Assembly (NCBI RefSeq): GCF_006094695.1
Contig: NZ_CP035103.1
Location: 744,001 to 808,000 of the forward strand
Direction of reading: 5' to 3'
Length of the DNA: 64,000 nt
Source: Kocuria rosea
GTDB taxonomy: Bacteria; Actinomycetota; Actinomycetes; Actinomycetales; Micrococcaceae
Within the stretch, counting starts at the first letter, position 1; every line of letters starts with the position of its first letter. Positions 1-64,000 of the stretch are shown here, in pieces. The notes under the pieces are model-generated. The model did no database searches. It saw nothing but the letters and a program-made list of their open reading frames with translations, and was not told where the DNA came from. Position numbers and translations under genes: made by a program.

Positions 1-1412
1 TCCCGCCGTTCGTGAACATCTCGCAGACCCGCACCGAGGAGCTGCTCGCGCAGAAGATCGCCGCCGAGCCGCTGATCGAGGAGGTCTGGGGCCACGAGAT
101 CGTCTCGATCACCCAGGACGAGCGCTCCGTGACCGTGGTGTGCTCCTGCCGCGACGGGGGCCGGGCCGAGATCGTGGCCGACTACGCGATCGCCGCGCTC
201 GGCTCGAAGGCGCGCTGGCTGCGCGACCAGCTCGGGGTGAGCTTCGACGGCCGCTCGTTCGAGGACAAGTTCCTGATCTGCGACATCCGGGCCGACATCC
301 CCGGCTGGGCCACCGAGCGCCGCTTCTACTTCGACCCCGAGTGGAACCCCGGCCGGCAGGTGCTCATCCACCCGTGCCCGGACTCGACCTTCCGGATCGA
401 CTGGCAGGTGCCCGGCGACTACGACCTCGACGCCGAGGAGGCCTCCGGGGCCCTCGACGCGAGGATCCGCCAGATCATCGGGGACACGGACTACGAGATC
501 GTCTGGAAGTCCGTCTACCGCTTCCACGCCCGGCTGGCCTCCCGGATGCGGGTGGGCCGGGTGCTGCTGGCCGGGGACTGCGCGCACATCGTCTCCCCGT
601 TCGGCGCCCGCGGGCTCAACTCGGGCGTGGGCGACGCCGAGAACGCCGCCTGGAAGCTGACCTCGGTGCTGCGCGGCAACGCCGATCCGGCGCTGCTGGA
701 GTCCTACGACGTCGAGCGCCGCGCCGCCGCCGTCGAGAACCTCGAGGTCACCGAGGCCACCATGGACTTCCTCGTGCCCCGCACCGAGGAGCAGCTGGCC
801 GAGCGGCTCGCCAAGCTCGAGCGGGCGATCGGCGACCCGGCCGCGTCCACCTACGTGGACTCCGGGCGCCTGGCCGAGCCCTTCTGGTACGTCGACTCCC
901 CGCTCACCACCCCGCACCCCACCCGGACCTTCGCCGGGCGCCCGCCCAAGGGGGAGGTCCCCGACCCCGTCCCCGGCGTGCTGCTGCCGGACGTCCCGGT
1001 CGCCGTCCCGGGCATCGCCGCCGACCGCGTCCGCGAGCTCGCCCGCTTCGGGATCCTGCTCCTCACCGGCCCGGCGGTCGACCAGGAGCTCGTGCGCGGG
1101 ACCGCGCTCGCCGCCATCCGGTCCCCGCTGCGCCTGCACGCCATCGCGGACATCGACACCACCGGCAAGCTCGCCGAGGCGCTGAAGCCGGAGCCGACCG
1201 ACGTGTGGGTGATCCGCCCCGACTCGCACATCGCGGCCGTGGTGGACGGCACGGACCCCCGTGCGCTGAGCCGGGCCCTGCGGAACACCGTCGCCGCCCC
1301 CGGTTCGGAGGCGGCCCGGGTCCTCGCCGAGCGCGAGCGGCCGCCGGGGCCCCCCAGGCGGCGGGGCTCCGTGCCGGAGACCGTGCCCCAGGAGGTCGCC
1401 GCCGCCGGCTGA
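1..1412 (+). CDS. FAD-dependent aromatic-ring monooxygenase, 3' part (5' end outside window)
   Basis: Soluble flavoprotein hydroxylase of the PheA/TfdB/MhpA group, which uses NAD(P)H and O2 to hydroxylate a phenolic substrate. The frame is already open at base 3: codons before the first possible start (GTG at 12) read PPFVNISQTRTEELL, text that is internal in this family, so the N-terminal GxGxxG dinucleotide fold lies left of the window. About 190 residues in is the second flavin motif, GDCAHIVSPFGARGLNSG, followed by DAENAAWKL; both are well conserved. The last 130 residues match the variable C-terminal region of MhpA-like enzymes and end in a Pro/Arg-rich tail. The substrate cannot be told from the sequence. 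No aromatic operon partner is visible downstream; partners may lie to the left. Confidence 0.85.
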   Translation, partial: PPFVNISQTRTEELLAQKIAAEPLIEEVWGHEIVSITQDERSVTVVCSCRDGGRAEIVADYAIAALGSKARWLRDQLGVSFDGRSFEDKFLICDIRADIPGWATERRFYFDPEWNPGRQVLIHPCPDSTFRIDWQVPGDYDLDAEEASGALDARIRQIIGDTDYEIVWKSVYRFHARLASRMRVGRVLLAGDCAHIVSPFGARGLNSGVGDAENAAWKLTSVLRGNADPALLESYDVERRAAAVENLEVTEATMDFLVPRTEEQLAERLAKLERAIGDPAASTYVDSGRLAEPFWYVDSPLTTPHPTRTFAGRPPKGEVPDPVPGVLLPDVPVAVPGIAADRVRELARFGILLLTGPAVDQELVRGTALAAIRSPLRLHAIADIDTTGKLAEALKPEPTDVWVIRPDSHIAAVVDGTDPRALSRALRNTVAAPGSEAARVLAERERPPGPPRRRGSVPETVPQEVAAAG

Positions 1413-1490
1413 CGGCGGACCCGTGAGATCCTGGCGTCCTCATCGCAGACTCGAGCCGGCGCGTCCCGCCGGGGTCACCGGAGGTGCAGG

Positions 1491-1871
1491 ATGTCGTTCC
1501 AGGAGTCCATGGAGCTGGTCGGGGAGGCCGTCGACGTCGCCGGCGTGGTCGCCATCGTCGTCGGGACGGTGGTGGCGACCCTCCTGGCCGGGCGGGACCT
1601 GCTGGGGCGGGGGAGCGGGGAGCGCGACACCTACGAGAGCTACCGGCAGCGGCTCGGCCGTTCGATCCTGCTGGGCCTGGAGCTGCTCGTGGCCGCGGAC
1701 ATCATCAAGACCGTCGCCATCACCCCCACGTTCGAGTCGGTGGGGGTGCTGGCGCTCATCGTGGTCGTGCGGACCTTCCTCAGCTGGTCCCTCGAGCTCG
1801 AGATCAGCGGGCGGTGGCCGTGGCAGAAGAAGCAGGGCGAGGCGGCGCCCCTGCCCGAGCGCGCCGCGTAG
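1491..1871 (+). CDS. DUF1622 family membrane protein
   Basis: Protein of 126 residues with about three hydrophobic segments (near residues 15-35, 60-80 and 85-103) separated by short charged loops; it matches the DUF1622 family of small integral membrane proteins of unknown function. Typical features seen here are the cytoplasmic loop YESYRQRLGRSILLGLE and the following LVAADIIKTV helix. The C-terminus is short, basic and then acidic. A clear ribosome site, GGAGGTGCAGG, stands just before the ATG. The gene lies 78 bp after the monooxygenase on the same strand, but nothing ties them functionally. Confidence 0.8.
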   Translation: MSFQESMELVGEAVDVAGVVAIVVGTVVATLLAGRDLLGRGSGERDTYESYRQRLGRSILLGLELLVAADIIKTVAITPTFESVGVLALIVVVRTFLSWSLELEISGRWPWQKKQGEAAPLPERAA

Positions 1872-1895
1872 GCCCGCCGGGCCCCGGCCGGGCGC

Positions 1896-2168
1896 TCAGG
1901 CCTCGGGCGGGTACTCCTCCGGGCGCAGGTCCCGGCTGCACGGGACCCGGTGGCCGGGCACCAGCTGGTTGGCGGCCCGCGCCAGGCTGTCCCGGTGCCG
2001 GGGCGGCAGGTACAGGGCGTGGTGCAGGTAGGCGTCGAGCTCCAGCTCCCCGACCTCTCCGCCCAGGTGGACGTACCGCAGCCACAGGTCGCGCGCACCC
2101 AGCCCGGTGCTCGTCAGCGCGGTGCGGATCAACCTGGCCTGCGTCCTGGCGATCGTCCGGTCGTCCAT
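1896..2168 (-). CDS. Small conserved protein of unknown function, paralogue of 21838-22131
   Basis: Protein of 90 residues, soluble, with no signal peptide. I do not recognise a named family. The start at 2168 (MDDRTIARTQ) is preferred over longer frames because AAGGGG lies just before it. The core LWLRYVHLGGEVGELELDAY followed by LHHALYLPPRHRDSLARAAN closely resembles LWVRYLYLGGTADELEVSAY and following residues in the protein at 21838-22131, so the window carries two members of one small family. Residues are mainly helix-forming with conserved Leu, Tyr, Arg and Asn. It is convergent with the DUF1622 gene. Function unknown. Confidence 0.7.
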   Translation of the reverse strand: MDDRTIARTQARLIRTALTSTGLGARDLWLRYVHLGGEVGELELDAYLHHALYLPPRHRDSLARAANQLVPGHRVPCSRDLRPEEYPPEA

Positions 2169-2271
2169 CTGACCCCTTCTGCCCGCTGCCACCAGGATAG
2201 TCGGCGGACCGGGGCGGGGGCAGGGCGCACGGGTACCCGGACCGGGCCCTCGGGGGCGTCCGGGCCCGCGG

Positions 2272-3585
2272 CTATCCGCGGTCCGGTTCCGGGCGCGCCT
2301 GCGCGCGCAGCCCCGCGCCGACGGCGCCCAGCCACGCCTCCACCGACGAGCGGGCCTGCCCGGTGCCCGGGTAGCGCGCCCGCAGGTGCAGGCCGCCCTC
2401 GCCCACCACGAACCACACCTGCACCCCGGTGGTCGGCGCCGACGCGGAGATGTGCTGCGCCCGCAGCTCCGGCGCCAGGGTGGCGGGCAGCCGCCGGTAG
2501 TCGAGGTAGGACAGCATGAACATCCCCGGCGGGACGGGCATGCCGCCGTGGGGCCGCAGGATCGGCTCCAGGGCGTGCGAGCCCAGCTCCAGCGTCTCGC
2601 GCACGGCGGCGCGGCAGGCCTGCGGATCGGGGTCCGAGCACTCGAGCACCGAGTTGGTGATGAACCAGCCCACGGCGTCGCGCCAGTGCGGCTCGGTGCG
2701 GCTGTGCACGGGCAGGACCGCGCGCAGGGGCCGGCCGGCCAGCTCGGCGGTCGCCCGGGTCAGCACCGAGACCACCAGGACCAGCAGCCGGACGTGCAGC
2801 CCGTCGGCGCGCGCCTCCAGGCGGGCCAGGCCCTCGGCGTCGAGGACGTCGTGCGTGGTCACCGTCTCGGGTGCCGGGGCGCCGGGCTCCCCCAGCGGCA
2901 GGGGGAAGACGGGCAGGGCGCCGTCGCCGTCCGCGAGGATCCGCGCCCAGCGCCGCACCACGTGCGGCGGTGCCGGGGGGCGGGCGGCGAGCTCCCGCGT
3001 GTGCTCGGCGAAGGACGCCGCGGGCGCCCGGCCCGCGCCGGCCGGGCGGCCGGCGCGGAGATCGTCCAGCCCGTCGAGCAGGTCCCGGGCGAGCAGGGGC
3101 AGGGACCAGGCGTCCACGTGCGCGTGGTCGGCGGCGAGCACGACGACGGCGGGCCCGGCCGCGGGCTCGATCAGGCACAGCCGGTGCGAGGGCCGGGCCA
3201 GCGGGGAGCAGGCGGCGTCGGCCACCGCCTGCAGGGCCGCCCGCGTCCCGGCGGCGCCGACCTCGTGCCGGGTCCACACGGGCCGCACGGCGTCGGCGAT
3301 CTCGTGCAGCCGGACGCGGCCGTCGTCGTCGGCGGAGAAGACGGTGCGCAGCGTGTGGTGCCGCCGCACGACACCCGCCCAGGCCTCGCCCAGGTGCGCG
3401 GCGTCCACCGGCGCGGGAAGCTCCACGGCCACGGCCATCCAGGACCCCGGGCGGGGACCGGCTCCGACGTGCATGCCCTGGTCGAAGGACACCGGCAGCG
3501 GCCGGCCGGCGCCCTCGGCGGGGACGGTGCAGCTGGACAGGCGGCCCTCGGGCAGCCGGGCGTGCGTGATGCTGGTCAGCCGCAT
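2272..3585 (-). CDS. Stand-alone condensation-domain (PapA/NRPS C-domain-like) acyltransferase
   Basis: Protein of 437 residues covering about one condensation domain. An HxxxD active-site motif is present (DHAHVDAW, His154 and Asp158 from the chosen start), the second half carries the floor-loop region near VGWFITNSVLE, and the C-terminal half ends with FMLSYLDYRRLP. Such free-standing domains transfer an acyl or aminoacyl group to an alcohol or amine, as PapA enzymes do for lipids and some C-domains do in peptide pathways. No adenylation or carrier domain or polyketide synthase gene is nearby, so the substrate is unknown. The start at 3585 is chosen because CCAGGAGGTGCGC stands right before this ATG. 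The gene is divergent from the alpha/beta hydrolase at 3672 with an 86-bp shared upstream region. Confidence 0.75.
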   Translation of the reverse strand: MRLTSITHARLPEGRLSSCTVPAEGAGRPLPVSFDQGMHVGAGPRPGSWMAVAVELPAPVDAAHLGEAWAGVVRRHHTLRTVFSADDDGRVRLHEIADAVRPVWTRHEVGAAGTRAALQAVADAACSPLARPSHRLCLIEPAAGPAVVVLAADHAHVDAWSLPLLARDLLDGLDDLRAGRPAGAGRAPAASFAEHTRELAARPPAPPHVVRRWARILADGDGALPVFPLPLGEPGAPAPETVTTHDVLDAEGLARLEARADGLHVRLLVLVVSVLTRATAELAGRPLRAVLPVHSRTEPHWRDAVGWFITNSVLECSDPDPQACRAAVRETLELGSHALEPILRPHGGMPVPPGMFMLSYLDYRRLPATLAPELRAQHISASAPTTGVQVWFVVGEGGLHLRARYPGTGQARSSVEAWLGAVGAGLRAQARPEPDRG

Positions 3586-6179
3586 GCGCACCTCCTGGTC
3601 GGGCCGGGGGGCCGGCCGCCGAGGACGCGTCCGGTCCACGGGTGGTCACAATCTACGCGTACCGTGGCGGCATGCCGACGCTCGAGCTCCCCCGCTGCCG
3701 CCTGACCTACGACGTGACCGGCTCCGGCCCGCCTGCCGTCCAGCTGCACGGGCTGCTGTCCGACCGGGCCGCCAACACCGCGGGCGGTCTGGACCTGGCG
3801 GCCGGGCTGAGCGGGCACCGGACGGTGCGCTACGACGCCCGGGGCCACGGCGGCTCCGCCGCGGAGCCCGTGGCCGCGGACTGGACCTGGCCCCGGCTGG
3901 CCGAGGACCTGCTGCGCCTGCTGGACGCCGTGGCGCCCGGTGAGCCGGTCCACGGGATCGGCCCGTCCATGGGGGCGGCCACGCTGCTGCACGCCGCCCT
4001 CGCCGAGCCCGGGCGGTTCCGCTCGCTGACGCTCTGCGTGCCCTCCACGGCCTGGGCCTCGCGCCGCGGCCAGGCGGGGACGTACCGGCAGGGCGCGGAC
4101 CTGGTGGAGCGCCACGGCCTCGAGGCCTACCTCCGGGCCGGCCAGGCCGCGACCCGGCCGCCCGCCGTGGCGGACCGGCCGGTGCACCCGCCGCGCGTCG
4201 GCCCCGGCCTGCTGCCCGCCGTGCTGCGCGGCGCGGCCGGCACCGACCTCCCGCCGGTCGAGGAGCTGTCGCGGATCGGCGTGCCGACCCTGGTGCTGGC
4301 CTGGTCCGAGGACGCCACCCACCCGCTGTCCACGGCCGAGGCGCTGCGCGCGGCCCTGCCCGGCGACGCCCTGCACGTGGCCGGCACGCCCGCCGAGCTG
4401 GCCGAGTGGCCGCGCCGGTGCGCGGACTTCGTCCGGGCGGTGGAGGCGGACCGGGGGGCCGGTTCGCCCGGCTGATCCGCGAAGGTCCGCAGGGGTCCGC
4501 CGGGGCCTCGCCGGGGCCTCGCCGGGGCCGGCGGTGAGGGAGGCGGACATGAACTCGGCGACGACCTGCTGGGAGATGGCCACGTCGAGGACGAAGACGC
4601 CCTCGTCGTGGGTGGCCAGCCAGTCGGTGAGCGCGGTGAGGTCGGCCAGGGTGTGCGCCTTGGCCCCGGCCGCGCCCATCGCCCGGCCCACGGCGGCGAA
4701 GTCGACCTCGTCGATGAGCATCGCGGTGGGGTCCAGGCCCTTGGACGCGTACTGGTGCAGCTCGGCGCCGTAGGCGGAGTCGTTGAGCACCACGATCACC
4801 CCGCGCTTCGTGGCGCGCAGGAACGTCTCGAGGTCGGCCAGGCCCATCAGCCCGCCGCCGTCGCCGGTGACGAACACGGTGGTGCGGTCGGGGCGGGCCA
4901 CCGAGACCCCGGCGGCGGAGCCGAAGCCGAGGCCGATGGACTGGAAGGCGGTGCCGACCAGGACCATGGCCTGCGGGTCCGGCACGGTCAGGTACATCGG
5001 GGCCCAGCCGATGAAGTGGCCGCCGTCCATCACCACGGAGCGCTCGGCGGGGAGGACGTGCTCGAGGGCGGCGACGACGGCGCGGGGGTTGAGCCGGCCG
5101 TCCGGGCCGAACTCGGCCGGGTCCTCGACCGGGGCGGAGCCGCGGAAGGCGTCGGTGGCGACCTCCGGGGCGGCCGCCCGCCAGGTGTTCTCCGGGGCGG
5201 CGGCGGAGATCCGGCCGGTGAGTCCCTGGAGGAACGGTCCCAGGTCCGCGCGCACGTAGTCGGTGACCGGGGGCGTGCGGTCCTCGGGCTCGTTGTCGAT
5301 GCGGATCACCCGGGTGCCCTCGGCGAAGAGCGTGCCGTAGCGCAGCTGGAAGGCGTTCAGCGATGCCCCGGCGACCAGCACGACGTCGGCCTGCCGGGCG
5401 AGCTCCAGGCGGTGGGCGCGGGTGAAGCCCCCGGCGATGCCCAGGTCCCACGGGGAGCCGAAGACCCCGGTGGCCATGGCGGAGGTCATGAACAGCGCCC
5501 CGAGCCGGTCCCCGATCTCGGTGAGCGGGGTGGTGGCCCCGGCCAGGAGCACTCCGCGCCCGGCGAGGATCAGGGGCCTGCTCGCGGCGCGCAGCAGCCC
5601 GGCGATGCGGTCGAGGTCCTCGGTGGAGGCGGTGAAGGTGGGCTTGACCGGCAGCGGCTCCAGGACGGTCTGCTTGGTGAGGGGGGCGGTGGCGTGGTCG
5701 TAGGGGAGGGCCAGCACCACCGGCTGCACGGTCTGGGCGGCGAGGTCGAAGGCCCGGTGGGTGATCGCGGTCGCGTTGTCCGGGGCCGCGACCAGGGTGG
5801 TGACCCCGGCGGCGGCGGCCGCGGTGGTCTGGTCGACGTCGAAGGCCCGCCGCCCGGTGGTCGGGGCGTCGCCGACGACCAGGACCAGGGGGATCCGGGC
5901 CAGCCGCGCCTCGGCCAGGGCGGTGTAGGTGTTGGTGAACCCGGCACCGTAGGTGGTCGTGGCGGCCCCGGTCCGCCCGGTGGCACGGTGGTAGGCGTCG
6001 GCCATGGCAACGGTGGCGGACTCGTGCCGGGCGGAGGTGAAGCCGAAGCCGCGGGAGGTCAGCGAGCTGATCAGGTGCGCGTTGCCGTTGCCCATCAGGC
6101 CGAACAGGTGGTCGGTGCGCTCGGCGAGCACGTCGGCCACGGCCGTCGAGACCGTGGGGAGCAGGAGGCCGGTGGTCAT
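3576..6179 (-). CDS. Thiamine-diphosphate enzyme (acetolactate synthase/2-oxoacid decarboxylase family) with no stop at its normal end
   Basis: The first 545 codons (6179 down to about 4544) form a complete ThDP enzyme. They contain the catalytic Glu in SARHESATVAMADAYHRATG (Glu53), a central Rossmann-like domain (LILAGRGVLLAGAT), and the C-terminal ThDP motif beginning TGDGG (about residue 438) and ending VVLNDSAYG (Asn466). Such enzymes decarboxylate or condense 2-oxo acids; the substrate is not clear. After EFMSASLTAG the frame does not stop. It stays open to 3576, giving 867 codons, and passes wholly antisense through the hydrolase gene. The tail is Arg/Gly/Pro-rich with no domain, so it is probably not a real extension. 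Either the original stop was lost by mutation or the base sequence has a small error near the 11-bp tandem repeat at 4501-4529. Start: AAAGGA lies upstream of the ATG at 6179. It follows the MFS gene on the same strand. Confidence 0.7.
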   Translation of the reverse strand: MTTGLLLPTVSTAVADVLAERTDHLFGLMGNGNAHLISSLTSRGFGFTSARHESATVAMADAYHRATGRTGAATTTYGAGFTNTYTALAEARLARIPLVLVVGDAPTTGRRAFDVDQTTAAAAAGVTTLVAAPDNATAITHRAFDLAAQTVQPVVLALPYDHATAPLTKQTVLEPLPVKPTFTASTEDLDRIAGLLRAASRPLILAGRGVLLAGATTPLTEIGDRLGALFMTSAMATGVFGSPWDLGIAGGFTRAHRLELARQADVVLVAGASLNAFQLRYGTLFAEGTRVIRIDNEPEDRTPPVTDYVRADLGPFLQGLTGRISAAAPENTWRAAAPEVATDAFRGSAPVEDPAEFGPDGRLNPRAVVAALEHVLPAERSVVMDGGHFIGWAPMYLTVPDPQAMVLVGTAFQSIGLGFGSAAGVSVARPDRTTVFVTGDGGGLMGLADLETFLRATKRGVIVVLNDSAYGAELHQYASKGLDPTAMLIDEVDFAAVGRAMGAAGAKAHTLADLTALTDWLATHDEGVFVLDVAISQQVVAEFMSASLTAGPGEAPARPRRTPADLRGSAGRTGPPVRLHRPDEVRAPARPLGQLGGRAGHVQGVAGQGRAQRLGRGQRVGGVLGPGQHQGRHADPRQLLDRREVGAGRAAQHGGQQAGADARRVHRPVRHGGRPGRGLAGPEVGLEAVALHQVRALPVRPRLAAARGPGRGGHAERQRAEPPGLGEGGVQQRGRPHGRADPVDRLTGRHGVQQAQQVLGQPGPGPVRGHGLRGGAAVAPGVVAHRPVPAQPGRQVQTARGVGGPVGQQPVQLDGRRAGAGHVVGQAAAGELERRHAATVRVDCDHPWTGRVLGGRPPGPTRRCACG
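3660..3665 (+). promoter_or_regulatory. -10 box of a probable leaderless promoter
   Basis: TACCGT lies exactly six bases before the ATG at 3672 and there is no purine-rich ribosome site between them, so transcription probably starts at or within a base of the start codon. The same TANNNT-N6-start layout recurs at several other genes in this window. Confidence 0.5.
3672..4475 (+). CDS. Alpha/beta-hydrolase fold protein
   Basis: Protein of 267 residues with the full hydrolase plan: an oxyanion LHGL near residue 26, the conserved YDARGHGGS stretch near residue 55, the nucleophile elbow GPSMG with Ser99, a cap region, a late Asp in LAWSEDATHPLS and a C-terminal His-containing strand (ALHVAGT). 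It resembles 3-oxoadipate enol-lactonase/esterase-type members, but the substrate is not evident. The start at 3672 is chosen over the upstream ATG because the -10 box TACCGT lies six bases before it. The whole gene lies antisense to the unterminated 3' extension of the ThDP enzyme gene on the other strand. Confidence 0.8.
   Translation: MPTLELPRCRLTYDVTGSGPPAVQLHGLLSDRAANTAGGLDLAAGLSGHRTVRYDARGHGGSAAEPVAADWTWPRLAEDLLRLLDAVAPGEPVHGIGPSMGAATLLHAALAEPGRFRSLTLCVPSTAWASRRGQAGTYRQGADLVERHGLEAYLRAGQAATRPPAVADRPVHPPRVGPGLLPAVLRGAAGTDLPPVEELSRIGVPTLVLAWSEDATHPLSTAEALRAALPGDALHVAGTPAELAEWPRRCADFVRAVEADRGAGSPG
4501..4529. repeat. 11-bp direct repeat (2.6 copies) at the end of the ThDP gene
   Basis: CGGGGCCTCGC occurs twice in tandem and is followed by CGGGGCC. 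It lies just where the ThDP enzyme should end on the minus strand and where no stop is found in that frame, so slippage here is a simple explanation for the lost stop. Confidence 0.8.
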
Positions 6180-6255
6180 GGAGGAGTCCTTTCGGCGGGG
6201 CTCCGGTGGGAGCCCGGGGTGGGAGCGGGGTGTGCTCGGGGTGCCCGCACGAGCG

Positions 6256-6294
6256 GAGCCGCCCGCCGGCACCCGTGGGTGCCGGCGGGCGGCT
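6256..6294 (-). terminator. Strong hairpin between MFS and ThDP genes
   Basis: The arms GAGCCGCCCGCCGGCACCC and GGTGCCGGCGGGCGGCTC form a stem of about 18 bp with a tiny loop. It lies 23 bases beyond the MFS stop codon and about 75 bases before the ThDP gene start. No T-run follows, as is usual in high-G+C actinobacteria. Confidence 0.7.
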
Positions 6295-6316
6295 CGGTCC
6301 TCGGCCGGGGCGGCGC

Positions 6317-7726
6317 TCAGTCGCGCTGCTTCTCGGCGGCCTGGGCGGCCGCGAGGATCTCGGCGGCCTCGGGGTGCTCGGCGACGTAGTCCTCGTGCAC
6401 CTCCTCGACGTGCAGGTCGATCTCCTGGATGTCCTTCGGCACCATCGAGACGGCGATGAAGGAGACGATCGCGATGCCGGCGATGTAGACGCCGATCGTC
6501 CAGGACATCCCGGTCTCGTTGAGCAGCAGCTGCGCGATCATCGGAGCGAACGCGCCGCCGATGATGGAGCCGAACGCGTAGCCGATCGAGACGCCCGAGT
6601 AGCGCACGCGGGCCGGGAACATCTCGGCGTAGAGCGCCGACTGCGGGCCGTAGGACGGGCCGAGTCCCACGGTGAGGATCACGATCGCCAGGGCGAACAG
6701 CGGCAGGGACGCGGTGTCCAGCAGGAACCACATCGGCACGGCCCACAGGATGATGATGGCGTAGCCGATCTGGAAGGTGCGCACGCGCCCGATCCGGTCC
6801 GAGATCCAGCCGCCGAACATCGTGAAGACGAGCCAGCCCACGCCGCCGATCAGGGAGGCGATGAGGGTCTGCGAGCGCGGCATGCCCAGCACGTTGGAGC
6901 CGTAGGAGGCGAAGAACGCGATCACCAGGTAGCCGGCGGCGTTGTTGGCGGCGAAGATCAGGGCCGCGAGGGTGACCGGCTTCTTGTGGTGCTTGAACAG
7001 CTGGCCCAGGGGAGCGGAGGACTCCTTCTTGCGCAGCTGCATCTCCTTGAAGACCGGGGACTCGTCGACGGTCTTGCGGATCAGGTAGCCGACCACGATC
7101 AGCACCACGGAGGACAGGAACGGGATGCGCCAGCCCCAGGCCTGGAAGTCCTCGGGGGACATCATCGAGGTGAGGGCGAACATGAAGGACGTGGCGAGCA
7201 GCATGCCCAGCGGCACGCCGATCTGCGGGTAGGCGCCGAAGAGCCCGCGCTTGTTCCGCGGGGCGTGCTCCACGGACATCAGGGCCGCGCCGCCCCACTC
7301 GCCGCCGGCCGAGAAGCCCTGCATGATGCGCAGGAGCACCAGGAAGATCGGGGCCCAGATGCCGATCGTCGCGTAGGTGGGGAGCATGCCGATCAGCATC
7401 GTCGCGGCACCCATGCCCACCAGGGTGAGGACCAGGACGATCTTGCGGCCGTACTTGTCGCCGAGGTGGCCGGCGACCACCGCGCCCAGCGGGCGGAAGA
7501 GGAAGCTGATGCCCAGGGAGGCCCACGCGACCACCTGGGCGAGGCCGGCGTTCTCCTCGGACAGCGGCGCGAAGTACAGCGGCGCAAGGACGAAGGCCGC
7601 GGCCTGGGCGTAGATGAAGAAGTCGTACCACTCGATGGTGGTGCCCACGAGGGTGCCGGCGAGGACCTTGCGCTCCTCGCGCGACATCTCGTGCCGCCCG
7701 GCCGGGGCGGAGGATGGGTGCGCCAT
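6317..7726 (-). CDS. MFS transporter, metabolite:H+ symporter (MHS) family
   Basis: Integral membrane protein of 469 residues with 12 predicted membrane spans. MHS signatures are seen: the N-terminal GTLVGTTIEWYDFFIY, the loop 2-3 motif GHLGDKYGRK, and RIMQGFSAGGEWGGAALMSVEHA in the fifth span. The family moves organic acids or zwitterions (citrate, shikimate, proline/betaine, aromatic acids) with protons. The adjoining ThDP enzyme on the same strand suggests a 2-oxo or aromatic acid, but this is inference. The C-terminus is a 50-residue cytoplasmic acidic tail. A GGAG ribosome site precedes the ATG. Transcription is probably controlled by a repressor at the perfect palindrome 7783-7796. Confidence 0.85.
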   Translation of the reverse strand: MAHPSSAPAGRHEMSREERKVLAGTLVGTTIEWYDFFIYAQAAAFVLAPLYFAPLSEENAGLAQVVAWASLGISFLFRPLGAVVAGHLGDKYGRKIVLVLTLVGMGAATMLIGMLPTYATIGIWAPIFLVLLRIMQGFSAGGEWGGAALMSVEHAPRNKRGLFGAYPQIGVPLGMLLATSFMFALTSMMSPEDFQAWGWRIPFLSSVVLIVVGYLIRKTVDESPVFKEMQLRKKESSAPLGQLFKHHKKPVTLAALIFAANNAAGYLVIAFFASYGSNVLGMPRSQTLIASLIGGVGWLVFTMFGGWISDRIGRVRTFQIGYAIIILWAVPMWFLLDTASLPLFALAIVILTVGLGPSYGPQSALYAEMFPARVRYSGVSIGYAFGSIIGGAFAPMIAQLLLNETGMSWTIGVYIAGIAIVSFIAVSMVPKDIQEIDLHVEEVHEDYVAEHPEAAEILAAAQAAEKQRD

Positions 7727-7782
7727 GGGATCTCCAGGGAATCGGGGACGGCGACGTCCGCGGCGGAACCGAACGCATCATG

Positions 7783-7836
7783 ACCGAACGTTCGGTATTG
7801 CATTGTGATACTACGGGTGGAAGTGACGCCTGTCAC
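7783..7836 (-). promoter_or_regulatory. Promoter and operators of the MFS gene
   Basis: On the minus strand GTGACA (7836-7831), 17 bases, then TAGTAT (7813-7808) make a good vegetative promoter. Just downstream of the expected start site is the perfect 14-bp palindrome ACCGAACGTTCGGT (7783-7796), the form of a TetR-type operator. A second inverted repeat, GTGAC-N4-GTCAC (7823-7836), overlaps the -35 box. No TetR gene is in the window, so the regulator is encoded elsewhere. Confidence 0.6.
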
Positions 7837-7898
7837 CCTCCGGACGGAATAATCAAACCATGTATCACTAATGTGACACAGACCACCGGGGATGGAAA

Positions 7899-7938
7899 CC
7901 GCCGGGCCCGGCCCTCGCAGGAGGACCGGGCCCGGCGG
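7899..7938 (-). terminator. Terminator hairpin after the core-metE pair
   Basis: CCGCCGGGCCCGG and CCGGGCCCGGCGG pair in a perfect 13-bp stem that extends into a few further pairs. It lies 35 bases past the stop of the second methionine synthase gene. Confidence 0.7.
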
Positions 7939-7972
7939 CGCGGCAGGGGCGTCGGGGACGCCGGGATGCGGC

Positions 7973-9190
7973 TCAGCGGTAGAGCCGCTCCGTGGCCAGG
8001 CGCGCTCCCTCGACGAGGGACTCGAGCTTGGCCCAGGCGATCTGCGGGTGCAGGCGCCCGCCCAGACCGCAGTCGGTCGACGCGACGACGTTCTCGCGGC
8101 CCACGACCGAGGCGAACTGCTCGATCCGGTCGGCCACCAGCTCCGGGTGCTCCACCACGTTCGTCGAGTGGGAGACCACGCCCGGGATGATCACGCGGCC
8201 CTCGGGCAGCGCGTGGTCCTTCCAGACCTTCCACTCGTGGGCGTGCCGGGCGGAGGCGCCCTCGAAGGTGTAGCCGCCGGCGTTGATGGTCAGCATCAGG
8301 TCCACGAGGTGCTTCAGCTCGAGGTCCGTGGTGTGCGGGCCGTGCCAGGAGCCCCAGCACAGGTGGAAGCGGACCTGCTCCTCGGGGATCCCCCGCAGCG
8401 CGTGGTTGAGCGCCTCGACGCGCAGCCGCGTGAACGCCAGGTAGTCCTCGACCGTGGGCTCGGGGTTGATCTGGTCCCAGGACTCCGCGATGGACGGGTC
8501 GTCGATCTGCACGGTCAGCCCGGCGTCCGTGATCGCCAGGTACTCCTCGCGCATCGCGTCGGCGCACGCGTAGACGAGCTCCTCGTCGGTCCTGTAGTAC
8601 TCGTTCGTCACGCGCGCGGCGGAGCCGGGGGAGAGGGCGGCCACGAACCCGGTCTGCGCCCCGGTGGCCGCCATGGCCGCCCGGAGGTTGCGGACGTCCG
8701 AGGCCACGGCCTCCTGTCCCGTGTAGGTCAGCGGCCCGGTGATCTTGGGCTGCGTGGTCGAGGAGCGCCCGGTGAGGATGCCCGACGCCGGGTCCTCGTA
8801 CGCCTCCCGGAAGCGCTCGCGGTCCCGGCGGTCCGGGAAGCTCGTGAGCACGATGTGGCCGGGCGAGGAGCGCCTCTTCTCCGTGGACGCCCACCGGTCC
8901 TCGTCGGTCGGGGTGAGCCCGCCGAGGCGGGAGAAGGAGTAGTTCCACCACGCGCCGTAGTCGACCGCGCTGGACATCGTGTGCCCGTACTCGCCGTCGT
9001 TGACCACGTCCACGCCGATCTCGCGCTGCCGGCGCACCACGTCCTCGACGCCCACGGCGAGCTCGTCGGTGAGCTGCTCGAACGTGATGGCGCCCTCGGC
9101 GTGCCGCTGGTTGGCCTCGAGCAGCCGCGGGGTCCGCGGCAGGGAGCCCACGTGGGTGGTCTGCACGTGGTCGGTGTTCTGCATGGTCAT
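7973..9190 (-). CDS. Core-type cobalamin-independent methionine synthase, second copy (YxjG/YxjH-like)
   Basis: Protein of 405 residues matching only the catalytic C-terminal half of MetE, the length of Bacillus YxjG/YxjH. It should transfer a methyl group to homocysteine in the cytoplasm. The zinc-site residues of MetE are present: His and Cys in RFHLCWGSWHGPHTT and Cys in VASTDCGLGG. The N-terminal HVGSLPRTPRLLEAN and the QIDDPSIAESWD stretch are family hallmarks. It lacks the N-terminal half of full MetE that helps hold polyglutamylated folate, so the methyl donor is uncertain. It is the second gene of a two-gene operon; AGGAGGACACGC precedes its ATG, 40 bp after the first copy. The SAM-I riboswitch at 10450 should control both. 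Confidence 0.85.
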   Translation of the reverse strand: MTMQNTDHVQTTHVGSLPRTPRLLEANQRHAEGAITFEQLTDELAVGVEDVVRRQREIGVDVVNDGEYGHTMSSAVDYGAWWNYSFSRLGGLTPTDEDRWASTEKRRSSPGHIVLTSFPDRRDRERFREAYEDPASGILTGRSSTTQPKITGPLTYTGQEAVASDVRNLRAAMAATGAQTGFVAALSPGSAARVTNEYYRTDEELVYACADAMREEYLAITDAGLTVQIDDPSIAESWDQINPEPTVEDYLAFTRLRVEALNHALRGIPEEQVRFHLCWGSWHGPHTTDLELKHLVDLMLTINAGGYTFEGASARHAHEWKVWKDHALPEGRVIIPGVVSHSTNVVEHPELVADRIEQFASVVGRENVVASTDCGLGGRLHPQIAWAKLESLVEGARLATERLYR

Positions 9191-9230
9191 GCGTGTCCTC
9201 CTGAGGGTCTGCGGGAAGGTCGGGGGCCGG

Positions 9231-10433
9231 TCAGGACCAGAGCCGGCGGGAGGCGAGCTCGGCCCCGCGGGCGAGGGTCTCGAGCTTCGCCGCGGCGATC
9301 TGCGGATGGATCCGCCCGCCCAGGCCGCAGTCGGTCGAGGCGATCACGTTCTCGCGGCCCACCTGGCGGGCGAAGCGCTCGATCCGGTCGGCCACCAGCT
9401 CCGGGTGCTCCACCACGTTGGTGGCGTGGGAGACGATCCCCGGGATGATGATCTTGCCCTCGGGCAGCTCGTGGTCCTGCCAGACCTTCCACTCGTGCTC
9501 GTGCCGGGCGTTGGCGGCCTCGAAGCTGTAGCCGCCGGCCCTGATGGAGAGCATGAGCTCCACCAGGTGCTCGAACCCGAGGTCCGTGGTGTGCGGGCCG
9601 TGCCAGGAGCCCCAGCACAGGTGGAAGCGGACCTGCTCCTCCGGGATGCCCTCGAGGGCGTAGTTGAGGGCCTCGACCCGCTTGCGGGTGAACGCGAGGT
9701 AGTCCTCCACGCCGGGCTCGGGATTGACCTGGTCCCAGTTCTCCGCGATGGACGGGTCGTCGATCTGCACGATCAGCCCGGCGTCGGTGATCGCCCGGTA
9801 CTCCTCGCGCATCACCTCGGCGCAGGCGGTCAGCACCTCGTCCTCGTCCGCGTAGTGGGTGTTCTCCAGCCGCGCGCACGAGCCCGGGGACAGCGCGGCG
9901 AGGTAGCCCTCGCTCGCGCCCGTGGCCTGCAGCCCGGCCTTGAGGTTGCGGATGTCCGCCTCCAGCGCCGCGTGGCCCGTGTACTCCAGCTTCCCGGTGA
10001 TCTTCGGGAACGGCGCCTGCTTGCCCGTGGTGATGCCCGAGGAGGGGTCCGTGTACGCCTCGTGGAAGAGCCGGCGGTCCCGGCGGTCCCCGAAGCTCGT
10101 CAGGACCACCCTGCCGGGCGAGGAGCGCTGCGGCTCCTGCTCCCACAGGTCCACGTCGCCGGGGGTGAGGCCCGAGATCCGGGCGAAGACGTAGTGCCAC
10201 CACGCGCCGTAGTCGACCTCCGCGGCCATGACGTGGCCGTACTCGCCGTCGTTGACCACGTCGATCCCGAGCTCGCGCTGTCGGCGGACCACGTCGACCA
10301 CCGAGTCCTGCAGGAGCCGGTCGTACTCCGCCTCCGGGACGGCCCCCTTCGCCCGGTTGGCCTCGAGCAGCGCCGGGGTGCGCGGGAGGGACCCGGCGTG
10401 GGTCGTGCGGATGCGGTCGGCGCTTCGCAGCAT
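9231..10433 (-). CDS. Core-type cobalamin-independent methionine synthase, first copy (YxjG/YxjH-like)
   Basis: Protein of 400 residues, a close tandem paralogue of the next gene (7973-9190). Most of the middle and C-terminal parts are near identical, including RFHLCWGSWHGPHTTDL and ASTDCGLGGRIHPQI with the zinc-binding His/Cys/Cys. Predicted role: methyl transfer to homocysteine to make methionine, with an unproven methyl donor. The start ATG at 10433 (MLRSADRIRTTHAG) is preceded by AAAGGA, which directly follows the 3' strand of riboswitch helix P1, so SAM binding could block translation. In Bacillus subtilis yxjG and yxjH are likewise tandem paralogues under S-box control, which supports this reading. 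Confidence 0.87.
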   Translation of the reverse strand: MLRSADRIRTTHAGSLPRTPALLEANRAKGAVPEAEYDRLLQDSVVDVVRRQRELGIDVVNDGEYGHVMAAEVDYGAWWHYVFARISGLTPGDVDLWEQEPQRSSPGRVVLTSFGDRRDRRLFHEAYTDPSSGITTGKQAPFPKITGKLEYTGHAALEADIRNLKAGLQATGASEGYLAALSPGSCARLENTHYADEDEVLTACAEVMREEYRAITDAGLIVQIDDPSIAENWDQVNPEPGVEDYLAFTRKRVEALNYALEGIPEEQVRFHLCWGSWHGPHTTDLGFEHLVELMLSIRAGGYSFEAANARHEHEWKVWQDHELPEGKIIIPGIVSHATNVVEHPELVADRIERFARQVGRENVIASTDCGLGGRIHPQIAAAKLETLARGAELASRRLWS

Positions 10434-10449
10434 GGGTCGTGCGTCCTTT

Positions 10450-10547
10450 CCATCGGTCCTGGCGGTAGCACCGGAGGCGGGACGGGGATGCCGTCGCCCG
10501 GGTTGCTGCGGCGTCGTCGAGCCAGATCTCTCGGCCGCTCTGGATGG
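10450..10547 (-). ncRNA. SAM-I (S-box) riboswitch upstream of core-metE pair
   Basis: Read on the minus strand, the 5' part has GAGAGATCTGG, then GACGACGCCGCAGCAACC, a variable hairpin, GGTGCTACCGCCAGG, and ends in GATGG, which pairs with the initial CCATC as P1. CCAGG pairs with the upstream CTGG region (P2). The same skeleton occurs at 30202 and 40085 with compensating changes. P1 touches the ribosome site of the first metE-like gene, suggesting control of translation. High SAM should switch the genes off. Confidence 0.88.
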
Positions 10548-10672
10548 TGACCCTGTCATCCAAGCGCACCCGTGCGCGCTGCGCCATTCGGCGCCCGGAT
10601 GACGGACATGACGCCGTGTGACGCGACCCGGCGCGCACTCCCGGGAGGAGCTGTCCTTCGCGAACATGGCCT

Positions 10673-10697
10673 GGATCACATACCGTGGCGGTGATCC
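10673..10697 (+). promoter_or_regulatory. Promoter with inverted repeat upstream of 3-hydroxybutyrate dehydrogenase
   Basis: TACCGT (10681-10686) looks like a -10 box with TTCGCG about 18 bases upstream. GGATCAC and GTGATCC (10673-10679 and 10691-10697) form a 7-bp inverted repeat around the -10, a likely operator, perhaps for the neighbouring IclR protein (inference). Confidence 0.4.
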
Positions 10698-10742
10698 GTG
10701 CCCCTCACCCCGCGGGCACGACGGACCAGAGGAAGGACCCCC

Positions 10743-11507
10743 ATGTCCCAGACGCCCCAGCAGCAGGACCTCGAGGGCCGCACGGCGCTCGTCACCGGTG
10801 GCGCGAGCGGCATCGGTCTGGCCGCCGCCCGGGCCCTCGCCGGCTCCGGCGCGCACGTGGTCGTGGCCGACGTCGACGAGGCCGGGGCGCAGCGCGTCGC
10901 GGACGAGCTCGGCGGCCGCGCGTGGGCCGTCGACCTGCTCGACACCGCGGCGCTCGCCGAGCTGAGCCTCGAGGTCGACGTGCTGGTCAACAACGCCGGC
11001 ATCCAGAAGGTCGCCCCCCTCCAGGAGTTCGACCCCGCGGACTTCCACCGGATCCTGGTGCTGATGCTGGAGTCCCCGTTCCTGCTGGTGCGCGCCGCGC
11101 TGCCGCACATGTACGAGCGGGGCTGGGGGCGCGTCATCAACGTCTCCTCCGTGCACGGGCTGCGGGCGTCCCCCTACAAGAGTGCCTACGTCTCGGCGAA
11201 GCACGGCCTGGAGGGGCTGTCCAAGACCGTCGCGGTGGAGGGCGCGGCCCACGGGGTGACGAGCAACTGCATCAACCCCGGCTACGTGCGCACCCCGCTC
11301 GTCGAGAAGCAGATCGCCGACCAGGCGAGGGTGCACGGGATCCCCGAGTCCGAGGTGGTGGAGCGGATCATGCTCGGCGAGACGCCGATCAAGAAGCTCG
11401 TGGACCCGGAGGACGTCGGCAGCCTGGTCGCGTGGCTGGCCGGACCGCACGCGTCCATGGTCACCGGGGCCTCCTACACGATGGACGGCGGCTGGACGGC
11501 GCGCTGA
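10743..11507 (+). CDS. 3-hydroxybutyrate dehydrogenase (short-chain dehydrogenase)
   Basis: NAD-dependent SDR of 254 residues that interconverts 3-hydroxybutyrate and acetoacetate. Seen: the nucleotide-binding TGGASGIG near the N-terminus, VNNAG in the middle, catalytic Ser in VINVSSVHGL and the YVSAK Tyr/Lys pair. SPYKSAYVSAKHGLEGLSK and the TNPGYVRTPLVEKQI-like stretch (here SNCINPGYVRTPLVEKQI) are typical of bacterial 3-hydroxybutyrate dehydrogenases. The start at 10743 has AGGAAGG before it; an upstream in-frame start at 10698 lacks one. The scoAB-thiolase operon 1 kb downstream uses its product acetoacetate, which supports the call. The gene is convergent with the IclR gene, with a 16-bp gap. 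Confidence 0.85.
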   Translation: MSQTPQQQDLEGRTALVTGGASGIGLAAARALAGSGAHVVVADVDEAGAQRVADELGGRAWAVDLLDTAALAELSLEVDVLVNNAGIQKVAPLQEFDPADFHRILVLMLESPFLLVRAALPHMYERGWGRVINVSSVHGLRASPYKSAYVSAKHGLEGLSKTVAVEGAAHGVTSNCINPGYVRTPLVEKQIADQARVHGIPESEVVERIMLGETPIKKLVDPEDVGSLVAWLAGPHASMVTGASYTMDGGWTAR

Positions 11508-11523
11508 GCCCGCCTCGGGCCGC

Positions 11524-12303
11524 TCAGCGGTGACCCAGCTCCCGGGAGAGCCGGTGGGCCTCCGTGAGCAGGGCCCGGCCCAGGAGCTGCCGGCGCTCGC
11601 CGCTGAACCGGGGCTCGATGCCCGTGAGGCTCAGCGCGTAGACCGGCGCGCCCGTCGCGTCGAAGACCGCGGCGGCCATGCCCCAGCTGCCCTCGACGAT
11701 CAGCCCCGGGTTCACGGCGAAGCCCTCCCGCCGGACGTCCGCGAGCAGCTCCCGGATCCGCTCGGGCGTGTGCAGCGGGCCCCACTCGGCGCGGGCCCCG
11801 GCCGTGGCCGCGAGGACCCGGTCCACCTCCGCGTCCGGGAGGTGGGCCAGGACCGCCAGCCCCGCCGAGGCCACGCCGAGCGGCAGCCGCAGCCCCTCGT
11901 AGAGGACGTGGGAGCGGATGGGGAAGGCGCCCTCCACGCGCGCCAGGCAGACGGTCTCCAGCCCGCGGCGGACCGAGAGGAACGCACTCTCGCCGGTGGC
12001 CTCCGCGAGCCGGCGCAGCGAGGGCCCGGCCAGCTCCCGGATCGGATAGCGGTGGGCCGCCACCGCGCCCAGCACGTACAGCTCGGGGCCCAGCTGCCAG
12101 GCTCCGGTCCCGGCGTCGCGGTCCACGAGGCCCTCCTCGGCCAGCCCCGTGAGCAGCCGGTGCACGGTGGGGCGGGTCAGCCCGGTCTCGGCGGCGAGCT
12201 CCGCCACCGTGCTGCCCCGTTCCCGCCCCGCGACGGCCCGCAGCAGCTGCCCCACCCGGTGGACCACCTGGGTCCCCTGGCCCGTCGTCCGCTCCTGTCC
12301 CAT
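11524..12303 (-). CDS. IclR-family transcriptional regulator
   Basis: Protein of 259 residues with an N-terminal winged helix-turn-helix (about residues 12-70, GSTVAELAAETGLTRPTVHR) and the IclR effector domain (about 85-255; LEGAFPIRSHVLYEGLRLPL-like text is present in pieces). It probably senses a small organic acid and controls the divergent ketone-body operon scoA-scoB-thiolase, and perhaps the dehydrogenase gene next to it; this is inference from position. Its own mRNA is probably leaderless: TATAGT, six bases (GGAGTC), then ATG. Confidence 0.88.
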   Translation of the reverse strand: MGQERTTGQGTQVVHRVGQLLRAVAGRERGSTVAELAAETGLTRPTVHRLLTGLAEEGLVDRDAGTGAWQLGPELYVLGAVAAHRYPIRELAGPSLRRLAEATGESAFLSVRRGLETVCLARVEGAFPIRSHVLYEGLRLPLGVASAGLAVLAHLPDAEVDRVLAATAGARAEWGPLHTPERIRELLADVRREGFAVNPGLIVEGSWGMAAAVFDATGAPVYALSLTGIEPRFSGERRQLLGRALLTEAHRLSRELGHR

Positions 12304-12377
12304 GACTCCACTATATGGACAGTCAGGGGACGAATGGCCGGATGCTGAGGAGAAGCGCCGTCGTGCCGCCGGATCTG

Positions 12378-12406
12378 TTGACCGGCATGTGGAGGCTCCC
12401 TAGATT
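12378..12406 (+). promoter_or_regulatory. Sigma70-type promoter of the scoA operon
   Basis: TTGACC, exactly 17 bases, then TAGATT, about 40 bases upstream of the GTG of scoA. It lies in the divergent region shared with the IclR gene, where that regulator is likely to bind. Confidence 0.65.
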
Positions 12407-12445
12407 GAGTGCTGGGTCACAGTCCGACGAGAGGAAGGGACAAGG

Positions 12446-13183
12446 GTGTCCAAGGTCAGAGACAACGCCGCCGAGCTGCTGGCGGAGAGCCTGCGGGACG
12501 GCATGACGCTCGCCGTGGGCGGGTTCGGGCTGAGCGGGATCCCCCGGGATCTCATCGACGCGGTGCGGGACTCCGGGGTCACGGACCTCACGGTGGTCTC
12601 CAACAACATGGGCGTGGACGGCAAGGGCCTCGGGGTCCTGCTCGAGAACCGCCAGGTGAAGAAGGTCCTCGCCTCCTACGTGGGCGAGAACAAGCTGTTC
12701 GCCCAGCAGTACCTGGACGGCGAGCTCGAGGTCGAGTTCAACCCCCAGGGCACCCTCGCCGAGCGGCTCCGAGCCGGCGGCGCGGGCATCCCCGCCTTCT
12801 ACACGAAGACCGGGGTCGGCACCCTCGTGGCCGAGGGCAAGCCGCACGCCGAGTTCGACGGCGAGACCTACGTGCAGGAGCGCGGCATCGTCGCCGACAT
12901 CGCCCTGGTCCACGCCCACACCGGGGACGCCGACGGCAACCTCGTCTACCGCTACACCGCGCGCAACTTCAACCCGATCGTCGCGACCGCCGGGAAGGTC
13001 ACCTTCGCCGAGGTCGAGCACGTCGTGGCGGTCGGCGAGATCCACCCCGACCACATCGTGACCCCGGGCGTCTACGTCCAGCACGTCGCGCAGTACAGCG
13101 GCGCGCCCAAGGACATCGAGCAGCGCACCGTCCGCCCCCGCCCCGCCGGGCGGGCCGCCCAGCAGAACGGAGACCAGGCATGA
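12446..13183 (+). CDS. scoA: 3-oxoacid CoA-transferase subunit A
   Basis: Protein of 245 residues, the alpha subunit of succinyl-CoA:acetoacetate CoA-transferase (or a close type I CoA-transferase), which activates acetoacetate to acetoacetyl-CoA. Seen: the N-terminal glycine-rich loop [32 protein letters not shown], and the [18 protein letters not shown] stretch typical of this subunit. It starts with GTG preceded by GAGGAAGGGACAAGG. The stop overlaps the ATG of subunit B (ATGA), so the two subunits are translationally coupled. First gene of a three-gene operon. Confidence 0.92.
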
Positions 13184-13881
13184 GCTGGACCCGCGACGAG
13201 ATGGCGGCGATCGCCGCCGTCGAGCTCTCCGACGGCGACTACGTCAACCTCGGCATCGGCATCCCCACCCTCGTGGCCAACAACCTGCCCGAGGGCGTCG
13301 ACGTGGTGCTGCAGTCCGAGAACGGCGTGCTCGGCATGGGCCCGTTCCCCTACGAGGGCGACGAGGACCCGGACCTCATCAACGCCGGCAAGCAGACCAT
13401 CACACTGCTGCCCGGGGCCTCCATCTTCGACTCCGCCACGTCCTTCGGGATGATCCGCGGCGGCCACGTCAAGATCGCGATCCTCGGCGCCATGCAGGTC
13501 TCCGGCACCGGTGACCTCGCCAACTGGATGATCCCCGGCAAGATGGTCAAGGGGATGGGCGGCGCCATGGACCTGGTGGCCGGCACCCCGCGCGTCGTCG
13601 TGCTGACCGAGCACGTCACCAAGGACGGCTCCGCCAAGATCAAGACCGAGTGCGATCTCCCGCTCACCGGGGTGCGCGTGGTCGACCGCATCGTCACGGA
13701 CCTGTGCGTGTTCGACGTCGAGGACGGCGAGCTCGTGCTGCGCAGCCTCGCCCCCGGGGTCACCGAGGACGAGATCCGCGAGAAGACCGAGGCGTCCTTC
13801 CGCACGGACCTGCAGGACGTCACCCCCGACACCGTCCCCACCGAGACCGCCGCCGCCGGCGGCGCTGAGGAGAACCGATGA
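13180..13881 (+). CDS. scoB: 3-oxoacid CoA-transferase subunit B
   Basis: Protein of 233 residues, the beta subunit carrying the catalytic glutamate of the SENG motif (QSENGVLG, Glu47), which forms the glutamyl-CoA thioester. Also seen are [17 protein letters not shown] near the start and [15 protein letters not shown] in the second half, both hallmarks. It acts with subunit A on acetoacetate. It overlaps scoA and the thiolase gene by four bases at each end, so all three are read as one coupled unit. Confidence 0.93.
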
Positions 13882-15068
13882 GCACCGCCACCGACGTCGT
13901 CGTCCTGTCCGGCGCCCGCACGCCCCAGGGCAAGATCCTGGGCCACCTGGCGTCCTTCACCGCGGCCGAGCTGGGCGCCCACGCCATCCGGGCCGCGCTC
14001 GAGCGCGGCGGGATCGCCCCCGAGCAGGTGGACTACGTGCTCATGGGCCACGTCCTGCAGGCCGGCGCCGGGCAGAACCCGGCCCGCCAGGCGGCCGTCA
14101 CCGCGGGCATCCCGCTGAGCGTGCCCGCCGAGACCGTCAACAAGGTCTGCCTCTCCGGGCTCGTGGCCATCACCAACGCCGCCCGGATGATCCGCGCGGG
14201 CGAGGCCGAGATCGTCGTGGCCGGCGGCCAGGAGTCCATGACCAACGCCCCGCACCTCGCGATGGGCGTGCGGCAGGGCAAGAGCTACGGCGACCTCAAG
14301 CTCGAGGACGCGGTGGCCAAGGACGGGCTCGTCGACGTCGCCGCGTGCGTGTCCATGGGCTCGCTCACCGAGTCCGGCAACAGCGATCGCTCGATCTCCC
14401 GCGAGGAGCAGGACCAGGTCGCTGCCCTGAGCCACCAGCGCGCGGCCCGCGCCGCGGAGGAGGGCGTCTTCCGCGACGAGATCGCCCCCGTGTCCGTCCC
14501 GCAGCGCAAGGGCGACCCGCTCGTCGTCGACACCGACCAGGGCGTGCGCCCCGACTCCAGCGCGGAGTCCATGGCGAGGCTGCGCCCCGCGTTCGCGAAG
14601 GACGGCACGATCACCGCCGGCAACTCCTCGCCGCTCTCGGACGGCGCGGCCGCCGTGGTCCTGACCAGCCGGGAGTACGCCGAGCGCCACGGCCTCGAGT
14701 ACCTGGCCGTGGTCGGTGCCCCGGGCCAGGTGGCCGGCCCCGACACCTCGCTGCACTCCCAGCCGTCCCGGGCGATCGAGGCCGCGCTCGAGCGGGCCGG
14801 CTGGTCCGTGCAGGACCTGGACTTCATCGAGATCAACGAGGCGTTCGCGTCCGTGCTGATCCAGTCCCTGCGCGACCTCGACTACTCGGTGGAGAAGGCC
14901 AACATCCACGGCGGCGCTGTGGCCGTCGGGCACCCGATCGGCGCCTCCGGGGCCCGGTTGGCGCTGCACGCGGCGTTCGAGCTCTCTCGCCGGGGCTCCG
15001 GCCGGGCCGCGGTCTCGCTGTGCGGCGGCGGCGGCCAGGGCGAGGCGCTGCTGCTCTACCGCGACTGA
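13878..15068 (+). CDS. atoB: Acetyl-CoA acetyltransferase (thiolase)
   Basis: Protein of 396 residues, the usual thiolase length. Acyl-accepting Cys91 lies in VNKVCLSGL, the histidine in [10 protein letters not shown] (His352) and the second catalytic Cys382 in [16 protein letters not shown] is also present. It cleaves acetoacetyl-CoA with CoA to two acetyl-CoA, completing acetoacetate breakdown begun by the upstream CoA-transferase. It may also act biosynthetically. Its ATG overlaps the scoB stop. A long perfect hairpin follows 16 bases after the stop. Confidence 0.93.
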
Positions 15069-15084
15069 CCCCCGCCCCCTCCGC

Positions 15085-15144
15085 TGACCCGCGGGGGCCC
15101 GGGTGACCACGGTTTTTCGTGGTCACCCGGGCCCCCGCGGGTCA
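15085..15144. repeat. Perfect 27-bp-stem hairpin element, copy 1
   Basis: Left arm 15085-15111, loop GTTTTT, right arm 15118-15144; the arms are exact reverse complements. A second copy in opposite loop orientation lies at 16078-16137, with one base changed in the arm. The last three bases supply the stop codon of the AbiEi-like gene. It may double as a two-way terminator between the thiolase gene and that gene, but the T-run is in the loop, not after the stem. Confidence 0.85.
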
Positions 15145-15939
15145 TTCGATGATCCTGCGGTCACGCGCGGCGAGCTCCCGGCGCACGAGAGCCACCAGGT
15201 CGTCCGGCCGGTGCACCACGGTGGCCCAGTCCGTCCGCAGGATCCGCCACCCGAAGTCCCCGCGATACAGGCCGCGCGGCGTCCGGATGCGCACCTGCAG
15301 CTCCGGCCGGGGCAGTCGCGCGCGAAGCAGCACCAGCCGGGTCAGCGTCTCGCCGGGCGACTCGGAGCGACCGTCGGCGAGGTCGAGCACCCGCCGGGCC
15401 CGGCGGCACCCCGGCGCGCCGGCGCGGCGCTCGAGCAGGGCGAGGAGTTCCGCGCGCTCGGTGCCCCGGCGGAGGGCGTGGTCGGCGGTCACCACCGCCT
15501 CGCGGAGGGGCAGGGTGGACGCGCAGTCCAGCACGGTGCGGGGCACGGACGTGGCCAGCAGCCCGCCCACTCGGACGACGTGCTCCGGCGGCAGCTCGGC
15601 CCAGTGGTGGACGCAGGTCCGGTTGTTCCGGGAACCGCGGCCGGGCGGAGAGACGACGTGCGGTGCCGCCGGTCGGTGCAGCAGGTCCAGGCCGTGGAGC
15701 AGGGCCGCCGAGGAGTGCCCGAACACCGGGGCACTGGCGGCGCGCAGGGCCAGGGCGGCGTGCATCTGCCGCAGCCGTCCCTCCGCTCCCAGGTCCCGCC
15801 ACCAGGACGGTGTCGCGTACACCCCCTGCCTGATCCGGAGGAGGTCGCCCCGGCGGACGGCCCGGGTGACGGTGGACGGCGAGAGGCCGAGGTCCTGCAG
15901 CGCTTCAAGGGTCAGGAGCCGGCCGGGCAGCGTGGTCAT
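15142..15939 (-). CDS. AbiEi-type antitoxin-domain / DUF559-like protein
   Basis: Protein of 265 residues of a type common and multi-copy in actinobacteria. Residues 1-55 form a winged-helix like the AbiEi antitoxin N-terminal domain (LGLSPSTVTRAVRRGDLLRI, then GVYATPSWW). A middle region contains FGHSSAALLHGLDLL, and the last 85 residues (ESPGETLTRLVLLRARLPRP, then ELQVRI and a GDFGW strand) resemble the restriction-endonuclease-like DUF559 fold. No partner toxin gene (AbiEii nucleotidyltransferase) is adjacent, so it is probably a solitary member rather than a working toxin-antitoxin pair. Function not established. The gene is bracketed by two matching hairpins and its TGA lies inside one of them. 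Start 15939 by family length; there is no strong ribosome site. Confidence 0.7.
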   Translation of the reverse strand: MTTLPGRLLTLEALQDLGLSPSTVTRAVRRGDLLRIRQGVYATPSWWRDLGAEGRLRQMHAALALRAASAPVFGHSSAALLHGLDLLHRPAAPHVVSPPGRGSRNNRTCVHHWAELPPEHVVRVGGLLATSVPRTVLDCASTLPLREAVVTADHALRRGTERAELLALLERRAGAPGCRRARRVLDLADGRSESPGETLTRLVLLRARLPRPELQVRIRTPRGLYRGDFGWRILRTDWATVVHRPDDLVALVRRELAARDRRIIE

Positions 15940-16077
15940 GGGGTCAGGCTCACCGCGGCGGGGCCCGCCCGTCCGAGGTCCGGCCCGGCACGGGGACGGT
16001 GCCCGGGAGGGGGATGCGTGAGCGCCCGGCGTGCAGTGCGGACGGAGCTCGACGCGCCTGACCCCGGAATGACCCGA

Positions 16078-16137
16078 TGACCCGCCGGGGCCCGGGTGAC
16101 CACGAAAAATCGTGGTCACCCGGGCCCCAGCGGGTCA
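16078..16137. repeat. 27-bp-stem hairpin element, copy 2 (inverted relative to copy 1)
   Basis: Left arm 16078-16104, loop AAAAAT, right arm 16111-16137, 26 of 27 pairs. Arm sequence differs from copy 1 (15085-15144) at one position. The A-rich loop shows it is in the opposite orientation, so the two copies are inverted repeats around the AbiEi-like gene. Confidence 0.85.
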
Positions 16138-16185
16138 TCCGGCGAGGGGGTGATCTGCGGTCCCGGCGGTGCTCCGCCCGCGGGG

Positions 16186-16785
16186 CTACTTGCGGGCGCG
16201 GGCGCCGATCCGCTCGCGCTGCTCCATGAGCTTCTCCAGCAGCGTCACGAGCGTGTGCTGCTCCTCCTCGGTGAGGGCCTCGGCCCACTGGCTCTCCCGG
16301 TCGTTCTGGGCCCGGAACGCCGTGCGGATCTTCTCCTGCCCGGCCTCGGTGAGGTGCAGGGTCACGGACCGGCCGTCGGCGGCAGAGGCCTCGCGCCGGA
16401 GCAGGTCCTTGCCGACCAGCGTGCCCGTCAGGTTGGAGACCGCCGCGCGGCTCATCCCCGTGAGGCGGGCGGCCTCGTGGGGGTTGAGGGGACCGGCCAC
16501 CCAGAGGGCCAGGAGCAGCCGGAAGCTCGACCAGGTTCCGCCGGCGGGGCGGTGGATCGACGACTCGAAGTCGTAGACCGCGGTGGACGAGGACCGGTTG
16601 AGCGAGAGGAACACCCGGTTGGCCGCGAGGTCGGCGTCGGGGAACTCCTCGGAGATCCGGCGCTGGGCGGCCTGGACGAAGGACCAGTAGTCGGGCAGCG
16701 CGGCGGCGGAGGGCGTCGCGGTGGACGCCTCGGTGGACGCCCGGGTGGGCGTCGCTGGGGGCTCGGTGCGGTCGGCGAGGGGCAT
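16186..16785 (-). CDS. MarR-family transcriptional regulator
   Basis: Protein of 199 residues. The central winged helix-turn-helix (about residues 100-170) includes ARLTGMSRAAVSNLTGTLVG and the wing AADGRSVTLHLTEAGQEKI, both diagnostic. The first 30 residues are a Thr/Ala/Pro-rich extension. It is divergent from homogentisate dioxygenase across a 97-bp region, so it probably represses the homogentisate operon and responds to homogentisate or another aromatic acid (inference from position). The start at 16785 (MPLADRTEPP) is the one nearest the promoter; longer frames run through the control region. Confidence 0.85.
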   Translation of the reverse strand: MPLADRTEPPATPTRASTEASTATPSAAALPDYWSFVQAAQRRISEEFPDADLAANRVFLSLNRSSSTAVYDFESSIHRPAGGTWSSFRLLLALWVAGPLNPHEAARLTGMSRAAVSNLTGTLVGKDLLRREASAADGRSVTLHLTEAGQEKIRTAFRAQNDRESQWAEALTEEEQHTLVTLLEKLMEQRERIGARARK

Positions 16786-16807
16786 GGCGTCGATTCTAGG
16801 GGAGGGG

Positions 16808-16841
16808 TTGCCCCATATAATACAACGCTTTACTATCTGGG
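16808..16841 (+). promoter_or_regulatory. hmgA promoter with candidate MarR operator
   Basis: TTGCCC, 17 bases, then TACTAT gives a good promoter for hmgA. CCCATATA (16812-16819) and TATCTGGG (16834-16841) form an imperfect 8-bp inverted repeat that spans the region between the two boxes, a natural site for the divergent MarR protein. TATTAT on the other strand may serve the regulator gene. Confidence 0.5.
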
Positions 16842-16882
16842 GGAGAGCTGGATCACAGACCGCCACACGCAAGGAGACGGCC

Positions 16883-18109
16883 ATGGCCTACTACCGGCAG
16901 CTGGGCCCGGTGCCCCGGCAGCGTCACACCCTGTTCAAGGACGACGAGGGCAGGATCCTCTACGAGGAGCTCATGGGCGAGGAGGGCTTCTCCTCCGACT
17001 CGTCGCTGCTCTACCACCGGCACATCCCCTCGGCGATCGTCGGGACCCGCGGCTGGGAGCTGCCCGACCAGACCCTGACCCCCAACGACCCGCTGCTGCC
17101 GCGGCACCTGAAGCTGCACGAGCTGTTCACCGAGGAGCAGGCCGCCGGGACCGACGCGGTGACCGGCCGCCGGCTGGTGATGGGCAACGCGGACGTGCGG
17201 CTCTCCTACGCCTGGGTGGGGAAGACGTCCCCGCTGTACAAGAACGCCGTGGGCGACGAGTGCGTCTACGTGGAGCGCGGCTCCGCCCTGGTGGAGACCC
17301 AGTTCGGCCCGCTCGAGGCCGTCGAGGGCGACTACGTCATGATCCCGCGCGCCACGATCCACCGCTGGGTGCTGCGGGAGGGCGAGACGGCCCGGCTCTA
17401 CTTCGTGGAGGCGAACTCCCACATCACCCCGCCGCACCGCTACCTCTCCAAGTACGGGCAGCTGCTCGAGCACGCCCCCTACTGCGAGCGCGACCTGCAC
17501 GGTCCCACCGGCGTGCTCCTGCGGGACGAGACCGACGTGGACGTCTACGTCAAGCACCGCGGCCGCGGCCCCTCCGGCCTGGACGGGACGGTCCACGTCC
17601 TGCCGCAGCACCCCTTCGACGTGGTGGGCTGGGACGGGTGCCTCTACCCGTACACCTTCAACATCAAGGACTACATGCCGATCACCGGCAAGGTGCACCA
17701 GCCGCCGCCCGTGCACCAGGTCTTCGAGGGGCGCAACTTCGTGATCTGCAACTTCGTGCCGCGGAAGGTCGACTACCACGAGCTGGCCGTCCCGGTGCCC
17801 TACTACCACTCGAACGTGGACTCGGACGAGGTCATGTTCTACGTGGACGGGGACTACGAGGCGCGCAAGGGCTCGGGCATCGGCAGGGGGTCGATCTCCC
17901 TGCACCCGGGCGGGCACCCGCACGGCCCGCAGCCCGGGGCGATCGAGAAGTCCCTGGGCGTGGAGTACTTCGACGAGACCGCCGTCATGGTCGACACCTT
18001 CGCCCCGCTGGAGCTGGGCGAGGCCGGCCTGGCCGGCGACGACGGCAAGTACGTCACGTCCTGGACCCCCGGCCGGGAGTGGACCGGCGGGCTCTGGTCG
18101 AACTCGTGA
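16883..18109 (+). CDS. hmgA: Homogentisate 1,2-dioxygenase
   Basis: Cupin-fold Fe(II) dioxygenase of 408 residues that opens homogentisate, the common intermediate of tyrosine and phenylalanine breakdown, to maleylacetoacetate. Iron-ligand text is clear: YYHSNVDSDEVMFYVDGD (His309, Glu316) and the later HPGGHPHGPQPG. IPRATIHRWVL marks the first cupin half. The start at 16883 has AAGGAGACGGCC before it; the frame runs further upstream through the promoter and is not used. The stop overlaps the GTG of the next gene (GTGA). Likely controlled by the divergent MarR regulator. Confidence 0.93.
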   Translation: MAYYRQLGPVPRQRHTLFKDDEGRILYEELMGEEGFSSDSSLLYHRHIPSAIVGTRGWELPDQTLTPNDPLLPRHLKLHELFTEEQAAGTDAVTGRRLVMGNADVRLSYAWVGKTSPLYKNAVGDECVYVERGSALVETQFGPLEAVEGDYVMIPRATIHRWVLREGETARLYFVEANSHITPPHRYLSKYGQLLEHAPYCERDLHGPTGVLLRDETDVDVYVKHRGRGPSGLDGTVHVLPQHPFDVVGWDGCLYPYTFNIKDYMPITGKVHQPPPVHQVFEGRNFVICNFVPRKVDYHELAVPVPYYHSNVDSDEVMFYVDGDYEARKGSGIGRGSISLHPGGHPHGPQPGAIEKSLGVEYFDETAVMVDTFAPLELGEAGLAGDDGKYVTSWTPGREWTGGLWSNS

Positions 18110-18978
18110 GCGCCGCCCCGACCACGGAGACCGCCGAGCGGCGCGTCCCGGCCCAGTTCGTTGCGTTCTTCGACGACGCCGCGACCTTCCCGCCGGGACT
18201 CGCCCCGCTGGAGAAGGCGGTCACGGACCACGTGGCGCGGTGGGCGGACCCGCTCGTCGCCGCCGTGGGTCCGGCCGTGCTGAAGCTCGACGACCTGCCG
18301 GAGGCCCGGCGCATCGCCGCCGGCCTGGACCGCGGCGGCCGGGCGGTCGAGGTCTCCGTCGTGACGCCAACCGGGCAGCTGCAGGCCGCACTGGACGCCG
18401 TCGAGCAGGCCGGGCCCGAGCTGCGGGTCGTCTCGGTCGAGCTCAGGACGGACCCGTCGGACACCGACGCCTGGCAGGCGCAGATCACCGAGGCGGCCCG
18501 GGTGCAGGACGTCCCGGTCTACGTCGAGCTGACCGCGGACCAGGTCCGCGGCGGGGCGCTGGAGCTGCTGGAGGGCACCGGGCTGCGCCTCAAGCACCGC
18601 ACCGGCGGGATCGAGGCGCACCTGTTCCCCAGCCCCGAGCAGCTGGCCGCGGTGCTCACCGAGGCCGTGGCCGCCCGGATCCCGTTCAAGCTCACCGCCG
18701 GGCTGCACGAGGCCGTGCGGTACACGAACCCCGCCACGGGGTTCACCCACCACGGCTTCCTCAACATCGCGATGGCCACCGAGGCCGCCCGCGCCCACGA
18801 GCCCGCCGAGCGGGTGGCCCGGCTGCTCACCGAGACCGACCCGGCACCGCTCGTCGAGCTCGCCTGGGCCTCCGACGGGTCCTGGCGCAGGTCCTTCACG
18901 TCCTTCGGGACGTGCAGCGTGGGCGAGCCCGCCGCGAGCCTCGAGCGCCTCGGCCTCTTCCCGCACGGCCTCACCTGA
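18106..18978 (+). CDS. Conserved protein of unknown function coupled to hmgA
   Basis: Protein of 290 residues, soluble, alternating alpha/beta pattern suggestive of a barrel. Recurrent motifs are FFDDAATFPPGLAPLEKAV near residue 22 and, near residue 200, FKLTAGLHEAVRY followed by HHGFLNIAMA; Lys, His and paired His residues there could be catalytic. I recall similar actinobacterial proteins only as hypothetical. Its GTG overlaps the hmgA stop and fumarylacetoacetase follows 85 bp later, so it sits where the maleylacetoacetate isomerase step belongs in other bacteria. No glutathione-type isomerase is in the cluster, so an isomerase or related role in the pathway is a reasonable but unproven guess. 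Confidence 0.75.
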   Translation: MSAAPTTETAERRVPAQFVAFFDDAATFPPGLAPLEKAVTDHVARWADPLVAAVGPAVLKLDDLPEARRIAAGLDRGGRAVEVSVVTPTGQLQAALDAVEQAGPELRVVSVELRTDPSDTDAWQAQITEAARVQDVPVYVELTADQVRGGALELLEGTGLRLKHRTGGIEAHLFPSPEQLAAVLTEAVAARIPFKLTAGLHEAVRYTNPATGFTHHGFLNIAMATEAARAHEPAERVARLLTETDPAPLVELAWASDGSWRRSFTSFGTCSVGEPAASLERLGLFPHGLT

Positions 18979-18981
18979 CAC

Positions 18982-19022
18982 GGCGCCCTCCCGCCCCGGG
19001 ACCACCGGGGCGGGAGGGCGCC
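18982..19022 (+). terminator. Intercistronic hairpin before fahA
   Basis: GGCGCCCTCCCGCCCCGG and CCGGGGCGGGAGGGCGCC pair in an 18-bp stem with a 5-base loop, three bases after the previous stop and 41 bases before the fahA start. It may end the hmgA transcript in part or stabilise a processed mRNA. Confidence 0.65.
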
Positions 19023-19063
19023 GCCGTCGCCACCGTCCCCCCACGTCCAAGGAGATCCACCCC

Positions 19064-20284
19064 GTGAGCACCGCCGCCGACCGTTTCGCCGCCGAGGGCT
19101 TCGGCCCCGAGAACCTGCCCTACGCCTCCTTCTCGCCCACCGGCGGGGACCCGCGCCTGGGGGTGCGCCTGGGGGACCGGGCGATCGACGTCGCCGCCCT
19201 GGCCGCCACGGTGGAGGGGCTCGACGACGCCGCGCGCACGGCGGTGTCGGCCCCGAACCTGGACGCGCTGCTCGCGGCCGGCCACGGGACCTGGACCGCG
19301 CTGCGGGCCTGGCTCGTCGAGGTCGTGACCGCCGACGGGCTCGCGGACACGGTGGAGCAGGCCTCCCACCCGGTGGACGGGATCACCCTGCACATGCCGT
19401 TCACGGTGGCCGACTACGTCGACTACTACGCCTCCGAGCACCACGCCTCCAACGTGGGGAGGATGTTCCGTCCGGACCAGGCCCCGCTGCTGCCCAACTG
19501 GAAGCACCTGCCCGTGGGCTACCACGGCCGGGCCGGCACCGTGATCCCCTCCGGCAAGGACTTCCCCCGACCCAAGGGCCTGCGCCCCGAGCAGGACGGG
19601 CCGCCCAGCTTCGGCCCCTCCCGCCGCCTGGACATCGAGGCGGAGCTCGGCTTCGTCCTCGGCGGGGCGGCCCCGGCCGGGGAGGTCTCCCTGGAGCAGG
19701 CGGCGGCAGAGCACCTCTTCGGGGTGGTGCTGTTCAACGACTGGTCCGCCCGCGACATCCAGGCCTACGAGTACGTTCCCCTGGGCCCCTACCTGGGCAA
19801 GTCCTTCGCGTCCTCGATCTCGCTGTGGGTCGTGCCCTGGCAGGCCCTGACCGCGGCCCGCGTGGCGCCCCCGGCGCGCGAGCACGAGCTCGCCCCCTAC
19901 CTCGACGACGAGGGCAAGGAGCCATGGGGACTGGACATCACCCTGGGCGTGAGCGTGGACGGCCGGACCGTCTCGCACCCCCCGGCGTCCACCCTGTACT
20001 GGACCGCACCCCAGATGGTTGCGCACATGAGCGTCAACGGCGCGTCCCTGCGCCCGGGGGACTTCTTCGGCTCCGGCACCGTCTCCGGCCCGGAGAAGGA
20101 CCAGCGCGGGTCCTTCCTGGAGCTCTCCTGGGGCGGCAAGGAGCCGTTCGCCCTGCCCGGGGGCACCGAGATGACGTTCCTGGCCGACGGCCAGAGCGTG
20201 ACCCTCACCGGCACCGCGCCCGGCCCCGGCGGCTCCGTCATCGACCTCGGCGAGTGCACCGCCACGATCCTGCCCGCCACCTGA
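19064..20284 (+). CDS. fahA: Fumarylacetoacetase
   Basis: Protein of 406 residues that hydrolyses fumarylacetoacetate to fumarate and acetoacetate, the last step of homogentisate breakdown. Seen: the small N-terminal domain, then the metal-binding catalytic domain with DYVDYYASEHHASNVGRMF, LPVGYHGRAGT, LDIEAELGFVLG and VLFNDWSARDIQAYEYVPLG, all conserved in the family. The GTG start has AAGGAGATCCACCCC in front. It is third in the hmgA cluster. Its product acetoacetate can be consumed by scoAB and the thiolase 5 kb upstream. Confidence 0.94.
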   Translation: MSTAADRFAAEGFGPENLPYASFSPTGGDPRLGVRLGDRAIDVAALAATVEGLDDAARTAVSAPNLDALLAAGHGTWTALRAWLVEVVTADGLADTVEQASHPVDGITLHMPFTVADYVDYYASEHHASNVGRMFRPDQAPLLPNWKHLPVGYHGRAGTVIPSGKDFPRPKGLRPEQDGPPSFGPSRRLDIEAELGFVLGGAAPAGEVSLEQAAAEHLFGVVLFNDWSARDIQAYEYVPLGPYLGKSFASSISLWVVPWQALTAARVAPPAREHELAPYLDDEGKEPWGLDITLGVSVDGRTVSHPPASTLYWTAPQMVAHMSVNGASLRPGDFFGSGTVSGPEKDQRGSFLELSWGGKEPFALPGGTEMTFLADGQSVTLTGTAPGPGGSVIDLGECTATILPAT

Positions 20285-20400
20285 ATACTGGTCCCGTCCC
20301 CCGCCGGTGACCACGATCACCCCCGCCGACCCCGCCGCGCCGCGGCCGGCGGGGGAGGGCGTGGCCGCCCGCGCGCCCGCCGACAGCAGGAGTCCCCGCC

Positions 20401-21768
20401 ATGAGCACCGGCACCCGTGAACCCGCGATCGCCCGGGCGATGCGGCCCGTCAACTCGGTCGTCGAGAAGTACATCCCGTCCGCGCTCAACTTCGCCATCC
20501 TGCTGAGCGTCGCCGTCGGGCTCATGGCCCTGCTGCTCACCGACGCCGGACCCGCCGACGTGCTGCGCGGCTGGGGCGAGGGGCTCGCCGGGCTGCTCGC
20601 GTTCATGACGCAGATGGCGCTGATCCTGCTGCTGGGCCACGCCCTCGCCAACACCCGTCCCGTGCGCCGGCTGCTCGGCGCCCTGGCGCAGGTGCCCCGG
20701 ACGCCCCTCCAGGCGTACGTGTTCGTGTTCCTGGTGGCGGCGGTCGCCTCCCTCATCACGTGGGGGCTCGGCCTCGTCGTCGGCGCCCTGCTCGCCCGCG
20801 ACGTCGCCGCCGCGGGGGACCGACGCGGCCTGGAGCTGAGCTTCCCGATGCTCGTGGCCTCCGGGTTCTCCGGGTTCGTGGTCTGGCACATGGGCTACTC
20901 CGGGTCCGGGCCGCTCACCGCGGCCACCCCCGGCTCCTTCATCGAGGAACAGCTCGGACGCACCGTGCCCATCACCGAGACCACGTTCTCCGCCTGGAAC
21001 CTCACCGCCGTCGTCGCCACCGTGGTCCTCGTCGCGCTGGCCCTGTGGCTCATCGCGCCCCGGGCCGTGGACCCCGCCCACCGGATGACCGCCGCCGCCC
21101 TCGCCGCCTCGGAGCAGACGGTCACCGAGGAGGAGGTCGTCACCCCCGCCGACCGGCTCGATGCCAGCCGGGTCCCCACCCTGGTCGTGGGGCTGGCGCT
21201 CGCCGGCTACCTGGTGCTGCACTTCGCCGAGGGCGGGACGGTGACGCTCGACGTCGTGAACTGGATGTTCCTGGGCCTGATCTTCCTGCTCGCGCACAAC
21301 GCCTTCGAGGTCATGGCGCTGGTCAAGAACGCCGCCGCGAACGTGGGCGACATCCTCCTGCAGTTCCCGCTCTACGCCGGGATCATGGGGATGATGGCGG
21401 CGACCGGCCTGATCCAGGTGCTCTCCGACTCGGTCGTGGCCGTCGCCACGCCCCAGACGCTGGGGCTGCTCGCGTTCCTCTCGGCGGGGCTCGTGAACTT
21501 CTTCGTCCCCTCCGGCGGCGGGCAGGTGGCCGTGCAGGCCCCGATCCTGCTGGACGCCGGCGCCCGCCTCGACGTGGACCCGGCCGTGGTGATCATGGCG
21601 ATCTCCTACGGCGACCAGTGGACCAACATGATCCAGCCGTTCTGGGCGCTGCCGCTGCTGGCCATCGCCGGGCTCAAGATCCGCGACATCCTGGGCTACA
21701 CCACCGTGGTGCTCGTGGTCTCGGGCCTGGTGTTCGGGGCGACCCTGCTGCTCGTCGGCGCGGGCTGA
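20401..21768 (+). CDS. Short-chain fatty acid / acetoacetate transporter, AtoE family
   Basis: Integral membrane protein of 455 residues with about 12 hydrophobic segments, matching the AtoE family throughout. Typical stretches are VEKYIPSALNFAILLSVAV at the start, WHMGYSGSGPLTAATPGSF in the middle, and FFVPSGGGQVAVQAPILL followed by SYGDQWTNMIQPFWALP near the end. The family is linked to uptake of acetoacetate and short-chain acids. It lies 116 bp after fahA on the same strand; the gap holds G+C-rich inverted sequence (CCCCCGCCG ... CGGCGGGGG) and then AGCAGGAG before the ATG. It fits the acetoacetate theme of the region. Confidence 0.87.
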   Translation: MSTGTREPAIARAMRPVNSVVEKYIPSALNFAILLSVAVGLMALLLTDAGPADVLRGWGEGLAGLLAFMTQMALILLLGHALANTRPVRRLLGALAQVPRTPLQAYVFVFLVAAVASLITWGLGLVVGALLARDVAAAGDRRGLELSFPMLVASGFSGFVVWHMGYSGSGPLTAATPGSFIEEQLGRTVPITETTFSAWNLTAVVATVVLVALALWLIAPRAVDPAHRMTAAALAASEQTVTEEEVVTPADRLDASRVPTLVVGLALAGYLVLHFAEGGTVTLDVVNWMFLGLIFLLAHNAFEVMALVKNAAANVGDILLQFPLYAGIMGMMAATGLIQVLSDSVVAVATPQTLGLLAFLSAGLVNFFVPSGGGQVAVQAPILLDAGARLDVDPAVVIMAISYGDQWTNMIQPFWALPLLAIAGLKIRDILGYTTVVLVVSGLVFGATLLLVGAG

Positions 21769-21837
21769 GCGGGCCTCGGCCCGCGCCGCCGGCTCCGTGC
21801 CGCTGGATCCGTGCCGCGGCGGCCGGGGAGCGTGTGC

Positions 21838-22131
21838 TCAGGCGGTGCGCTCCGGGGCGCCGCGGCCGGTGCCGTGGCGCAGGAAGTCGGCGCTCGAGGG
21901 CACGCGCGGGTGGTACCGGCGGTCGAGGAGGGTGTTGGCCGCCCAGCTCAGCAGGTCCCGCTCGCGGACCGGCAGGTCCAGGCACTGGTGCAGGTACGCG
22001 CTGACCTCGAGCTCGTCGGCCGTCCCGCCCAGGTACAGGTAGCGGACCCAGAGCCGGCGGTGCCCGATCGACGCCCGCTCGAGCGCCTGGTGCAGTCCGA
22101 CTACTTGTTCCCGGCCCAGGGAGTCCTCCAT
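21838..22131 (-). CDS. Small conserved protein of unknown function, paralogue of 1896-2168
   Basis: Protein of 97 residues starting MEDSLGREQ, with GGAAGGA just upstream of the ATG at 22131. The core RRLWVRYLYLGGTADELEVS and following AYLHQCLDLPVRERDLLSWAAN matches the protein at 1896-2168 over about 55 residues. Predicted mostly helical and cytoplasmic, with no recognised domain. It is convergent with the AtoE gene and separated from the kinase gene by about 200 bp. Function unknown. Confidence 0.72.
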   Translation of the reverse strand: MEDSLGREQVVGLHQALERASIGHRRLWVRYLYLGGTADELEVSAYLHQCLDLPVRERDLLSWAANTLLDRRYHPRVPSSADFLRHGTGRGAPERTA

Positions 22132-22342
22132 CGTGGTTCCTTCCGTGCGGTGCGGGGTGCGGGGGTAGGGGGTGCGGCAGCAGGGTGCTCGAACTCCGGA
22201 GGGAGCGCGCCCCGCATCCACAGGCTCCACGGTAGGAAGGCGGCAGGGCCGGGGCCACGGTATTAGCGGAGGTACACCATTGTGTCCGAGTGTGAGGGAA
22301 CACCCGGCCGGCACCCAGGCGACGCCGAGCCGCCCGGCCGGG

Positions 22343-23869
22343 TCAGGAGCCGACGACCGCCCCGTAGAGCTCCTCGAAGCGGGCGCGCGCGGTGCGGTAG
22401 TGCTCCGCGCGTCCGGGCACCGGCCGGTGCTCCGGCCCGTAGGGCGGGGAGGCCCGCTCCACGTCCGGGGCGAGGCTCTCGAGGGCGAGCAGGGCGGTGC
22501 CGCGCAGGGTCGCCCGCTTGAACTCGGCCCGCGCCACCGGCTTGCCGAGGGCGTCGGCGAGCAGCTGCAGCAGCTCCGGCACGTCCTGCGACGCGCTGCC
22601 GGAGGCCACCACGCGGTCCACGCCGCCGGCGGCGTCCTCGAGCTGCTCGGCCACCCGGGCGTACGAGACCGCGACGCCCTCGAGCACCCCGCGGGCCAGG
22701 TCGGCCCCGGTGCTGGAGGCCGAGACGCCGACGAACACCGCCCGGGCGCCGCCGGCCCAGCCCGTCGAGCGCTCGCCCGTGAAGAACGGCAGGACCACGG
22801 GGGTGGATCCGGACACGTCCGCGGCGGCGACGTCCGCGAGCGTGGTGCCCTCCGGCAGGGCCACCGTGCGCTCGAGCCAGGCGAGCGCCCGGCCGACGTC
22901 GTTGAGGGCCCCGCCCAGCAGGCACCGCCGCGCGTCGACGCGGTAGCACCACAGCCCGGCCGGCACCCGCTCGGGGATCCGGTGCAGCAGCACGCGCGCG
23001 GCCCCCGAGGTGGCGGTGGAGACGACCATCGTCGAGGCGTCGGTGCCGCCCGTGCCGAGGTTCGCGCTCAGCCCGTCGGCCACCGGCGCGAACCACGCCG
23101 CGCCCTCGAGGACCGGCCAGCGCTCGGCCACGGACGCGGCGACGTCCGGGATCGGCTCGTGCGGGTCGGCGAGCGGGTTGAACTGCTCCGCGTCCAGCCC
23201 GCAGGCCAGGAGCAGGGGCTCGTCCCACCGGCCCGTGCGGCGGTCCAGCATCCCGGTCCACGCGGCCGTGGCGGTCCCGGCGCGCGCGGTGCCCAGCAGG
23301 CGCAGGTGCACGTACTCGCCCAGGGACATCCACCGCCGGGCCCGCCCCCACGCCTCCGGGTCCGTCTCCCGGAGCCACCGCAGCCGCGGGGCCAGGTACG
23401 AGGTGTGCAGGCGGGCGCCCGTGCGCTGCAGGGCGGCGGGCTCGTCGAGCTCGCCGCGCAGCCCGGCCAGCTGCTCGGCGCACCGGGAGTCGGCGTAGGT
23501 GAAGCACGTGGTGACCGCGGCGCCGTCGGTCCCGACGCCCACCAGCGAGGACGCGAAGGTGTCCAGGGCGACGCCCGTCACCCGGCCGGCCAGTGCGGGG
23601 TCGGCCAGGACGAGGTCGAGGACCGCCGCGAGCTCCTCCGTCACCTGGTCGGGGTCGATCACGGAGGTCCCGTCCGCCGCGGTGGTGAACTCGTGCTCGA
23701 TCTTGTGCCGGTAGCCCCGCACGGGGGTCCCCGTGGCGTCGTGCAGACCGCCCCGGCTGCCCGTGGAGCCGACGTCCAGGGCCATCACCAGCGGATCGAG
23801 GGCCTCGCGCAGGTCCACGCTGAACGCGGCGCCGTCGTCCGGCCGTGGGGGCGTCGGGTGGTGGCTCAT
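22343..23869 (-). CDS. FGGY-family carbohydrate kinase (gluconokinase/xylulokinase-like)
   Basis: Protein of 508 residues with the two-domain FGGY plan: the N-terminal phosphate loop VMALDVGSTGSRGGLHDATG, the sugar-domain Asp in VALDTFASSLVGV, a GTGGTDASTMVVSTATSGAA hinge, and a C-terminal ATP site with VVASGSASQDVPELLQLLAD and LRGTALLALESL. It phosphorylates a sugar or sugar acid with ATP. Sequence resembles gluconate kinases, but no sugar transporter or dehydrogenase is adjacent to settle the substrate. The start at 23869 (MSHHPTPPRP) has AGGAGGAGCCGACC upstream. It is divergent from ilvD over 217 bp. Confidence 0.83.
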   Translation of the reverse strand: MSHHPTPPRPDDGAAFSVDLREALDPLVMALDVGSTGSRGGLHDATGTPVRGYRHKIEHEFTTAADGTSVIDPDQVTEELAAVLDLVLADPALAGRVTGVALDTFASSLVGVGTDGAAVTTCFTYADSRCAEQLAGLRGELDEPAALQRTGARLHTSYLAPRLRWLRETDPEAWGRARRWMSLGEYVHLRLLGTARAGTATAAWTGMLDRRTGRWDEPLLLACGLDAEQFNPLADPHEPIPDVAASVAERWPVLEGAAWFAPVADGLSANLGTGGTDASTMVVSTATSGAARVLLHRIPERVPAGLWCYRVDARRCLLGGALNDVGRALAWLERTVALPEGTTLADVAAADVSGSTPVVLPFFTGERSTGWAGGARAVFVGVSASSTGADLARGVLEGVAVSYARVAEQLEDAAGGVDRVVASGSASQDVPELLQLLADALGKPVARAEFKRATLRGTALLALESLAPDVERASPPYGPEHRPVPGRAEHYRTARARFEELYGAVVGS

Positions 23870-23931
23870 GGTCGGCTCCTCCTGGGGGCTGCGCGGCTGG
23901 CCCCAGTGTAGGAGGCGGCGCGGAGCGACGG

Positions 23932-23942
23932 TCACATCGTGA
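23932..23942. promoter_or_regulatory. Short inverted repeat in the kinase-ilvD intergenic region
   Basis: TCAC-ATC-GTGA, a small dyad between the divergent kinase and ilvD genes. It could be a regulator site for ilvD. The evidence is only its symmetry and position; TATTCT at 23982-23987 is a possible -10 box for ilvD. Confidence 0.25.
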
Positions 23943-24086
23943 GACGCGAGTCCGCCCACCAGGACGTTGCGGTCGAAAAGCGTATTCTGGACGGCGGACC
24001 GCCGGCGGCCGGCCCGGGTGCCCCACGGCCCGTGCGCCGTCCGCCCCGCCACCGGACATCCCCGACCGAGGAGACCCAGCTCCGCC

Positions 24087-25919
24087 ATGCCCCACCTCCG
24101 CTCCCGCACCTCGACCCACGGCCGCAACATGGCCGGCGCCCGCGCCCTGTGGCGTGCCACCGGCATGGGCGACGACGACTTCGGGAAGCCGATCGTCGCG
24201 ATCGCGAACTCCTACACGCAGTTCGTGCCGGGCCACGTGCACCTCAAGGACATGGGCGACCTCGTGGCCTCCGCGATCCGGGAGGCGGGGGGCGTGGCCA
24301 AGGAGTTCAACACCATCGCGGTCGACGACGGCATCGCGATGGGCCACGACGGGATGCTCTACTCCCTGCCCTCCCGCGACATCATCGCGGACTCCGTGGA
24401 GTACATGGTCAACGCCCACCGGGCCGACGCCCTGGTCTGCATCTCCAACTGCGACAAGATCACGCCGGGCATGCTGCTGGCCGCGCTGCGGCTGAACATC
24501 CCGGTGGTCTTCGTCTCCGGCGGGCCCATGGAGTCCGGCGAGGCCGTCGAGGGCGTCGTGGAGCACCGCCTGGACCTCGTGGACGCGATGTCCATGGCCG
24601 TCGACGAGTCCGTCACCGACGAGCAGCTGGGCCAGATCGAGCGCAACGCCTGCCCCACCTGCGGGTCCTGCTCGGGCATGTTCACCGCCAACTCCATGAA
24701 CTGCCTCACCGAGGCCCTCGGCCTGTCCCTGCCCGGCAACGGCACCACGCTGGCCACCCAGGTGGCCCGCAAGGAGCTCTTCCTCGAGGCCGGCCGCCGG
24801 GTGGTGGACCTGTGCTGCCGGTACTACGAGCAGGACGACGAGTCCGTGCTCCCGCGCAACATCGCCACCAAGGCCGCGTTCGAGAACGCCATGGCCCTGG
24901 ACATCGCCATGGGCGGGTCCACCAACACGATCCTGCACATCCTCGCCGCGGCCCAGGAGGGCGAGGTCGACTTCACCCTCCCGGACATCGACGCCCTGTC
25001 CCGCCGGGTGCCCTGCCTGTGCAAGGTCGCGCCGAACTCCACCCGGTTCCACATCGAGCACGTGCACCGCGCCGGCGGGATCCCCGCGCTCCTCGGCGAG
25101 CTGCGCCGCGCGGGCCTGCTCAACGAGGACGTGCACTCGGTGCACGCCCCGGACCTGGCCACCTGGCTGGACGAGTGGGACGTCCGCAGCGGCCGGTCCT
25201 CGGAGCGCGCCCGGGCGCTCTTCCACGCCGCGCCCGGCGGCGTGCGCACCACGCAGGCGTTCTCCACGGCCAACACGTTCGAGTCCCTCGACCTCGACGG
25301 CGAGGACGGCTGCATCCGCTCGGTGGAGCACGCCTACACGCGGGACGGCGGCCTGGCGATCCTCTACGGCAACATCGCCGAGGACGGGGCGGTCATCAAG
25401 ACCGCCGGCATCGACGAGGAGCTGTTCCACTTCGTGGGGAGGGCCTTCGTGGTCGAGTCCCAGGACGAGGCCGTCTTCGAGATCCTGTCCAAGAACGTGG
25501 AGCCCGGCGACATCGTGGTCATCACCCACGAGGGCCCCAAGGGCGGTCCGGGCATGCAGGAGATGCTCTACCCGACCTCCTACCTCAAGGGCCTCGGCCT
25601 CGGCCGGGAGTGCGCGCTCATCACCGACGGCCGCTTCTCCGGCGGCACCTCCGGCCTCTCGATCGGGCACATCTCCCCGGAGGCCGCCGCCGGCGGCGCC
25701 GTGGGCCTCATCGAGACCGGCGACGAGATCGAGATCGACGTCGCCCGGCGCGTGCTGCGCGTGAACGTGGACGACGCGACGCTGGCCGCCCGGCGGCAGG
25801 CCAGGGGGCCGGCCCCGTGGTACCCCACGAAGCCGCGCGAGCGCCAGGTCTCCAAGGCCCTGCGCGCCTACGCCTCGATGGTCACCTCCGCGGACAAGGG
25901 CGCCGTGCGCGTGATCTGA
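24087..25919 (+). CDS. ilvD: Dihydroxy-acid dehydratase
   Basis: Iron-sulfur dehydratase of 610 residues that converts dihydroxyisovalerate and dihydroxymethylvalerate to 2-oxo acids in valine, isoleucine and leucine synthesis. Signatures: [20 protein letters not shown], the cysteine motif [34 protein letters not shown] and [20 protein letters not shown]. Cysteines for the cluster are all present. The start at 24087 ([17 protein letters not shown]) matches the family N-terminus; GAGGAG lies upstream at a longish 13-base spacing. It stands alone, away from other ilv genes, as is common in actinobacteria. Confidence 0.95.
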
Positions 25920-26075
25920 CCCCTCCGGCCGTGATTCCGGCGCCCGCAGGGCACCGAGACGCGGGTCACTTCCACTAGAGTTCCGTCGGGGCGCGCAACC
26001 GCTGCGCCCGGTCTTTCACGCGGGCCCCGCAGACCCCACGCCGGGGACCCGCGTCCGTCACAGTTCGGAGCTGCA

Positions 26076-27560
26076 ATGGAACTCGTCACCGATCTCGTGG
26101 GCACCCTCGGCGGCTGGGTGTGGAACGTGGTCTTCGCCATCCTCATCGGGGTGGGGCTCTACCTGACCGTCCGCACCGGCGTCGTGCAGCTGCGGCTGGT
26201 CCCGGAGATGTTCCGGGTGCTCAACGACAAGCCCGGTCTGGCCGAGGACGGCCAGAAGGGCATCTCCGCGTTCCGGGCCTTCACCGTCTCCGCCGCGTCC
26301 CGGGTGGGCACCGGCAACATCGCCGGCGTCGCGATCGCCATCAGCCTGGGCGGGCCGGGCGCCGTGTTCTGGATGTGGGTGATCGCCGGCATCGGCGCGG
26401 CCAGCGCGTTCACGGAGTCCCTGCTGGGCCAGCTCTACAAGGTCAAGGCGCCCACCGGCTACGTGGGCGGGCCCGCCTACTACATGGAGCGCGGCCTCGG
26501 CGCCCGCTGGATGGGGCTGCTCTTCGCGGTCGTCATCACCTTTACCTACGGGTTCGTGTTCAACTCCGTGCAGTCCAACTCGATCGTGGACGCGCTCGGC
26601 GGCTCCCTGGGCGTGGACATCGCGGCGGCGGAGGCCCTGTGGTTCCGGATCCTGGTCGGCGCCGTGCTCGTGGGGCTGACCGCTGCGATCATCTTCGGCG
26701 GCATCCGCCGGATCTCCGCGGTCTCCGAGATCGTCGTCCCGATCATGGCGGTGCTCTACCTCCTGCTGGGCCTGCTCGTGGTCTTCCTGAACCTCGGCGA
26801 GGTCCCCGCCGTGCTCGGCCAGATCCTCGAGGGGGCCTTCGGCATCCGCGAGTTCGTCACCGGCGGGCTGATCGGCGTCATCATCCAGGGCATGAAGCGC
26901 GGCCTGTTCTCCAACGAGGCCGGCATGGGGTCGGCCCCCAACGCCGGCGCCACCGCGTCCGTGTCCCACCCGGCGAAGCAGGGCTTCCTGCAGGCGCTCG
27001 GCGTGTACTTCGACACCTGGCTGATCTGCTCGATCACCGCGTTCATCGTGCTCCTCTCCAACCCCGAGTTCGGCGGCCGGGAGGGCGCGTCCCTGACCCA
27101 GTCCGCGCTGGCCCTGCAGCTGGGCAACTGGGCGGTGCACTTCCTGACCGTGGCGATCTTCCTGTTCGCGTTCACCTCCGTGATCGGCAACTACTACTAC
27201 GGCGAGTCCAACGTCCGCTTCCTCACGGGCTCGCCCGCGGCGATGACCGCCTACCGCGTGCTGGTGCTGGTGTTCGTCTTCGGCGGCGCCGTGCTGGCCC
27301 TGGACCTCGTCTGGTCCCTGGCCGACCTGTTCATGGCGGTCATGGCCACCATAAACCTGGTGGCCCTGGTGCTGCTCGCCGGCGTGGCCGTCCGGGTGCT
27401 CCGGAACTACGAGGCCCAGCGCAAGCAGGGGCTCGAGCCGATCTTCCACAGCGGCGACGTCCCGGGCCTGTCCGGGCTCGGCGCGTGGGACGGCACCGAC
27501 GTGGTGACCACCCGCGGCTACTGGGACGAGCTGGCGCAGAAGCCCACGAGGACCCGCTGA
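26076..27560 (+). CDS. Alanine/glycine:cation symporter (AGCS family)
   Basis: Sodium-coupled amino-acid carrier of 494 residues with about 11 membrane spans. Family text: FRAFTVSAASRVGTGNIAGV, GGPGAVFWMWVIAGIGAASA, the GPAYYMERGLG stretch and GMKRGLFSNEAGMGSAPNAG; all are strongly conserved in alanine/glycine symporters. The cytoplasmic C-terminus is about 50 residues. GGAG precedes the ATG. TAGAGT at 25976 is a likely -10 box, which would give an untranslated leader of about 90 bases; I recognise no known riboswitch in it. The gene ends at a strong hairpin. Confidence 0.9.
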   Translation: MELVTDLVGTLGGWVWNVVFAILIGVGLYLTVRTGVVQLRLVPEMFRVLNDKPGLAEDGQKGISAFRAFTVSAASRVGTGNIAGVAIAISLGGPGAVFWMWVIAGIGAASAFTESLLGQLYKVKAPTGYVGGPAYYMERGLGARWMGLLFAVVITFTYGFVFNSVQSNSIVDALGGSLGVDIAAAEALWFRILVGAVLVGLTAAIIFGGIRRISAVSEIVVPIMAVLYLLLGLLVVFLNLGEVPAVLGQILEGAFGIREFVTGGLIGVIIQGMKRGLFSNEAGMGSAPNAGATASVSHPAKQGFLQALGVYFDTWLICSITAFIVLLSNPEFGGREGASLTQSALALQLGNWAVHFLTVAIFLFAFTSVIGNYYYGESNVRFLTGSPAAMTAYRVLVLVFVFGGAVLALDLVWSLADLFMAVMATINLVALVLLAGVAVRVLRNYEAQRKQGLEPIFHSGDVPGLSGLGAWDGTDVVTTRGYWDELAQKPTRTR

Positions 27561-27577
27561 CGGGCACGGAGCAGCAG

Positions 27578-27617
27578 GCCGGGGCCGGGACCGCGTGGCG
27601 GCCCCGGCCCCGGCCCC
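27578..27617 (+). terminator. Terminator hairpin after the AGCS gene
   Basis: GGCCGGGGCC and GGCCCCGGCC pair with a 13-base loop, followed by further G+C-rich bases and CTCT. It lies 18 bases past the symporter stop and just upstream of the OsmC promoter box. Confidence 0.6.
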
Positions 27618-27631
27618 TCTACAGTGAGGTC

Positions 27632-28153
27632 ATGGAATCTCGTACGGACATCGACGCCTCGGCCCTGCGGCAGCTGCAGGCCCCCCTCAAGGAACGCTAC
27701 CGGGAGCACCCCGAGGAGGCCCGCACACCCCTGCACGCCCGCGGCGACTTCCGCGACACCGGGCTCACGACCACCGTCGACTCGTGGGCCGGGCCGGTGC
27801 GGGCCGGCCTGCACGCCGCCACCGGCGGTGACGGCAGCGACGCCTGCTCCGGGGACATGCTCCTCGACGCGCTCGCGGCCTGCGCGGGCGTGACCCTGCG
27901 CAGCGTGGCGACGGCCATGGGCGTGCCGATCCGGTCGGCCGAGCTCCGCGCGGAGGGCATGTTCGACGCCCGCGGGACGCTGGGCCTGGACCGGTCCGTG
28001 GCCGTGGGGGTCCAGGACGTCGTCCTCACTGTCCGCCTCGACACCGACGCCGACGACGCCACCCTCCAGCGGCTGGCCAAGTCGACCGAGCGGTACTGCG
28101 TGGTCAGCCAGAGCCTGAACACGGACGTGGCGTTCGTCGTCGAGCGCGTGTAG
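27632..28153 (+). CDS. OsmC-family protein
   Basis: Protein of 173 residues of the OsmC/Ohr superfamily, thiol-dependent peroxide reductases or related binding proteins of the cytoplasm. Both conserved cysteines are seen, in LAACAGVTLRSVA and in ERYCVVSQSL. The N-terminal 25 residues (ASALRQLQAPLKERYREHP) are a helical extension found in a sub-group of the family. The mRNA is probably leaderless: TACAGT (27620-27625), six bases, ATG at 27632. It is convergent with the CoA-binding protein gene. Confidence 0.85.
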   Translation: MESRTDIDASALRQLQAPLKERYREHPEEARTPLHARGDFRDTGLTTTVDSWAGPVRAGLHAATGGDGSDACSGDMLLDALAACAGVTLRSVATAMGVPIRSAELRAEGMFDARGTLGLDRSVAVGVQDVVLTVRLDTDADDATLQRLAKSTERYCVVSQSLNTDVAFVVERV

Positions 28154-28219
28154 CGGCCGCACCCTCGCCGGTCGCGGTACGGCTCCGTGCGCCTCAGGGC
28201 GCACGGAGCCGTTCCGCGT

Positions 28220-28714
28220 TCAGGACAGGACCTGGCGCTTCGACGAGATGACCCCGGTGTTGAAGCCGGCCAGGTGGAGCCCGCCGTGGAAGCGGGCGTG
28301 CTCGATCTTCAGGCAGCGGTCCATGACCACGGAGAGCCCGCCCTCCTCGGCGATCCGGGCGGCCTCCTCGTGCCAGGACCCCAGCTGCAGCCACAGGGTC
28401 CTCGCCCCGACGGCCACGGCCTCGTGGGCCACGCCGGGGAGGTCGTCGTGGCGCCGGAACGCGTCGACGACGTCGGGCGTCTCCGGCAGGTCCGCGAGGG
28501 ACGGGTAGACGGGCCGGCCCATGATCTCCCGCAGCGCCGGGTTGACGAAGTACACCCGGTACGGCGAGGAGGACAGCAGGTAGGTCGAGACGAAGTAGGA
28601 GGCGCGGGACGGTTTGTCGGACGCGCCCACGACGGCGATCGACTCGGTGCCGTGCAGGATGCTCAGCCGCTCGGGCGCGCTCGGCCCAGTCCACGTGCGG
28701 GTCTCGGCGGTCAT
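28220..28714 (-). CDS. CoA-binding domain protein in the metY operon
   Basis: Protein of 164 residues with a single Rossmann-like CoA-binding domain: IAVVGASDKPSRASYFVSTY, VYFVNPALREIMGRPVYPSL, TLWLQLGSWHEEAARIAEEG and VVMDRCLKIEH are all typical of YccU/YneT-type proteins. Its ATG overlaps the metY stop (ATGA), so it is translationally coupled and under the same SAM-I riboswitch. Its biochemical role is unknown; coupling points to sulfur or methionine metabolism. A related but different copy lies at 41057-41521 next to another SAM-controlled gene. Confidence 0.87.
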   Translation of the reverse strand: MTAETRTWTGPSAPERLSILHGTESIAVVGASDKPSRASYFVSTYLLSSSPYRVYFVNPALREIMGRPVYPSLADLPETPDVVDAFRRHDDLPGVAHEAVAVGARTLWLQLGSWHEEAARIAEEGGLSVVMDRCLKIEHARFHGGLHLAGFNTGVISSKRQVLS

Positions 28715-30117
28715 CGGAGCGCTCCTTCGGTCGTGACGTCGGCGTCGGCAGCAGCGGTGTCGTCGGCGGTGGCGCCGGCCGGGGCGCCGGCCGCGCGGCC
28801 GGGGGTCTCCCGGGGCAGGCCGGTGGCCGCCGTGAGGGCCTGGTCGAGGTCCCAGAGGATGTCCTCGACGTCCTCGAGGCCCACCGACAGGCGGATGAGG
28901 TCCTCCCGCACCCCCGCGCCGACCAGCTGCTCGGCGCTCAGCTGTTGGTGCGTGGTGGAGGCGGGGTGCAGGACGAGGGTGCGGGCGTCCCCGATGTTGG
29001 CGAGGTGGCTGGCCAGCTGCAGGTTCTCGATGAAGCGCGCCCCGACCTCCCGCCCTCCGAGCCGCTCCGTGGGGGAGACCCCGAACGCGAACACGGAGCC
29101 CGGGCCGAGGGGCAGGTACCGCCGGGCCCGCTCGTGATGGGGGTGGCTCGGCAGCCCGGCCCAGTTGACGTAGGAGACCCGGGGGTCCTCCTCCAGCCAC
29201 CGCGCGACGGCCCGCGCGTTGGCCAGGTGCGCGTCCATGCGCTGCGGCAGCGTCTCCACGCCCTGGATCAGGTTCCAGGCGGACTGGGGCGCCAGGGCGG
29301 GGCCGATGTCCCGCAGCTGCTCGGTGCGCAGCCGGGTCAGGAATCCGTACTCCCCGAAGTTCCCCCACCAGGTGACGTCGTTGTACGTGGGCACCGGCTC
29401 CGTCATGGACGGGAAGTTGCCGTTCGCCCAGTCGAAGCGGCCGGACTCGACGACGACGCCGCCCAGCGTGGTGCCGTGCCCGCCCAGGAACTTGGTGGCC
29501 GAGTGGATGACGATGTCCGCCCCGTGCTCGATCGGACGGACCAGGTACGGCGGGGTCATGGTCGAGTCGACGACCAGCGGCACGCCGGCCTCGTGCGCGA
29601 CCGCCGCCAGGCCCTCCAGGTCCGCGACGTCGCCGGAGGGGTTGGCAACGACCTCCGTGTAGACGGCCTTGGTGCCCGGGCGCACCGCCGCCCGGTAGTC
29701 GGCGGGGTCGGTGCCGGGGACGAACGTGGTCTCGATCCCGAAGCGGCGCAGGGTGACGTCCAGCTGGGTGACCGTGCCCCCGTAGAGCTGGGCGGAGGCC
29801 ACGATGTGGTCCCCGGCCTGGGCGAGCGCGGCGAACACGAGGAACTCGGCGGACATGCCGGAGGCGGTGGCCACGGCGCCGATGCCGCCCTCGAGGGACG
29901 CGACGCGCTCCTCGAACGCCGCGACGGTCGGGTTGCCGATGCGGGAGTAGATGTTGCCGTACTTCTGCAGGGCGAACAGGTTGGCGGCGTCGTCGGCGTC
30001 CTTGAAGACGAACGAGGTGGTCTGGTAGATCGGGACCGCACGGGCGCCGTGCTCGGCGTCGGGGGTGCCCCCGGCGTGCAGGGCGCGGGTGCGGAACCCG
30101 AACTGGTGGTCGGCCAT
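28711..30117 (-). CDS. metY: O-acetylhomoserine sulfhydrylase (O-acetylhomoserine aminocarboxypropyltransferase)
   Basis: PLP enzyme of 468 residues of the Cys/Met metabolism family. It joins O-acetylhomoserine with sulfide to give homocysteine, and members of the family can use methanethiol to give methionine directly. Seen: FGFRTRALHAGGTPD at the N-terminus, YSRIGNPTVAAFEERVASLE, the PLP lysine in HSATKFLGGHGT, and LIRLSVGLEDVEDILWDLDQ near the end. After that comes a 35-residue Ala/Asp-rich tail not typical of the family. GAGGAG precedes the start. A SAM-I riboswitch lies 85 bases upstream, so it should be off when SAM is plentiful. First gene of a two-gene operon. Confidence 0.93.
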   Translation of the reverse strand: MADHQFGFRTRALHAGGTPDAEHGARAVPIYQTTSFVFKDADDAANLFALQKYGNIYSRIGNPTVAAFEERVASLEGGIGAVATASGMSAEFLVFAALAQAGDHIVASAQLYGGTVTQLDVTLRRFGIETTFVPGTDPADYRAAVRPGTKAVYTEVVANPSGDVADLEGLAAVAHEAGVPLVVDSTMTPPYLVRPIEHGADIVIHSATKFLGGHGTTLGGVVVESGRFDWANGNFPSMTEPVPTYNDVTWWGNFGEYGFLTRLRTEQLRDIGPALAPQSAWNLIQGVETLPQRMDAHLANARAVARWLEEDPRVSYVNWAGLPSHPHHERARRYLPLGPGSVFAFGVSPTERLGGREVGARFIENLQLASHLANIGDARTLVLHPASTTHQQLSAEQLVGAGVREDLIRLSVGLEDVEDILWDLDQALTAATGLPRETPGRAAGAPAGATADDTAAADADVTTEGALR

Positions 30118-30201
30118 GGGGAAGCTCCTCGTGCGAGTGGTGCCGCTGGACGGTCCCGGGCGTCAGGAGGGTCCCGGCGGGGGTGCCGGGGGTGCGGTGC
30201 C

Positions 30202-30294
30202 CCATCGGTCCTGGCGGTAGCACCGTGCGGTCTGCGACGTCGACCACGGTTGCTGCGGCGTCGTCGGTCCAGGTCCCTCGGCCGCTCGGGATGG
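30202..30294 (-). ncRNA. SAM-I (S-box) riboswitch upstream of metY
   Basis: On the minus strand: CCATC (P1 5' strand), GAGGGACCTGG, GACGACGCCGCAGCAACC, a variable stem, GGTGCTACCGCCAGG, GATGG (P1 3' strand). The same plan appears at 10450-10547 and 40085-40183. Unlike those, P1 is 85 bases from the ATG; a small hairpin (CCCGGC ... GCCGGG, 30173-30190) lies between, so control may be at transcription rather than at the ribosome site. Confidence 0.88.
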
Positions 30295-30303
30295 CTGCCT
30301 CCC

Positions 30304-30333
30304 ATTGTGCTGCCCGGGGCCGCCCCGCGCCAA
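30304..30333 (-). promoter_or_regulatory. Promoter of the metY riboswitch transcript
   Basis: On the minus strand TTGGCG (30333-30328), 18 bases, CACAAT (30309-30304). The expected transcription start falls just before the riboswitch P1 helix. Confidence 0.5.
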
Positions 30334-30450
30334 CCGCCGGCCCGGGGCGGCGCCGCCCGCACCCCGGGCGGGCCGGCCGGAGCGCTATGATCTGCGCCAT
30401 GCGCGGAAGGCGCCCGCCTTTCCCGCGCCCACGACGCTGCGGAGGACCTG

Positions 30451-31518
30451 GTGACGAGGACACGGCACTACACCATCGACGTGATCGCCGGTGACGGCAT
30501 CGGCCAGGAGGTCATGCCGTCCGCGCTGCGCTGCGTCGACGCGCTGGCGCAGGCGCACGGCTTCACCGTCGACTGGCGCGAGCGGGGGTGGGGCTCCGAC
30601 CACTACCGGGCCCACTCCCGGATGATGCCCGTCGACGGCATCGAGCAGCTCGCCTCCGGCGACGGCGTCCTGCTCGGGGCGGTGGGCGCCCCGGACATCC
30701 CCGACGACGTCACCCTGTGGGGCCTGCTGATCCCCATCCGCCGCGAGTTCCACCAGTACGTCAACCTCCGGCCGATCCGGATCCTCCCGGGCGTGACCTC
30801 GCCCCTGCGCGGGCTCGACGAGCTGGACCTCGTCGTCGTCCGCGAGAACATCGAGGGCGAGTACTCCGAGGTCGGCGGCCGGCTCTACCGCGGCCGGCCC
30901 GAGGAGATGGCCGTCCAGGAGTCCGTGTTCACCCGCGCCGGCGTCACCCGGATCGCCCGCTACGCCGCCGAGCTGGCCCAGCGCCGCACGGGCCGGCTGG
31001 TCTCGGCCACGAAGTCCAACGGCATCATCCACACCATGCCGTTCTGGGACGAGGTCGTGGAGGCCACGGTCGCCGAGTACCCGGGCGTGACGGTCGAGAA
31101 GGTCCTCATCGACGCGCTGGCCGCCCGGATGGTCCTCAAGCCGCGGAGCGTCGACGTGATCGTCGCCTCCAACCTCTTCGGCGACATCCTCTCCGACCTC
31201 GCCGCCGGGGCCGCCGGCTCGATCGGTGTCGCCCCCAGCGCGAACCTGAACCCGGAGAAGACCCACCCGTCCATGTTCGAGCCGGTGCACGGCTCCGCCC
31301 CCGACATCGCCGGACAGGGCATCGCCAACCCCGTGGGCACGATGTGGGCGGCCGCCATGATGCTGGACCACCTCGGGGAGACCGGGGCGGCCCGGCACCT
31401 GGAGTCCTCCTTCGAGCAGACCATGGCCGGCGGCACCCTGACCGGGGACCTCGGCGGGACGGCGAGCACGGAGCAGTTCACGCAGGCCGTGCTGGCCCGG
31501 TGCACCGACGCCCCCTGA
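30451..31518 (+). CDS. dmlA: D-malate/tartrate dehydrogenase (isopropylmalate-dehydrogenase family)
   Basis: NAD- and Mn/Mg-dependent beta-decarboxylating dehydrogenase of 355 residues. Family motifs: IAGDGIGQEVMPSALRC, VVVRENIEGEYSEVGGRLYR, SATKSNGIIHTMPFWDEVV and VASNLFGDILSDLAAGAAG. The text around FHQYVNLRPIRILPGVTSPL fits tartrate/D-malate dehydrogenases better than LeuB, which has a shorter loop. It would convert D-malate to pyruvate and CO2. It converges on a DASS dicarboxylate transporter gene, which supports a dicarboxylate substrate. It starts with GTG after GGAGGACCTG; TATGAT at 30386 may be its -10 box. Confidence 0.8.
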   Translation: MTRTRHYTIDVIAGDGIGQEVMPSALRCVDALAQAHGFTVDWRERGWGSDHYRAHSRMMPVDGIEQLASGDGVLLGAVGAPDIPDDVTLWGLLIPIRREFHQYVNLRPIRILPGVTSPLRGLDELDLVVVRENIEGEYSEVGGRLYRGRPEEMAVQESVFTRAGVTRIARYAAELAQRRTGRLVSATKSNGIIHTMPFWDEVVEATVAEYPGVTVEKVLIDALAARMVLKPRSVDVIVASNLFGDILSDLAAGAAGSIGVAPSANLNPEKTHPSMFEPVHGSAPDIAGQGIANPVGTMWAAAMMLDHLGETGAARHLESSFEQTMAGGTLTGDLGGTASTEQFTQAVLARCTDAP

Positions 31519-31537
31519 CGCAGGAGGTGGCACGACC

Positions 31538-31568
31538 AGGGGGGCCCGTGGACACCACGGGCCCCCCT
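31538..31568. terminator. Two-way terminator between dmlA and the DASS gene
   Basis: AGGGGGGCCCGTGG, loop ACA, CCACGGGCCCCCCT: a perfect 14-bp stem placed 20 bases from both convergent stop codons. Confidence 0.8.
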
Positions 31569-31587
31569 GCGCCGGGACGAGGACGGG

Positions 31588-33207
31588 CTAGATCACCAGG
31601 CCCAGGGCGAAGGGCCCGATGAGCACGGTGAAGATCGTGATCAGGATGACGCCCACGATGTTGAGGACGATGCCGCCGCGCACCATCTCGGCGATCTTGA
31701 CCTGGCCGGTGGCGAAGACGATGGCGTTGGGCGGGGTGCCCACGGGGAGCATGAACGCGCACGTGGCCGCCAGCGCCGCCGGGATGAGCAGCGTCATGGG
31801 GTCCACCCCGATGCCGACGGCGACGCCGCCCAGGATCGGGATGAACGTGGCCGCCGTGGCGGTGTTGGACGTGATCTCGGTCAGGAGCAGGACGATCGTG
31901 ACCACCGCCGCGAGCAGCAGGACGATCGGCAGCGCGCCGAGCCCGGAGACCTGCGCGCCGAACCAGGCGTCCAGGCCCGTGCCGGCCACGGCCGCGGCGA
32001 GCGACAGGCCGCCGCCGAAGAGCAGGAGCACGCCCCACGGGAGGCCCTCCTCGGCGTCCTTCCACTCCAGGGTCATGTTGCCCTGCTTGTCGCCGGGGAG
32101 CAGGAAGAGCAGCACGCCGGCGCCGATGGCGACCACCGTGTCGTCGAAGAGGTCCAGCCAGGGCAGCTGCTCGCCGATGGTGCCGATGCCGGACAGCAGC
32201 CCCGGGACGATCCAGAAGAACGCGGCGATGACGAACACGGCCAGCACGGTCTTCTCGCCCTTGCTCATGGGCCCCAGGGCGGCGATCTCCTCGTTGATCA
32301 GCTCCTTGCCGCCGGGCACCTCCGCCAGGTTGAAGCGGAAGATGACGCGGGTGATGAGCAGCCAGGCGAGGCCGATGAAGACCACCACGATCGGCACGCC
32401 GAGCATCATCCACTGCGCGAAGCCCACGGTCCGGTCCAGCTCGTCGCTGATGTAGCCGGCCACGATGGCGTTGGGCGGGGATCCCAGCAGGGTGCCGAGG
32501 CCGCCGATGGTGGCGGCCCAGGCGATCGCCAGGACCAGGGCCACGCCGAACAGGCGCACGTCGCGATCGTCGATGACGTCGCTGATGGCCTTGCCGCCGC
32601 GGATGTCCTCGCCCATGGCCTCGGTCTCGGCCCGGGTGCCGGCGTTGCGGCTGTTCTCGACCACCAGGGTCAGCACGGACAGCCCGATCGGCAGCATCAT
32701 CAGCGTGGTCGCGGTGTTGGAGACCCACATGGAGAGGAAGGCTGTGGAGATCATCAGGCCGAGGATGATCTGCCGCGGGTGGGTGCCCACCCGGCGCAGG
32801 GTCAGCAGCGCGATCCGGCGGTGCAGGTTCCACTTCTGCATCGCGATCGCGATCAGGAAGCCGCCGAGGAACAGGAACACGATCGGGTTGGCGTAGGGTG
32901 CGGTCGTCTCGGCCACGGTGAGCGCCGTGAGCACCGGGAAGAGCACGATGGGCAGCAGCGAGGTGATGGACAGCGGCACCGCCTCGGTCATCCACCAGAC
33001 CGCCATCAGCGTGGCGACCGCACCCACCACCCGGGCGTCGGCCGAGACGTCCGCGCCGCCGAGCAGGAACCAGACCAGGAAGGCCAGCAGCAGGCCGAGG
33101 CCGCGGAAGAGCCAGGTCTTCGCCGCCGGGCGGGCAGGTTCGCGGTCGTCGGGCTCGTAGTCGAACTCGCCCTGCTCGGGGACGATCTTTCCGGGGCGCT
33201 CGCTCAT
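31588..33207 (-). CDS. DASS-family (SLC13-like) dicarboxylate transporter
   Basis: Sodium-coupled anion carrier of 539 residues. After a 35-residue acidic cytoplasmic N-terminus come about 11-12 spans and two re-entrant hairpins. Substrate-site motifs typical of the family are the two SNTAT-type loops: WVSNTATTLMMLPIG in the first repeat and TEITSNTATAATFIPILGG in the second, each with a following SPPNAIVAGY or TPPNAIVFATGQ. Expected substrates are succinate, malate or fumarate, which fits the convergent dmlA gene and the sdh genes upstream. GAGGTGGATCAC precedes the ATG at 33207. Confidence 0.88.
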   Translation of the reverse strand: MSERPGKIVPEQGEFDYEPDDREPARPAAKTWLFRGLGLLLAFLVWFLLGGADVSADARVVGAVATLMAVWWMTEAVPLSITSLLPIVLFPVLTALTVAETTAPYANPIVFLFLGGFLIAIAMQKWNLHRRIALLTLRRVGTHPRQIILGLMISTAFLSMWVSNTATTLMMLPIGLSVLTLVVENSRNAGTRAETEAMGEDIRGGKAISDVIDDRDVRLFGVALVLAIAWAATIGGLGTLLGSPPNAIVAGYISDELDRTVGFAQWMMLGVPIVVVFIGLAWLLITRVIFRFNLAEVPGGKELINEEIAALGPMSKGEKTVLAVFVIAAFFWIVPGLLSGIGTIGEQLPWLDLFDDTVVAIGAGVLLFLLPGDKQGNMTLEWKDAEEGLPWGVLLLFGGGLSLAAAVAGTGLDAWFGAQVSGLGALPIVLLLAAVVTIVLLLTEITSNTATAATFIPILGGVAVGIGVDPMTLLIPAALAATCAFMLPVGTPPNAIVFATGQVKIAEMVRGGIVLNIVGVILITIFTVLIGPFALGLVI

Positions 33208-33286
33208 GTGATCCACCTCATGGTCTCGGGGGCGTGCCCGAAAGGTAGCAGTCACGTCACCGGGCGGCAAGGCGCGCCGCGCCGGG

Positions 33287-34009
33287 TCATCCGGGGTCCG
33301 GGGCGTCCCTGCTCCGGCGCGGGAAACGGTTGCGCAGGTTCTCCTGCGCCACCGCGGAGAGGTTCTCGATCGGCAGCCCGGCCGGGCAGACCTCCACGCA
33401 GTCGCCGAGCAGGGAGCAGGGCCCGAACTGCTCCTCGGAGGCGTCGATCACCCGGGCGGAACGCTCCCGGCGCTCGGCGTCGTCCTTGGCCAGCGGCGGC
33501 AGCTCCCGCAGCATCGTGCCCACGAACAGCTGGCCGGACCCGTTGGGGCAGGACGCCACGCACGCCCCGCAGCTGATGCAGCCGCCGTTGGCCAGGGCTT
33601 TCATCGCCACCGGGAACTTGCCCGCCTTCGCCACGAGGCGCAGCGCCTTCTTGTCCACGGAGAGGTCCCGCTTGACCGGGAAGGACGCCGCCCGCAACGG
33701 CTCGATGCGCACGCGGTCCCCGTCCCGGTAGGCCCCCAGGTGCTGCATGCAGCTCGCGGCGTTGCGCTCGGGGCCGTGCGCCACGCCGTCGACCGTCACC
33801 CCGCACTTGCCGCAGACCCCTTCGCGGCACCCGTCGTCGAAGACCACCGGGTCCTCTCCGGCGGCCTCCAGCTGCGCGTTGATCCGGTCGAGCAGCTCGA
33901 GCACGGTCATGTCCGGGCTCGCGTCCGGGACGTCGTAGGCCGTGAAGTCCCCGGGCTCCTCCGGGGAGGGCTGGCGCCACACGTCCACGGTCAGGGAGAA
34001 GGTGCTCAC
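33287..34009 (-). CDS. sdhB: Succinate dehydrogenase/fumarate reductase iron-sulfur subunit
   Basis: Protein of 240 residues with an N-terminal [2Fe-2S] ferredoxin domain (DDGCREGVCGKCGVTVDG, then SCMQHL) and a C-terminal domain with CISCGACVASCPNGSG and GPCSLLGDCVEVCPAG for the [4Fe-4S] and [3Fe-4S] centres. It links the flavoprotein SdhA to the cytochrome b subunit at the membrane. The GTG start overlaps the stop of a small upstream repeat-coded frame (GTGA), as sdhB normally overlaps sdhA. But no sdhA is present between this gene and sdhC, so the complex cannot be assembled from this locus alone. Confidence 0.9.
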   Translation of the reverse strand: MSTFSLTVDVWRQPSPEEPGDFTAYDVPDASPDMTVLELLDRINAQLEAAGEDPVVFDDGCREGVCGKCGVTVDGVAHGPERNAASCMQHLGAYRDGDRVRIEPLRAASFPVKRDLSVDKKALRLVAKAGKFPVAMKALANGGCISCGACVASCPNGSGQLFVGTMLRELPPLAKDDAERRERSARVIDASEEQFGPCSLLGDCVEVCPAGLPIENLSAVAQENLRNRFPRRSRDAPDPG

Positions 34010-34128
34010 TCGCTCGGGTCCTTGTCGTCTCGAAGAAAGTCGTCTCGAAGAAGGTCGTCCTGCAGGACGTCGTCCCGCAGCAGGGCGTCCCGCGGGAGGT
34101 CGTCCCGCAGGCGGGGAAGGGCGGCCAC
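34006..34128 (-). CDS. Small repeat-coded frame in the place of sdhA
   Basis: A frame of 40 codons from GTG at 34128, between sdhC and sdhB. It encodes VAALPRLRDD and then six five-residue units of the type LRDD-x (LPRDA, LLRDD, VLQDD, LLRDD, FLRDD), ending KDPSE. Its TGA overlaps the sdhB GTG by the GTGA arrangement. It could be the altered C-terminal end of a deleted sdhA or a repeat that expanded over the deletion junction. No ribosome site is evident. Whether it is translated is open; coupling to sdhB would favour it. Confidence 0.35.
   Translation of the reverse strand: MAALPRLRDDLPRDALLRDDVLQDDLLRDDFLRDDKDPSE
34024..34113. repeat. 15-bp minisatellite, six units, between sdhC and sdhB
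   Basis: Six successive 15-base units in exact register: GTCGTCTCGAAGAAA, GTCGTCTCGAAGAAG, GTCGTCCTGCAGGAC, GTCGTCCCGCAGCAG, GGCGTCCCGCGGGAG, GTCGTCCCGCAGGCG. The first two differ by one base, so expansion looks recent at that end. Confidence 0.9.
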
Positions 34129-34133
34129 GGGGC

Positions 34134-34892
34134 TCAGCGCACCGCGCGGGTCAGCACGGCCACCGGGATCGTGGTGTTGCCGGCGGCCACCGCGGCGCCG
34201 AACGCGTTCGCGGCGATCCGCAGCCGCCGCTGGAAGCGCCGGTCACCGCCCACGCCCACGTCATTGGCGATCTCCGGGATGCCGTGCACCAGGTGGGCGG
34301 CCAGCGCCGCCATGGACAGGGCGTAGGCGGCGGCCACCGGCGGGCGGGAGAGGCTGGCCACGAGGTTGGCGTGGGCGCTGCCGTGCTCGAAGCCCCGGGC
34401 CGCGGCGGGCCGGGCGCCCAGGGTCAGGTCGAGCACGTGGAAGAGGGTGAACAGCCCGAGCACGCCGCCCGTGCTGCGCATCGAGCGCTTCGCCACCGTC
34501 CACGGGGAGCGACGACGGCCCCGCGGACGCCGGCCGGTGCGCGGCAGCAGCGTCCCGTTCGCCGCCCAGGACCGCGCGGTGAGCACCGCGGCGGCGCCCG
34601 TGTGGACCACGAGGCCGGCTGCGAGCACGCCGCGGGCCGCCCAGAGCACCGTGCCGCGCGGCAGCACGGGGGCGCCCGCCGTGCGGAGGAGCTCGGCGTA
34701 GGCGTCGAACTTCTGCGCGCCCTGGTAGACCTTCAGGTTCCCCAGCATGTGCACCAGCACGTAGCCCGAGAACAGGGCGCCGGAGGCGGCCATCGCGAGC
34801 TTGAGGTCGGTGTTCGGCAGGGCGGGCAGCAGCCCGTCCGGCGCGGAGCGGGCCGTGCCTGCGGGGCGGGGGGAGTCGTTCACGGCATTCAT
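34134..34892 (-). CDS. sdhC: Succinate dehydrogenase cytochrome b subunit
   Basis: Membrane anchor of the five-span, b558-type succinate:menaquinone reductase found in actinobacteria, 252 residues. Seen: KLAMAASGALFSGYVLVHML with a haem-type His, LPRGTVLWAARGVLAAGLVV, FTLFHVLDLTLGARP, and the last spans around LSMAALAAHLVHGIPEI with His. A basic insertion (RRPRGRRRSPWTVAKRS) forms a cytoplasmic loop. It should anchor SdhA/SdhB, but sdhA is missing downstream. ATG at 34892 is given; a GTG at 34883 is also likely because TAGGAT (34896-34891) lies seven bases before it, a leaderless layout. TGAGAC-N7-GTCTCA at 34911-34929 may be an operator. Confidence 0.8.
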   Translation of the reverse strand: MNAVNDSPRPAGTARSAPDGLLPALPNTDLKLAMAASGALFSGYVLVHMLGNLKVYQGAQKFDAYAELLRTAGAPVLPRGTVLWAARGVLAAGLVVHTGAAAVLTARSWAANGTLLPRTGRRPRGRRRSPWTVAKRSMRSTGGVLGLFTLFHVLDLTLGARPAAARGFEHGSAHANLVASLSRPPVAAAYALSMAALAAHLVHGIPEIANDVGVGGDRRFQRRLRIAANAFGAAVAAGNTTIPVAVLTRAVR

Positions 34893-34940
34893 CCTAGGGG
34901 CGGTGCGGGCTGAGACGTCACAAGTCTCAACGTCCTTGCG

Positions 34941-35093
34941 GAGGGGGTCGCGGACCGTCACGGAGCCGCGCCGAGGGGTCGTTTCCCGCCTCCGCGGCGG
35001 CGCGAGGGGTCGTTTTCCGCCGGTGCGAGCAGCTCATTCCGACCGAAAGCGACCCCCCGCGGCCGGAGGAGCGCCGGAAGCGACCCCTCGCGG
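34941..35093. repeat. GGGGTCG-type interspersed repeat cluster
   Basis: Between sdhC and acs: a partial copy near 34943, two direct copies of GAGGGGTCGTTTYCCGCC (34973-34990 and 35004-35021), then two inverted copies (GAAAGCGACCCCCCGCGG near 35045 and GGAAGCGACCCCTCGCGG near 35076). Direct and inverted copies can pair over about 120 bases. No gene lies here; it may end acs or sdh transcripts. Confidence 0.7.
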
Positions 35094-35099
35094 CGGGGG

Positions 35100-37226
35100 C
35101 TAGCGCCGTGCGGCCAGGACGTCGGCGATGCGCTCGAGGGACTCCTCGTTCTGCAGCGAGGACCGGTCGCCGAGGGGGGCGCCCTCCCACAGCTGCGCGA
35201 GCAGCCGCCGGGTGATCTTCCCGGACCGGGTCTTCGGCAGGTCGGGGACCGCCACGACCGCCCGCGGCTTGGCGATCGGCCCGATCTCGTGCGCCACGTG
35301 CTCGCGCAGGGCAGCGGTCAGCTCCTCCGCCGGGACCCGGGCGGCCTCGGGGGTCAGCACCACGTAGGCGAGCACCGCGTGCCCGGTCAGCTCGTCGCGC
35401 ACCGGTGCCGCGCCGGCCTCCACCACCCACGGGTGGGTGACGAGCGCCGACTCGATCTCGATGGTGGACAGCCGGTGCCCGGAGACGTTGATGACGTCGT
35501 CGACCCGCCCCAGGATGTAGATGTCCCCCTCCTCGTCGTAGCGGGCGCCGTCCCCGGCGAGGAACCAGCCCTGCTCGGCGTAGGCCTGCCAGTAGGAGGA
35601 GAGGTAGCGCTGCGGGTCGCCCCACACGGTGCGGGCCATCGAGGGACCGGTCCGGTCCACCACCACGAAGCCCTGCACCCCGGGCGGGACCGTCTCCCCG
35701 GCCTCGTCGACCACGCGGGTGGAGATCCCCGGGACCGCCCGGGTCGCGCAGCCGGGCTTGAGCGCGGTGCGCGGGGCTCCGTCGTCGAACGTCCCCGGGG
35801 GCGCGAACTGGGGGTCGTGCGGCCGCGGGGACATCACGGTGGCGCCGGTCTCGGACTGCCACCACGTGTCCACGAACGGCACCTCGTCCCTGCCCAGCTG
35901 CGCGCGCAGCCAGCGCCAGGCCTCGGGGTTGATCGACTCGCCCACGGAGCCGAGCAGCCGGATCGAGTTGAGGTTGTAGAGCGGCGGGACGCCCTTCGGG
36001 AACGCGCCCATCAGGGAGCGGATCAGCGTGGGCGCCGTGTAGTAGGCGGTGACCCCGTAGCGCTCGACCACCTCGAAGTGCCGGCCCCAGTGCGGGGTGT
36101 TCGGGGTGCCCTCGTAGATCACCTCGGACACGCCGTTGACCAGCGGCCCGTAGATCTCGTAGGTGTGCGCGGTGACCCACGCGAGGTCCGCGGTGCACCA
36201 GTGGACGGTCGAGTCCACCTTCGCGGGGTCGTTGACGGTGGCCAGCTCGTCCGGGCGCAGCACGCCGTCCTCGTCCTCGACGTCGGGCAGCAGGTCGAAC
36301 AGCAGCGCGTGGGTGTAGGCGGTCTGCACGAGGTAGCCGCCCATCGTGTGCACCAGGCCCTTGGGCCGTCCGGTGGTCCCGGAGGTGTAGATGATGAACA
36401 GCGGCGTCTCGGCGTCGAACGCCTCGGGCACGTGCACGTCGGACTGGTCGGCGATCAGCTCGTGCCACCACACGTCCCGCCCGCGCGTCCACGGGACCGC
36501 GTCCTCCTCCTTGGAGTGCGTCCCCCGGGTGCCCCGCGGCAGGTCCGTGCGTCCGGGCCGGGAGGTGCGGCGCACGACGACGACGTGCTCGACCGCGTTG
36601 TCACCGCTGCAGGCCTCGTCGGCCACGGCCTTCACGGGCACCACGGCGCCGCGCCGGTGCTGCCCGTCCGTGGTCACGAGGACCTTGGCGCCGGTGTCCT
36701 CGACGCGAAAGCGCAGCGCCTCGGCGGAGAACCCGCCGAAGACCAGGGAGTGCACCGCGCCGATGCGGGCGCAGGCCAGCGTGATGATGACGGTCTCCGG
36801 GATGACGGGGAGGTAGATCACCACCCGGTCGCCCTGCTCCACGCCCAGGGCGAGCAGGGCGTTGGCGGCGCGGGAGACCTCCCGCTGCAGGTCGGCGTAG
36901 GTGTAGACCAGCCGGTCCCCGGGCTCTCCCTCGAAGTACAGGGCCACGTGGGCGCCGCGGCCGGCCTCGACGTGGCGGTCCACGCAGTTGTGGGCCACGT
37001 TGAGCCTGCCGCCCTCGAACCACGCGATCTCCGGGACCGACCAGGTGGGGCCGCCCTGCTCGTCCGTCCCGAGCCGCCGCGGGGCCTCGAAGCGGTGCGC
37101 GGTGGTCCACGGCCGCGCCCAGTCGAGGCGCGACGCCTGCGCCTCCCAGAAGGCGATCCGGGCCTCGTCCGAGACCAGGGCGGGATTGGGGGTGGGGGAG
37201 GAGGGGTCGCTCCAGCTGAAGCTCAC
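35100..37226 (-). CDS. acs: Acetyl-CoA synthetase (AMP-forming)
   Basis: Adenylate-forming enzyme of 708 residues that makes acetyl-CoA from acetate, ATP and CoA. Motifs in order: an N-terminal ACAS domain (ALVSDEARIAFWEAQASRL), LACARIGAVHSLVFGGFSAE, the phosphate loop IYTSGTTGRPKGLVHT, WQSETGATVMSP, the hinge DIYILGRVDDVINVSGHRLS and the C-terminal KTRSGKITRRLL with the usual acetylated Lys. Somewhat longer than the common 650, with an insertion near GTRGTHSKEEDAVPW. The GTG at 37226 is chosen because AAAGGACAGCACC stands before it. It lies 59 bp after ssuC on the same strand and might receive read-through from that riboswitch operon. Confidence 0.93.
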   Translation of the reverse strand: MSFSWSDPSSPTPNPALVSDEARIAFWEAQASRLDWARPWTTAHRFEAPRRLGTDEQGGPTWSVPEIAWFEGGRLNVAHNCVDRHVEAGRGAHVALYFEGEPGDRLVYTYADLQREVSRAANALLALGVEQGDRVVIYLPVIPETVIITLACARIGAVHSLVFGGFSAEALRFRVEDTGAKVLVTTDGQHRRGAVVPVKAVADEACSGDNAVEHVVVVRRTSRPGRTDLPRGTRGTHSKEEDAVPWTRGRDVWWHELIADQSDVHVPEAFDAETPLFIIYTSGTTGRPKGLVHTMGGYLVQTAYTHALLFDLLPDVEDEDGVLRPDELATVNDPAKVDSTVHWCTADLAWVTAHTYEIYGPLVNGVSEVIYEGTPNTPHWGRHFEVVERYGVTAYYTAPTLIRSLMGAFPKGVPPLYNLNSIRLLGSVGESINPEAWRWLRAQLGRDEVPFVDTWWQSETGATVMSPRPHDPQFAPPGTFDDGAPRTALKPGCATRAVPGISTRVVDEAGETVPPGVQGFVVVDRTGPSMARTVWGDPQRYLSSYWQAYAEQGWFLAGDGARYDEEGDIYILGRVDDVINVSGHRLSTIEIESALVTHPWVVEAGAAPVRDELTGHAVLAYVVLTPEAARVPAEELTAALREHVAHEIGPIAKPRAVVAVPDLPKTRSGKITRRLLAQLWEGAPLGDRSSLQNEESLERIADVLAARR

Positions 37227-37285
37227 GGTGCTGCTGTCCTTTCCGGCCGGCACGGACGACGGTTCCACTGTGCCAGGCGCACGTG

Positions 37286-38107
37286 TCAGGCCCATTTCTT
37301 GGCGGCCCACTTCTCGAAGACCCCCAGCAGCGCGTCCGTCGCCTTGCCGAGCACCGCGAGCAGCACGATGGCGAGGAGCAGGCGGTCGGTGCGGCCGTTG
37401 TTCTGCGAGTCGGTGAGCAGCCAGCCCAGGCCCATGGAGGCGCCCAGCAGCTCGGCGGCCACGAGGAACAGCCACGCCTGGGCCAGGGCCAGGCGCAGCC
37501 CCGAGATGACCGACGGCATGACGGCCGGCAGCTGCACCGCGGTGAGCAGGCGCAGCCCGTGCAGCCCGAACGCCCGCGCCGCCTCGATGAGGTTGCGGTC
37601 CACGTGCTGCAGGGCCGCGGAGACGGTGGTGTAGACCGGGAAGAACGCGCCGATGGCCACCAGCGTGACCTTGGAGTCCTCGCCGAGGCCGATCCACAGC
37701 AGCAGCAGCGGCACCCACGCCAGGGACGGCACCGCCCGGAACGCCCCGATCGTGGGGCCCACCAGTGTGGAGCCCCAGCGGGAGAGGCCGATGAAGGACC
37801 CGGCCACGAGGCCGAGCCCGGCGCCGATCAGGAAGCCGATCAGCACGCGCTGGGTCGAGATGCCCACGTGGGTCCACAGGTCCCCGCCGGCCAGCAGGCC
37901 GATCCCGGCCTCGAGCACCGCGAGCGGGGCCGGCAGCTGCACGGCGCTGAAGACCCCGGCGGTGGACAGCACGTGCCACAGCAGCAGCAGCGCGGCGGGC
38001 AGCAGCAGGCCCAGGCCGGTGCGCAGCAGCGGCCGCCGCCGGGGGGCCGCGGCGGGGGCGTCGTCGAACCGCTCCGCCTCCTCGGCGGGGGACAGGGGCT
38101 GCGTCAC
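37286..38107 (-). CDS. ssuC: Aliphatic-sulfonate-type ABC transporter permease
   Basis: Inner-membrane permease of 273 residues with about six spans and the BPD-type EAA loop EAARAFGLHGLRLLTAVQLP. FRAVPSLAWVPLLLLWIGLG and the LVAAELLGASMGLGWLL stretch are typical of SsuC/TauC. An N-terminal 35-residue acidic/Pro-rich tail precedes the first span. The GTG start overlaps the stop of ssuA (GTGA). It is third in the SAM-riboswitch operon ssuB-ssuA-ssuC. Substrate: sulfonates or related organic sulfur by family. Confidence 0.9.
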   Translation of the reverse strand: MTQPLSPAEEAERFDDAPAAAPRRRPLLRTGLGLLLPAALLLLWHVLSTAGVFSAVQLPAPLAVLEAGIGLLAGGDLWTHVGISTQRVLIGFLIGAGLGLVAGSFIGLSRWGSTLVGPTIGAFRAVPSLAWVPLLLLWIGLGEDSKVTLVAIGAFFPVYTTVSAALQHVDRNLIEAARAFGLHGLRLLTAVQLPAVMPSVISGLRLALAQAWLFLVAAELLGASMGLGWLLTDSQNNGRTDRLLLAIVLLAVLGKATDALLGVFEKWAAKKWA

Positions 38108-39147
38108 TGCCCGGCCCCGACCAGCTCGGCCGCGCGGGACGCGTCGGCGTTCTCGGCGTAGGAGCTCTCCACGATGCTCCCGAGCGCCTCGTCGATCTGC
38201 TCCTGGCCGGCCACGTCGTCGGACTCCACGAAGATCGGCCCGACCTTCTCGAGGACCGCCAGCTGCTCGTCGCCCGGCACGTGGTCGATGTCCAGGTTGG
38301 TGCGCTCGAGCACCTTCTCGGCCACGGACAGCTCGATCCCGGCCGCCTCGGCGAGCAGCTGCGCGGTCTCCTCCGTGTTCTCCTGCGCCCACTGCCGGGC
38401 GTAGGCGTAGACGTCCACCACGGTCTGGGCGGCCTCGGGCTGCTCCTCGAGGAAGCTCTCGTGGGCGTTGAGGAAGCCGTAGGTGTTGAAGTCGACGTTG
38501 CGGTAGAACAGCTCCGCGCCGTTCTCCTCCGCGGCGGCCATGATCGGGTCGAGCCCGGACCAGGCGTCCACCTGGCCGTTCTCCAGGGCGGCGCGGCCGT
38601 CGGCGTGCTGCAGGTTCTGGATCGTGACGTCCCCGGCGTCCACACCGGCCTCGTCGAGGGCCTGGAGCAGGAAGAAGTACGGGTCGGTGCCCTTGGTCGC
38701 GGCCACGGTGCGGCCCTCGAGGTCCGCGACCTCCTGCACCTCGCTGCCGGCGGTGGTGACCAGGGCGGACCACTCCGGCTGCGAGTAGAGGTCGATCACC
38801 CGGATCGGGGTGCCGTTGCTGCGGGCCAGCAGCGCCGCGGAGCCCGCGGTGGAGCCGATGTCCACCGCCTCCGCACGCAGCGCCTCGTTGGCCTTGTTCG
38901 ACCCGGCGGACTGCACCCACTCCACCTCGATGCCCTCCTCGGCGAACGCGGTCTCGAGCCAGCCCTTCTCCTTGATCACCACGGAGAGCGGGTTGTAGGT
39001 GGCCCAGTCCACGCGGACGGTGCCGTCCCCGGCGGCCTCCGCGGGCGGCTCACCGGAGCCCTCACCGGCCATGCACCCGGTCAGGCCCAGGGCCAGGACG
39101 GCGGCGAGTGCGGGGACGGTGCGGACGGAGCGCTGGGGCAGGGGCAT
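38104..39147 (-). CDS. ssuA: Aliphatic-sulfonate-type ABC transporter substrate-binding lipoprotein
   Basis: Exported lipoprotein of 347 residues. Signal peptide with basic start (PLPQRSVRTV), hydrophobic core and lipobox LTGC near residue 25, so it is anchored outside the membrane. The mature part matches the SsuA/NrtA/TauA group: YNPLSVVIKEKGWLE, WVQSAGSNKANEALRAEAVD, IGSTAGSAALLARSNGTPI, and LVTTAGSEVQEVADLEGRTV. GAAAGG precedes the ATG. Control by SAM rather than sulfate suggests a methionine-linked sulfur source (inference). Confidence 0.9.
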   Translation of the reverse strand: MPLPQRSVRTVPALAAVLALGLTGCMAGEGSGEPPAEAAGDGTVRVDWATYNPLSVVIKEKGWLETAFAEEGIEVEWVQSAGSNKANEALRAEAVDIGSTAGSAALLARSNGTPIRVIDLYSQPEWSALVTTAGSEVQEVADLEGRTVAATKGTDPYFFLLQALDEAGVDAGDVTIQNLQHADGRAALENGQVDAWSGLDPIMAAAEENGAELFYRNVDFNTYGFLNAHESFLEEQPEAAQTVVDVYAYARQWAQENTEETAQLLAEAAGIELSVAEKVLERTNLDIDHVPGDEQLAVLEKVGPIFVESDDVAGQEQIDEALGSIVESSYAENADASRAAELVGAGQ

Positions 39148-39242
39148 GGCGGAGCCTTTCGTGGTGGACGGACGGTGCCGGGCGGCGCGGGCGGGTGCCG
39201 CCGCTGGTCCGGGGAGGGGAGTCGGGGTGGGGGCGGGCCGCG

Positions 39243-40076
39243 TCAGCGGGTCGCGGGGTGGTGGGTGTCGACGCCGAGGTGGCCGAGGAGCTGCACGCGC
39301 AGCTCGGCGAGGACCTCGGAGGCCCGGTCCCGGGGGCGCTCGCCGGGGACGGCGAGGATCGTGCTGATCGAGGCCGGGGCGGTGGGCCCGGTCCGGCCCA
39401 GGACCACGATCCGGTCCGCGAGCTGCAGCGCCTCGTCGACGTCGTGGGTGACGAGCAGGACGGTGGTGGGCTGGGCCGCGTGGATCGTGAGCAGCAGGTC
39501 CTGCATCTGCAGGCGGGTCAGGGCGTCGAGCGCGCCGAAGGGCTCGTCGAGCAGCAGGACCCCGGGATTGCGGGCCAGGGCCCGGGCCAGGGACGCGCGC
39601 TGGGCCATGCCGCCGGAGACCGCGCGGGGACGGTGGCCGGCGTGCGCGGTGAGCCCCACCAGGCGCAGCAGGTCGTCGATCACGGCGTCCCCCTCGTCCC
39701 GGGGGAGTCCGCGGGGCAGGCCCAGGCGGACGTTCTCGCGCACCGAGCGCCACGGCAGCAGGCGGGGCTCCTGGAAGGCGACCGCGCAGCGCGGGTCGAT
39801 GCCGGACACGGGGGTGCCGTCGATGAGCACCCGTCCGGCCGAGGCGGTGTCGAGCCCCGCGGCGGCCCGCAGCAGCGTGGACTTGCCGCACCCCGAGGGC
39901 CCCAGGACCGCCAGGACCTCGCCGGGCCGGGCCGTGACGTCGACGTCCTGCAGGACGTAGTGGGTCTCGCGGCCGGACGGGAAGGCCTTGCCGACGCGCT
40001 CGAAGGCCACGGAGAAGGCGCGCTTCGCGGTGCCCGGTGCGGTGGCCGGCGCAGAGCCCAGCAGGGAAGTGCTCAT
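39243..40076 (-). CDS. ssuB: Aliphatic-sulfonate-type ABC transporter ATPase
   Basis: Cytoplasmic ATPase of 277 residues: Walker A in LGPSGCGKSTL, Q-loop in VAFQEPRLLPW, signature VSGGMAQRASLARAL, Walker B in VLLLDEPFGAL, and the switch His in LLVTHDVDEAL. It powers the SsuA/SsuC import system and is the first gene of the operon. The start at 40076 (MSTSLLGSA) is chosen since GGAG, seven bases upstream, is the only ribosome site. That GGAG is part of the 3' strand of riboswitch helix P1 (GATGGAG), so SAM binding should hide it directly. Confidence 0.9.
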   Translation of the reverse strand: MSTSLLGSAPATAPGTAKRAFSVAFERVGKAFPSGRETHYVLQDVDVTARPGEVLAVLGPSGCGKSTLLRAAAGLDTASAGRVLIDGTPVSGIDPRCAVAFQEPRLLPWRSVRENVRLGLPRGLPRDEGDAVIDDLLRLVGLTAHAGHRPRAVSGGMAQRASLARALARNPGVLLLDEPFGALDALTRLQMQDLLLTIHAAQPTTVLLVTHDVDEALQLADRIVVLGRTGPTAPASISTILAVPGERPRDRASEVLAELRVQLLGHLGVDTHHPATR

Positions 40077-40084
40077 GATCAACT

Positions 40085-40183
40085 CCATCGGTCCTGGCAT
40101 TAGCACCTCGCACGGAGGATCAGACGGATCCGTGCCGGTTGCTGCGACGTCGACGAGCCAGGTCTCTCAGCCGCTCCGGATGG
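40085..40183 (-). ncRNA. SAM-I (S-box) riboswitch upstream of ssuBAC
   Basis: Minus-strand order: CCATC, GAGAGACCTGG, CGACGTCGCAGCAACC, a long variable hairpin (GCACGGA ... TCCGTGC), AGGTGCTAATGCCAGG, GATGG. The AGGTGCTAAT junction is the clearest S-box match of the three copies. P1 ends in the ribosome site of ssuB. Confidence 0.9.
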
Positions 40184-40194
40184 TTACACCACCA

Positions 40195-40224
40195 ATTGAA
40201 CGTCCTCGGCGTGTTCCCTGGCAA
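40195..40224 (-). promoter_or_regulatory. Promoter of the ssuBAC riboswitch transcript
   Basis: On the minus strand TTGCCA (40224-40219), 18 bases, TTCAAT (40200-40195), 12 bases ahead of the riboswitch P1. Confidence 0.5.
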
Positions 40225-40293
40225 ATCCGTCGCATCCGTGGTGATCGCGACACATCGCTGGCACGGGAGCCCTCCGTGCCCCACCATGGACCC

Positions 40294-40971
40294 ATGACGA
40301 GCCGCAGAAGCCCGGCCCGGGCGGACCTGGTGCGCGACGCCTGCGCGGCGTTCGGCGCGGTCCTCGACGGGCTCGGCGACGACGACTCCTGGGCCGCCAC
40401 GGGCTGCCCGGGGTGGTCGGTCCGGGACCTCACCCACCACTGCGCGATGGACGCCCTGCGGGGGCTGGTCGCGCTGCACACGCCCACCACCGCCCGCCCC
40501 GACCGGGACGCCGCGACCTACTGGACCGACTGGGGCGGCGATCCCGCGGGGGCCGCCGAGGCCCGGCGCCACACCCGCGTGGCCGCGTCCATGGTCCTGG
40601 ACTGGGAGCCGGTGCGCGCCCTCCACCGCGAGACCACCCGGGCGCTCGTGCACGCCGCGCAGCACTGCGGCGACGGCGCGGTCCGCACCCAGGGGCACGT
40701 GCTGGGCGTCGAGGACCTGCTGAGCACCCTCGCGGTGGAGGCCACGGTCCACCACCTGGACCTGATCCAGCACCTGGACGGCTCCCCGGGTCCCGCCGTG
40801 GACGGGCTCGCCGAGGTCCGCCGGGTCCTCACCGACCTGTGGGAGCGGGAACCGCTCGAGCACTGGAGCGACGAGCACTTCGCCCGCGTGGGCACCGGCC
40901 GGGCGGAGCTGACCGCCCAGGAGCGTGCGGAGCTGGGCGCGCACGCGGACCTCCTGCCGCTCTTCTCCTGA
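40294..40971 (+). CDS. Maleylpyruvate-isomerase N-terminal (MDMPI/DinB-like) family protein
   Basis: Protein of 225 residues with a DinB-like four-helix bundle of the mycothiol-dependent maleylpyruvate isomerase type. GCPGWSVRDLTHHCAMD (metal His) and VEATVHHLDLIQHLDG (two further His) are the conserved parts. The family uses mycothiol as cofactor, but many members have unknown substrates. The start at 40294 has the leaderless layout CACCAT-N6-ATG. It is divergent from ssuB and upstream of a CoA-binding protein gene. It is far from the homogentisate cluster, so a role there is not implied. Confidence 0.75.
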   Translation: MTSRRSPARADLVRDACAAFGAVLDGLGDDDSWAATGCPGWSVRDLTHHCAMDALRGLVALHTPTTARPDRDAATYWTDWGGDPAGAAEARRHTRVAASMVLDWEPVRALHRETTRALVHAAQHCGDGAVRTQGHVLGVEDLLSTLAVEATVHHLDLIQHLDGSPGPAVDGLAEVRRVLTDLWEREPLEHWSDEHFARVGTGRAELTAQERAELGAHADLLPLFS

Positions 40972-41056
40972 CCCTCCCCCCTCCGCGAGGTCGCCGACAC
41001 GTGCAATCCCGCGGAGGAAGAAGGAGGGGGAACGGGTTCCGTGCCAGGCTGGGGGC

Positions 41057-41521
41057 ATGAGCCGCAACGACCCCGCCGTCATCGACCGCCTCATGACACG
41101 GCCCGGCCGGTGGGCCGTGGTGGGGCTGACCGGCAACACGGCCCGTCCGGCGCACTCGGTGGCGAAGCGGATCCGGGACGACCTCGGCATGACGATCGTC
41201 CCGGTCAACCCGAAGGGCGAGCCGGTGCACGGCGAGCCCGGCCACCGCACGCTCGCCGAGGTCCCGGGGCCGATCGACGTGGTGGACTGCTTCGTGAACT
41301 CCCGCCGCGTCGGCGCGGTGGTGGACCAGGCCATCGCCGTGGGCGCCGCCGCGGTGTGGCTGCAGCTGGGCGTCGTCGACGAGGACGCCGCCGCCCGGGC
41401 GGAGCGGGCCGGCCTCGACGTGGTCATGGACACCTGCCCCCTGATCGAGCTCCGGTCCCTGCTCCGGCGGGGCTGGACCCTGGACCCGGGCCGGACCCCG
41501 CCGCTCGCCCCGCCCGGCTGA
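41057..41521 (+). CDS. CoA-binding domain protein (second copy)
   Basis: Protein of 154 residues with a complete CoA-binding Rossmann domain: RWAVVGLTGNTARPAHSVAK, MTIVPVNPKGEPVHG, VDCFVNSRRVGAVVDQAIAV, AAVWLQLGVVDEDAAARAER and the end VVMDTCPLIEL. It is of the same family as 28220-28714 but differs at most positions. The start fits a leaderless message: CAGGCT, six bases, ATG. It lies just upstream of the SAM-IV-controlled monooxygenase. Role unknown. Confidence 0.85.
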   Translation: MSRNDPAVIDRLMTRPGRWAVVGLTGNTARPAHSVAKRIRDDLGMTIVPVNPKGEPVHGEPGHRTLAEVPGPIDVVDCFVNSRRVGAVVDQAIAVGAAAVWLQLGVVDEDAAARAERAGLDVVMDTCPLIELRSLLRRGWTLDPGRTPPLAPPG

Positions 41522-41619
41522 ACGACCCGGCTGAGCGACCCGGCGGAGCCGCCCGAACCGGGTGGGCGCAGGCCCGATGCGGGCCGGGACCGTCCCCGTG
41601 CGGCGGGACCGCACAGGGG

Positions 41620-41650
41620 TTGCACCCGGTCAGGGGCCACCCGCTAAGCT
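41620..41650 (+). promoter_or_regulatory. Promoter of the SAM-IV transcript
   Basis: TTGCAC (41620-41625), 19 bases, TAAGCT (41645-41650); the expected start is shortly before the riboswitch at about 41664. Two small hairpins upstream (GGCCCG-ATG-CGGGCC near 41573) may end the preceding gene. Confidence 0.5.
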
Positions 41651-41663
41651 GTCCCCCGACGAC

Positions 41664-41785
41664 GATGACGAGTCCCGACACGAAGCTCTGGCTGGTCGGG
41701 CGGCAACCCTCTCCCGTAGCGGGGTGCCCCAGATGAACATCGGGCCGCGGTGCACGTGTTCCGCGGCAAGTACGGCGCCCACCAG
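41664..41785 (+). ncRNA. SAM-IV riboswitch upstream of flavin monooxygenase
   Basis: Seen in order: GATGACGAG, CCCGAC pairing with GTCGGG, then GGCGGCAACCCTCTCCCG, CCCGT-AG-CGGGG with GGTGCCCC, AGATGAACATCGGGCC, and a G+C-rich 3' hairpin (GCCGCGG ... CCGCGGC). The GGCAACCCTC ... GGGGTGCCCC core with a downstream pseudoknot partner is the actinobacterial SAM-IV form and differs from the three SAM-I copies. The 3' limit is approximate. Confidence 0.85.
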
Positions 41786-41856
41786 TGCGTCGGACCCGCG
41801 GGCAGGTCTCCACGACGCACGGGCGCGGGTCGGCATCGACCCGGGAGGAACACCCC

Positions 41857-43275
41857 ATGAGCAAGCGCATCGCCCTGAACGCCTTCGACATGACCTGCGT
41901 GGGCCACCAGGCCCCCGGTCTGTGGAAGCACCCCCGCTCCCGGGCGGACGAGTACAACACGATCGAGTACTGGACGGACGTCGCCCAGGTCCTGGAGAAG
42001 GGGCTCTTCGACGCGCTGTTCCTCGCGGACGTCGTCGGGTACTACGACGTCTACCAGAACTCCGCGGCCCCGGTGATCCGGGACGCCACCCAGATCCCGG
42101 TCAACGACCCCTTCATGCAGATCTCCGCGATGGCGGCCGTGACGAAGCACCTCGGCTTCGGCGTGACGAGCGCGATCACCTACGAGCAGCCGTACCCGCT
42201 CGCCCGGAAGTTCGCGACCCTCGACCACCTCACGAAGGGCCGGATGGGCTTCAACGTGGTGACGTCCTACCTGAAGTCGGCCGCCGAGAACCACGGGCTG
42301 ACGGAGCAGATCTCCCACGACGAGCGCTACGAGATCGCCGAGGAGTTCATGGAGGTCTGCTACAAGCTCTGGGAGGGCTCCTGGGAGGACGGCGCGGTCC
42401 GGCGCGACCGGGTCAACGGGGTCTTCGCCGACCCGGCGCTCGTCCACCCGATCCAGCACCACGGCAGGTACTTCGACGTCCCCGGCATCGGGCTGACCGA
42501 GCCGTCCCCGCAGCGCACGCCGCTGATCTTCCAGGCCGGGGCCTCCTCCCGCGGGCGGGCGTTCGCCGGCCGCCACGCGGAGGCGGTGTTCGTGGGCGGC
42601 ATCCGCCCGGACCTGACCCGGGTGGTGACCGACAAGCTGCGCGACGAGGCGGAGGCCGGCGGGCGGAACCGGGACGACCTCAAGATCTTCGCCATGCTGC
42701 ACGTGATCGTCGACGAGACCGACGCGAAGGCCGAGCAGAAGCGCCGCGACTACGAGCGGTACGCGGACACCGACGGCGCGCTGGGCCTCGTGGGCGGCTG
42801 GTCCGGGCTGGACCTGGGCCGCTACGACGAGAACGACGTCCTGGAGTACATCAAGACCGACTCGATCCAGTCCTTCCTGACCCCCTTCACCACGGCCGAC
42901 CCGCACAAGAAGTGGACGATCAAGGAGGTCGCCAAGCACATCTCGATGGGCGGCATGGGCGTGCCGATCGTCGGGTCCCCGCAGACCGTGGCCGACGAGC
43001 TCGAGCGGTGGATCGACGAGGGCGGGCTGGACGGCATCAACCTCGCCTACCACGTGTCCCCGGGCTCGTTCGAGGACTTCGTGGAGTGGGTCGTGCCGGA
43101 GCTGCAGAAGCGCGGCCGCTACCGCACCGGCTACGAGGGCACCACGCTGCGCGAGAACCTCTACGGCAAGGGGCAGACCAAGGTGCTCGGCACCCACCCC
43201 GCCGCCGCGTTCCGGGGCGCCTACGCGGGCAGGCCCTCCGCCGCGGACACCCCCGCCCGCCAGCTGGCCCTCTGA
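41857..43275 (+). CDS. FMN-dependent monooxygenase of the NtaA/SnaA/DszA (luciferase-like) group
   Basis: Soluble luciferase-fold monooxygenase of 472 residues that needs reduced FMN from a partner reductase. Family text: LNAFDMTCVGHQAPGLWKHP, EYWTDVAQVLEKGLFDALFL, TYEQPYPLARKFATLDHLTK, GRMGFNVVTSY and PLIFQAGASSRGRAFAGRHA. The group includes dimethyl sulfide monooxygenase (DmoA), sulfone and nitrilotriacetate monooxygenases. Control by a SAM-IV riboswitch points to an organosulfur substrate; dimethyl sulfide or a sulfone is my best guess. No flavin reductase gene is next to it. GGGAGGAACACCCC precedes the ATG. A strong terminator follows. Confidence 0.87.
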   Translation: MSKRIALNAFDMTCVGHQAPGLWKHPRSRADEYNTIEYWTDVAQVLEKGLFDALFLADVVGYYDVYQNSAAPVIRDATQIPVNDPFMQISAMAAVTKHLGFGVTSAITYEQPYPLARKFATLDHLTKGRMGFNVVTSYLKSAAENHGLTEQISHDERYEIAEEFMEVCYKLWEGSWEDGAVRRDRVNGVFADPALVHPIQHHGRYFDVPGIGLTEPSPQRTPLIFQAGASSRGRAFAGRHAEAVFVGGIRPDLTRVVTDKLRDEAEAGGRNRDDLKIFAMLHVIVDETDAKAEQKRRDYERYADTDGALGLVGGWSGLDLGRYDENDVLEYIKTDSIQSFLTPFTTADPHKKWTIKEVAKHISMGGMGVPIVGSPQTVADELERWIDEGGLDGINLAYHVSPGSFEDFVEWVVPELQKRGRYRTGYEGTTLRENLYGKGQTKVLGTHPAAAFRGAYAGRPSAADTPARQLAL

Positions 43276-43320
43276 CCCCCGTCCCCTGACCCCGCGGCTC
43301 CGCCGGGAGCACGGGGCAGG

Positions 43321-43364
43321 GCACGGACGAGGGGCCCCCGCGTGCGGGGGCCCCTCGTCCGTGC
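43321..43364. terminator. Two-way terminator, perfect 21-bp stem
   Basis: Arm 43321-43341 and arm 43344-43364 are exact reverse complements around a two-base centre. It lies between the convergent stops at 43275 and 43369. Confidence 0.85.
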
Positions 43365-43368
43365 CGCG

Positions 43369-44499
43369 TCAGGACGCCGGTGCGGCGCTCCAGCGCAGCA
43401 GGGCCGCGACGTCCGTGCCGTGGGGCAGCGCCCCCGGCGGCACGAAGACGGGGCGGCCGTCGGTCAGCACCGCGGCGCGCACCAGCGCGGCGTCGGCGGA
43501 GACCCGGCCCAGCACGCCGGCGCCCACGGCCTCCGACTCCTCCAGGGCGATCCACGGCTCGGCGTCCAGGGCGATGAGCTGCTGCTCCGTGTCCAGGTGG
43601 GTGTCGTCGATCAGCAGCGTCTCCGCCTGGGCCTGCTGCAGGGCGGAGACCACGGGCGCCATCCCCGAGACGGCGGTGGGGTCCGCGCGTCCCTGCTGCT
43701 CGGCGAGCCGCTCGAGCAGCGCCTGCTGGCGGTGCGCCACGACCTCCGCCACGCGCTCCTCGACCTGGTGGTCGAAGTCGGCGGACTTGCTGCCCTCCGC
43801 CCGGGTGTTGGCGTCCACGACGCTCAGCATCCCCCGGCTCGCCTTGGACAGCTGCTCCTCGACCAGGCCCCGGGCCCGCAGGTCCCCGGCCAGGACGACG
43901 AGCTGGGCCCCGCTCTCGGCCACGACCTTGTCGATCTGCTCGGCCACCTGCTCGGTGTTGCGCCGCCACACGTCCTCCGTGTGCCGCTGCCAGCGCCCCT
44001 GCGACCAGCCGCCCCCGGGGAACTTCTTCAGGTGCTCGGTCTCGCCCTCGATCTGCTGCTCGTCCGCGGCCCGGACGCGGCTGGCGTGCTGGAGGCAGAT
44101 CTCGCCGCCGTCCCGGCCCACCTCGGCGACCACGTACGGGAAGTCGTCCGGGCGGTGCCGGAACAGGGGAGTGAGATCGGGGACGTCCTCCACCTGGACG
44201 ACACCGCTGCCGGCCCGGGGCCCGGGGAGGACCTCGTCGATCTCCACGGTGCCTCCGCGCACCAGCAGGTACCGGCACACCGGGTCCGGCACGCCCTCGG
44301 CCGGGCGCACGGCGGCCTCCACCGCGGCGAGGTCGGCCTTGCTCGCACCCTGGCGCTCCAGCTCTCGGCAGATGTTCTCCGGAAGCACGTCGATGGCGTG
44401 CAGCGAGTCGACGGTGCCGGTGCTGATGTCCGTGTACACGGTGCACCAGGGGCCCTTGCTCTTGAACAGTTCGGCGTAGCGGTGGAATCGGCTCGTCAT
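43369..44499 (-). CDS. Vms1/Ankzf1-type peptidyl-tRNA hydrolase (bacterial eRF1-like family)
   Basis: Protein of 376 residues matching the actinobacterial Rv2629-like family, now grouped with Vms1/Ankzf1 release-factor-like hydrolases. It would cut peptidyl-tRNA on stalled ribosomes; the activity of bacterial members is little tested. Seen: FKSKGPWCTVYTDISTGTVD at the start, YVVAEVGRDGGEICLQHASR, the central Gln-rich HLKKFPGGGWSQGRWQRHTE (the GGxxQ-like loop expected at the catalytic site), LVVLAGDLRARGLVEEQL and a C-terminal eRF1-like alpha/beta domain. CAGGAG precedes the ATG at 44499. It is divergent from a small acidic protein gene. Confidence 0.8.
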   Translation of the reverse strand: MTSRFHRYAELFKSKGPWCTVYTDISTGTVDSLHAIDVLPENICRELERQGASKADLAAVEAAVRPAEGVPDPVCRYLLVRGGTVEIDEVLPGPRAGSGVVQVEDVPDLTPLFRHRPDDFPYVVAEVGRDGGEICLQHASRVRAADEQQIEGETEHLKKFPGGGWSQGRWQRHTEDVWRRNTEQVAEQIDKVVAESGAQLVVLAGDLRARGLVEEQLSKASRGMLSVVDANTRAEGSKSADFDHQVEERVAEVVAHRQQALLERLAEQQGRADPTAVSGMAPVVSALQQAQAETLLIDDTHLDTEQQLIALDAEPWIALEESEAVGAGVLGRVSADAALVRAAVLTDGRPVFVPPGALPHGTDVAALLRWSAAPAS

Positions 44500-44659
44500 G
44501 ATCGACAACTCCTGCTGTTGAGCGGTGCTTCCTGTGGTGCAGACCACGTTATCCGACCACCAGGGGGCTGGGAACAGACGACCCGACGAGTAGGGTCGGA
44601 GGCACACGACCGGCCCCACGGCCGGTGGTCCCGCAGGTCCCACGACGCAGGAGGCAGTC

Positions 44660-44878
44660 ATGAGCGACGTACCCGAGTACGACGAGGCCGACCGGCTCGA
44701 GCAGTCGATCGACGCCGATCAGCAGGATCTCGACGACCAGGACGAGGAGGCTCCGGTGCACGCGCCCGACCGCTCGGAGGCGTCCTCCCTCGAGGCGAAC
44801 CCCGACGACCTCGTGGAGCAGGACCAGGAGGTCGTGCTCGACGAGCCGCAGGAGGTCTCCACGCTCGAGGAGGAGTGA
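44660..44878 (+). CDS. Small very acidic protein of unknown function
   Basis: Protein of 72 residues, about 40 percent Asp plus Glu, with no Cys, no Trp and no hydrophobic core, so probably disordered. Segments such as DADQQDLDDQDEEAP and LVEQDQEVVLDEPQEV show loose repetition of Gln/Asp. A good ribosome site, GCAGGAGGCAGTC, precedes the ATG, and a strong terminator follows five bases after the stop, which support a real gene. It is divergent from the Vms1-like gene across 160 bp. Similar acidic proteins occur in Micrococcales, but I know no function. Confidence 0.65.
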   Translation: MSDVPEYDEADRLEQSIDADQQDLDDQDEEAPVHAPDRSEASSLEANPDDLVEQDQEVVLDEPQEVSTLEEE

Positions 44879-44882
44879 GCCG

Positions 44883-44917
44883 CGCACCGCGCGGGGGCAA
44901 GGACCCCGCGCGGTGCG
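44883..44917. terminator. Terminator hairpin after the acidic protein
   Basis: CGCACCGCGCGGGG and CCCCGCGCGGTGCG make a perfect 14-bp stem with a 7-base loop, directly against the stop of the SDR remnant on the other strand. Confidence 0.8.
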
Positions 44918-45265
44918 TCACACCGCGGACCAGCCGCCGTCCGAGGGCATGATCACGCCGTTGACGTTGGAGGCGTCGTCGCTCGCGAGGAAGGCGATGA
45001 CGGCGGCGACCTGCTCTGCCGTGGCCGTGGCGCCGGGGGCGACCGCGTTGGTGCGGATGCCGTCCGCGGCGTGCATGAGGGCGGTGCTCTTCGTCAGCCC
45101 GGCCACGGCGTGCTCGGAGGCGGTGTAGGCCGCGCCCGCGGCGGAGCCGCGCAGGGCCGCCTCGGAGGCCACGTTGACGATCGCGTCCCGTCCGGAGGCC
45201 CGGAGCAGCGGGATCGCCGCGCGGGCCACGGCGCCGCCCTCTTCATGGTGGTGCGGAACGGGCCC
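44918..45265 (-). pseudogene. Remnant of a short-chain dehydrogenase (SDR) gene
   Basis: The minus strand reads ARAAIPLLRASGRDAIVNVA, then the catalytic-type AAYTASEHAVAGLTKSTALM (Tyr kept, YxxxH in place of YxxxK), then IRTNAVAPGATAT joined directly to AEQVAAVIAFLASDDASNVN and GWSAV at the end. The N-terminal Rossmann half is missing. About 25-30 residues usually found between NAVAPG and the AEQVA helix are deleted, and a frame change near 45240 separates GPFRTTMKR from the rest. Three defects make it a clear pseudogene. It lies beside the promoter region of the DUF4397 gene. Confidence 0.8.
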
Positions 45266-45382
45266 GGAAAAACTTCCCGGAAAAAATGTGACCTGCTGCA
45301 TCCACGGAGGGGTCCACGGCGGTAGTACGGGTGCAAGGTCGATTCCGCTTCCGCCAGGGAGCCCGTTCAAGGAGCAGTTACC

Positions 45383-46201
45383 ATGCGCAAGACCCTTTCC
45401 GCCGCAGCAGTCCTCGGCCTCGGTGCCGGTGCCCTCAGCATGAGCCCGGCGTTCGCCGCCGAGCACGCCGAGCTCTCCGTGCTCCACGGCGTCCCCGACA
45501 CCGTCGTGGACGTCTACGTCAACGGTGAACTCACCCTCGACGACTTCGAGCCGGGCACCCTGGCCGGCCCGCTGGAGCTGCCCGCCGGCAGCTACGACCT
45601 GGCCATCACGGCCCCCGACGCCGCCGACGCCTCGGAGCCGATCATCGGTCCCGTCACCGCCGATCTGCAGACCGGGATGAGCTACACGGCCGCGGCCCAC
45701 CTCGACGCCGAGGGCAACCCCACGGCCGCGCTGTTCACCAACGACATGTCCGAGATCGAGGCCGGGAAGTCGCACCTGACCGTCCGGCACGTGGCCGCGG
45801 CCCCGGCCGTGGACGTCCTCGCGGGCGACCAGGCGATCATCACCGGGCTCGAGAACCCGAACGAGGAGACCCTCCCGGTCGACGCCGGCACGGTCTCGGC
45901 GTCCGTGGCCGCCGCGGGCACCACCGAGCCCGTCATCGGCCCCGCCGATCTCGAGCTCGCCGAGGGCACCCACAACATCGTGTACGCGTGGGGCTCCCTC
46001 GAGGCCGGGAACCTGGACCTCGCCGTCCAGACCCTGGAGGGCATGGAGCAGGCGCCCGAGGCCGTGCCGGGCGGCCAGTCCGGCCTCGCGGCCCAGGAGC
46101 AGCGCACGATGCTGACCGCCGGCCTCGCGGCCGCCGGTGCGCTCGGGCTGATCGGCGCGGCGTACGGTGCCCGCCGGGTGCTCGCGGGGAACCGCCGGTA
46201 G
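45383..46201 (+). CDS. Secreted DUF4397 domain protein with C-terminal anchor
   Basis: Protein of 272 residues. Signal peptide of about 27 residues ending SPAFAAEHA. Two DUF4397 repeats follow: LSVLHGVPDTVVDVYVNGEL with YDLAITAPDAAD, and LTVRHVAAAPAVDVLAGDQA with HNIVYAWGS. Near the C-terminus a hydrophobic span (AGLAAAGALGLIGAAYGARR) and basic end suggest a membrane or wall anchor, but I see no LPxTG. Its stop overlaps the GTG of the sortase gene by one base. CAAGGAGCAGTTACC precedes the ATG. Promoter sequence may suit the ECF sigma factor encoded downstream (TGCATCCA ... CGGTAG near 45298), which is tentative. Confidence 0.85.
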   Translation: MRKTLSAAAVLGLGAGALSMSPAFAAEHAELSVLHGVPDTVVDVYVNGELTLDDFEPGTLAGPLELPAGSYDLAITAPDAADASEPIIGPVTADLQTGMSYTAAAHLDAEGNPTAALFTNDMSEIEAGKSHLTVRHVAAAPAVDVLAGDQAIITGLENPNEETLPVDAGTVSASVAAAGTTEPVIGPADLELAEGTHNIVYAWGSLEAGNLDLAVQTLEGMEQAPEAVPGGQSGLAAQEQRTMLTAGLAAAGALGLIGAAYGARRVLAGNRR

Positions 46202-46989
46202 TGAGCGGTCCTGACAGGCACGGTCCGGGTGCGCGGCAGGCTGCGGCCCACCGCGCGCCCGGACCGACAACTCCCGGCACCCGTCGTCGTCGTCTGGCGG
46301 CGGTGGGTGCCGGGGCGGTCGCCTCGGTGTCCCTGCTCGCGGCAGCGGCCGTCACCGCTCTCCCGGAGAGCGGGGCCGTGCCGCCCGCGAACTCCCTGGC
46401 GGCGGGACCGTACCAGGGCGAGGAGGCGGTGCCGGCAATTGCCGGCCTCGACCGTCCGGTCTCCGCGGAGGCCCCGGCGCAGTCCGCCGCGGCACCCGCG
46501 GAGATCCCGGTCGCTCCCGCCACCCAGGCGCCCGCCGAGAAGGTACCCGCCCCCGTGCGGGTGGTCGTGGACGGCTCCCCGATCGACATGCCGGTGGTCC
46601 CGGTGGGGGTCGAGGACAACGGGGCCATGACCATCCCGGACAACCACGTGGAGCTGGGCTGGTACCGGTACGGTCCGTCCCCCGGGGCGGACGAGGGCGC
46701 CGCGGTCGTCGCCGGCCACGTCGACACCCTCACCGAGGTCACGCCGATGGCGCAGCTCAAGGACGTGCCGGTCGGGGCGGAGGTCCGCGTGGAGCGCGCG
46801 GACGGGAGCGTCCAGCGCTACCGCACCGAGTCCGTCCAGCACGTGCACAAGAAGTCCCTCGCGGAGGCGGACCTGTTCCGCCGGACCGGCGAGCCGGTGC
46901 TCCACCTCGTGACGTGCGGCGGGGAGTGGCTCGAGGAGATCGGGGACTACGAGGACAACGTGGTGCTGCGGGCGGTCCCGGTGCCCTGA
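46201..46989 (+). CDS. Class F (E-like) sortase
   Basis: Membrane-anchored cysteine transpeptidase of 262 residues. A basic N-terminus and one span (about residues 33-55) are followed by an Ala/Pro-rich linker and the catalytic domain from about residue 125. All three catalytic residues are present: His in AVVAGHVDTL, Cys in LHLVTCGGEW, Arg in NVVLRAVPV. It attaches secreted proteins to the cell wall. The GTG start shares one base with the stop of the DUF4397 gene (TAGTG), so the two are translationally linked and the DUF4397 protein is a candidate client despite lacking a clear sorting motif. Confidence 0.87.
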   Translation: MSGPDRHGPGARQAAAHRAPGPTTPGTRRRRLAAVGAGAVASVSLLAAAAVTALPESGAVPPANSLAAGPYQGEEAVPAIAGLDRPVSAEAPAQSAAAPAEIPVAPATQAPAEKVPAPVRVVVDGSPIDMPVVPVGVEDNGAMTIPDNHVELGWYRYGPSPGADEGAAVVAGHVDTLTEVTPMAQLKDVPVGAEVRVERADGSVQRYRTESVQHVHKKSLAEADLFRRTGEPVLHLVTCGGEWLEEIGDYEDNVVLRAVPVP

Positions 46990-47118
46990 GCGGCGGAGGG
47001 AGGCGAGAGGCGCATGACCGGATGGCCGGGGTCCACTAGGCTGGGCACGACTCGTGCGCCCGGGCACCGCCCGGCCGCCCGCGACCACGACCTCCGCCCC
47101 ACAAGGAGCCCTTCCACG

Positions 47119-47682
47119 ATGCCGCCGCCGCCCCCGGACTGGGGACCCGAGCTCGACGCCGCGTTCGCCGCGGGGGACGAGCAGGCGCTGAGTGCCGCGT
47201 ACCGGCACTGCGCCGGGGTCATCCGGGGTCTCGCCCTCCGGGCGCTGCGCGACGACGCGGGTGCCGACGACGTGGTGCAGGAGGTCTTCATCCGGGCGTG
47301 GAAGTACCGGTCCGGCTACCGCCCCGAGCACTCCTCGGCCCCCGCCTGGCTCATCGGGATCGCGCGCAACTGCATCGCCGACGCCGCGAGGACCGCCGGC
47401 CGCGAGGCGGAGCGGCGCCAGGCGGACGCGGTGCGCACCGACCGGGAGCCGCGGCACGAGGAGTCGGACCTGCTGGTGGACCGGCTCGTGGTGCGGGCGG
47501 AGGTCGAGCGGCTCGGGCCCCCGAAGTCGACGATCATGGCGCTGGCGTTCTACGAGGAGCTCACGCACCAGCAGATCGCACAGCACCTGGACCTGCCCCT
47601 CGGCACGGTCAAGAGTCATCTGAGGCGCGGCCTCACGAACCTACGAACACGATTGGGAGACGGTCATGGCACACCTGAGTGA
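47119..47682 (+). CDS. ECF-type RNA polymerase sigma factor
   Basis: Protein of 187 residues with sigma region 2 (ADDVVQEVFIRAWKYRSGYR, preceded by RALRDDAG) and region 4 (MALAFYEELTHQQIAQHLDL, then PLGTVKSHLRRGLTNLR). Region 3 is absent, as in ECF factors. The following anti-sigma gene overlaps it by 17 bases. Pairing with an RskA-like anti-sigma suggests the SigK-like ECF group (inference). AAGGAG precedes the ATG; TGACCG-N16-TAGGCT upstream (47012-47039) is a possible housekeeping promoter. Likely targets are its own operon and perhaps the DUF4397-sortase pair. Confidence 0.9.
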   Translation: MPPPPPDWGPELDAAFAAGDEQALSAAYRHCAGVIRGLALRALRDDAGADDVVQEVFIRAWKYRSGYRPEHSSAPAWLIGIARNCIADAARTAGREAERRQADAVRTDREPRHEESDLLVDRLVVRAEVERLGPPKSTIMALAFYEELTHQQIAQHLDLPLGTVKSHLRRGLTNLRTRLGDGHGTPE

Positions 47683-48499
47683 GGAGTCGCTGACGCTCCT
47701 GGCTCTGGGTGAGGCCCTCGACCCCCAGAGCCGGGAGCACGTCGCCTCCTGCCCGGACTGCACGGCCGAGCTCGCGTCCCTGCAGCGCGTCGTGCACGCC
47801 GGCCGGGCCGAGGCGCCCGCCGTGACGGCGCCCGGCCCCGGTGTCTGGGCCGCGATCCACGCCGAGCTGGGCCTCTCCGACGAGGTCGCGGCGGATCCGC
47901 TCGCCGGCACCCGGGACGGCGCCCGCGGCGACACCGCCGCCGAGGACAGCGCCGGCACCGTCGGCGCCCCCACGGGCTCCGCGGCCGGCCCGCGGGGCGA
48001 CGACGGCGCAGGGCGCGGCGGGGCGACCGTCGTCGACCTCGACGCCCGCCGGCGCAGGCCCCGGCGCGGGGTGCCGTACCCCCTGGCCGCCGCCGCGGCC
48101 GCCGCGGCGCTGCTCGTGGGCGGCGTCTCGGTCTGGGGCGCGCAGCGCCTGGGCCTTGAGCCGGACCCCACGGTGCTGGCCACGGCGGAGCTCGAGCCCC
48201 TCGCCGGCTACACCGCCCGCGGCTCGGCGGAGGTGGACGAGCGCTCGGACGGGACCCGTCAGCTGGTGGTGCGGACCGACCCCGCCGACGTGGACGGGTT
48301 CAAGGAGGTCTGGCTGCTCGCCCCCGACGCGCAGCGGATGGTCAGCCTCGGCGTGATGGCAGGGGACGAGGCCGTGTTCGTGCTGCCCGAGAACCTGGAC
48401 GTCGGCGAGTTCCCGGTCGTGGACGTCTCGAACGAGCCGATCGACGGCGACCCGACGCACTCGGGGGACTCGATCGTGCGCGGCGTCCTGGAGGTCTGA
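47666..48499 (+). CDS. RskA-type anti-sigma factor
   Basis: Single-span membrane protein of 277 residues. The N-terminal zinc-binding anti-sigma domain has HVASCPDC (HxxxCxxC). Next come a low-complexity Gly/Ala/Asp linker, a basic stop (DARRRRPRRG), one membrane span (about residues 133-152) and an extracytoplasmic domain with VDGFKEVWLLAPDAQRMVSL and EFPVVDVSNEPIDGDPTHSG, the RskA C-terminal fold. It should hold the upstream ECF sigma factor inactive until an envelope signal leads to its cleavage. The ATG lies within the end of the sigma gene. Confidence 0.9.
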   Translation: MAHLSEESLTLLALGEALDPQSREHVASCPDCTAELASLQRVVHAGRAEAPAVTAPGPGVWAAIHAELGLSDEVAADPLAGTRDGARGDTAAEDSAGTVGAPTGSAAGPRGDDGAGRGGATVVDLDARRRRPRRGVPYPLAAAAAAAALLVGGVSVWGAQRLGLEPDPTVLATAELEPLAGYTARGSAEVDERSDGTRQLVVRTDPADVDGFKEVWLLAPDAQRMVSLGVMAGDEAVFVLPENLDVGEFPVVDVSNEPIDGDPTHSGDSIVRGVLEV

Positions 48500-48515
48500 G
48501 CGGGGGCTCGGCCCC

Positions 48516-50009
48516 TCAGAGCAGGGCCGAGGTCAGCCGGGCCACGTTGTCGGCGTACTTGTGCCACAGCGGCCGACGGTTCCACGCGTCGAAGTCCAGC
48601 AGGGTGCTGGCCTCGAGGAACTCGGCGACCACCGCATCCATCCGCCGCCGGAAGTCCCGGTCCGCGATGAACACGGAGACCTCGAGGTCCAGGGCGAACG
48701 AGCGCTCGTCCATGTTGGACGAGCCGATCACGGAGACGTAGTCGTCCACGAGCACGAACTTGGCGTGCAGCACGGTGGGGGAGCGGTACCGGTAGATCTT
48801 CACGCCGGCCTCGACGAGCTCCTGGTAGTAGGAGTTCTGGGCGTGGTAGGCCAGGAAGTGGTCCGAGGTCTCGCCCACGAACAGCCGCACGTCCACCCCG
48901 GACTGCGCCTCGGTGGTCAGCGCGTGCATCAGCGACTCGTCCGGGACGAAGTACGGGCTGGCGATGACGATCTGCTCGTTGGCGTTGTAGATCAGATGGT
49001 TGAACATGCGCAGGTTGTTCTCCGTCTCGAACCCGGGGCCGGAGGGCACGACCTGGGCGAAGACCGGCCCCTGGGTGTCCGGGAGGTCGCGGGCGGCCTC
49101 GTCGAGCAGGAGGTCGCCGGTCTCGGAGTACCAGTCGCTCGTGAACAGGGCGTTGAGCTCGGCGACCACGGGACCGGTGCACTCGAGCATCAGGTCCTTC
49201 CACTCGAGGCCCTTCCGGCGGTTCCGGCGCTTGTTGTAGGAGCGGTGGATGATGTTCTGCGACCCGGTGTAGGCCAGGGAGCCGTCGACCACGAGGATCT
49301 TGCGGTGGTTGCGCAGGTCGGGCCGCTGCCACTCGCCCTTCCACGGCCGGACGGGCAGCATGCGCTGCCACGGCAGCCCGGCCTCGTCGAAGCGCTTGAT
49401 CATCCCCCGGTACCCCGGGTAGCCCACGGAGCCGAGGTGGTCGATGAGCACCCGCACCCGCACCCCCCGCCGGTGGGCGCGCACAAGGGACTCCAGGAGG
49501 GGACGCGAGGCGTCGTCGATGGCCACGATGTAGAACTCGAAGTGGACGTAGTCCCGGGCCCTGTCCACGGCGTCCGCCATGATCCGCATCGCCTCGTGGT
49601 TGTCGGTGAGGATCTCGAAGGAGTTGCCGCCGACCATGGGCAGGGCGCCGAGCTTGTAGTTCAGGGCCGCGGTGGAGGCCACCCACTCGGGCAGCTCCTC
49701 GTCCGTGTTGCCCAGGATGTGGAGGTCCGGGGTGTTCTCGCGGATGACGTCGTTCATCTTCGCCTGCATCGCCATCCGCTTCTTCGGCAGCTTGGCGGAG
49801 CCGATGGCCAGGAACAGCAGGATCCCCACGTAGGGCAGCAGGAAGATCGCGAGCAGCCAGGCCAGGGCCACGGAGGGCCGCCGATTGTGCGGGATCCAGC
49901 CCAGGGCCACCAGGTTGATGAGCAGCCCCAGCACCAGCACGACGATCGTCGCGGTCTCCGGGAGGAGGTGCGCGGGGATGCCGCTGAAGGGGAACAGGGC
50001 CGGGATCAC
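48516..50009 (-). CDS. cls: Cardiolipin synthase (phospholipase D family)
   Basis: Membrane enzyme of 497 residues. Two N-terminal spans (about residues 15-33 and 45-65) lead to two PLD domains with catalytic motifs HRKILVVDGSLAYTGSQN and HAKFVLVDDYVSVIGSSNMD. It joins two phosphatidylglycerol molecules (or PG with another donor) to give cardiolipin. Text such as SIGSVGYPGYRGMIKRFDEA-like (here DHLGSVGYPGYRGMIKRF) and the LDFDAWNRRPLWHKYADNVA end are standard. Starts with GTG at 50009; TAGACT, six bases, GTG indicates a leaderless message. It is convergent with the anti-sigma gene, with a 16-bp gap. Confidence 0.93.
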   Translation of the reverse strand: MIPALFPFSGIPAHLLPETATIVVLVLGLLINLVALGWIPHNRRPSVALAWLLAIFLLPYVGILLFLAIGSAKLPKKRMAMQAKMNDVIRENTPDLHILGNTDEELPEWVASTAALNYKLGALPMVGGNSFEILTDNHEAMRIMADAVDRARDYVHFEFYIVAIDDASRPLLESLVRAHRRGVRVRVLIDHLGSVGYPGYRGMIKRFDEAGLPWQRMLPVRPWKGEWQRPDLRNHRKILVVDGSLAYTGSQNIIHRSYNKRRNRRKGLEWKDLMLECTGPVVAELNALFTSDWYSETGDLLLDEAARDLPDTQGPVFAQVVPSGPGFETENNLRMFNHLIYNANEQIVIASPYFVPDESLMHALTTEAQSGVDVRLFVGETSDHFLAYHAQNSYYQELVEAGVKIYRYRSPTVLHAKFVLVDDYVSVIGSSNMDERSFALDLEVSVFIADRDFRRRMDAVVAEFLEASTLLDFDAWNRRPLWHKYADNVARLTSALL

Positions 50010-50040
50010 CTCGCCAGTCTAGGTTCCGGCGCCGCGCGGT

Positions 50041-50559
50041 CTACGCGGGGCGCGGCAGGACGTAGTCGGTCTCCGGGCCGGGGGTCTCGCGGTGGACGAA
50101 GCCCGCGGCGAGGAGCACCTGCGCGGCCGGCGCGTTGTCCCCGGGCACGCTGGCGCGCACCCCGGTGACCGCGGGGTCCGCGAACGCGACGCCGAGCAGC
50201 GCGGTGATGCCCTCCTGCGCGTAGCCCAGGTTCCGGCGGTCCGCGGCGAGGGAGCCCACGATCTCGAGCTCGTCGTCGATCGGCGGGCCCACGAAGCCGG
50301 CCGTGCCGACGATCTCGCCGGTCGACTTCTCCACGACGGCCATCCGCGCGTACACGGACTCCGTGAAGAAGTAGCCCCCGGCCATGAGGGACTCGCGGGC
50401 GAAGTCCATGTCCTCGGCGGTCGGGAAGCCGTGGGCGAAGTGGGCGCCGTGCTCGCCGGCCGCCACGGCGTCGAGCTCCTCGGCGGTGAAGGGGCGGAGC
50501 AGGAGCCGTTCCGTCTCCAGGACGGGTGCGGGGCGCTGGGCCTCGAGGTCCTCAGTCAT
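50041..50559 (-). CDS. GNAT-family N-acetyltransferase
   Basis: Protein of 172 residues of the RimJ/RimL-like GNAT type: LETERLLLRPFTAEELDAV at the start, GEIVGTAGFVGPPIDDELEI, the acetyl-CoA loop region AADRRNLGYAQEGITALLG and the end NAPAAQVLLAAGFVHRETPG. It transfers an acetyl group to an amine, with unknown substrate. It follows purL by about 90 bp on the same strand and may be co-transcribed. The gap holds a short G+C-rich region (50560-50652). Confidence 0.85.
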   Translation of the reverse strand: MTEDLEAQRPAPVLETERLLLRPFTAEELDAVAAGEHGAHFAHGFPTAEDMDFARESLMAGGYFFTESVYARMAVVEKSTGEIVGTAGFVGPPIDDELEIVGSLAADRRNLGYAQEGITALLGVAFADPAVTGVRASVPGDNAPAAQVLLAAGFVHRETPGPETDYVLPRPA

Positions 50560-50652
50560 GCTGGTGCTGCTTTCTGCGGGTCCGGGTGCCGAGGGTGGAC
50601 TGGGTGGATCCGTGGAGCGGGGTGCCGGGGGCGGGGATCCGCCCCCGGCGGA

Positions 50653-52950
50653 TCAGCCGAAGTGCTTCGGCAGCGTGCCCTCGTGCGCGGTGCGGAGCTC
50701 GTCCAGGCCGATGCCGAACTCGCTCTGCACGTCCAGCGCGCGGTTCTCGGTGTCCACCACGCCGATCCGCGTGTGCGGATAGGCGCGCATGGTGCACATG
50801 TCCTTGAACCGTACTTCCTCGCTGCGCGGCACGGCCACCACGGCCCGTCCCTGGGTCTCGGAGAAGAGCATGGTGAACAGGTCCACGCCGTCGCGCTCGC
50901 ACACCTCGCCCAGCCCGATGCGCGCACCGGTGTCGAAGCGCAGCGCCATCTCGGCGAGGGTCGCCGCGAGGCCGCCCTCGGCGACGTCGTGCGCGGCGTC
51001 GATCATGCCGTCGCGGGACATGTTGATCAGCAGGTCGCCGAGCAGCTTCTCCTGGGCGAGGTCCACGGCCGGGGGGAGCCCGCCGAGGTGCCCGCGCAGG
51101 TTCGCCCACTCGGAGCCGTCCAGCTCGTCCCGGGTGGTCCCGAGCAGGTAGATCGCCTGGCCGTCCTCGCGCCAGCCCGACGGCGTGCGCCGCCGGACGT
51201 CGTCGAGCACGCCCAGCATCGCCACCACGGGCGTCGGGTGGATGGCCACGCCGCCGGTCTGGTTGTAGAGGGAGACGTTGCCGCCCGTCACGGGCACCCC
51301 CAGCTGCTGGCAGCCGTCGGCGAGCCCGCGCACGGCCTCGGCGAACTGCCACATGGTCTCCGGGTCCTCGGGGGAGCCGAAGTTCAGGCAGTCGGAGACG
51401 GCCGCGGGGCGGGCGCCGGCGGTGGCCACGTTGCGGTAGGCCTCGGCCAGGGCCAGCTGCGCGCCGGCGTACGGGTCCAGGTAGGCGTAGCGGCCGTTGC
51501 AGTCGGTGGACAGGGCCACGCCGAGGCCGGTCTCCTCGTCCACGCGGACCACCCCGGCGTCGTCGGGCATCGCCATGGCGGTGTTGCCCTGCACGTAGCG
51601 GTCGTACTGGTCGGTGACCCAGTCCTTGGCGCAGAGGTTCGGGGAGGCCATGAGCTCGAGGACGGCGTGCTTGAGCTCCGCGCCCGAGGGTCGCCCGGCG
51701 TCGGCCGGGGATCCGGCGAAGCGGTCGGCCTGGAGCCGGTCCTGGTCCGCGGGCCGGGTGTAGGGCCGGTCGTAGACGGGGCCCTCGTGGGCGACGGTGC
51801 GGGGGTCGACGTCGACGATGACCTCGTCGTCCCACTCGATCACGAGCCGGCCGGTGCCGGTGACCTCGCCGATCCAGGAGTGCTCGACGTCCCACTTGTC
51901 CATCACGGCCTCGAAGGCGGCGACCTTCTCGGGGGTCACGACCGCCATCATGCGCTCCTGGGACTCCGACATGAGGATCTCGCCCGGGGTCAGGGTGGGG
52001 TCGCGCAGGAGCACCTGGGTCAGGTCCACGTGCATGCCGCCCTCCCCGTTGGAGGCCAGCTCCGAGGTGGCGCACGAGATGCCCGCGGCCCCCAGGTCCT
52101 GGATGCCCTCCACGAGGGAGCCCTTGAACAGCTCGAGGCAGCACTCGATGAGCACCTTCTCCGCGAACGGGTCGCCCACCTGGACGGCCGGCCGCTTGGA
52201 CGGCTTGGCGTCGTCGAAGGACTCCGAGGCGAGCACGGAGGCGCCCCCGATGCCGTCGCCGCCGGTGCGGGCGCCGAACAGCACCACCTTGTTGCCCACG
52301 CCGGAGGCGTTGGCGAGGCGGATGTCCTCGTGGCGCATCACGCCCACGGCGAGCGCGTTGACGAGCGGGTTGCCCTGGTAGCAGGAGTCGAAGACGACCT
52401 CCCCGCCCACGTTGGGCAGGCCCAGGGAGTTGCCGTAGCCGCCCACGCCCGCCACCACGCCGTGCACCACGCGGGCGGTGTCCGGGTGGTCGATCGCCCC
52501 GAAGCGCAGCGGGTCCATGACGGCCACGGGCCGGGCGCCCATCGAGATGATGTCGCGCACGATCCCGCCGACGCCCGTGGCGGCGCCCTGGTAGGGCTCC
52601 ACGTAGGACGGGTGGTTGTGGGACTCGATCTTGAAGGTCACGGCCCAGCCGTCCCCGAGGTCGGTGACGCCGGCGTTCTCGCCGATGCCCACCAGCAGGT
52701 CCTTCTTCATCTCCTCGGTGACCTTCTCGCCGAACTGGCGCAGGTGGACCTTGGAGGACTTGTAGGAGCAGTGCTCGGACCACATGACCGAGTACATGGC
52801 GAGCTCCGCGGCGGTGGGCCGGCGGCCGAGGATCTTCTTGATCTCCTCGAACTCGTTGTCCTTGAGGCCCAGCTCGGCCCAGGGCAGCTCGGTGTCGGGG
52901 GTGGCCGTCGCGTGCTCGACGGTGTCCAGGTTGAAGTGCTTGTCGCTCAT
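50653..52950 (-). CDS. purL: Phosphoribosylformylglycinamidine synthase, large subunit
   Basis: ATP-dependent synthase of 765 residues, the small-type PurL that works with PurS and PurQ in step four of purine synthesis. Motifs: [93 protein letters not shown] and [14 protein letters not shown]. The start at 52950 ([14 protein letters not shown]) lies 17 bases after purQ. Last gene of the purS-purQ-purL operon. Confidence 0.95.
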
Positions 52951-52967
52951 GGAGTGCTCGGTGTCCC

Positions 52968-53762
52968 TTACTTGACCAGTGCCTTGAGGGCGGAGACGAA
53001 CAGGCCCAGCCCGTCCGTGCCGTCGCGCATGCCGACCTCGCCGGAGGCCGAGGAGTCCGCGCCGAAGCCCGGCTCGACCGCGTGCTCGGGGTGCGGCATG
53101 AGGCCCACCACGTTGCCGCCGGCGTTGCAGATCCCGGCGATGTCCCGCCGGGACCCGTTGGGGTTGCCCCCGACGTAGCGGAAGACCACGCGGCCCTCGG
53201 CCTCGAGGGCGTCGAGGGTCCGCTCGTCCGCCACGTACTGGCCGTCCTGGTTCTTGAGCGGGACCACGATCTCCTGGCCCTGCTCGAACTCGGTGGTCCA
53301 CACGGTCGTGCTGTTCTCCACGCGCAGGCGCTGGTCCCGGCACAGGAACTTCAGGCGCTCGTTCTTGATCATGGAACCCGGCAGCAGGTGCGACTCGGTG
53401 AGCATCTGGAAGCCGTTGCAGATCCCGAGGACCGGCAGCGGGGCGGACCCGGAGGTGCCCGCGGCGTTCGCGCCGTCGATGATCGGCGCCATGATGGGGG
53501 CGAACCGGGCGATGGCCCCGGCGCGCAGGTAGTCGCCGTAGGAGAAGCCGCCGGGCAGGATCACGGCGTCGACGCCCTGCAGGTCCTCGTCGGCGTACCA
53601 GAGGGGGACGGGGGTGCCGCCGGCCAGCATCACGGCGCGCGCCGCGTCGCGGTCGTCGAGGGTGCCGGGGAAGGTCACGACGCCGACGCGCGCGCCGGCG
53701 AGCCCAGCGTCCGGCGCGGGGCCGGAGAGGTCCGCGATGAGGGGGGTCTCGAGACCGGCCAT
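52968..53762 (-). CDS. purQ: Phosphoribosylformylglycinamidine synthase, glutaminase subunit
   Basis: Class I glutamine amidotransferase of 264 residues that delivers ammonia to PurL. The nucleophile is Cys115 in [12 protein letters not shown]; the His/Glu pair lies in [29 protein letters not shown] and [20 protein letters not shown] are diagnostic. The first 24 residues ([17 protein letters not shown]) are an extension, so a start further in is possible, but the given ATG lies only two bases after the purS stop, which suggests tight coupling. Confidence 0.94.
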
Positions 53763-53764
53763 GC

Positions 53765-54028
53765 TCAGTTCTCCTCGGTCTCGTCGAGCACGGCCACGCG
53801 CACGACGTCCTCGATGACGGGGTTGGAGAGCAGCTTCTCCGCGGCCTCGCGGGCCTGGGCCAGCGCGTCCTCGGTGGCCTCGCCGTCGACGGTCAGCTCG
53901 AAGCGCTTGCCCTGCCGGACACCGGCGAAGCCGTCCAGGCCGATGCGGGGCAGTTCGTTGGCGATCGCCTTCCCCTGCGGGTCGAGGATCTCGGGCTTGG
54001 GCATGACGTCGACAACAATGCGGGCCAT
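53765..54028 (-). CDS. purS: Phosphoribosylformylglycinamidine synthase subunit PurS
   Basis: Small protein of 87 residues that bridges PurL and PurQ. Family text: [36 protein letters not shown] and the helix [32 protein letters not shown] precedes the ATG. First gene of the operon; TAGAAT on the minus strand (54086-54081) is a likely -10 box. It is divergent from a small membrane protein gene. Confidence 0.94.
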
Positions 54029-54217
54029 CGGGGAACTCCTGAGGGTCGAGCAGCGGGCCGGGATCCGGCGAACGTCAGCCATTCTATCGGCTCGGGCACG
54101 CCGGTCGTGCCGGGCCCGGACCGCCCGCCGGGTGTGGTAGGGGTCACCCGCCGGCAGGCCGCCCGGGCGGTGGGCCCCCCGGGATTCTCCAAGGCGTGTC
54201 CGGTAGACCGTGGTGCC

Positions 54218-54766
54218 ATGAGCACCGCACCGCAGACCGCAGGGGCCCGCACCGACGACGCACGCCTGGTCTCGGTCTACCGCCGGGTCCTGACCCTGCT
54301 GGGGATCGGCACGGTTCTCGGCGCCCTGACCGAGCTGGCGATGCTGCGGCACTGGCAGGGACCCGCCCAGCTGGTGCCGTGGGCGGTGCTGGCCGTGCTG
54401 CTGCTCGGGGCCGTGGCGTGGCTGGTGCGGCGCACCACCGGGACGGCCCGCACCGTGCGGGTCGCCGCGGTCGTCTCCGTGCTCGGCAGCGCCTACGGCG
54501 TCTACGAGCACGTCCTGGCGAACCTGCGGGCCGGACCGCTGGACCCGCGGTACGCCGAGGCCTGGGACGCGATGTCGGGCGCGGCCCGGCTGTGGGCGGC
54601 GACCAGCGGGGCCGTCGGGCCGTCCCCCGTGCTCGTGCCCGGCACGATGGGCCTGGCGGGGGTGCTGCTGTGGCTCGCCGTCCTCCGCTGGCGGCGCGGG
54701 ACGGACCGAGCCCGGTCCGCCGCCGGCGGAGGGGAACGGGGCGGTGCTGGAACAATGGGCCCATGA
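54218..54766 (+). CDS. Putative membrane protein, four spans
   Basis: Protein of 182 residues with about four hydrophobic segments (residues 25-45, 55-72, 82-102 and 140-160) and basic ends (WRRGTDRARS). EHVLANLRAGPLDPRYAEAW is a loop of the kind seen in small actinobacterial membrane proteins of unknown function. TAGACC lies eight bases before the ATG with no ribosome site, again a leaderless layout. Its stop overlaps the ATG of the helix-turn-helix gene (ATGA), so the two are co-translated. Function unknown. Confidence 0.7.
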   Translation: MSTAPQTAGARTDDARLVSVYRRVLTLLGIGTVLGALTELAMLRHWQGPAQLVPWAVLAVLLLGAVAWLVRRTTGTARTVRVAAVVSVLGSAYGVYEHVLANLRAGPLDPRYAEAWDAMSGAARLWAATSGAVGPSPVLVPGTMGLAGVLLWLAVLRWRRGTDRARSAAGGGERGGAGTMGP

Positions 54767-55362
54767 CCCAGCACCCAGCGACGACCACCCCCGGACTCAG
54801 CGGCCGGGAGGCCGAGCGGCTCGCGGACGCCCTCGAGGCCCGGGACGTGACGGTCTTCGTGGACGGCACCTCCCTGCGCCTGCCGGAGGGGGCGCGCGAC
54901 GCCGTCGTGGACCTCCTCTCCCGGATGACCCGCGGGGAGACCGTCACGGTGACGTCCGCCGCGGAGCCGCCGGCGGACCCCGGGGACCTGCTGACCACCT
55001 CGCAGGCGGCCGCGCTCGCGGGGATCTCGGCCACCTATCTGCGCAACCTCACCACGGAGGGCGTCCTCCCCGTGCAGTACCGGGGCAGCCACCGCCGGAT
55101 CCGGCGCGCGGACGTCCAGGCCTGGCTCGCCCGCCACGGCGAGGACGGGGCCGCCCCCGACTCCCCGGAGGACCTGCTGACCACCTCGCAGGCGGCCGCG
55201 CTCGCCGGGATCTCGGCCACCTATCTGCGCAACCTCACCACCGAGGGCGCCCTGCCCGTGCAGTACCGGGGCAGCCACCGCCGCATCCGGCGCTCGGACG
55301 TCCAGGCCTGGCTCGCGGGGCGGCAGCGGCGCGACGACGACGGCGCGCCCGCGCCGCACTGA
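54763..55362 (+). CDS. DNA-binding protein with two tandem near-identical excisionase-type helix-turn-helix domains
   Basis: Protein of 199 residues. Residues 1-74 match the N-terminal part of the actinobacterial excisionase-type/antitoxin-like HTH proteins. Two copies of a MerR/excisionase-like winged helix follow, each reading DLLTTSQAAALAGISATYLR then NLTTEG, a variable step, LPVQYRGSHRRIRR and DVQAWLA, spaced exactly 62 residues apart. Family members normally have one such domain, with a short toxin (PIN) gene next to it; none is seen here. The double domain could bind two half-sites as a monomer. The ATG overlaps the stop of the membrane protein gene. AACAAT-N6-ATG also fits a leaderless start. 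Confidence 0.8.
   Translation: MTQHPATTTPGLSGREAERLADALEARDVTVFVDGTSLRLPEGARDAVVDLLSRMTRGETVTVTSAAEPPADPGDLLTTSQAAALAGISATYLRNLTTEGVLPVQYRGSHRRIRRADVQAWLARHGEDGAAPDSPEDLLTTSQAAALAGISATYLRNLTTEGALPVQYRGSHRRIRRSDVQAWLAGRQRRDDDGAPAPH
54985..55317 (+). repeat. Tandem duplication, 186-bp period, inside the HTH gene
   Basis: Bases 54985-55131 and 55171-55317 (147 bp each) differ at only about seven positions by eye, roughly 95 percent identity, mostly silent or conservative. This is a recent in-frame duplication. Confidence 0.9.
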
Positions 55363-55369
55363 CCCCGCC

Positions 55370-55747
55370 TCAGCCGAAGCGGGCCACGACCCAGCCCTCG
55401 ACCACGTCGACCGCCGCCGCCCGCAGGAGGTCCTTGGCGGGGTCCGGCGGTGCCTCCCGGCCGGCAGCCAGGGCCAGGCGGGACCCCACGAACCGCCCGT
55501 CGGCGGCGAAGACCCAGAAGTGGTTGGGGCACTCGAACGTCTCGGCGCGCCCGGCGGACTCCCGGCACACGGTGGCCTGCTGGTGCGTGCAGGTGTTGCG
55601 CAGCACGTGCAGCGCGCCCCCGGCGTCACGGGTGACGAGGACCGGCCCCGTGCTGGAGGGCGCCGTCACGAAGTCGAGCGGGCCCGGCACGGCGGAGACC
55701 GCCACGATCCGCTCCCAGCAGCCGGCGGGCTCCCCGGGCGCGCTCAC
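55370..55747 (-). CDS. Rieske [2Fe-2S] domain protein
   Basis: Protein of 125 residues made of one Rieske domain. The cluster ligands are seen as CTH in HVLRNTCTHQQATVC and CPNH in ETFECPNHFWVFAADGRF, the two CxH and CxxH boxes. The start GTG at 55747 overlaps the stop of the upstream gene (GTGA). Likely an electron carrier for an oxygenase or oxidase. The arrangement CTH...CPNHFW resembles oxygenase-linked Rieske domains, though no catalytic iron domain is attached. Its coupled neighbour is the obvious partner. Confidence 0.83.
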   Translation of the reverse strand: MSAPGEPAGCWERIVAVSAVPGPLDFVTAPSSTGPVLVTRDAGGALHVLRNTCTHQQATVCRESAGRAETFECPNHFWVFAADGRFVGSRLALAAGREAPPDPAKDLLRAAAVDVVEGWVVARFG

Positions 55748-56679
55748 GCCGCCGCCCCGTCGGTGGCGCGGGCCGGGTCGAGGACCTCGAGGGCCGCGCC
55801 GAGCCGGCGGCGCAGCGGCTCGGCGCGCCGGGCGAACTCCCGCTGCCGGCGTACGTACTCGGCCTTGCCCTCCGGCGTCTCGATCCGCACGGGCTCGTAG
55901 CCCCAGCCGGAGAGGTCGTAGGGGGCGGCCCGCATGTCGGTCTCCCGCACGTCCCACGCCAGCTCGAAGCAGTCCACGAGCAGCTCGGAGGGGATCCCCG
56001 GGACGAGCTTGTACGCCCACTTGTAGAGGTCCATGGTGGCGTGCAGGCAGCCCGGCTGCTCCATCCGGCGCTGGGACTCCCGGGTGGGCCGCAGCTCGTT
56101 GAGCGGCACGGCTTGCGGCTGGAAGAACCGGAACGCGTCGAAGTGGGTGCACCGGATCCGGGCGGACTCCACCACGGCGTCCGTGCCCGCGGCCCCGAGC
56201 CGCAGCTCGAGCTGCTCGTGGCGGAGGTCGTTGTCCTCCGAGCGGTAGGCCATCGCCCACTCGTGCAGGCCGAAGCAGCCGAAGAAGCCCGGGTTGCCCG
56301 CGTGCGCGCCCAGCACCGCCCGGGCGAAGTCGATCGCGGGGGCCCGCCGGTCCCGGAGGGCGTCGTCGTCGACGGTCACGGCCCCGTCCCGGGCGCTGAG
56401 CCCCAGGGCCGTGAGCTCGGCGCCGGTGAGCGCGCGGTAGAACTTCTCCCCGGCGCGGTCCGCGGCGTCCAGCAGCACGGTGCCCGCCCCGGGGTGCCAG
56501 CGCTTCAGCTGCGCGGGCTTGAGGGTGTAGTAGGTGAACAGGAAGTCCTCGACCGGGTGCTTGTGCCCGCGGTGGCGGCGGGCCACGAACGGGTCCGCGC
56601 GGCGCGCCGCGCGCTGCTCGTGGGCGTGCGACCGCGGCGCCCACTCCGCGCGGGACAGGACGACGACGGGGCGGGTCAC
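55744..56679 (-). CDS. Conserved actinobacterial protein of unknown function (database name often 3-methyladenine DNA glycosylase)
   Basis: Protein of 311 residues. Strongly conserved blocks: GHKHPVEDFLFTYYTLKPAQ, LKRWHPG, NPGFFGCFGLHEWAMAYR, RCTHFDAFRFFQPQAVPLNE, EQPGCLHATMDLYKWAYKL and DCFELAWDVRETDMRAAPYD. These are rich in His, Cys, Asp and Glu, as in a metal enzyme. I recall relatives labelled 3-methyladenine DNA glycosylase, but I see no helix-hairpin-helix or AAG glycosylase motif, so that label looks unsafe. Its stop is fused to the start of a Rieske protein gene (GTGA), which suggests an iron-dependent oxidation instead. Followed upstream by lysC, 46 bp away. Confidence 0.75.
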   Translation of the reverse strand: MTRPVVVLSRAEWAPRSHAHEQRAARRADPFVARRHRGHKHPVEDFLFTYYTLKPAQLKRWHPGAGTVLLDAADRAGEKFYRALTGAELTALGLSARDGAVTVDDDALRDRRAPAIDFARAVLGAHAGNPGFFGCFGLHEWAMAYRSEDNDLRHEQLELRLGAAGTDAVVESARIRCTHFDAFRFFQPQAVPLNELRPTRESQRRMEQPGCLHATMDLYKWAYKLVPGIPSELLVDCFELAWDVRETDMRAAPYDLSGWGYEPVRIETPEGKAEYVRRQREFARRAEPLRRRLGAALEVLDPARATDGAAA

Positions 56680-56725
56680 GGGACCCGCCCCGTCGTCGAC
56701 GGACCGGTGGAGCGCGGCACGGGGA

Positions 56726-58012
56726 TCAGCGGCCGGTCCCCGCGTGGACCGTGGCCTCCTCGTCGGAGTCCAGGCCGAAGGCGCTGTGCACCACGCGCAC
56801 GGCCTCGTCGAGCCGGTCGGCGGCCGTGACCACCGAGATCCGGACCTCGGAGGTCGAGATCATGTCGATGTTGATGTTCGCGGCCGCGAGCGCCTCGAAG
56901 AACGTGAAGGTCACCCCGGGGTTCGACTTCATGCCGGCGCCCACGAGGGAGAGCTTGCCGACCTCGTCGTCGTACTCCAGGCCCGCGTAGCCGATCTTCT
57001 CCTCGGCGGCGCGCAGCAGGCTCATGGCCAGATCGCCCTGGGACTCGTCCACCGTGAAGGAGAGGTCCGTCAGCGGGTCGTCGCCGGTGGAGATGTTCTG
57101 CACGATCATGTCCACGTTGACCTTCGCCTCCGCGAGCAGCCGGAAGATCCGGGCGGCGATGCCGGGCTTGTCCGGCACTCCGACGACGGTGACCTTCGCC
57201 TGCGTGCGGTCGTGGGCGATGCCGGAGATGAGCGGCTGTTCCAACGGGATCTCCTTCGGGGAGGTGACGGCGTCTTCGGGGCCCGGGATGACCCAGGTGC
57301 CCTCGTTGTGGGAGAAGGACGAGCGGACGTGCAGCTTCACGCCGAAGCGGCGGGCGTACTCGACGCAGCGCAGGTGCAGGATCTTCGCGCCGTTCGCGGC
57401 GAGCTCGAGCATCTCCTCGCTGCTGACCACGTCCAGCTTGCGGGCCCTGGGCGCGATGCGGGGATCGGCGGTGAACACGCCGTCGACGTCGGAGTAGATC
57501 TCGCAGACGTCGGCGTCGAGGGCCGCGGCCAGCGCCACGGCCGTGGTGTCCGAGCCGCCGCGGCCCAGGGTGGTGATGTCCTTGGTCTGGCGGTGCACGC
57601 CCTGGAACCCGGCGATGATCGCGATGTTGCCCTGGTCCAGGGACTCGCGCACGCGCAGCGGATTGACCTCCACGAGGAGGGCGGCGCCGTGCGCGCCGTC
57701 GGTGACCATCCCCGCCTGCGACCCGGTGAAGGACTGGGCGGGAGCGCCCATCCCGGACACCGCCATGGCCAGCAGCGCCATGGAGATCCGCTCGCCGGCG
57801 GTGAGCAGCATGTCGAGCTCGCGGGCCGGGGGCTTGCGGGTGACCTCGTGGGCGAGGTCCAGGAGCTCGTCCGTGGTGTCGCCCATCGCGGAGACGACGA
57901 CGACGACGTCGTGGCCCCTGTTGCGCGTCTCGACGATCCGCCGTGCAACGCGGCGGATGCCGTCGGCGTCCGCGACGGAGGATCCACCGAACTTCTGCAC
58001 GATCAGGCTCAT
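56726..58012 (-). CDS. lysC: Aspartate kinase
   Basis: Protein of 428 residues that phosphorylates aspartate, the first step to lysine, threonine, methionine and diaminopimelate. The kinase domain (about residues 1-240) has [36 protein letters not shown] and [20 protein letters not shown]; two ACT domains follow ([20 protein letters not shown] and [20 protein letters not shown]), which bind lysine and threonine for feedback. Length and layout fit the actinobacterial alpha/beta enzyme, whose beta subunit starts internally. No asd gene is beside it. Confidence 0.95.
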
Positions 58013-58108
58013 GGGTTCAACTCCTGTGCTCGAGGGCGGCCGGCGGTCGGGGCCGGGCCGTGCGCCCGCTCCCCGCGGCAGGGCACCAGGACATCCTACG
58101 CGAGTGCG

Positions 58109-58705
58109 TCAGGCGACGACCGTCCGGCCCTCGAACGCGCGGCCGAGGGTCACCTCGTCGGCGTACTCGAGATCGCCGCCCACGGGCAGCCCGGAGGCCA
58201 GGCGGGTCACGCGGATCCCGAGGGTCTTGAGCATGCGGGAGAGGTAGGTGGCGGTGGCCTCGCCCTCCAGGTTCGGGTCGGTGGCGAGCACGACCTCCTG
58301 CACGGTGTCCCCGGAGAGCCGCGTCATGAGCTCCCGGATGCGCAGCTGGTCGGGGCCGATGCCCTGGATGGGGCTGATCGCCCCGCCCAGGACGTGGTAC
58401 CGGCCGCGGAAGCTGCGGGTGCGCTCGATGGCCATGACGTCCTTCGACTCCTCGACCACGCAGATGACGCTGTCGTCCCGGCGGGCGTCGCGGCAGATGG
58501 CGCACTCGTCCAGCTCGGACACGTTCCCGCAGATCCGGCAGAACTTCACCTTGTCCTTGACCGCCGTCATGGCGTCGGCCAGCCGCCGGACGTCCTCCTT
58601 GTCGGCGTCGAGGAGGTGGAACGCGATCCGCTGCGCGGACTTCGGCCCGACGCCGGGCAACCGGCCCAGCTCGTCGATCAGATCCTGAACAGCGCCTTCG
58701 TACAC
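58109..58705 (-). CDS. recR: Recombination protein RecR
   Basis: Protein of 198 residues that loads recombination proteins with RecF/RecO. An N-terminal helix-hairpin-helix ([20 protein letters not shown]), the zinc finger [18 protein letters not shown] with four Cys, and the Toprim domain from [17 protein letters not shown] to the end ([16 protein letters not shown]) are complete. Starts with GTG at 58705 after GAGGGAAAC. It follows dnaX by 91 bp on the same strand, the usual dnaX-recR order (ybaB is not between them). Confidence 0.95.
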
Positions 58706-58796
58706 GTTTCCCTCGATTTCCGGGCCGGTGCACGGCCCTCCTGATCGTCCTCGGCCACGACGTCACCGGGGTGCCGGTGCGCGGGGCGGTCCCGGC

Positions 58797-61700
58797 TCAC
58801 TCCCCGGTGTGGAGGTCCCGCTCCTCGATCAGCATCCCCCCGAGGATCCGCTCGATCGCGGCGCGGCCGTAGAGGGTGGAGTCCTCGAGCGCCTCGTCGT
58901 CCGAGCTGGGCACGAAGGAGTCGTCCCATTCTACGCCGCTGTCCTGCGGGGCCGCGGCGGAGGCGGGTGCCTTGCGCCCCGCGGCGATGGCCGCGGCGTG
59001 GCGCTCCCGGAAGCTCAGCCGTGCGTTCCGGTCGGCGCCGGCCGGTGCCGCCGACGGGGCGTCCTGCTGCGGGGCGGCCGGGGCCGCTGGGGCCGCCGGG
59101 TTCGCCGTCGGAGCCGGGGCAGCGGCGCCCGTCGCGGTCCGGGGATCCTCCGGGCGGGCGGCCGGGTGGGCGGTGGGGGGCGTGGCGCTGCCGGTCGACC
59201 GGTTGCCGGGTCCGCCCCCGGAACGGGGAGCGGACGCAGGGTTCTGCCGTGCGGGGGCCGCGGGCCGCCACTGCTCCGGGGGCGCCGCGTCCAGGTCGTC
59301 GGGGTAGGGGGGCTCGTCCGGGTATGGGGGCTCCTCGGGCGGCGGGACGTCGTCCGACGGGGGGACGTCCCGGTCCCGTGCCCCCGGGGCCTCGCCGGGG
59401 AAGGCGGGGCCCGGGCGCCCGGTCCGACCGGGGTCGGACGGTGCTCCGGGCTGCGTCCCGGGCTGCGTCCCGGGCTGCGGTGCCGGCCGGTCGGCGGGCT
59501 GGGCGCCGGCGGGGTCCTCCGCCGTCCGGGCCGGTCCCGGCGGCCGGGCCTCGGGCTGCGCCGGAGCCCGGGGTGCGGGTGCGGCCGGGGACCCGGCAGG
59601 GGCCGCGGCCGGGGCGCCGCCCTGGGGAATGGCGGCCACGGACCAGCTGTGCACGGGCTCCTGGGCCCAGGCGGGGTCGGTCCACTCCGCCGGCGCGTCC
59701 GTGGCGGGTCGGCCGTGGGCGTCCCAGGGGTCCTGGCCGCCGCCGTCCCCGTCCGGGGACGGCGCGCCCGCGGGCGGCTCCGGCGCGGAGTCCGTCGCGG
59801 TGCCCGGTGCGCCGTCCGGGGGCGTGCTCGCGGCCCGGGGCGGGGTCGGCTGCTGCTCCCGGCCGCGCGGTGCGCCCGGCCGGTCCTGGTCCGGGGGTCG
59901 CCGGTCCTGGCCGCCCCGGGACCGGTCCTCGAGGGCGCGCCGCTCGGGGCGCTCCCCGTCGGTCCCGGGCCCCGGTTCGTCCGGGCGCCCGGGCGGGCGC
60001 GTCGACGGCTCCGGGCCGCGCGGGGCTCCGCCGCCGCCACCGCCCCGTCCGTGCCCGCCGCCGCCCGGCGGGACGGCCTCCGCACGGCAGTCGATGCCGA
60101 GGATCTGCTGGACCGCCTGCCGCAGGTCGTCCTCGAAGCGCGGGAAGTTCATGAGGTCGCCCTCGGCGTCGAACATGATGCGCAGCACCTTGCCGTCGAA
60201 GGACTGCGGGGTGCCGCGCTGGACCGTGAACCACGCGACGCGGCGGATGTCCGCGAGGGCGTTGACGATCTCCGGCCAGGAGGCCCGCAGCAGGTCGATC
60301 TCGTTGCCGCCCTGCTCGCCCGCCCGGGGCGTGTCCTGGCGGGGCGCCTGCGCCGCGGCGTCCTGCCGCGGCGCGTCAGGACGCTCCGCTGCGGCGGGCG
60401 CCTCCCGTCCGGTGGGCCGCTCCGGTCCGCTGTCCTCCCGGGCGGACGGGCGCTCGGGAGCCGCCGCGGCGTGCCCGGGTTCCTGTCCAAAGCCCTGTCC
60501 AGCGCCCTGGGCGGTCCGCTCGCGCGGATCCGTCCCCCGCGGGACCGCCGGGACCGCCTGCTGCGCGTCCCCGCCGGGCGCGGGCGGTGCCGGTCGCTCC
60601 GGCGCCGGGGCAGACTGCGAGGCGGGCTGCGAGTGGCTCCGGCCCCCGGGCGGGGCGCCCGGACCCGCCGGCGCGGTCGGCGCGGAGGAGGAGGCCGCGG
60701 GGGAGGCCGCGGGGGCGTCGGGGGTCTCGTCCGGACCGGCCGCGGCGGCGCCCCGCCCGATGCTCAGGCGCCGTTCCAGCCGGTCGACGCGGGCCGTGAC
60801 GCCGCGCGTGGTGTCCTCCGAGGACGGCAGGAGGATGCGCGCGCACAGCAGCTCGAGGTGCAGCTGGGGCGAGGTGGCCCCCGTCATCTCGGTGAGGGCC
60901 GTGTTCGTGATGTCGGCGGCGCGGGAGAGCTCCGCCGCTCCGAGCTGGGACGCCTGGTTGCGCAGCCGGGCGATCTGGTCCTGGGGCATGCCGTGCAGGA
61001 TGTTGCCCGCGGACTCCGGGACCGCGTTGACGATGATCAGGTCTCGGAACCGCTCGAGCAGGTCCTCCACGAAGCGGCGCGGGTCCTGGCCCGTCTGCAC
61101 CACCCGGTCCACCGCGCGGAACACCGTGGTGCCGTCCCCGGACGCGAAGGCGTCGACCACGTCGTCGAGCAGGGCGCCGTGCGTGTAGCCCAGCAGGGCC
61201 ACGGCGAGGTCGTAGCCGATGCCCTGCTCGTCGGAGCCGGCCATGAGCTGGTCGAGCACGGAGAGGGTGTCGCGGACGGATCCGGCGCCCGCGCGGACCA
61301 CGAGGGAGAGCACCCCCGGGGCCACCTGCACGTGCTCCTCGGCGCAGAGCTGCTCGAGGTAGTGCATGAGCGGCTCGGTGGGGACCAGCCGGAAGGGGTA
61401 GTGGTGGGTGCGGGACCGGATGGTGGTGAGCACCTTGCTCGGCTCGGTGGTCGCGAAGATGAACTTGATGTGCTCCGGCGGCTCCTCGACGATCTTGAGC
61501 AGGGCGTTGAAGCCCTCGCGCGTGACCATGTGCGCCTCGTCGATGATGAAGATCTTGTACCGGTCCCGGACGGGCGCGAACGTGGCGCGCTCCCGCAGGT
61601 CGCGGGCGTGGTCCACGCCGCCGTGGCTGGCCGCGTCCATTTCGATCACGTCGAGGGAGCCGGCGCCGTCCCGGGCCAGGTCGCGGCAGCTGTCGCAGCG

Positions 61701-61919
61701 GCCGCACGGGGTGGCGGTGGGGCCCTCCGCGCAGTTGAGGCAGCGGGCCAGGATGCGGGCGGAGGTGGTCTTGCCGCAGCCGCGCGGGCCGGAGAAGAGG
61801 TAGGCGTGGCTGACCCTGTCCTTGCGCAGCGCCGTCATCAGCGGCTCGGTCACGTGCTCCTGACCGATGACGTCCTCGAAGGTCTCCGGGCGGTAGCGGC
61901 GGTACAGGGCGGTAGTCAC
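58797..61919 (-). CDS. dnaX: DNA polymerase III subunits gamma/tau
   Basis: Clamp-loader ATPase of 1040 residues. Domain order: AAA+ module (Walker A FSGPRGCGKTTSARI near residue 45, zinc Cys in RCLNCAEG and CGRCDSCRD, Walker B IIDEAHMV), lid and collar domain to about residue 370, then a very long Pro/Ala/Gly/Glu-rich linker of about 200 residues, a conserved block (LLRASWPEIVNALADIRRVA, then IMFDAEGDLMNFPRFED; about 560-640), a second long Pro-rich linker, and a short helical end. No slippery site for programmed frameshifting is apparent. The GTG at 61919 is chosen, with AAGG eight bases upstream; an earlier GTG at 61928 lacks a site. Confidence 0.93.
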   Translation of the reverse strand: MTTALYRRYRPETFEDVIGQEHVTEPLMTALRKDRVSHAYLFSGPRGCGKTTSARILARCLNCAEGPTATPCGRCDSCRDLARDGAGSLDVIEMDAASHGGVDHARDLRERATFAPVRDRYKIFIIDEAHMVTREGFNALLKIVEEPPEHIKFIFATTEPSKVLTTIRSRTHHYPFRLVPTEPLMHYLEQLCAEEHVQVAPGVLSLVVRAGAGSVRDTLSVLDQLMAGSDEQGIGYDLAVALLGYTHGALLDDVVDAFASGDGTTVFRAVDRVVQTGQDPRRFVEDLLERFRDLIIVNAVPESAGNILHGMPQDQIARLRNQASQLGAAELSRAADITNTALTEMTGATSPQLHLELLCARILLPSSEDTTRGVTARVDRLERRLSIGRGAAAAGPDETPDAPAASPAASSSAPTAPAGPGAPPGGRSHSQPASQSAPAPERPAPPAPGGDAQQAVPAVPRGTDPRERTAQGAGQGFGQEPGHAAAAPERPSAREDSGPERPTGREAPAAAERPDAPRQDAAAQAPRQDTPRAGEQGGNEIDLLRASWPEIVNALADIRRVAWFTVQRGTPQSFDGKVLRIMFDAEGDLMNFPRFEDDLRQAVQQILGIDCRAEAVPPGGGGHGRGGGGGGAPRGPEPSTRPPGRPDEPGPGTDGERPERRALEDRSRGGQDRRPPDQDRPGAPRGREQQPTPPRAASTPPDGAPGTATDSAPEPPAGAPSPDGDGGGQDPWDAHGRPATDAPAEWTDPAWAQEPVHSWSVAAIPQGGAPAAAPAGSPAAPAPRAPAQPEARPPGPARTAEDPAGAQPADRPAPQPGTQPGTQPGAPSDPGRTGRPGPAFPGEAPGARDRDVPPSDDVPPPEEPPYPDEPPYPDDLDAAPPEQWRPAAPARQNPASAPRSGGGPGNRSTGSATPPTAHPAARPEDPRTATGAAAPAPTANPAAPAAPAAPQQDAPSAAPAGADRNARLSFRERHAAAIAAGRKAPASAAAPQDSGVEWDDSFVPSSDDEALEDSTLYGRAAIERILGGMLIEERDLHTGE

Positions 61920-61997
61920 AGATGACACCTTAGCGACGGAATCCGACAGGCGGGCCGGGCGGATCGGCGCTGGGGACGCGGGCCGCCGCGGGGACGA

Positions 61998-62092
61998 GAA
62001 GACCCCTCGCGCACCCGCCAGAGCCCATTTACCCTTGCTACCTTCCGGTCCTGGGGGAGTTCAACAGGATGACGCCACGCGAGGGGCTGTCG
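61998..62092 (-). ncRNA. ffs: Signal recognition particle RNA (small bacterial type)
   Basis: Read on the minus strand, the conserved tip is present: CAGGACCGGAAGGTAGCAAG (GGAA tetraloop and asymmetric loop), followed by GGTAAATGGGCTCTGGCGG, with a closing helix between CCCCTCGCGTGGCG and CGCGAGGGGTC. It lies just upstream of dnaX on the same strand, the normal site in actinobacteria. The ends are set from the closing helix and may be off by a few bases. Confidence 0.92.
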
Positions 62093-62223
62093 ACGAGTCT
62101 AGCGGATGCGGCGGGCCGGGTCGAAACCCGGCCCCGGCGCCGTGGATTCGGCATTGCCCGGCGGTTCGGTTATGCTGGACCCCGCATGTTCCGGCGCCGT
62201 CAGGCCGCCGGTCGTGCGTGCCT

Positions 62224-62308
62224 GGAGGATTCGCCTAGCGGCCTATGGCGCACGCCTGGAACGCGTGTTGGGTTCACGCCCTCGGGGGTTCAAATCCCCC
62301 ATCCTCCG
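62224..62308 (+). tRNA. serT: tRNA-Ser (anticodon GGA)
   Basis: 85 bases. Acceptor stem GGAGGAT/ATCCTCC, discriminator G, anticodon stem CACGC/GCGTG around CTGGAAC (anticodon GGA, reading UCC and UCU), a long variable arm typical of serine tRNAs, T arm GGGGGTTCAAATCCCCC. CCA is not encoded. Divergent from the SRP RNA gene. Confidence 0.95.
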
Positions 62309-62318
62309 CACTCGCAGC

Positions 62319-62361
62319 AAGAGCCCCGCACCGGAGACGTTCATCCCGGTGCGGGGCTCTT
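62319..62361 (+). terminator. Terminator after tRNA-Ser
   Basis: AAGAGCCCCGCACCGG and CCGGTGCGGGGCTCTT form a perfect 16-bp stem followed by CCTCGTTCC, ten bases past the tRNA. Confidence 0.85.
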
Positions 62362-62448
62362 CCTCGTTCCTCCGCCGGCCCGCGGCCACCCGGCCCGTGG
62401 GTCGCCGGCCCGCGGCTCCGGCCGCCGCGGCGCCCCGGCGGCCGCCCC

Positions 62449-63249
62449 TCAGTGCGGGCGGCGCGCGCGGGAGCCGCGGGCGACGACGCCGCCGGCCGCC
62501 GCGGCGCCCAGTGCCGCGAGCCCACCGACCCACCACGCGGTGGAGGAGTCCCCGGTCGCGTCCTGCGCGGGAACCCGGGTCACGGTACCCACCGAGATGC
62601 GCGTGAGCGTCCCGGGCGTCACCTGCTGCTGCCCCGCCAGGACCTGCGCCCGCAGCGCGGCCCCGTCCCGGACCAGCGCTCCGGAGCCGGGACGGTGGGC
62701 CACGGCGGGGCCGGGCCCGACGAAGGAGGCGCGCTCCAGGGCGGAGAGCTCCCCCGGGTCCGGGTCCGGGTCCCGGTCCGGGTCCGAGCCGGGGTTCGAG
62801 TCCGCACCCGAGGGCGTGCCGGGGGCCGCCTCCGGGCGGGCATCCCCTGCGCGGTCACCTCCTGCGCGGTCACCTCCTGCACGGTCGTTCCCCGCGCCGC
62901 CGTCCTCTGCGCGGGCGTCTCCGGCACGGCCGTCCTCGGCGCGGACTCCGCCGGGCTCCGGTGCCGCGTGCCCCCCGGGAGCGGGGGAGGGGTGCGCACC
63001 CGGCGCCGTGCCGCCGGGCTCCGGCGCGGGGGCGCCGCCGGGCTCGGGCGTGGTGTCGGGGGCCTCGGCGGGACCGGTTCCCGGTCGGGGGTCGGCCGGC
63101 TCGTCGTCGGACGGGGGCGCGGGGGACGGAACTCCGGCGGGGGAGTCTGCGCCCGGCGCGGGGGGCGGTGCGGTCTCGGCGGCGTGGGCCGCTCCCGGCA
63201 CGGGGGCGAGCAGGAGCAGGGCGGCCAGCGCCAGGGGGCGAAGGGTCAT
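62449..63249 (-). CDS. Secreted low-complexity protein with C-terminal membrane span
   Basis: Protein of 266 residues. Signal peptide (TLRPLALAALLLLAPVPGAA, cut near AHA), then about 150 residues of Pro/Gly/Ala/Asp/Glu sequence with five-residue repeats (AGGDR, AGDAR, AEDGR) and a DPDRDPDPDPG stretch. Next is a short ordered part (LSALERASFVGPGPAVAHRP and LRAQVLAGQQQVTPGTLTRI), and finally one span (WWVGGLAALGAAAAGGVVAR) with a basic end. Probably extracytoplasmic and anchored at its C-terminus; no LPxTG is seen. Function unknown. GGAGAG precedes the ATG at 63249. Divergent from the esterase gene. Confidence 0.65.
   Translation of the reverse strand: MTLRPLALAALLLLAPVPGAAHAAETAPPPAPGADSPAGVPSPAPPSDDEPADPRPGTGPAEAPDTTPEPGGAPAPEPGGTAPGAHPSPAPGGHAAPEPGGVRAEDGRAGDARAEDGGAGNDRAGGDRAGGDRAGDARPEAAPGTPSGADSNPGSDPDRDPDPDPGELSALERASFVGPGPAVAHRPGSGALVRDGAALRAQVLAGQQQVTPGTLTRISVGTVTRVPAQDATGDSSTAWWVGGLAALGAAAAGGVVARGSRARRPH
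62836..62940. repeat. 15-bp minisatellite, seven units, within the secreted protein gene
   Basis: Seven 15-base units in register, of the type GCGGTCACCTCCTGC; two adjacent units (62851-62865, 62866-62880) are identical. They encode A-x-x-x-R pentapeptides on the minus strand, so unit gain or loss keeps the frame. Confidence 0.9.
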
Positions 63250-63349
63250 GGGGGCGGTCTCTCCGGGGGGAAGCGGGCGGGACAGGAGCACACCGTAACT
63301 TTACGTCGTTCCGTCCCCTGCGTTCACTAATGCAATACCCTGCTGATGT

Positions 63350-63370
63350 GGCGGAACGGGCTGTTCCGCC
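63350..63370. promoter_or_regulatory. Small hairpin in the divergent region before the esterase gene
   Basis: GGCGGAAC, loop GGGCT, GTTCCGCC, 60 bases before the ATG at 63431. It may be an operator or part of the mRNA leader. TTCACT ... CAATAC just upstream is a weak promoter candidate. Confidence 0.3.
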
Positions 63371-63430
63371 GCACTCGCAGCTGCCCCCCGGCTGCGCGCC
63401 CCCCGTCCTCTCTCCCCCCAAGAGGTCCTC

Positions 63431-64000
63431 ATGAAGCTGCCTTCATTCCCCATGCCCTCGACCGCTCTGCCCGCCGCTCTGCTGGCCGGCGCGATGCTCG
63501 CCGGGACGATGGCCGGCGCGGCCGCCCCGGCCCACGCCTCGACGACCAACACGGTCCACACCGCCGCCGGCATCTCCTCGCAGTACCACCTCTACGACGC
63601 CGGGGTGGACCGCTCGAAGACCGTGGGCGTGGTCTTCTACTTCGACGGCGACGGACAGTACTACGCCCAGCGCCCCACCACGTCGATGCTCAAGAGCATG
63701 GCCGCCCGGGCCGCGGCCCGGAACATGATCCTCGTGGTGCCGGTCGCCCCGGCCAACCGGTCCTGGACCTCCAACAGCGAGGCGGTCGGGGACTGGTTCC
63801 GCGCCCTGGCGGCCAAGGTCGTCGCCGAGCAGCGCGTCGACGCGACCCGCATCCACCTGGCCGGGTACTCCGGCGGCGCCGAGTTCATCTCCACCGAGGT
63901 GCTCTCCGACCGGGCCGGCTGGATCCGCGGCGGCGGGTCGACCCTCATCGGCGGCGGCGGCGTCTACAACGGCAGGCTCGAGAGCACTCCCGACGCCGCG
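63431..64000 (+). CDS. Secreted esterase/polyhydroxybutyrate-depolymerase-like hydrolase, 5' part
   Basis: The frame is open from ATG at 63431 (AAGAGGTCCTC before it) to the right edge, 190 codons. A signal peptide of about 36 residues ends near PAHAST. The mature part shows an alpha/beta-hydrolase core: VGVVFYFDGDGQYYAQRPT, NMILVVPVAPANRSW and the nucleophile elbow LAGYSGGAEFIS (GxSxG). The C-terminal catalytic Asp and His lie beyond the window. Relatives are annotated as secreted esterases or PHB depolymerases; the substrate is not known. Confidence 0.8.
   Translation, partial: MKLPSFPMPSTALPAALLAGAMLAGTMAGAAAPAHASTTNTVHTAAGISSQYHLYDAGVDRSKTVGVVFYFDGDGQYYAQRPTTSMLKSMAARAAARNMILVVPVAPANRSWTSNSEAVGDWFRALAAKVVAEQRVDATRIHLAGYSGGAEFISTEVLSDRAGWIRGGGSTLIGGGGVYNGRLESTPDAA

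Follow-up and report, generated by a model that had tools for sequence, protein, structure and literature searches.

Three SAM-I-type riboswitch elements without helix P4 and one SAM-IV element precede sulfur operons in Kocuria rosea

We identified four elements of the SAM clan in a 64,000-nt window of the Kocuria rosea genome (the whole stretch of contig NZ_CP035103.1 that was analysed), three of them SAM-I-type aptamers lacking helix P4 and one a full SAM-IV aptamer (Table 1). These elements probably bind SAM and then block translation of the operons behind them; that they bind the ligand, that binding turns the genes off and that control acts on translation are predictions.

Table 1. Elements, leaders and downstream genes in the window (positions counted from its first letter; SD, Shine-Dalgarno sequence)
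Feature	Position	Strand	Basis and detail
SAM-I-type aptamer without P4	10447..10550	(-)	RF00162 51.9 bits, E 4.8e-9; J3/1 12 nt
SAM-I-type aptamer without P4	30199..30297	(-)	RF00162 44.2 bits, E 8.5e-7
SAM-I-type aptamer without P4	40082..40186	(-)	RF00162 49.8 bits, E 2e-8
SAM-IV aptamer	41664..41778	(+)	RF00634 94.3 bits, E 7.4e-16; full-length model match
Core-metE leader	P1 3' strand 10454-10450; SD AAAGGA 10449-10444, immediately next; ATG 10433	(-)	sequence
metY leader	P1 3' strand 30206-30202; SD GAGGAG 30130-30125; separate ~80-nt leader	(-)	sequence
ssu leader	P1 3' strand GATGG 40089-40085; SD GGAG 40086-40083, two-base overlap; ATG 40076	(-)	sequence
Monooxygenase leader	SD GGGAGG 41843-41848; ~80 nt from aptamer to gene	(+)	
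Core-MetE-like methionine synthase 1, catalytic domain only	9231..10433	(-)	PF01717 E 3.5e-15; under NCBIfam cut-offs
Core-MetE-like methionine synthase 2	7973..9190	(-)	PF01717 E 3.2e-19; under NCBIfam cut-offs
metY, O-acetylhomoserine sulfhydrylase family	28711..30117	(-)	TIGR01326 578.8 bits, cut-off 495.1
CoA-binding protein, 4-nt overlap with metY	28220..28714	(-)	PF13380 E 1.1e-39
ssuB-like ATPase	39243..40076	(-)	PF00005; top NCBIfam models nitrate/aliphatic-sulfonate ABC ATPases, sub-cut-off
ssuA-like substrate-binding protein	38104..39147	(-)	TIGR01728 206.1 bits, cut-off 163.5
ssuC-like permease	37286..38107	(-)	PF00528; PRK11365 187.9 bits, sub-cut-off
Acetate-CoA-ligase-like gene, behind ssuC	35100..37226	(-)	PRK00174 756.9 bits, cut-off 657
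NtaA/DmoA-family FMN-dependent monooxygenase	41857..43275	(+)	TIGR03860 541.5 bits, cut-off 279.7

The Rfam covariance models recovered all four element positions given in a preliminary description of this DNA, and the coordinates listed there for the SAM-I elements (10450, 30202 and 40085) proved to be the exact 3' ends of helix P1. Against the Rfam gathering scores (44.4 for RF00162; 38 for RF00634), two of the three SAM-I elements reached the cut-off and the 30199-30297 element fell 0.2 bits short. Neither did two or more elements fall below threshold nor did one model account for all four: one lay below its cut-off, and two models were hit. With a SAM-I model trained on 56 elements of the family, the window's three included, the 10447, 30199 and 40082 elements scored 99.1, 78.6 and 103.2 bits, respectively. 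The 41664 element carried the features of SAM-IV, namely the Rfam score, P1-P3, P5 and both pseudoknots with no P4; the PK-1 strands were TCTGG (41687-41691) with CCAGA (41729-41733), and the PK-2 strands CCGTA (41714-41718) with TACGG (41771-41775). Matches to microRNA families at 15085, 16076 and 47679 were below cut-off and were taken as chance matches to strong hairpins.

The 10447 element heads the tandem core-MetE-like genes, the 30199 element metY and the CoA-binding protein gene, the 40082 element ssuBAC together with the acetate-CoA-ligase-like gene, and the SAM-IV element the NtaA/DmoA-family monooxygenase gene. Profile matches agreed with the downstream genes named earlier and added the acetate-CoA-ligase-like gene, which several relatives carry as the gene closest downstream of a SAM-I element.

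The SAM-I elements of the window lack helix P4, one of the features that define SAM-I. The joint between P3 and P1 was 12-13 nt long in all 110 SAM-I matches (102 different aligned sequences, in an alignment fitted to the family model), an interval that leaves no space for P4; at least four of the 110 rows duplicate places (L062 and L206 repeat L031, and two L029 rows repeat L059). The core was retained: each of the three window elements kept 22 of the 23 nucleotides in a published list of highly conserved SAM-I positions (PMC3764141), and the kink-turn positions G19, A20, G35 and A36 were present. In the alignment of 56 family elements, the P1/P2/P3/PK-1 structure paired in 96.4% of cells and P2 in 97-100%, and the covariation score was 0.139 compared to 0.061 after shuffling, with none of 500 shuffles as high. 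The both-sided changes were located in P2 and upper P3. PK-1 strands were complementary in 56 of 56 rows without any variation, and neither P1 nor PK-1 showed both-sided changes on this alignment, so that these two helices are without covariation support.

Compared with the known classes, the window's elements share with SAM-I (S box, RF00162) helix P1, a P2 divided by a kink-turn, PK-1, P3, the conserved nucleotides and the sulfur genes downstream, and differ in having three helices instead of four. The absence of P4 is common to them and SAM-IV (RF00634), from which they differ in carrying the SAM-I kink-turn; moreover, two of the three leaders place the gene start 8 or 16 nt after P1, which leaves no room there for P5 or PK-2. 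With SAM-I/IV (RF01725), a class that has PK-2, they share the SAM-binding core of the clan. That class is described as having an undivided P2, no PK-1 and a P4 (PMC6890682), and the description sets it apart from the window's elements, with their divided P2, PK-1 and missing P4.

P4 was also missing outside the family: of 46 elements parsed from other parts of the phylum, 12 lacked it (eight families by locus labels) and the other 34 had P4-sized intervals. The 12 of 46 is not a frequency, because the 50 loci sampled were hand-chosen (20, of which 12 for short match length) or best-scoring (30); four of the 50 were unparsed, and for L104 and L142 the call on P4 was made by eye. The eight other families rule out a loss of P4 confined to Micrococcaceae. 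That Rfam is blind to such elements was likewise ruled out, as RF00162 (E <=0.001) and the family model each counted 43 in eight relatives. A literature search of titles, abstract openings and part of the matches returned nothing on P4-less SAM-I or on SAM riboswitches of Kocuria or Micrococcales, which does not imply their absence from print. At its shortest the three-helix form spanned 77 nt from P1 to P1; its P1 was often merged with the ribosome-binding site, and its model gave up to 13 matches in one genome of the order. We think it somewhat more likely than not that the SAM clan has a separate, fourth architecture in Actinobacteria: a SAM-I of three helices, without PK-2, whose J3/1 is fixed at 12-13 nt where P4 would otherwise stand.

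The position of the gene start bears on the mode of control. Among 106 SAM-I elements examined (of the 110 matches, L206, both L029 rows and L047 were left out of this count and of gene assignment), six were unparsed, and 66 of the remaining 100 had an in-frame start codon (ATG, GTG or TTG) 2-25 nt downstream of P1, a count made without a chance control. In 47 of these 66, P1 was followed by AG, giving GGAG. With the start codon so near P1, SAM likely blocks ribosome binding directly. A ribosome-binding site within P1 has previously been described for SAM-I (PMC2258182). The same source gives transcription attenuation as dominant among Firmicutes riboswitches, which would favour control of transcription termination by the SAM-I elements, and translation attenuation as the commonest mode in other bacterial groups. 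We regard termination as improbable here: start codons 8 and 16 nt behind P1 leave no room for a separate terminator in two of the three SAM-I leaders, and no terminator-like site was found in the metY and monooxygenase leaders by a scan that requires a T-run and misses other terminator types.

Translational control could proceed as follows. When SAM is scarce, P1 would be open and the ribosome would load, so that the genes for organosulfur import, the monooxygenase and homocysteine and methionine synthesis would be made. As SAM rises, it would close P1; in the ssu leader P1 would then sequester two SD bases, and in the core-metE leader the SD comes immediately after P1. In the metY and monooxygenase leaders an anti-Shine-Dalgarno hairpin would act; in the former, CCTCCT (30170-30165) could pair with the SD. 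Folding calculations, from which pseudoknots and SAM were excluded, gave no sign of the proposed switch in the core-metE, metY or ssu leader. With the aptamer forced, the SD of the core-metE leader was more open; that of the metY leader was paired in both states; and in the ssu leader the two SD bases lying in P1 were paired in both states, and the SD bases next to them opened further under the forced aptamer. For the SAM-IV leader the calculation covered the free state. Free-energy folding gives the switch no support and, at face value, is evidence against it.

Across the K. rosea genome, SAM-I gave five matches, four of them over the cut-off, and SAM-IV also gave five, all over its cut-off, with a further SAM-IV-like match of 21.6 bits at 3873230. 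Five of the ten elements lay within 66.6 kb, which was matched in 9.5e-5 of 200,000 random placements, and four lay within 32 kb (3.9e-4 of 200,000), figures that are optimistic because the spans were chosen after viewing the data. Similar clusters recurred in eight relatives, and sulfur or methionine genes lay downstream of elements in both the K. rosea genome and the relatives. The SAM-IV element at 2925220 had no evident sulfur gene behind it, so a member of the class need not have a sulfur target. Of the clustered SAM-responsive regulon proposed earlier, the four separate sulfur units, the two Rfam classes and the clustering beyond chance stand as observations, and shared regulation is the natural reading of them.

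The side-by-side use of SAM-I and SAM-IV had been called unusual, which our survey did not support: among 120 sampled genomes of the family, SAM-I was present in 98, SAM-IV in 120 and both in 98. This co-occurrence fits a historical mixture, in which the lineage's sulfur genes acquired the two classes through vertical inheritance, shuffling of operons and transfer, and the classes are interchangeable in function, an account that we are inclined to favour. It also agrees with the same gene types standing under either class. DmoA-type genes were preceded by SAM-IV in Kocuria, Rothia and G100 and by SAM-I in G001, G027 and G034; an OAH-sulfhydrylase-family gene labelled MetZ had SAM-IV in the K. 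rosea genome and SAM-I in G100; and methionine-transporter and MetF-like genes were found under both. Divergent SAM-I/SAM-I pairs (e.g. L072, L215 and L217) occur in other genera where Kocuria has SAM-I/SAM-IV, which rules out that two classes are kept to avoid inverted repeats at divergent promoters. However, the pairings of metYX with SAM-IV and of ssu with SAM-I look, within the sample, too constant for free exchange.

These constant pairings would fit two classes kept for different SAM levels, SAM-IV for the metY-metX trunk and SAM-I for the scavenging island, so that organosulfur use would be switched on at another degree of starvation than ordinary methionine synthesis. SAM-I lies mostly on the scavenging island, and all relatives examined have SAM-IV on the metY-metX trunk: the metYX-type metY was under SAM-IV in the K. 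rosea genome and in 8 of 8 relatives. Among the elements assigned, SsuB-type first genes stood under SAM-I only and none under SAM-IV. In a pattern search of 24 monooxygenase loci of Kocuria, Rothia and 'Curtobacterium sp. S6', SAM-IV preceded the monooxygenase gene in 22 and was not found by pattern in two, and a SAM-I match was absent from the stretch in four (L026, L032, L034 and L037); the SAM-I/SAM-IV 5'-to-5' gaps, measured in 16 of the 24, were 94-207 nt in eight and 822-2843 nt in eight. In the DmoA tree, the monooxygenase genes of this group fall together in one starred clade. Against separate SAM levels, the DmoA-type, MetZ-labelled, MetF-like, SfnB-like and methionine-transporter genes, some of them distant paralogues, occur under either class, and a G100 gene with SAM-IV falls inside an otherwise SAM-I DmoA clade; we consider this reading possible but rather unlikely. 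The comparison of class with gene type covered 30 of 35 SAM-IV and 30 of 43 SAM-I elements in eight genomes and is less biased to metY than the set of 40 SAM-IV loci from relatives, which were taken from the top of a score-sorted list. Genes in relatives were labelled after the closest of 21 reference proteins from the K. rosea genome, which is the basis of most labels; for MetN-labelled genes, which were also compared with NCBIfam, the best model was MetN in 5 of 5, with every score under its cut-off.

The SAM clan is a textbook example of a single binding core supported by different outer braces. Finding the two classes together is ordinary for this family; what was not expected is the absence of P4 in the three SAM-I elements, which the preliminary description had missed. 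The reason for keeping two classes could readily be studied in neighbouring genera, where the same gene types stand under one class or the other. If the P4-less elements bind SAM, they would be natural minimal aptamers with which to test the need for each brace, and would provide a compact OFF switch, acting on translation, for high-GC bacteria. If the fourth architecture is true, both known braces of the SAM core, P4 and PK-2, would be dispensable.

Rfam models of two classes matched the window (table below), in agreement with the three SAM-I (RF00162) elements and one SAM-IV (RF00634) element of the preliminary description, one SAM-I element falling just under the cut-off. The element positions reported there agree as well, its SAM-I coordinates being the 3' ends of helix P1. 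The gene families behind the elements matched the four sulfur units proposed. The SAM-I element at 10447 precedes two genes with the PF01717 catalytic MetE domain only, the 'core' type; PMC7857596 describes core methionine synthases that work without methyl-folate. The element at 30199 precedes metY (TIGR01326, above cut-off) and a CoA-binding protein gene (PF13380), and that at 40082 precedes genes for an SsuB-like ATPase, an SsuA-family binding protein (TIGR01728, above cut-off), an SsuC-like permease and an acetate-CoA-ligase-like protein. Two small genes separate the latter element from SAM-IV at 41664, which precedes an NtaA/DmoA-family monooxygenase (DmoA; TIGR03860, above cut-off) with 94-97% identity to counterparts in five Kocuria records, including K. 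polaris, K. rosea and K. dechangensis. The acetate-CoA-ligase-like gene was the nearest reference gene behind SAM-I in 15 of 106 elements of the family (Micrococcaceae), and its place in the regulon may reflect a need for acetyl-CoA in homoserine acetylation. The window also encodes two CoA_binding_2 proteins.

Riboswitch elements and neighbouring features in the window (plain positions) and its source genome, and SAM-I clusters in eight sampled relatives (G-numbers)
Feature	Position or genome	Strand	Match or extent	Context
SAM-I	10447-10550	-	Rfam, 51.9 bits	
SAM-I	30199-30297	-	Rfam permissive threshold, 44.2 bits vs cut-off 44.4, E 8.5e-7 (whole window)	
SAM-I	40082-40186	-	Rfam, 49.8 bits	
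SAM-IV	41664-41778	+	Rfam, 94.3 bits	
CoA_binding_2	28220-28714			behind metY
CoA_binding_2	41057-41521			just upstream of SAM-IV
Acetate-CoA-ligase-like gene	35100-37226			end of ssu operon
Hairpin	15085-15144			
Hairpin	16076-16139			
SAM-I	contig 719257, 25 kb before window			precedes metF-like and metE genes
SAM-I	contig 253668			precedes SfnB-like/MFS/DmoA-family operon
SAM-IV	outside window			precedes metQ-metN-metI-like set
SAM-IV	outside window			precedes metY-metX
SAM-IV	outside window			precedes OAH-sulfhydrylase-family gene and cystathionine gamma-synthase
SAM-IV-like	L017:8221-8346, contig 2925220	-	67.3 bits	
SAM-IV-like	L017:8642-8755, contig 2925641	+	22.7 bits	
SAM-I cluster	G048		5/6 inside 18 kb	
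SAM-I cluster	G072		5/6 inside 23 kb	
SAM-I cluster	G034		5/5 inside 23 kb	
SAM-I cluster	G027		6/8 inside 23 kb	
SAM-I cluster	G001		5/6 inside 16 kb	
SAM-I cluster	G005		3/4 inside 38 kb	
SAM-I cluster	G061		3/4 inside 33 kb	
SAM-I cluster	G100		2/4 inside 9 kb	

The cmscan alignments skipped the P4 portion of the SAM model in all three window SAM-I elements. We aligned 56 family elements, tested their pairing, built a model and searched 72 loci. The results revealed 110 matches, all with 12-13 nt between the end of P3 and P1, and the P1 3' strand was GATGG in 108 of them. Because the 12-nt interval includes the strand of pseudoknot PK-1, no helix fits there. P1 and PK-1 were nearly invariant across the aligned rows, so covariation backs P2 and upper P3 only. 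Elsewhere in the phylum, the interval was P4-sized in 34 of 46 parsed elements, including those of 7-10-Mb genomes of another family, f5; the other 12, chosen for shortness, were P4-less. By model score, whatever the P4 status, the family model had matches in 113 of 248 genomes in the order, with at most 13 per genome. According to PMC6890682, SAM-IV is likewise P4-less, with P5 and PK-2 present, whereas SAM-I/IV (RF01725) has P4 and lacks PK-1. Literature searches listed no description of a P4-less, three-helix SAM-I, an architecture that sequence alignments may nevertheless already document.

Of 106 elements examined, 100 could be parsed, and 66 of these had, 2-25 nt behind P1, a start codon that begins a coding-like frame, a count with no chance control. 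AG followed P1 directly in 47 of the 66, giving GGAG from P1 and the next two bases. This mode is not new, because PMC2258182 already describes SAM-I elements whose P1 holds the ribosome-binding site in its 3' strand and finds direct translation attenuation commonest in Actinobacteria and Cyanobacteria. The longer spacers of the metY and monooxygenase leaders held no terminator-like sites. Folding calculations reproduced no switch in the three window SAM-I leaders, which counts against details of the mechanism, not against element identity.

The use of SAM-I beside SAM-IV had been called unusual. Among 120 sampled family genomes, SAM-I was present in 98 and SAM-IV in all 120; co-occurrence is therefore the rule, and the combination is ordinary for the family. 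In pattern searches, 22 of 24 Kocuria/Rothia-group loci had SAM-IV ahead of the monooxygenase gene, against none of 14 other loci fetched, some with little upstream sequence. Where both classes were measured (16 loci), the distance between their 5' ends was 94-207 nt in 8 and 822-2843 nt in the other 8; four loci of the set had no SAM-I match.

We surveyed the first genes behind 30 of 35 SAM-IV and 30 of 43 SAM-I elements in eight relatives. SAM-IV preceded metYX-type metY (8, one per genome), flavin reductase (6, labelled from Pfam), SfnB-like (4), DmoA (3), MetQ (3), MetF-like (2), MFS (2) and unassigned genes (2). SAM-I preceded SsuB (6), SfnB-like (6), MetN (4), DmoA (3, plus 2 weak), core-MetE (3) and window-type metY (2), with one each of MetF, acetate-CoA ligase, MetZ-labelled and unassigned. 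In a tree of 62 DmoA-type proteins, some deep joins of which were flagged as long-branch meetings, the Kocuria/Rothia genes formed one starred clade (n = 27: 21 labelled SAM-IV, 2 without element, 4 unlabelled). These four belong to the genomes of L228, L234 and L031, loci that carry SAM-IV. The SAM-I DmoA genes of other genera fell mostly in a second clade (n = 16: 10 labelled SAM-I, 6 unlabelled); of the latter six, the gene from G100 is nevertheless under SAM-IV in the first-gene survey. One row with a locus-only label sits in a third clade. Survey and tree together indicate that the pairing of class and gene has mostly been inherited stably, with exchanges affecting several gene types.

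The flavin reductase stood behind SAM-IV in six of the eight relatives (loci L232, L233, L237, L239, L243 and L245) and is likely a partner of the regulon's flavin monooxygenases. Seven family genomes (G039, G047, G071, G086, G091, G019 and G106) carried same-strand SAM-IV pairs about 1.6 kb apart, which suggests two regulated genes in tandem.

The source genome, a single contig of 3.95 Mb, contained five SAM-I matches (four above cut-off, the window's 30199 element just below) and five SAM-IV matches above cut-off, plus two weak ones (22.7 and 21.6 bits). No sulfur gene was evident behind the fifth SAM-IV (2925220). With a neighbour in L017, a locus of this genome, it forms a pair of similar RNAs, inverted relative to each other and separated by about 300 nt, with CCAACC/GGTGG where GCAACC/GGTGC is usual. 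A short ORF and a PIN-domain ORF lie behind one of the two and a small ORF behind the other; no sulfur gene was evident near the pair (PIN-side ORFs scanned). Separately, two very similar long hairpins in the window, about 1 kb apart with arms around CCCGGGTGACCACG, gave Rfam microRNA matches judged false; they may be terminators or copies of a small dispersed repeat.

Five of the genome's ten elements lie inside 66.6 kb (9.5e-5 under random placement, an optimistic value as the span was picked afterwards), and SAM-I elements cluster much as in the window in eight relatives, each selected for having SAM-I. The clustered SAM-responsive regulon of several operons proposed at the outset is upheld as a prediction. 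These results confirm a SAM regulon in this Kocuria genome, predicted from sequence and conserved in outline, to which the P4-less SAM-I architecture adds further interest.
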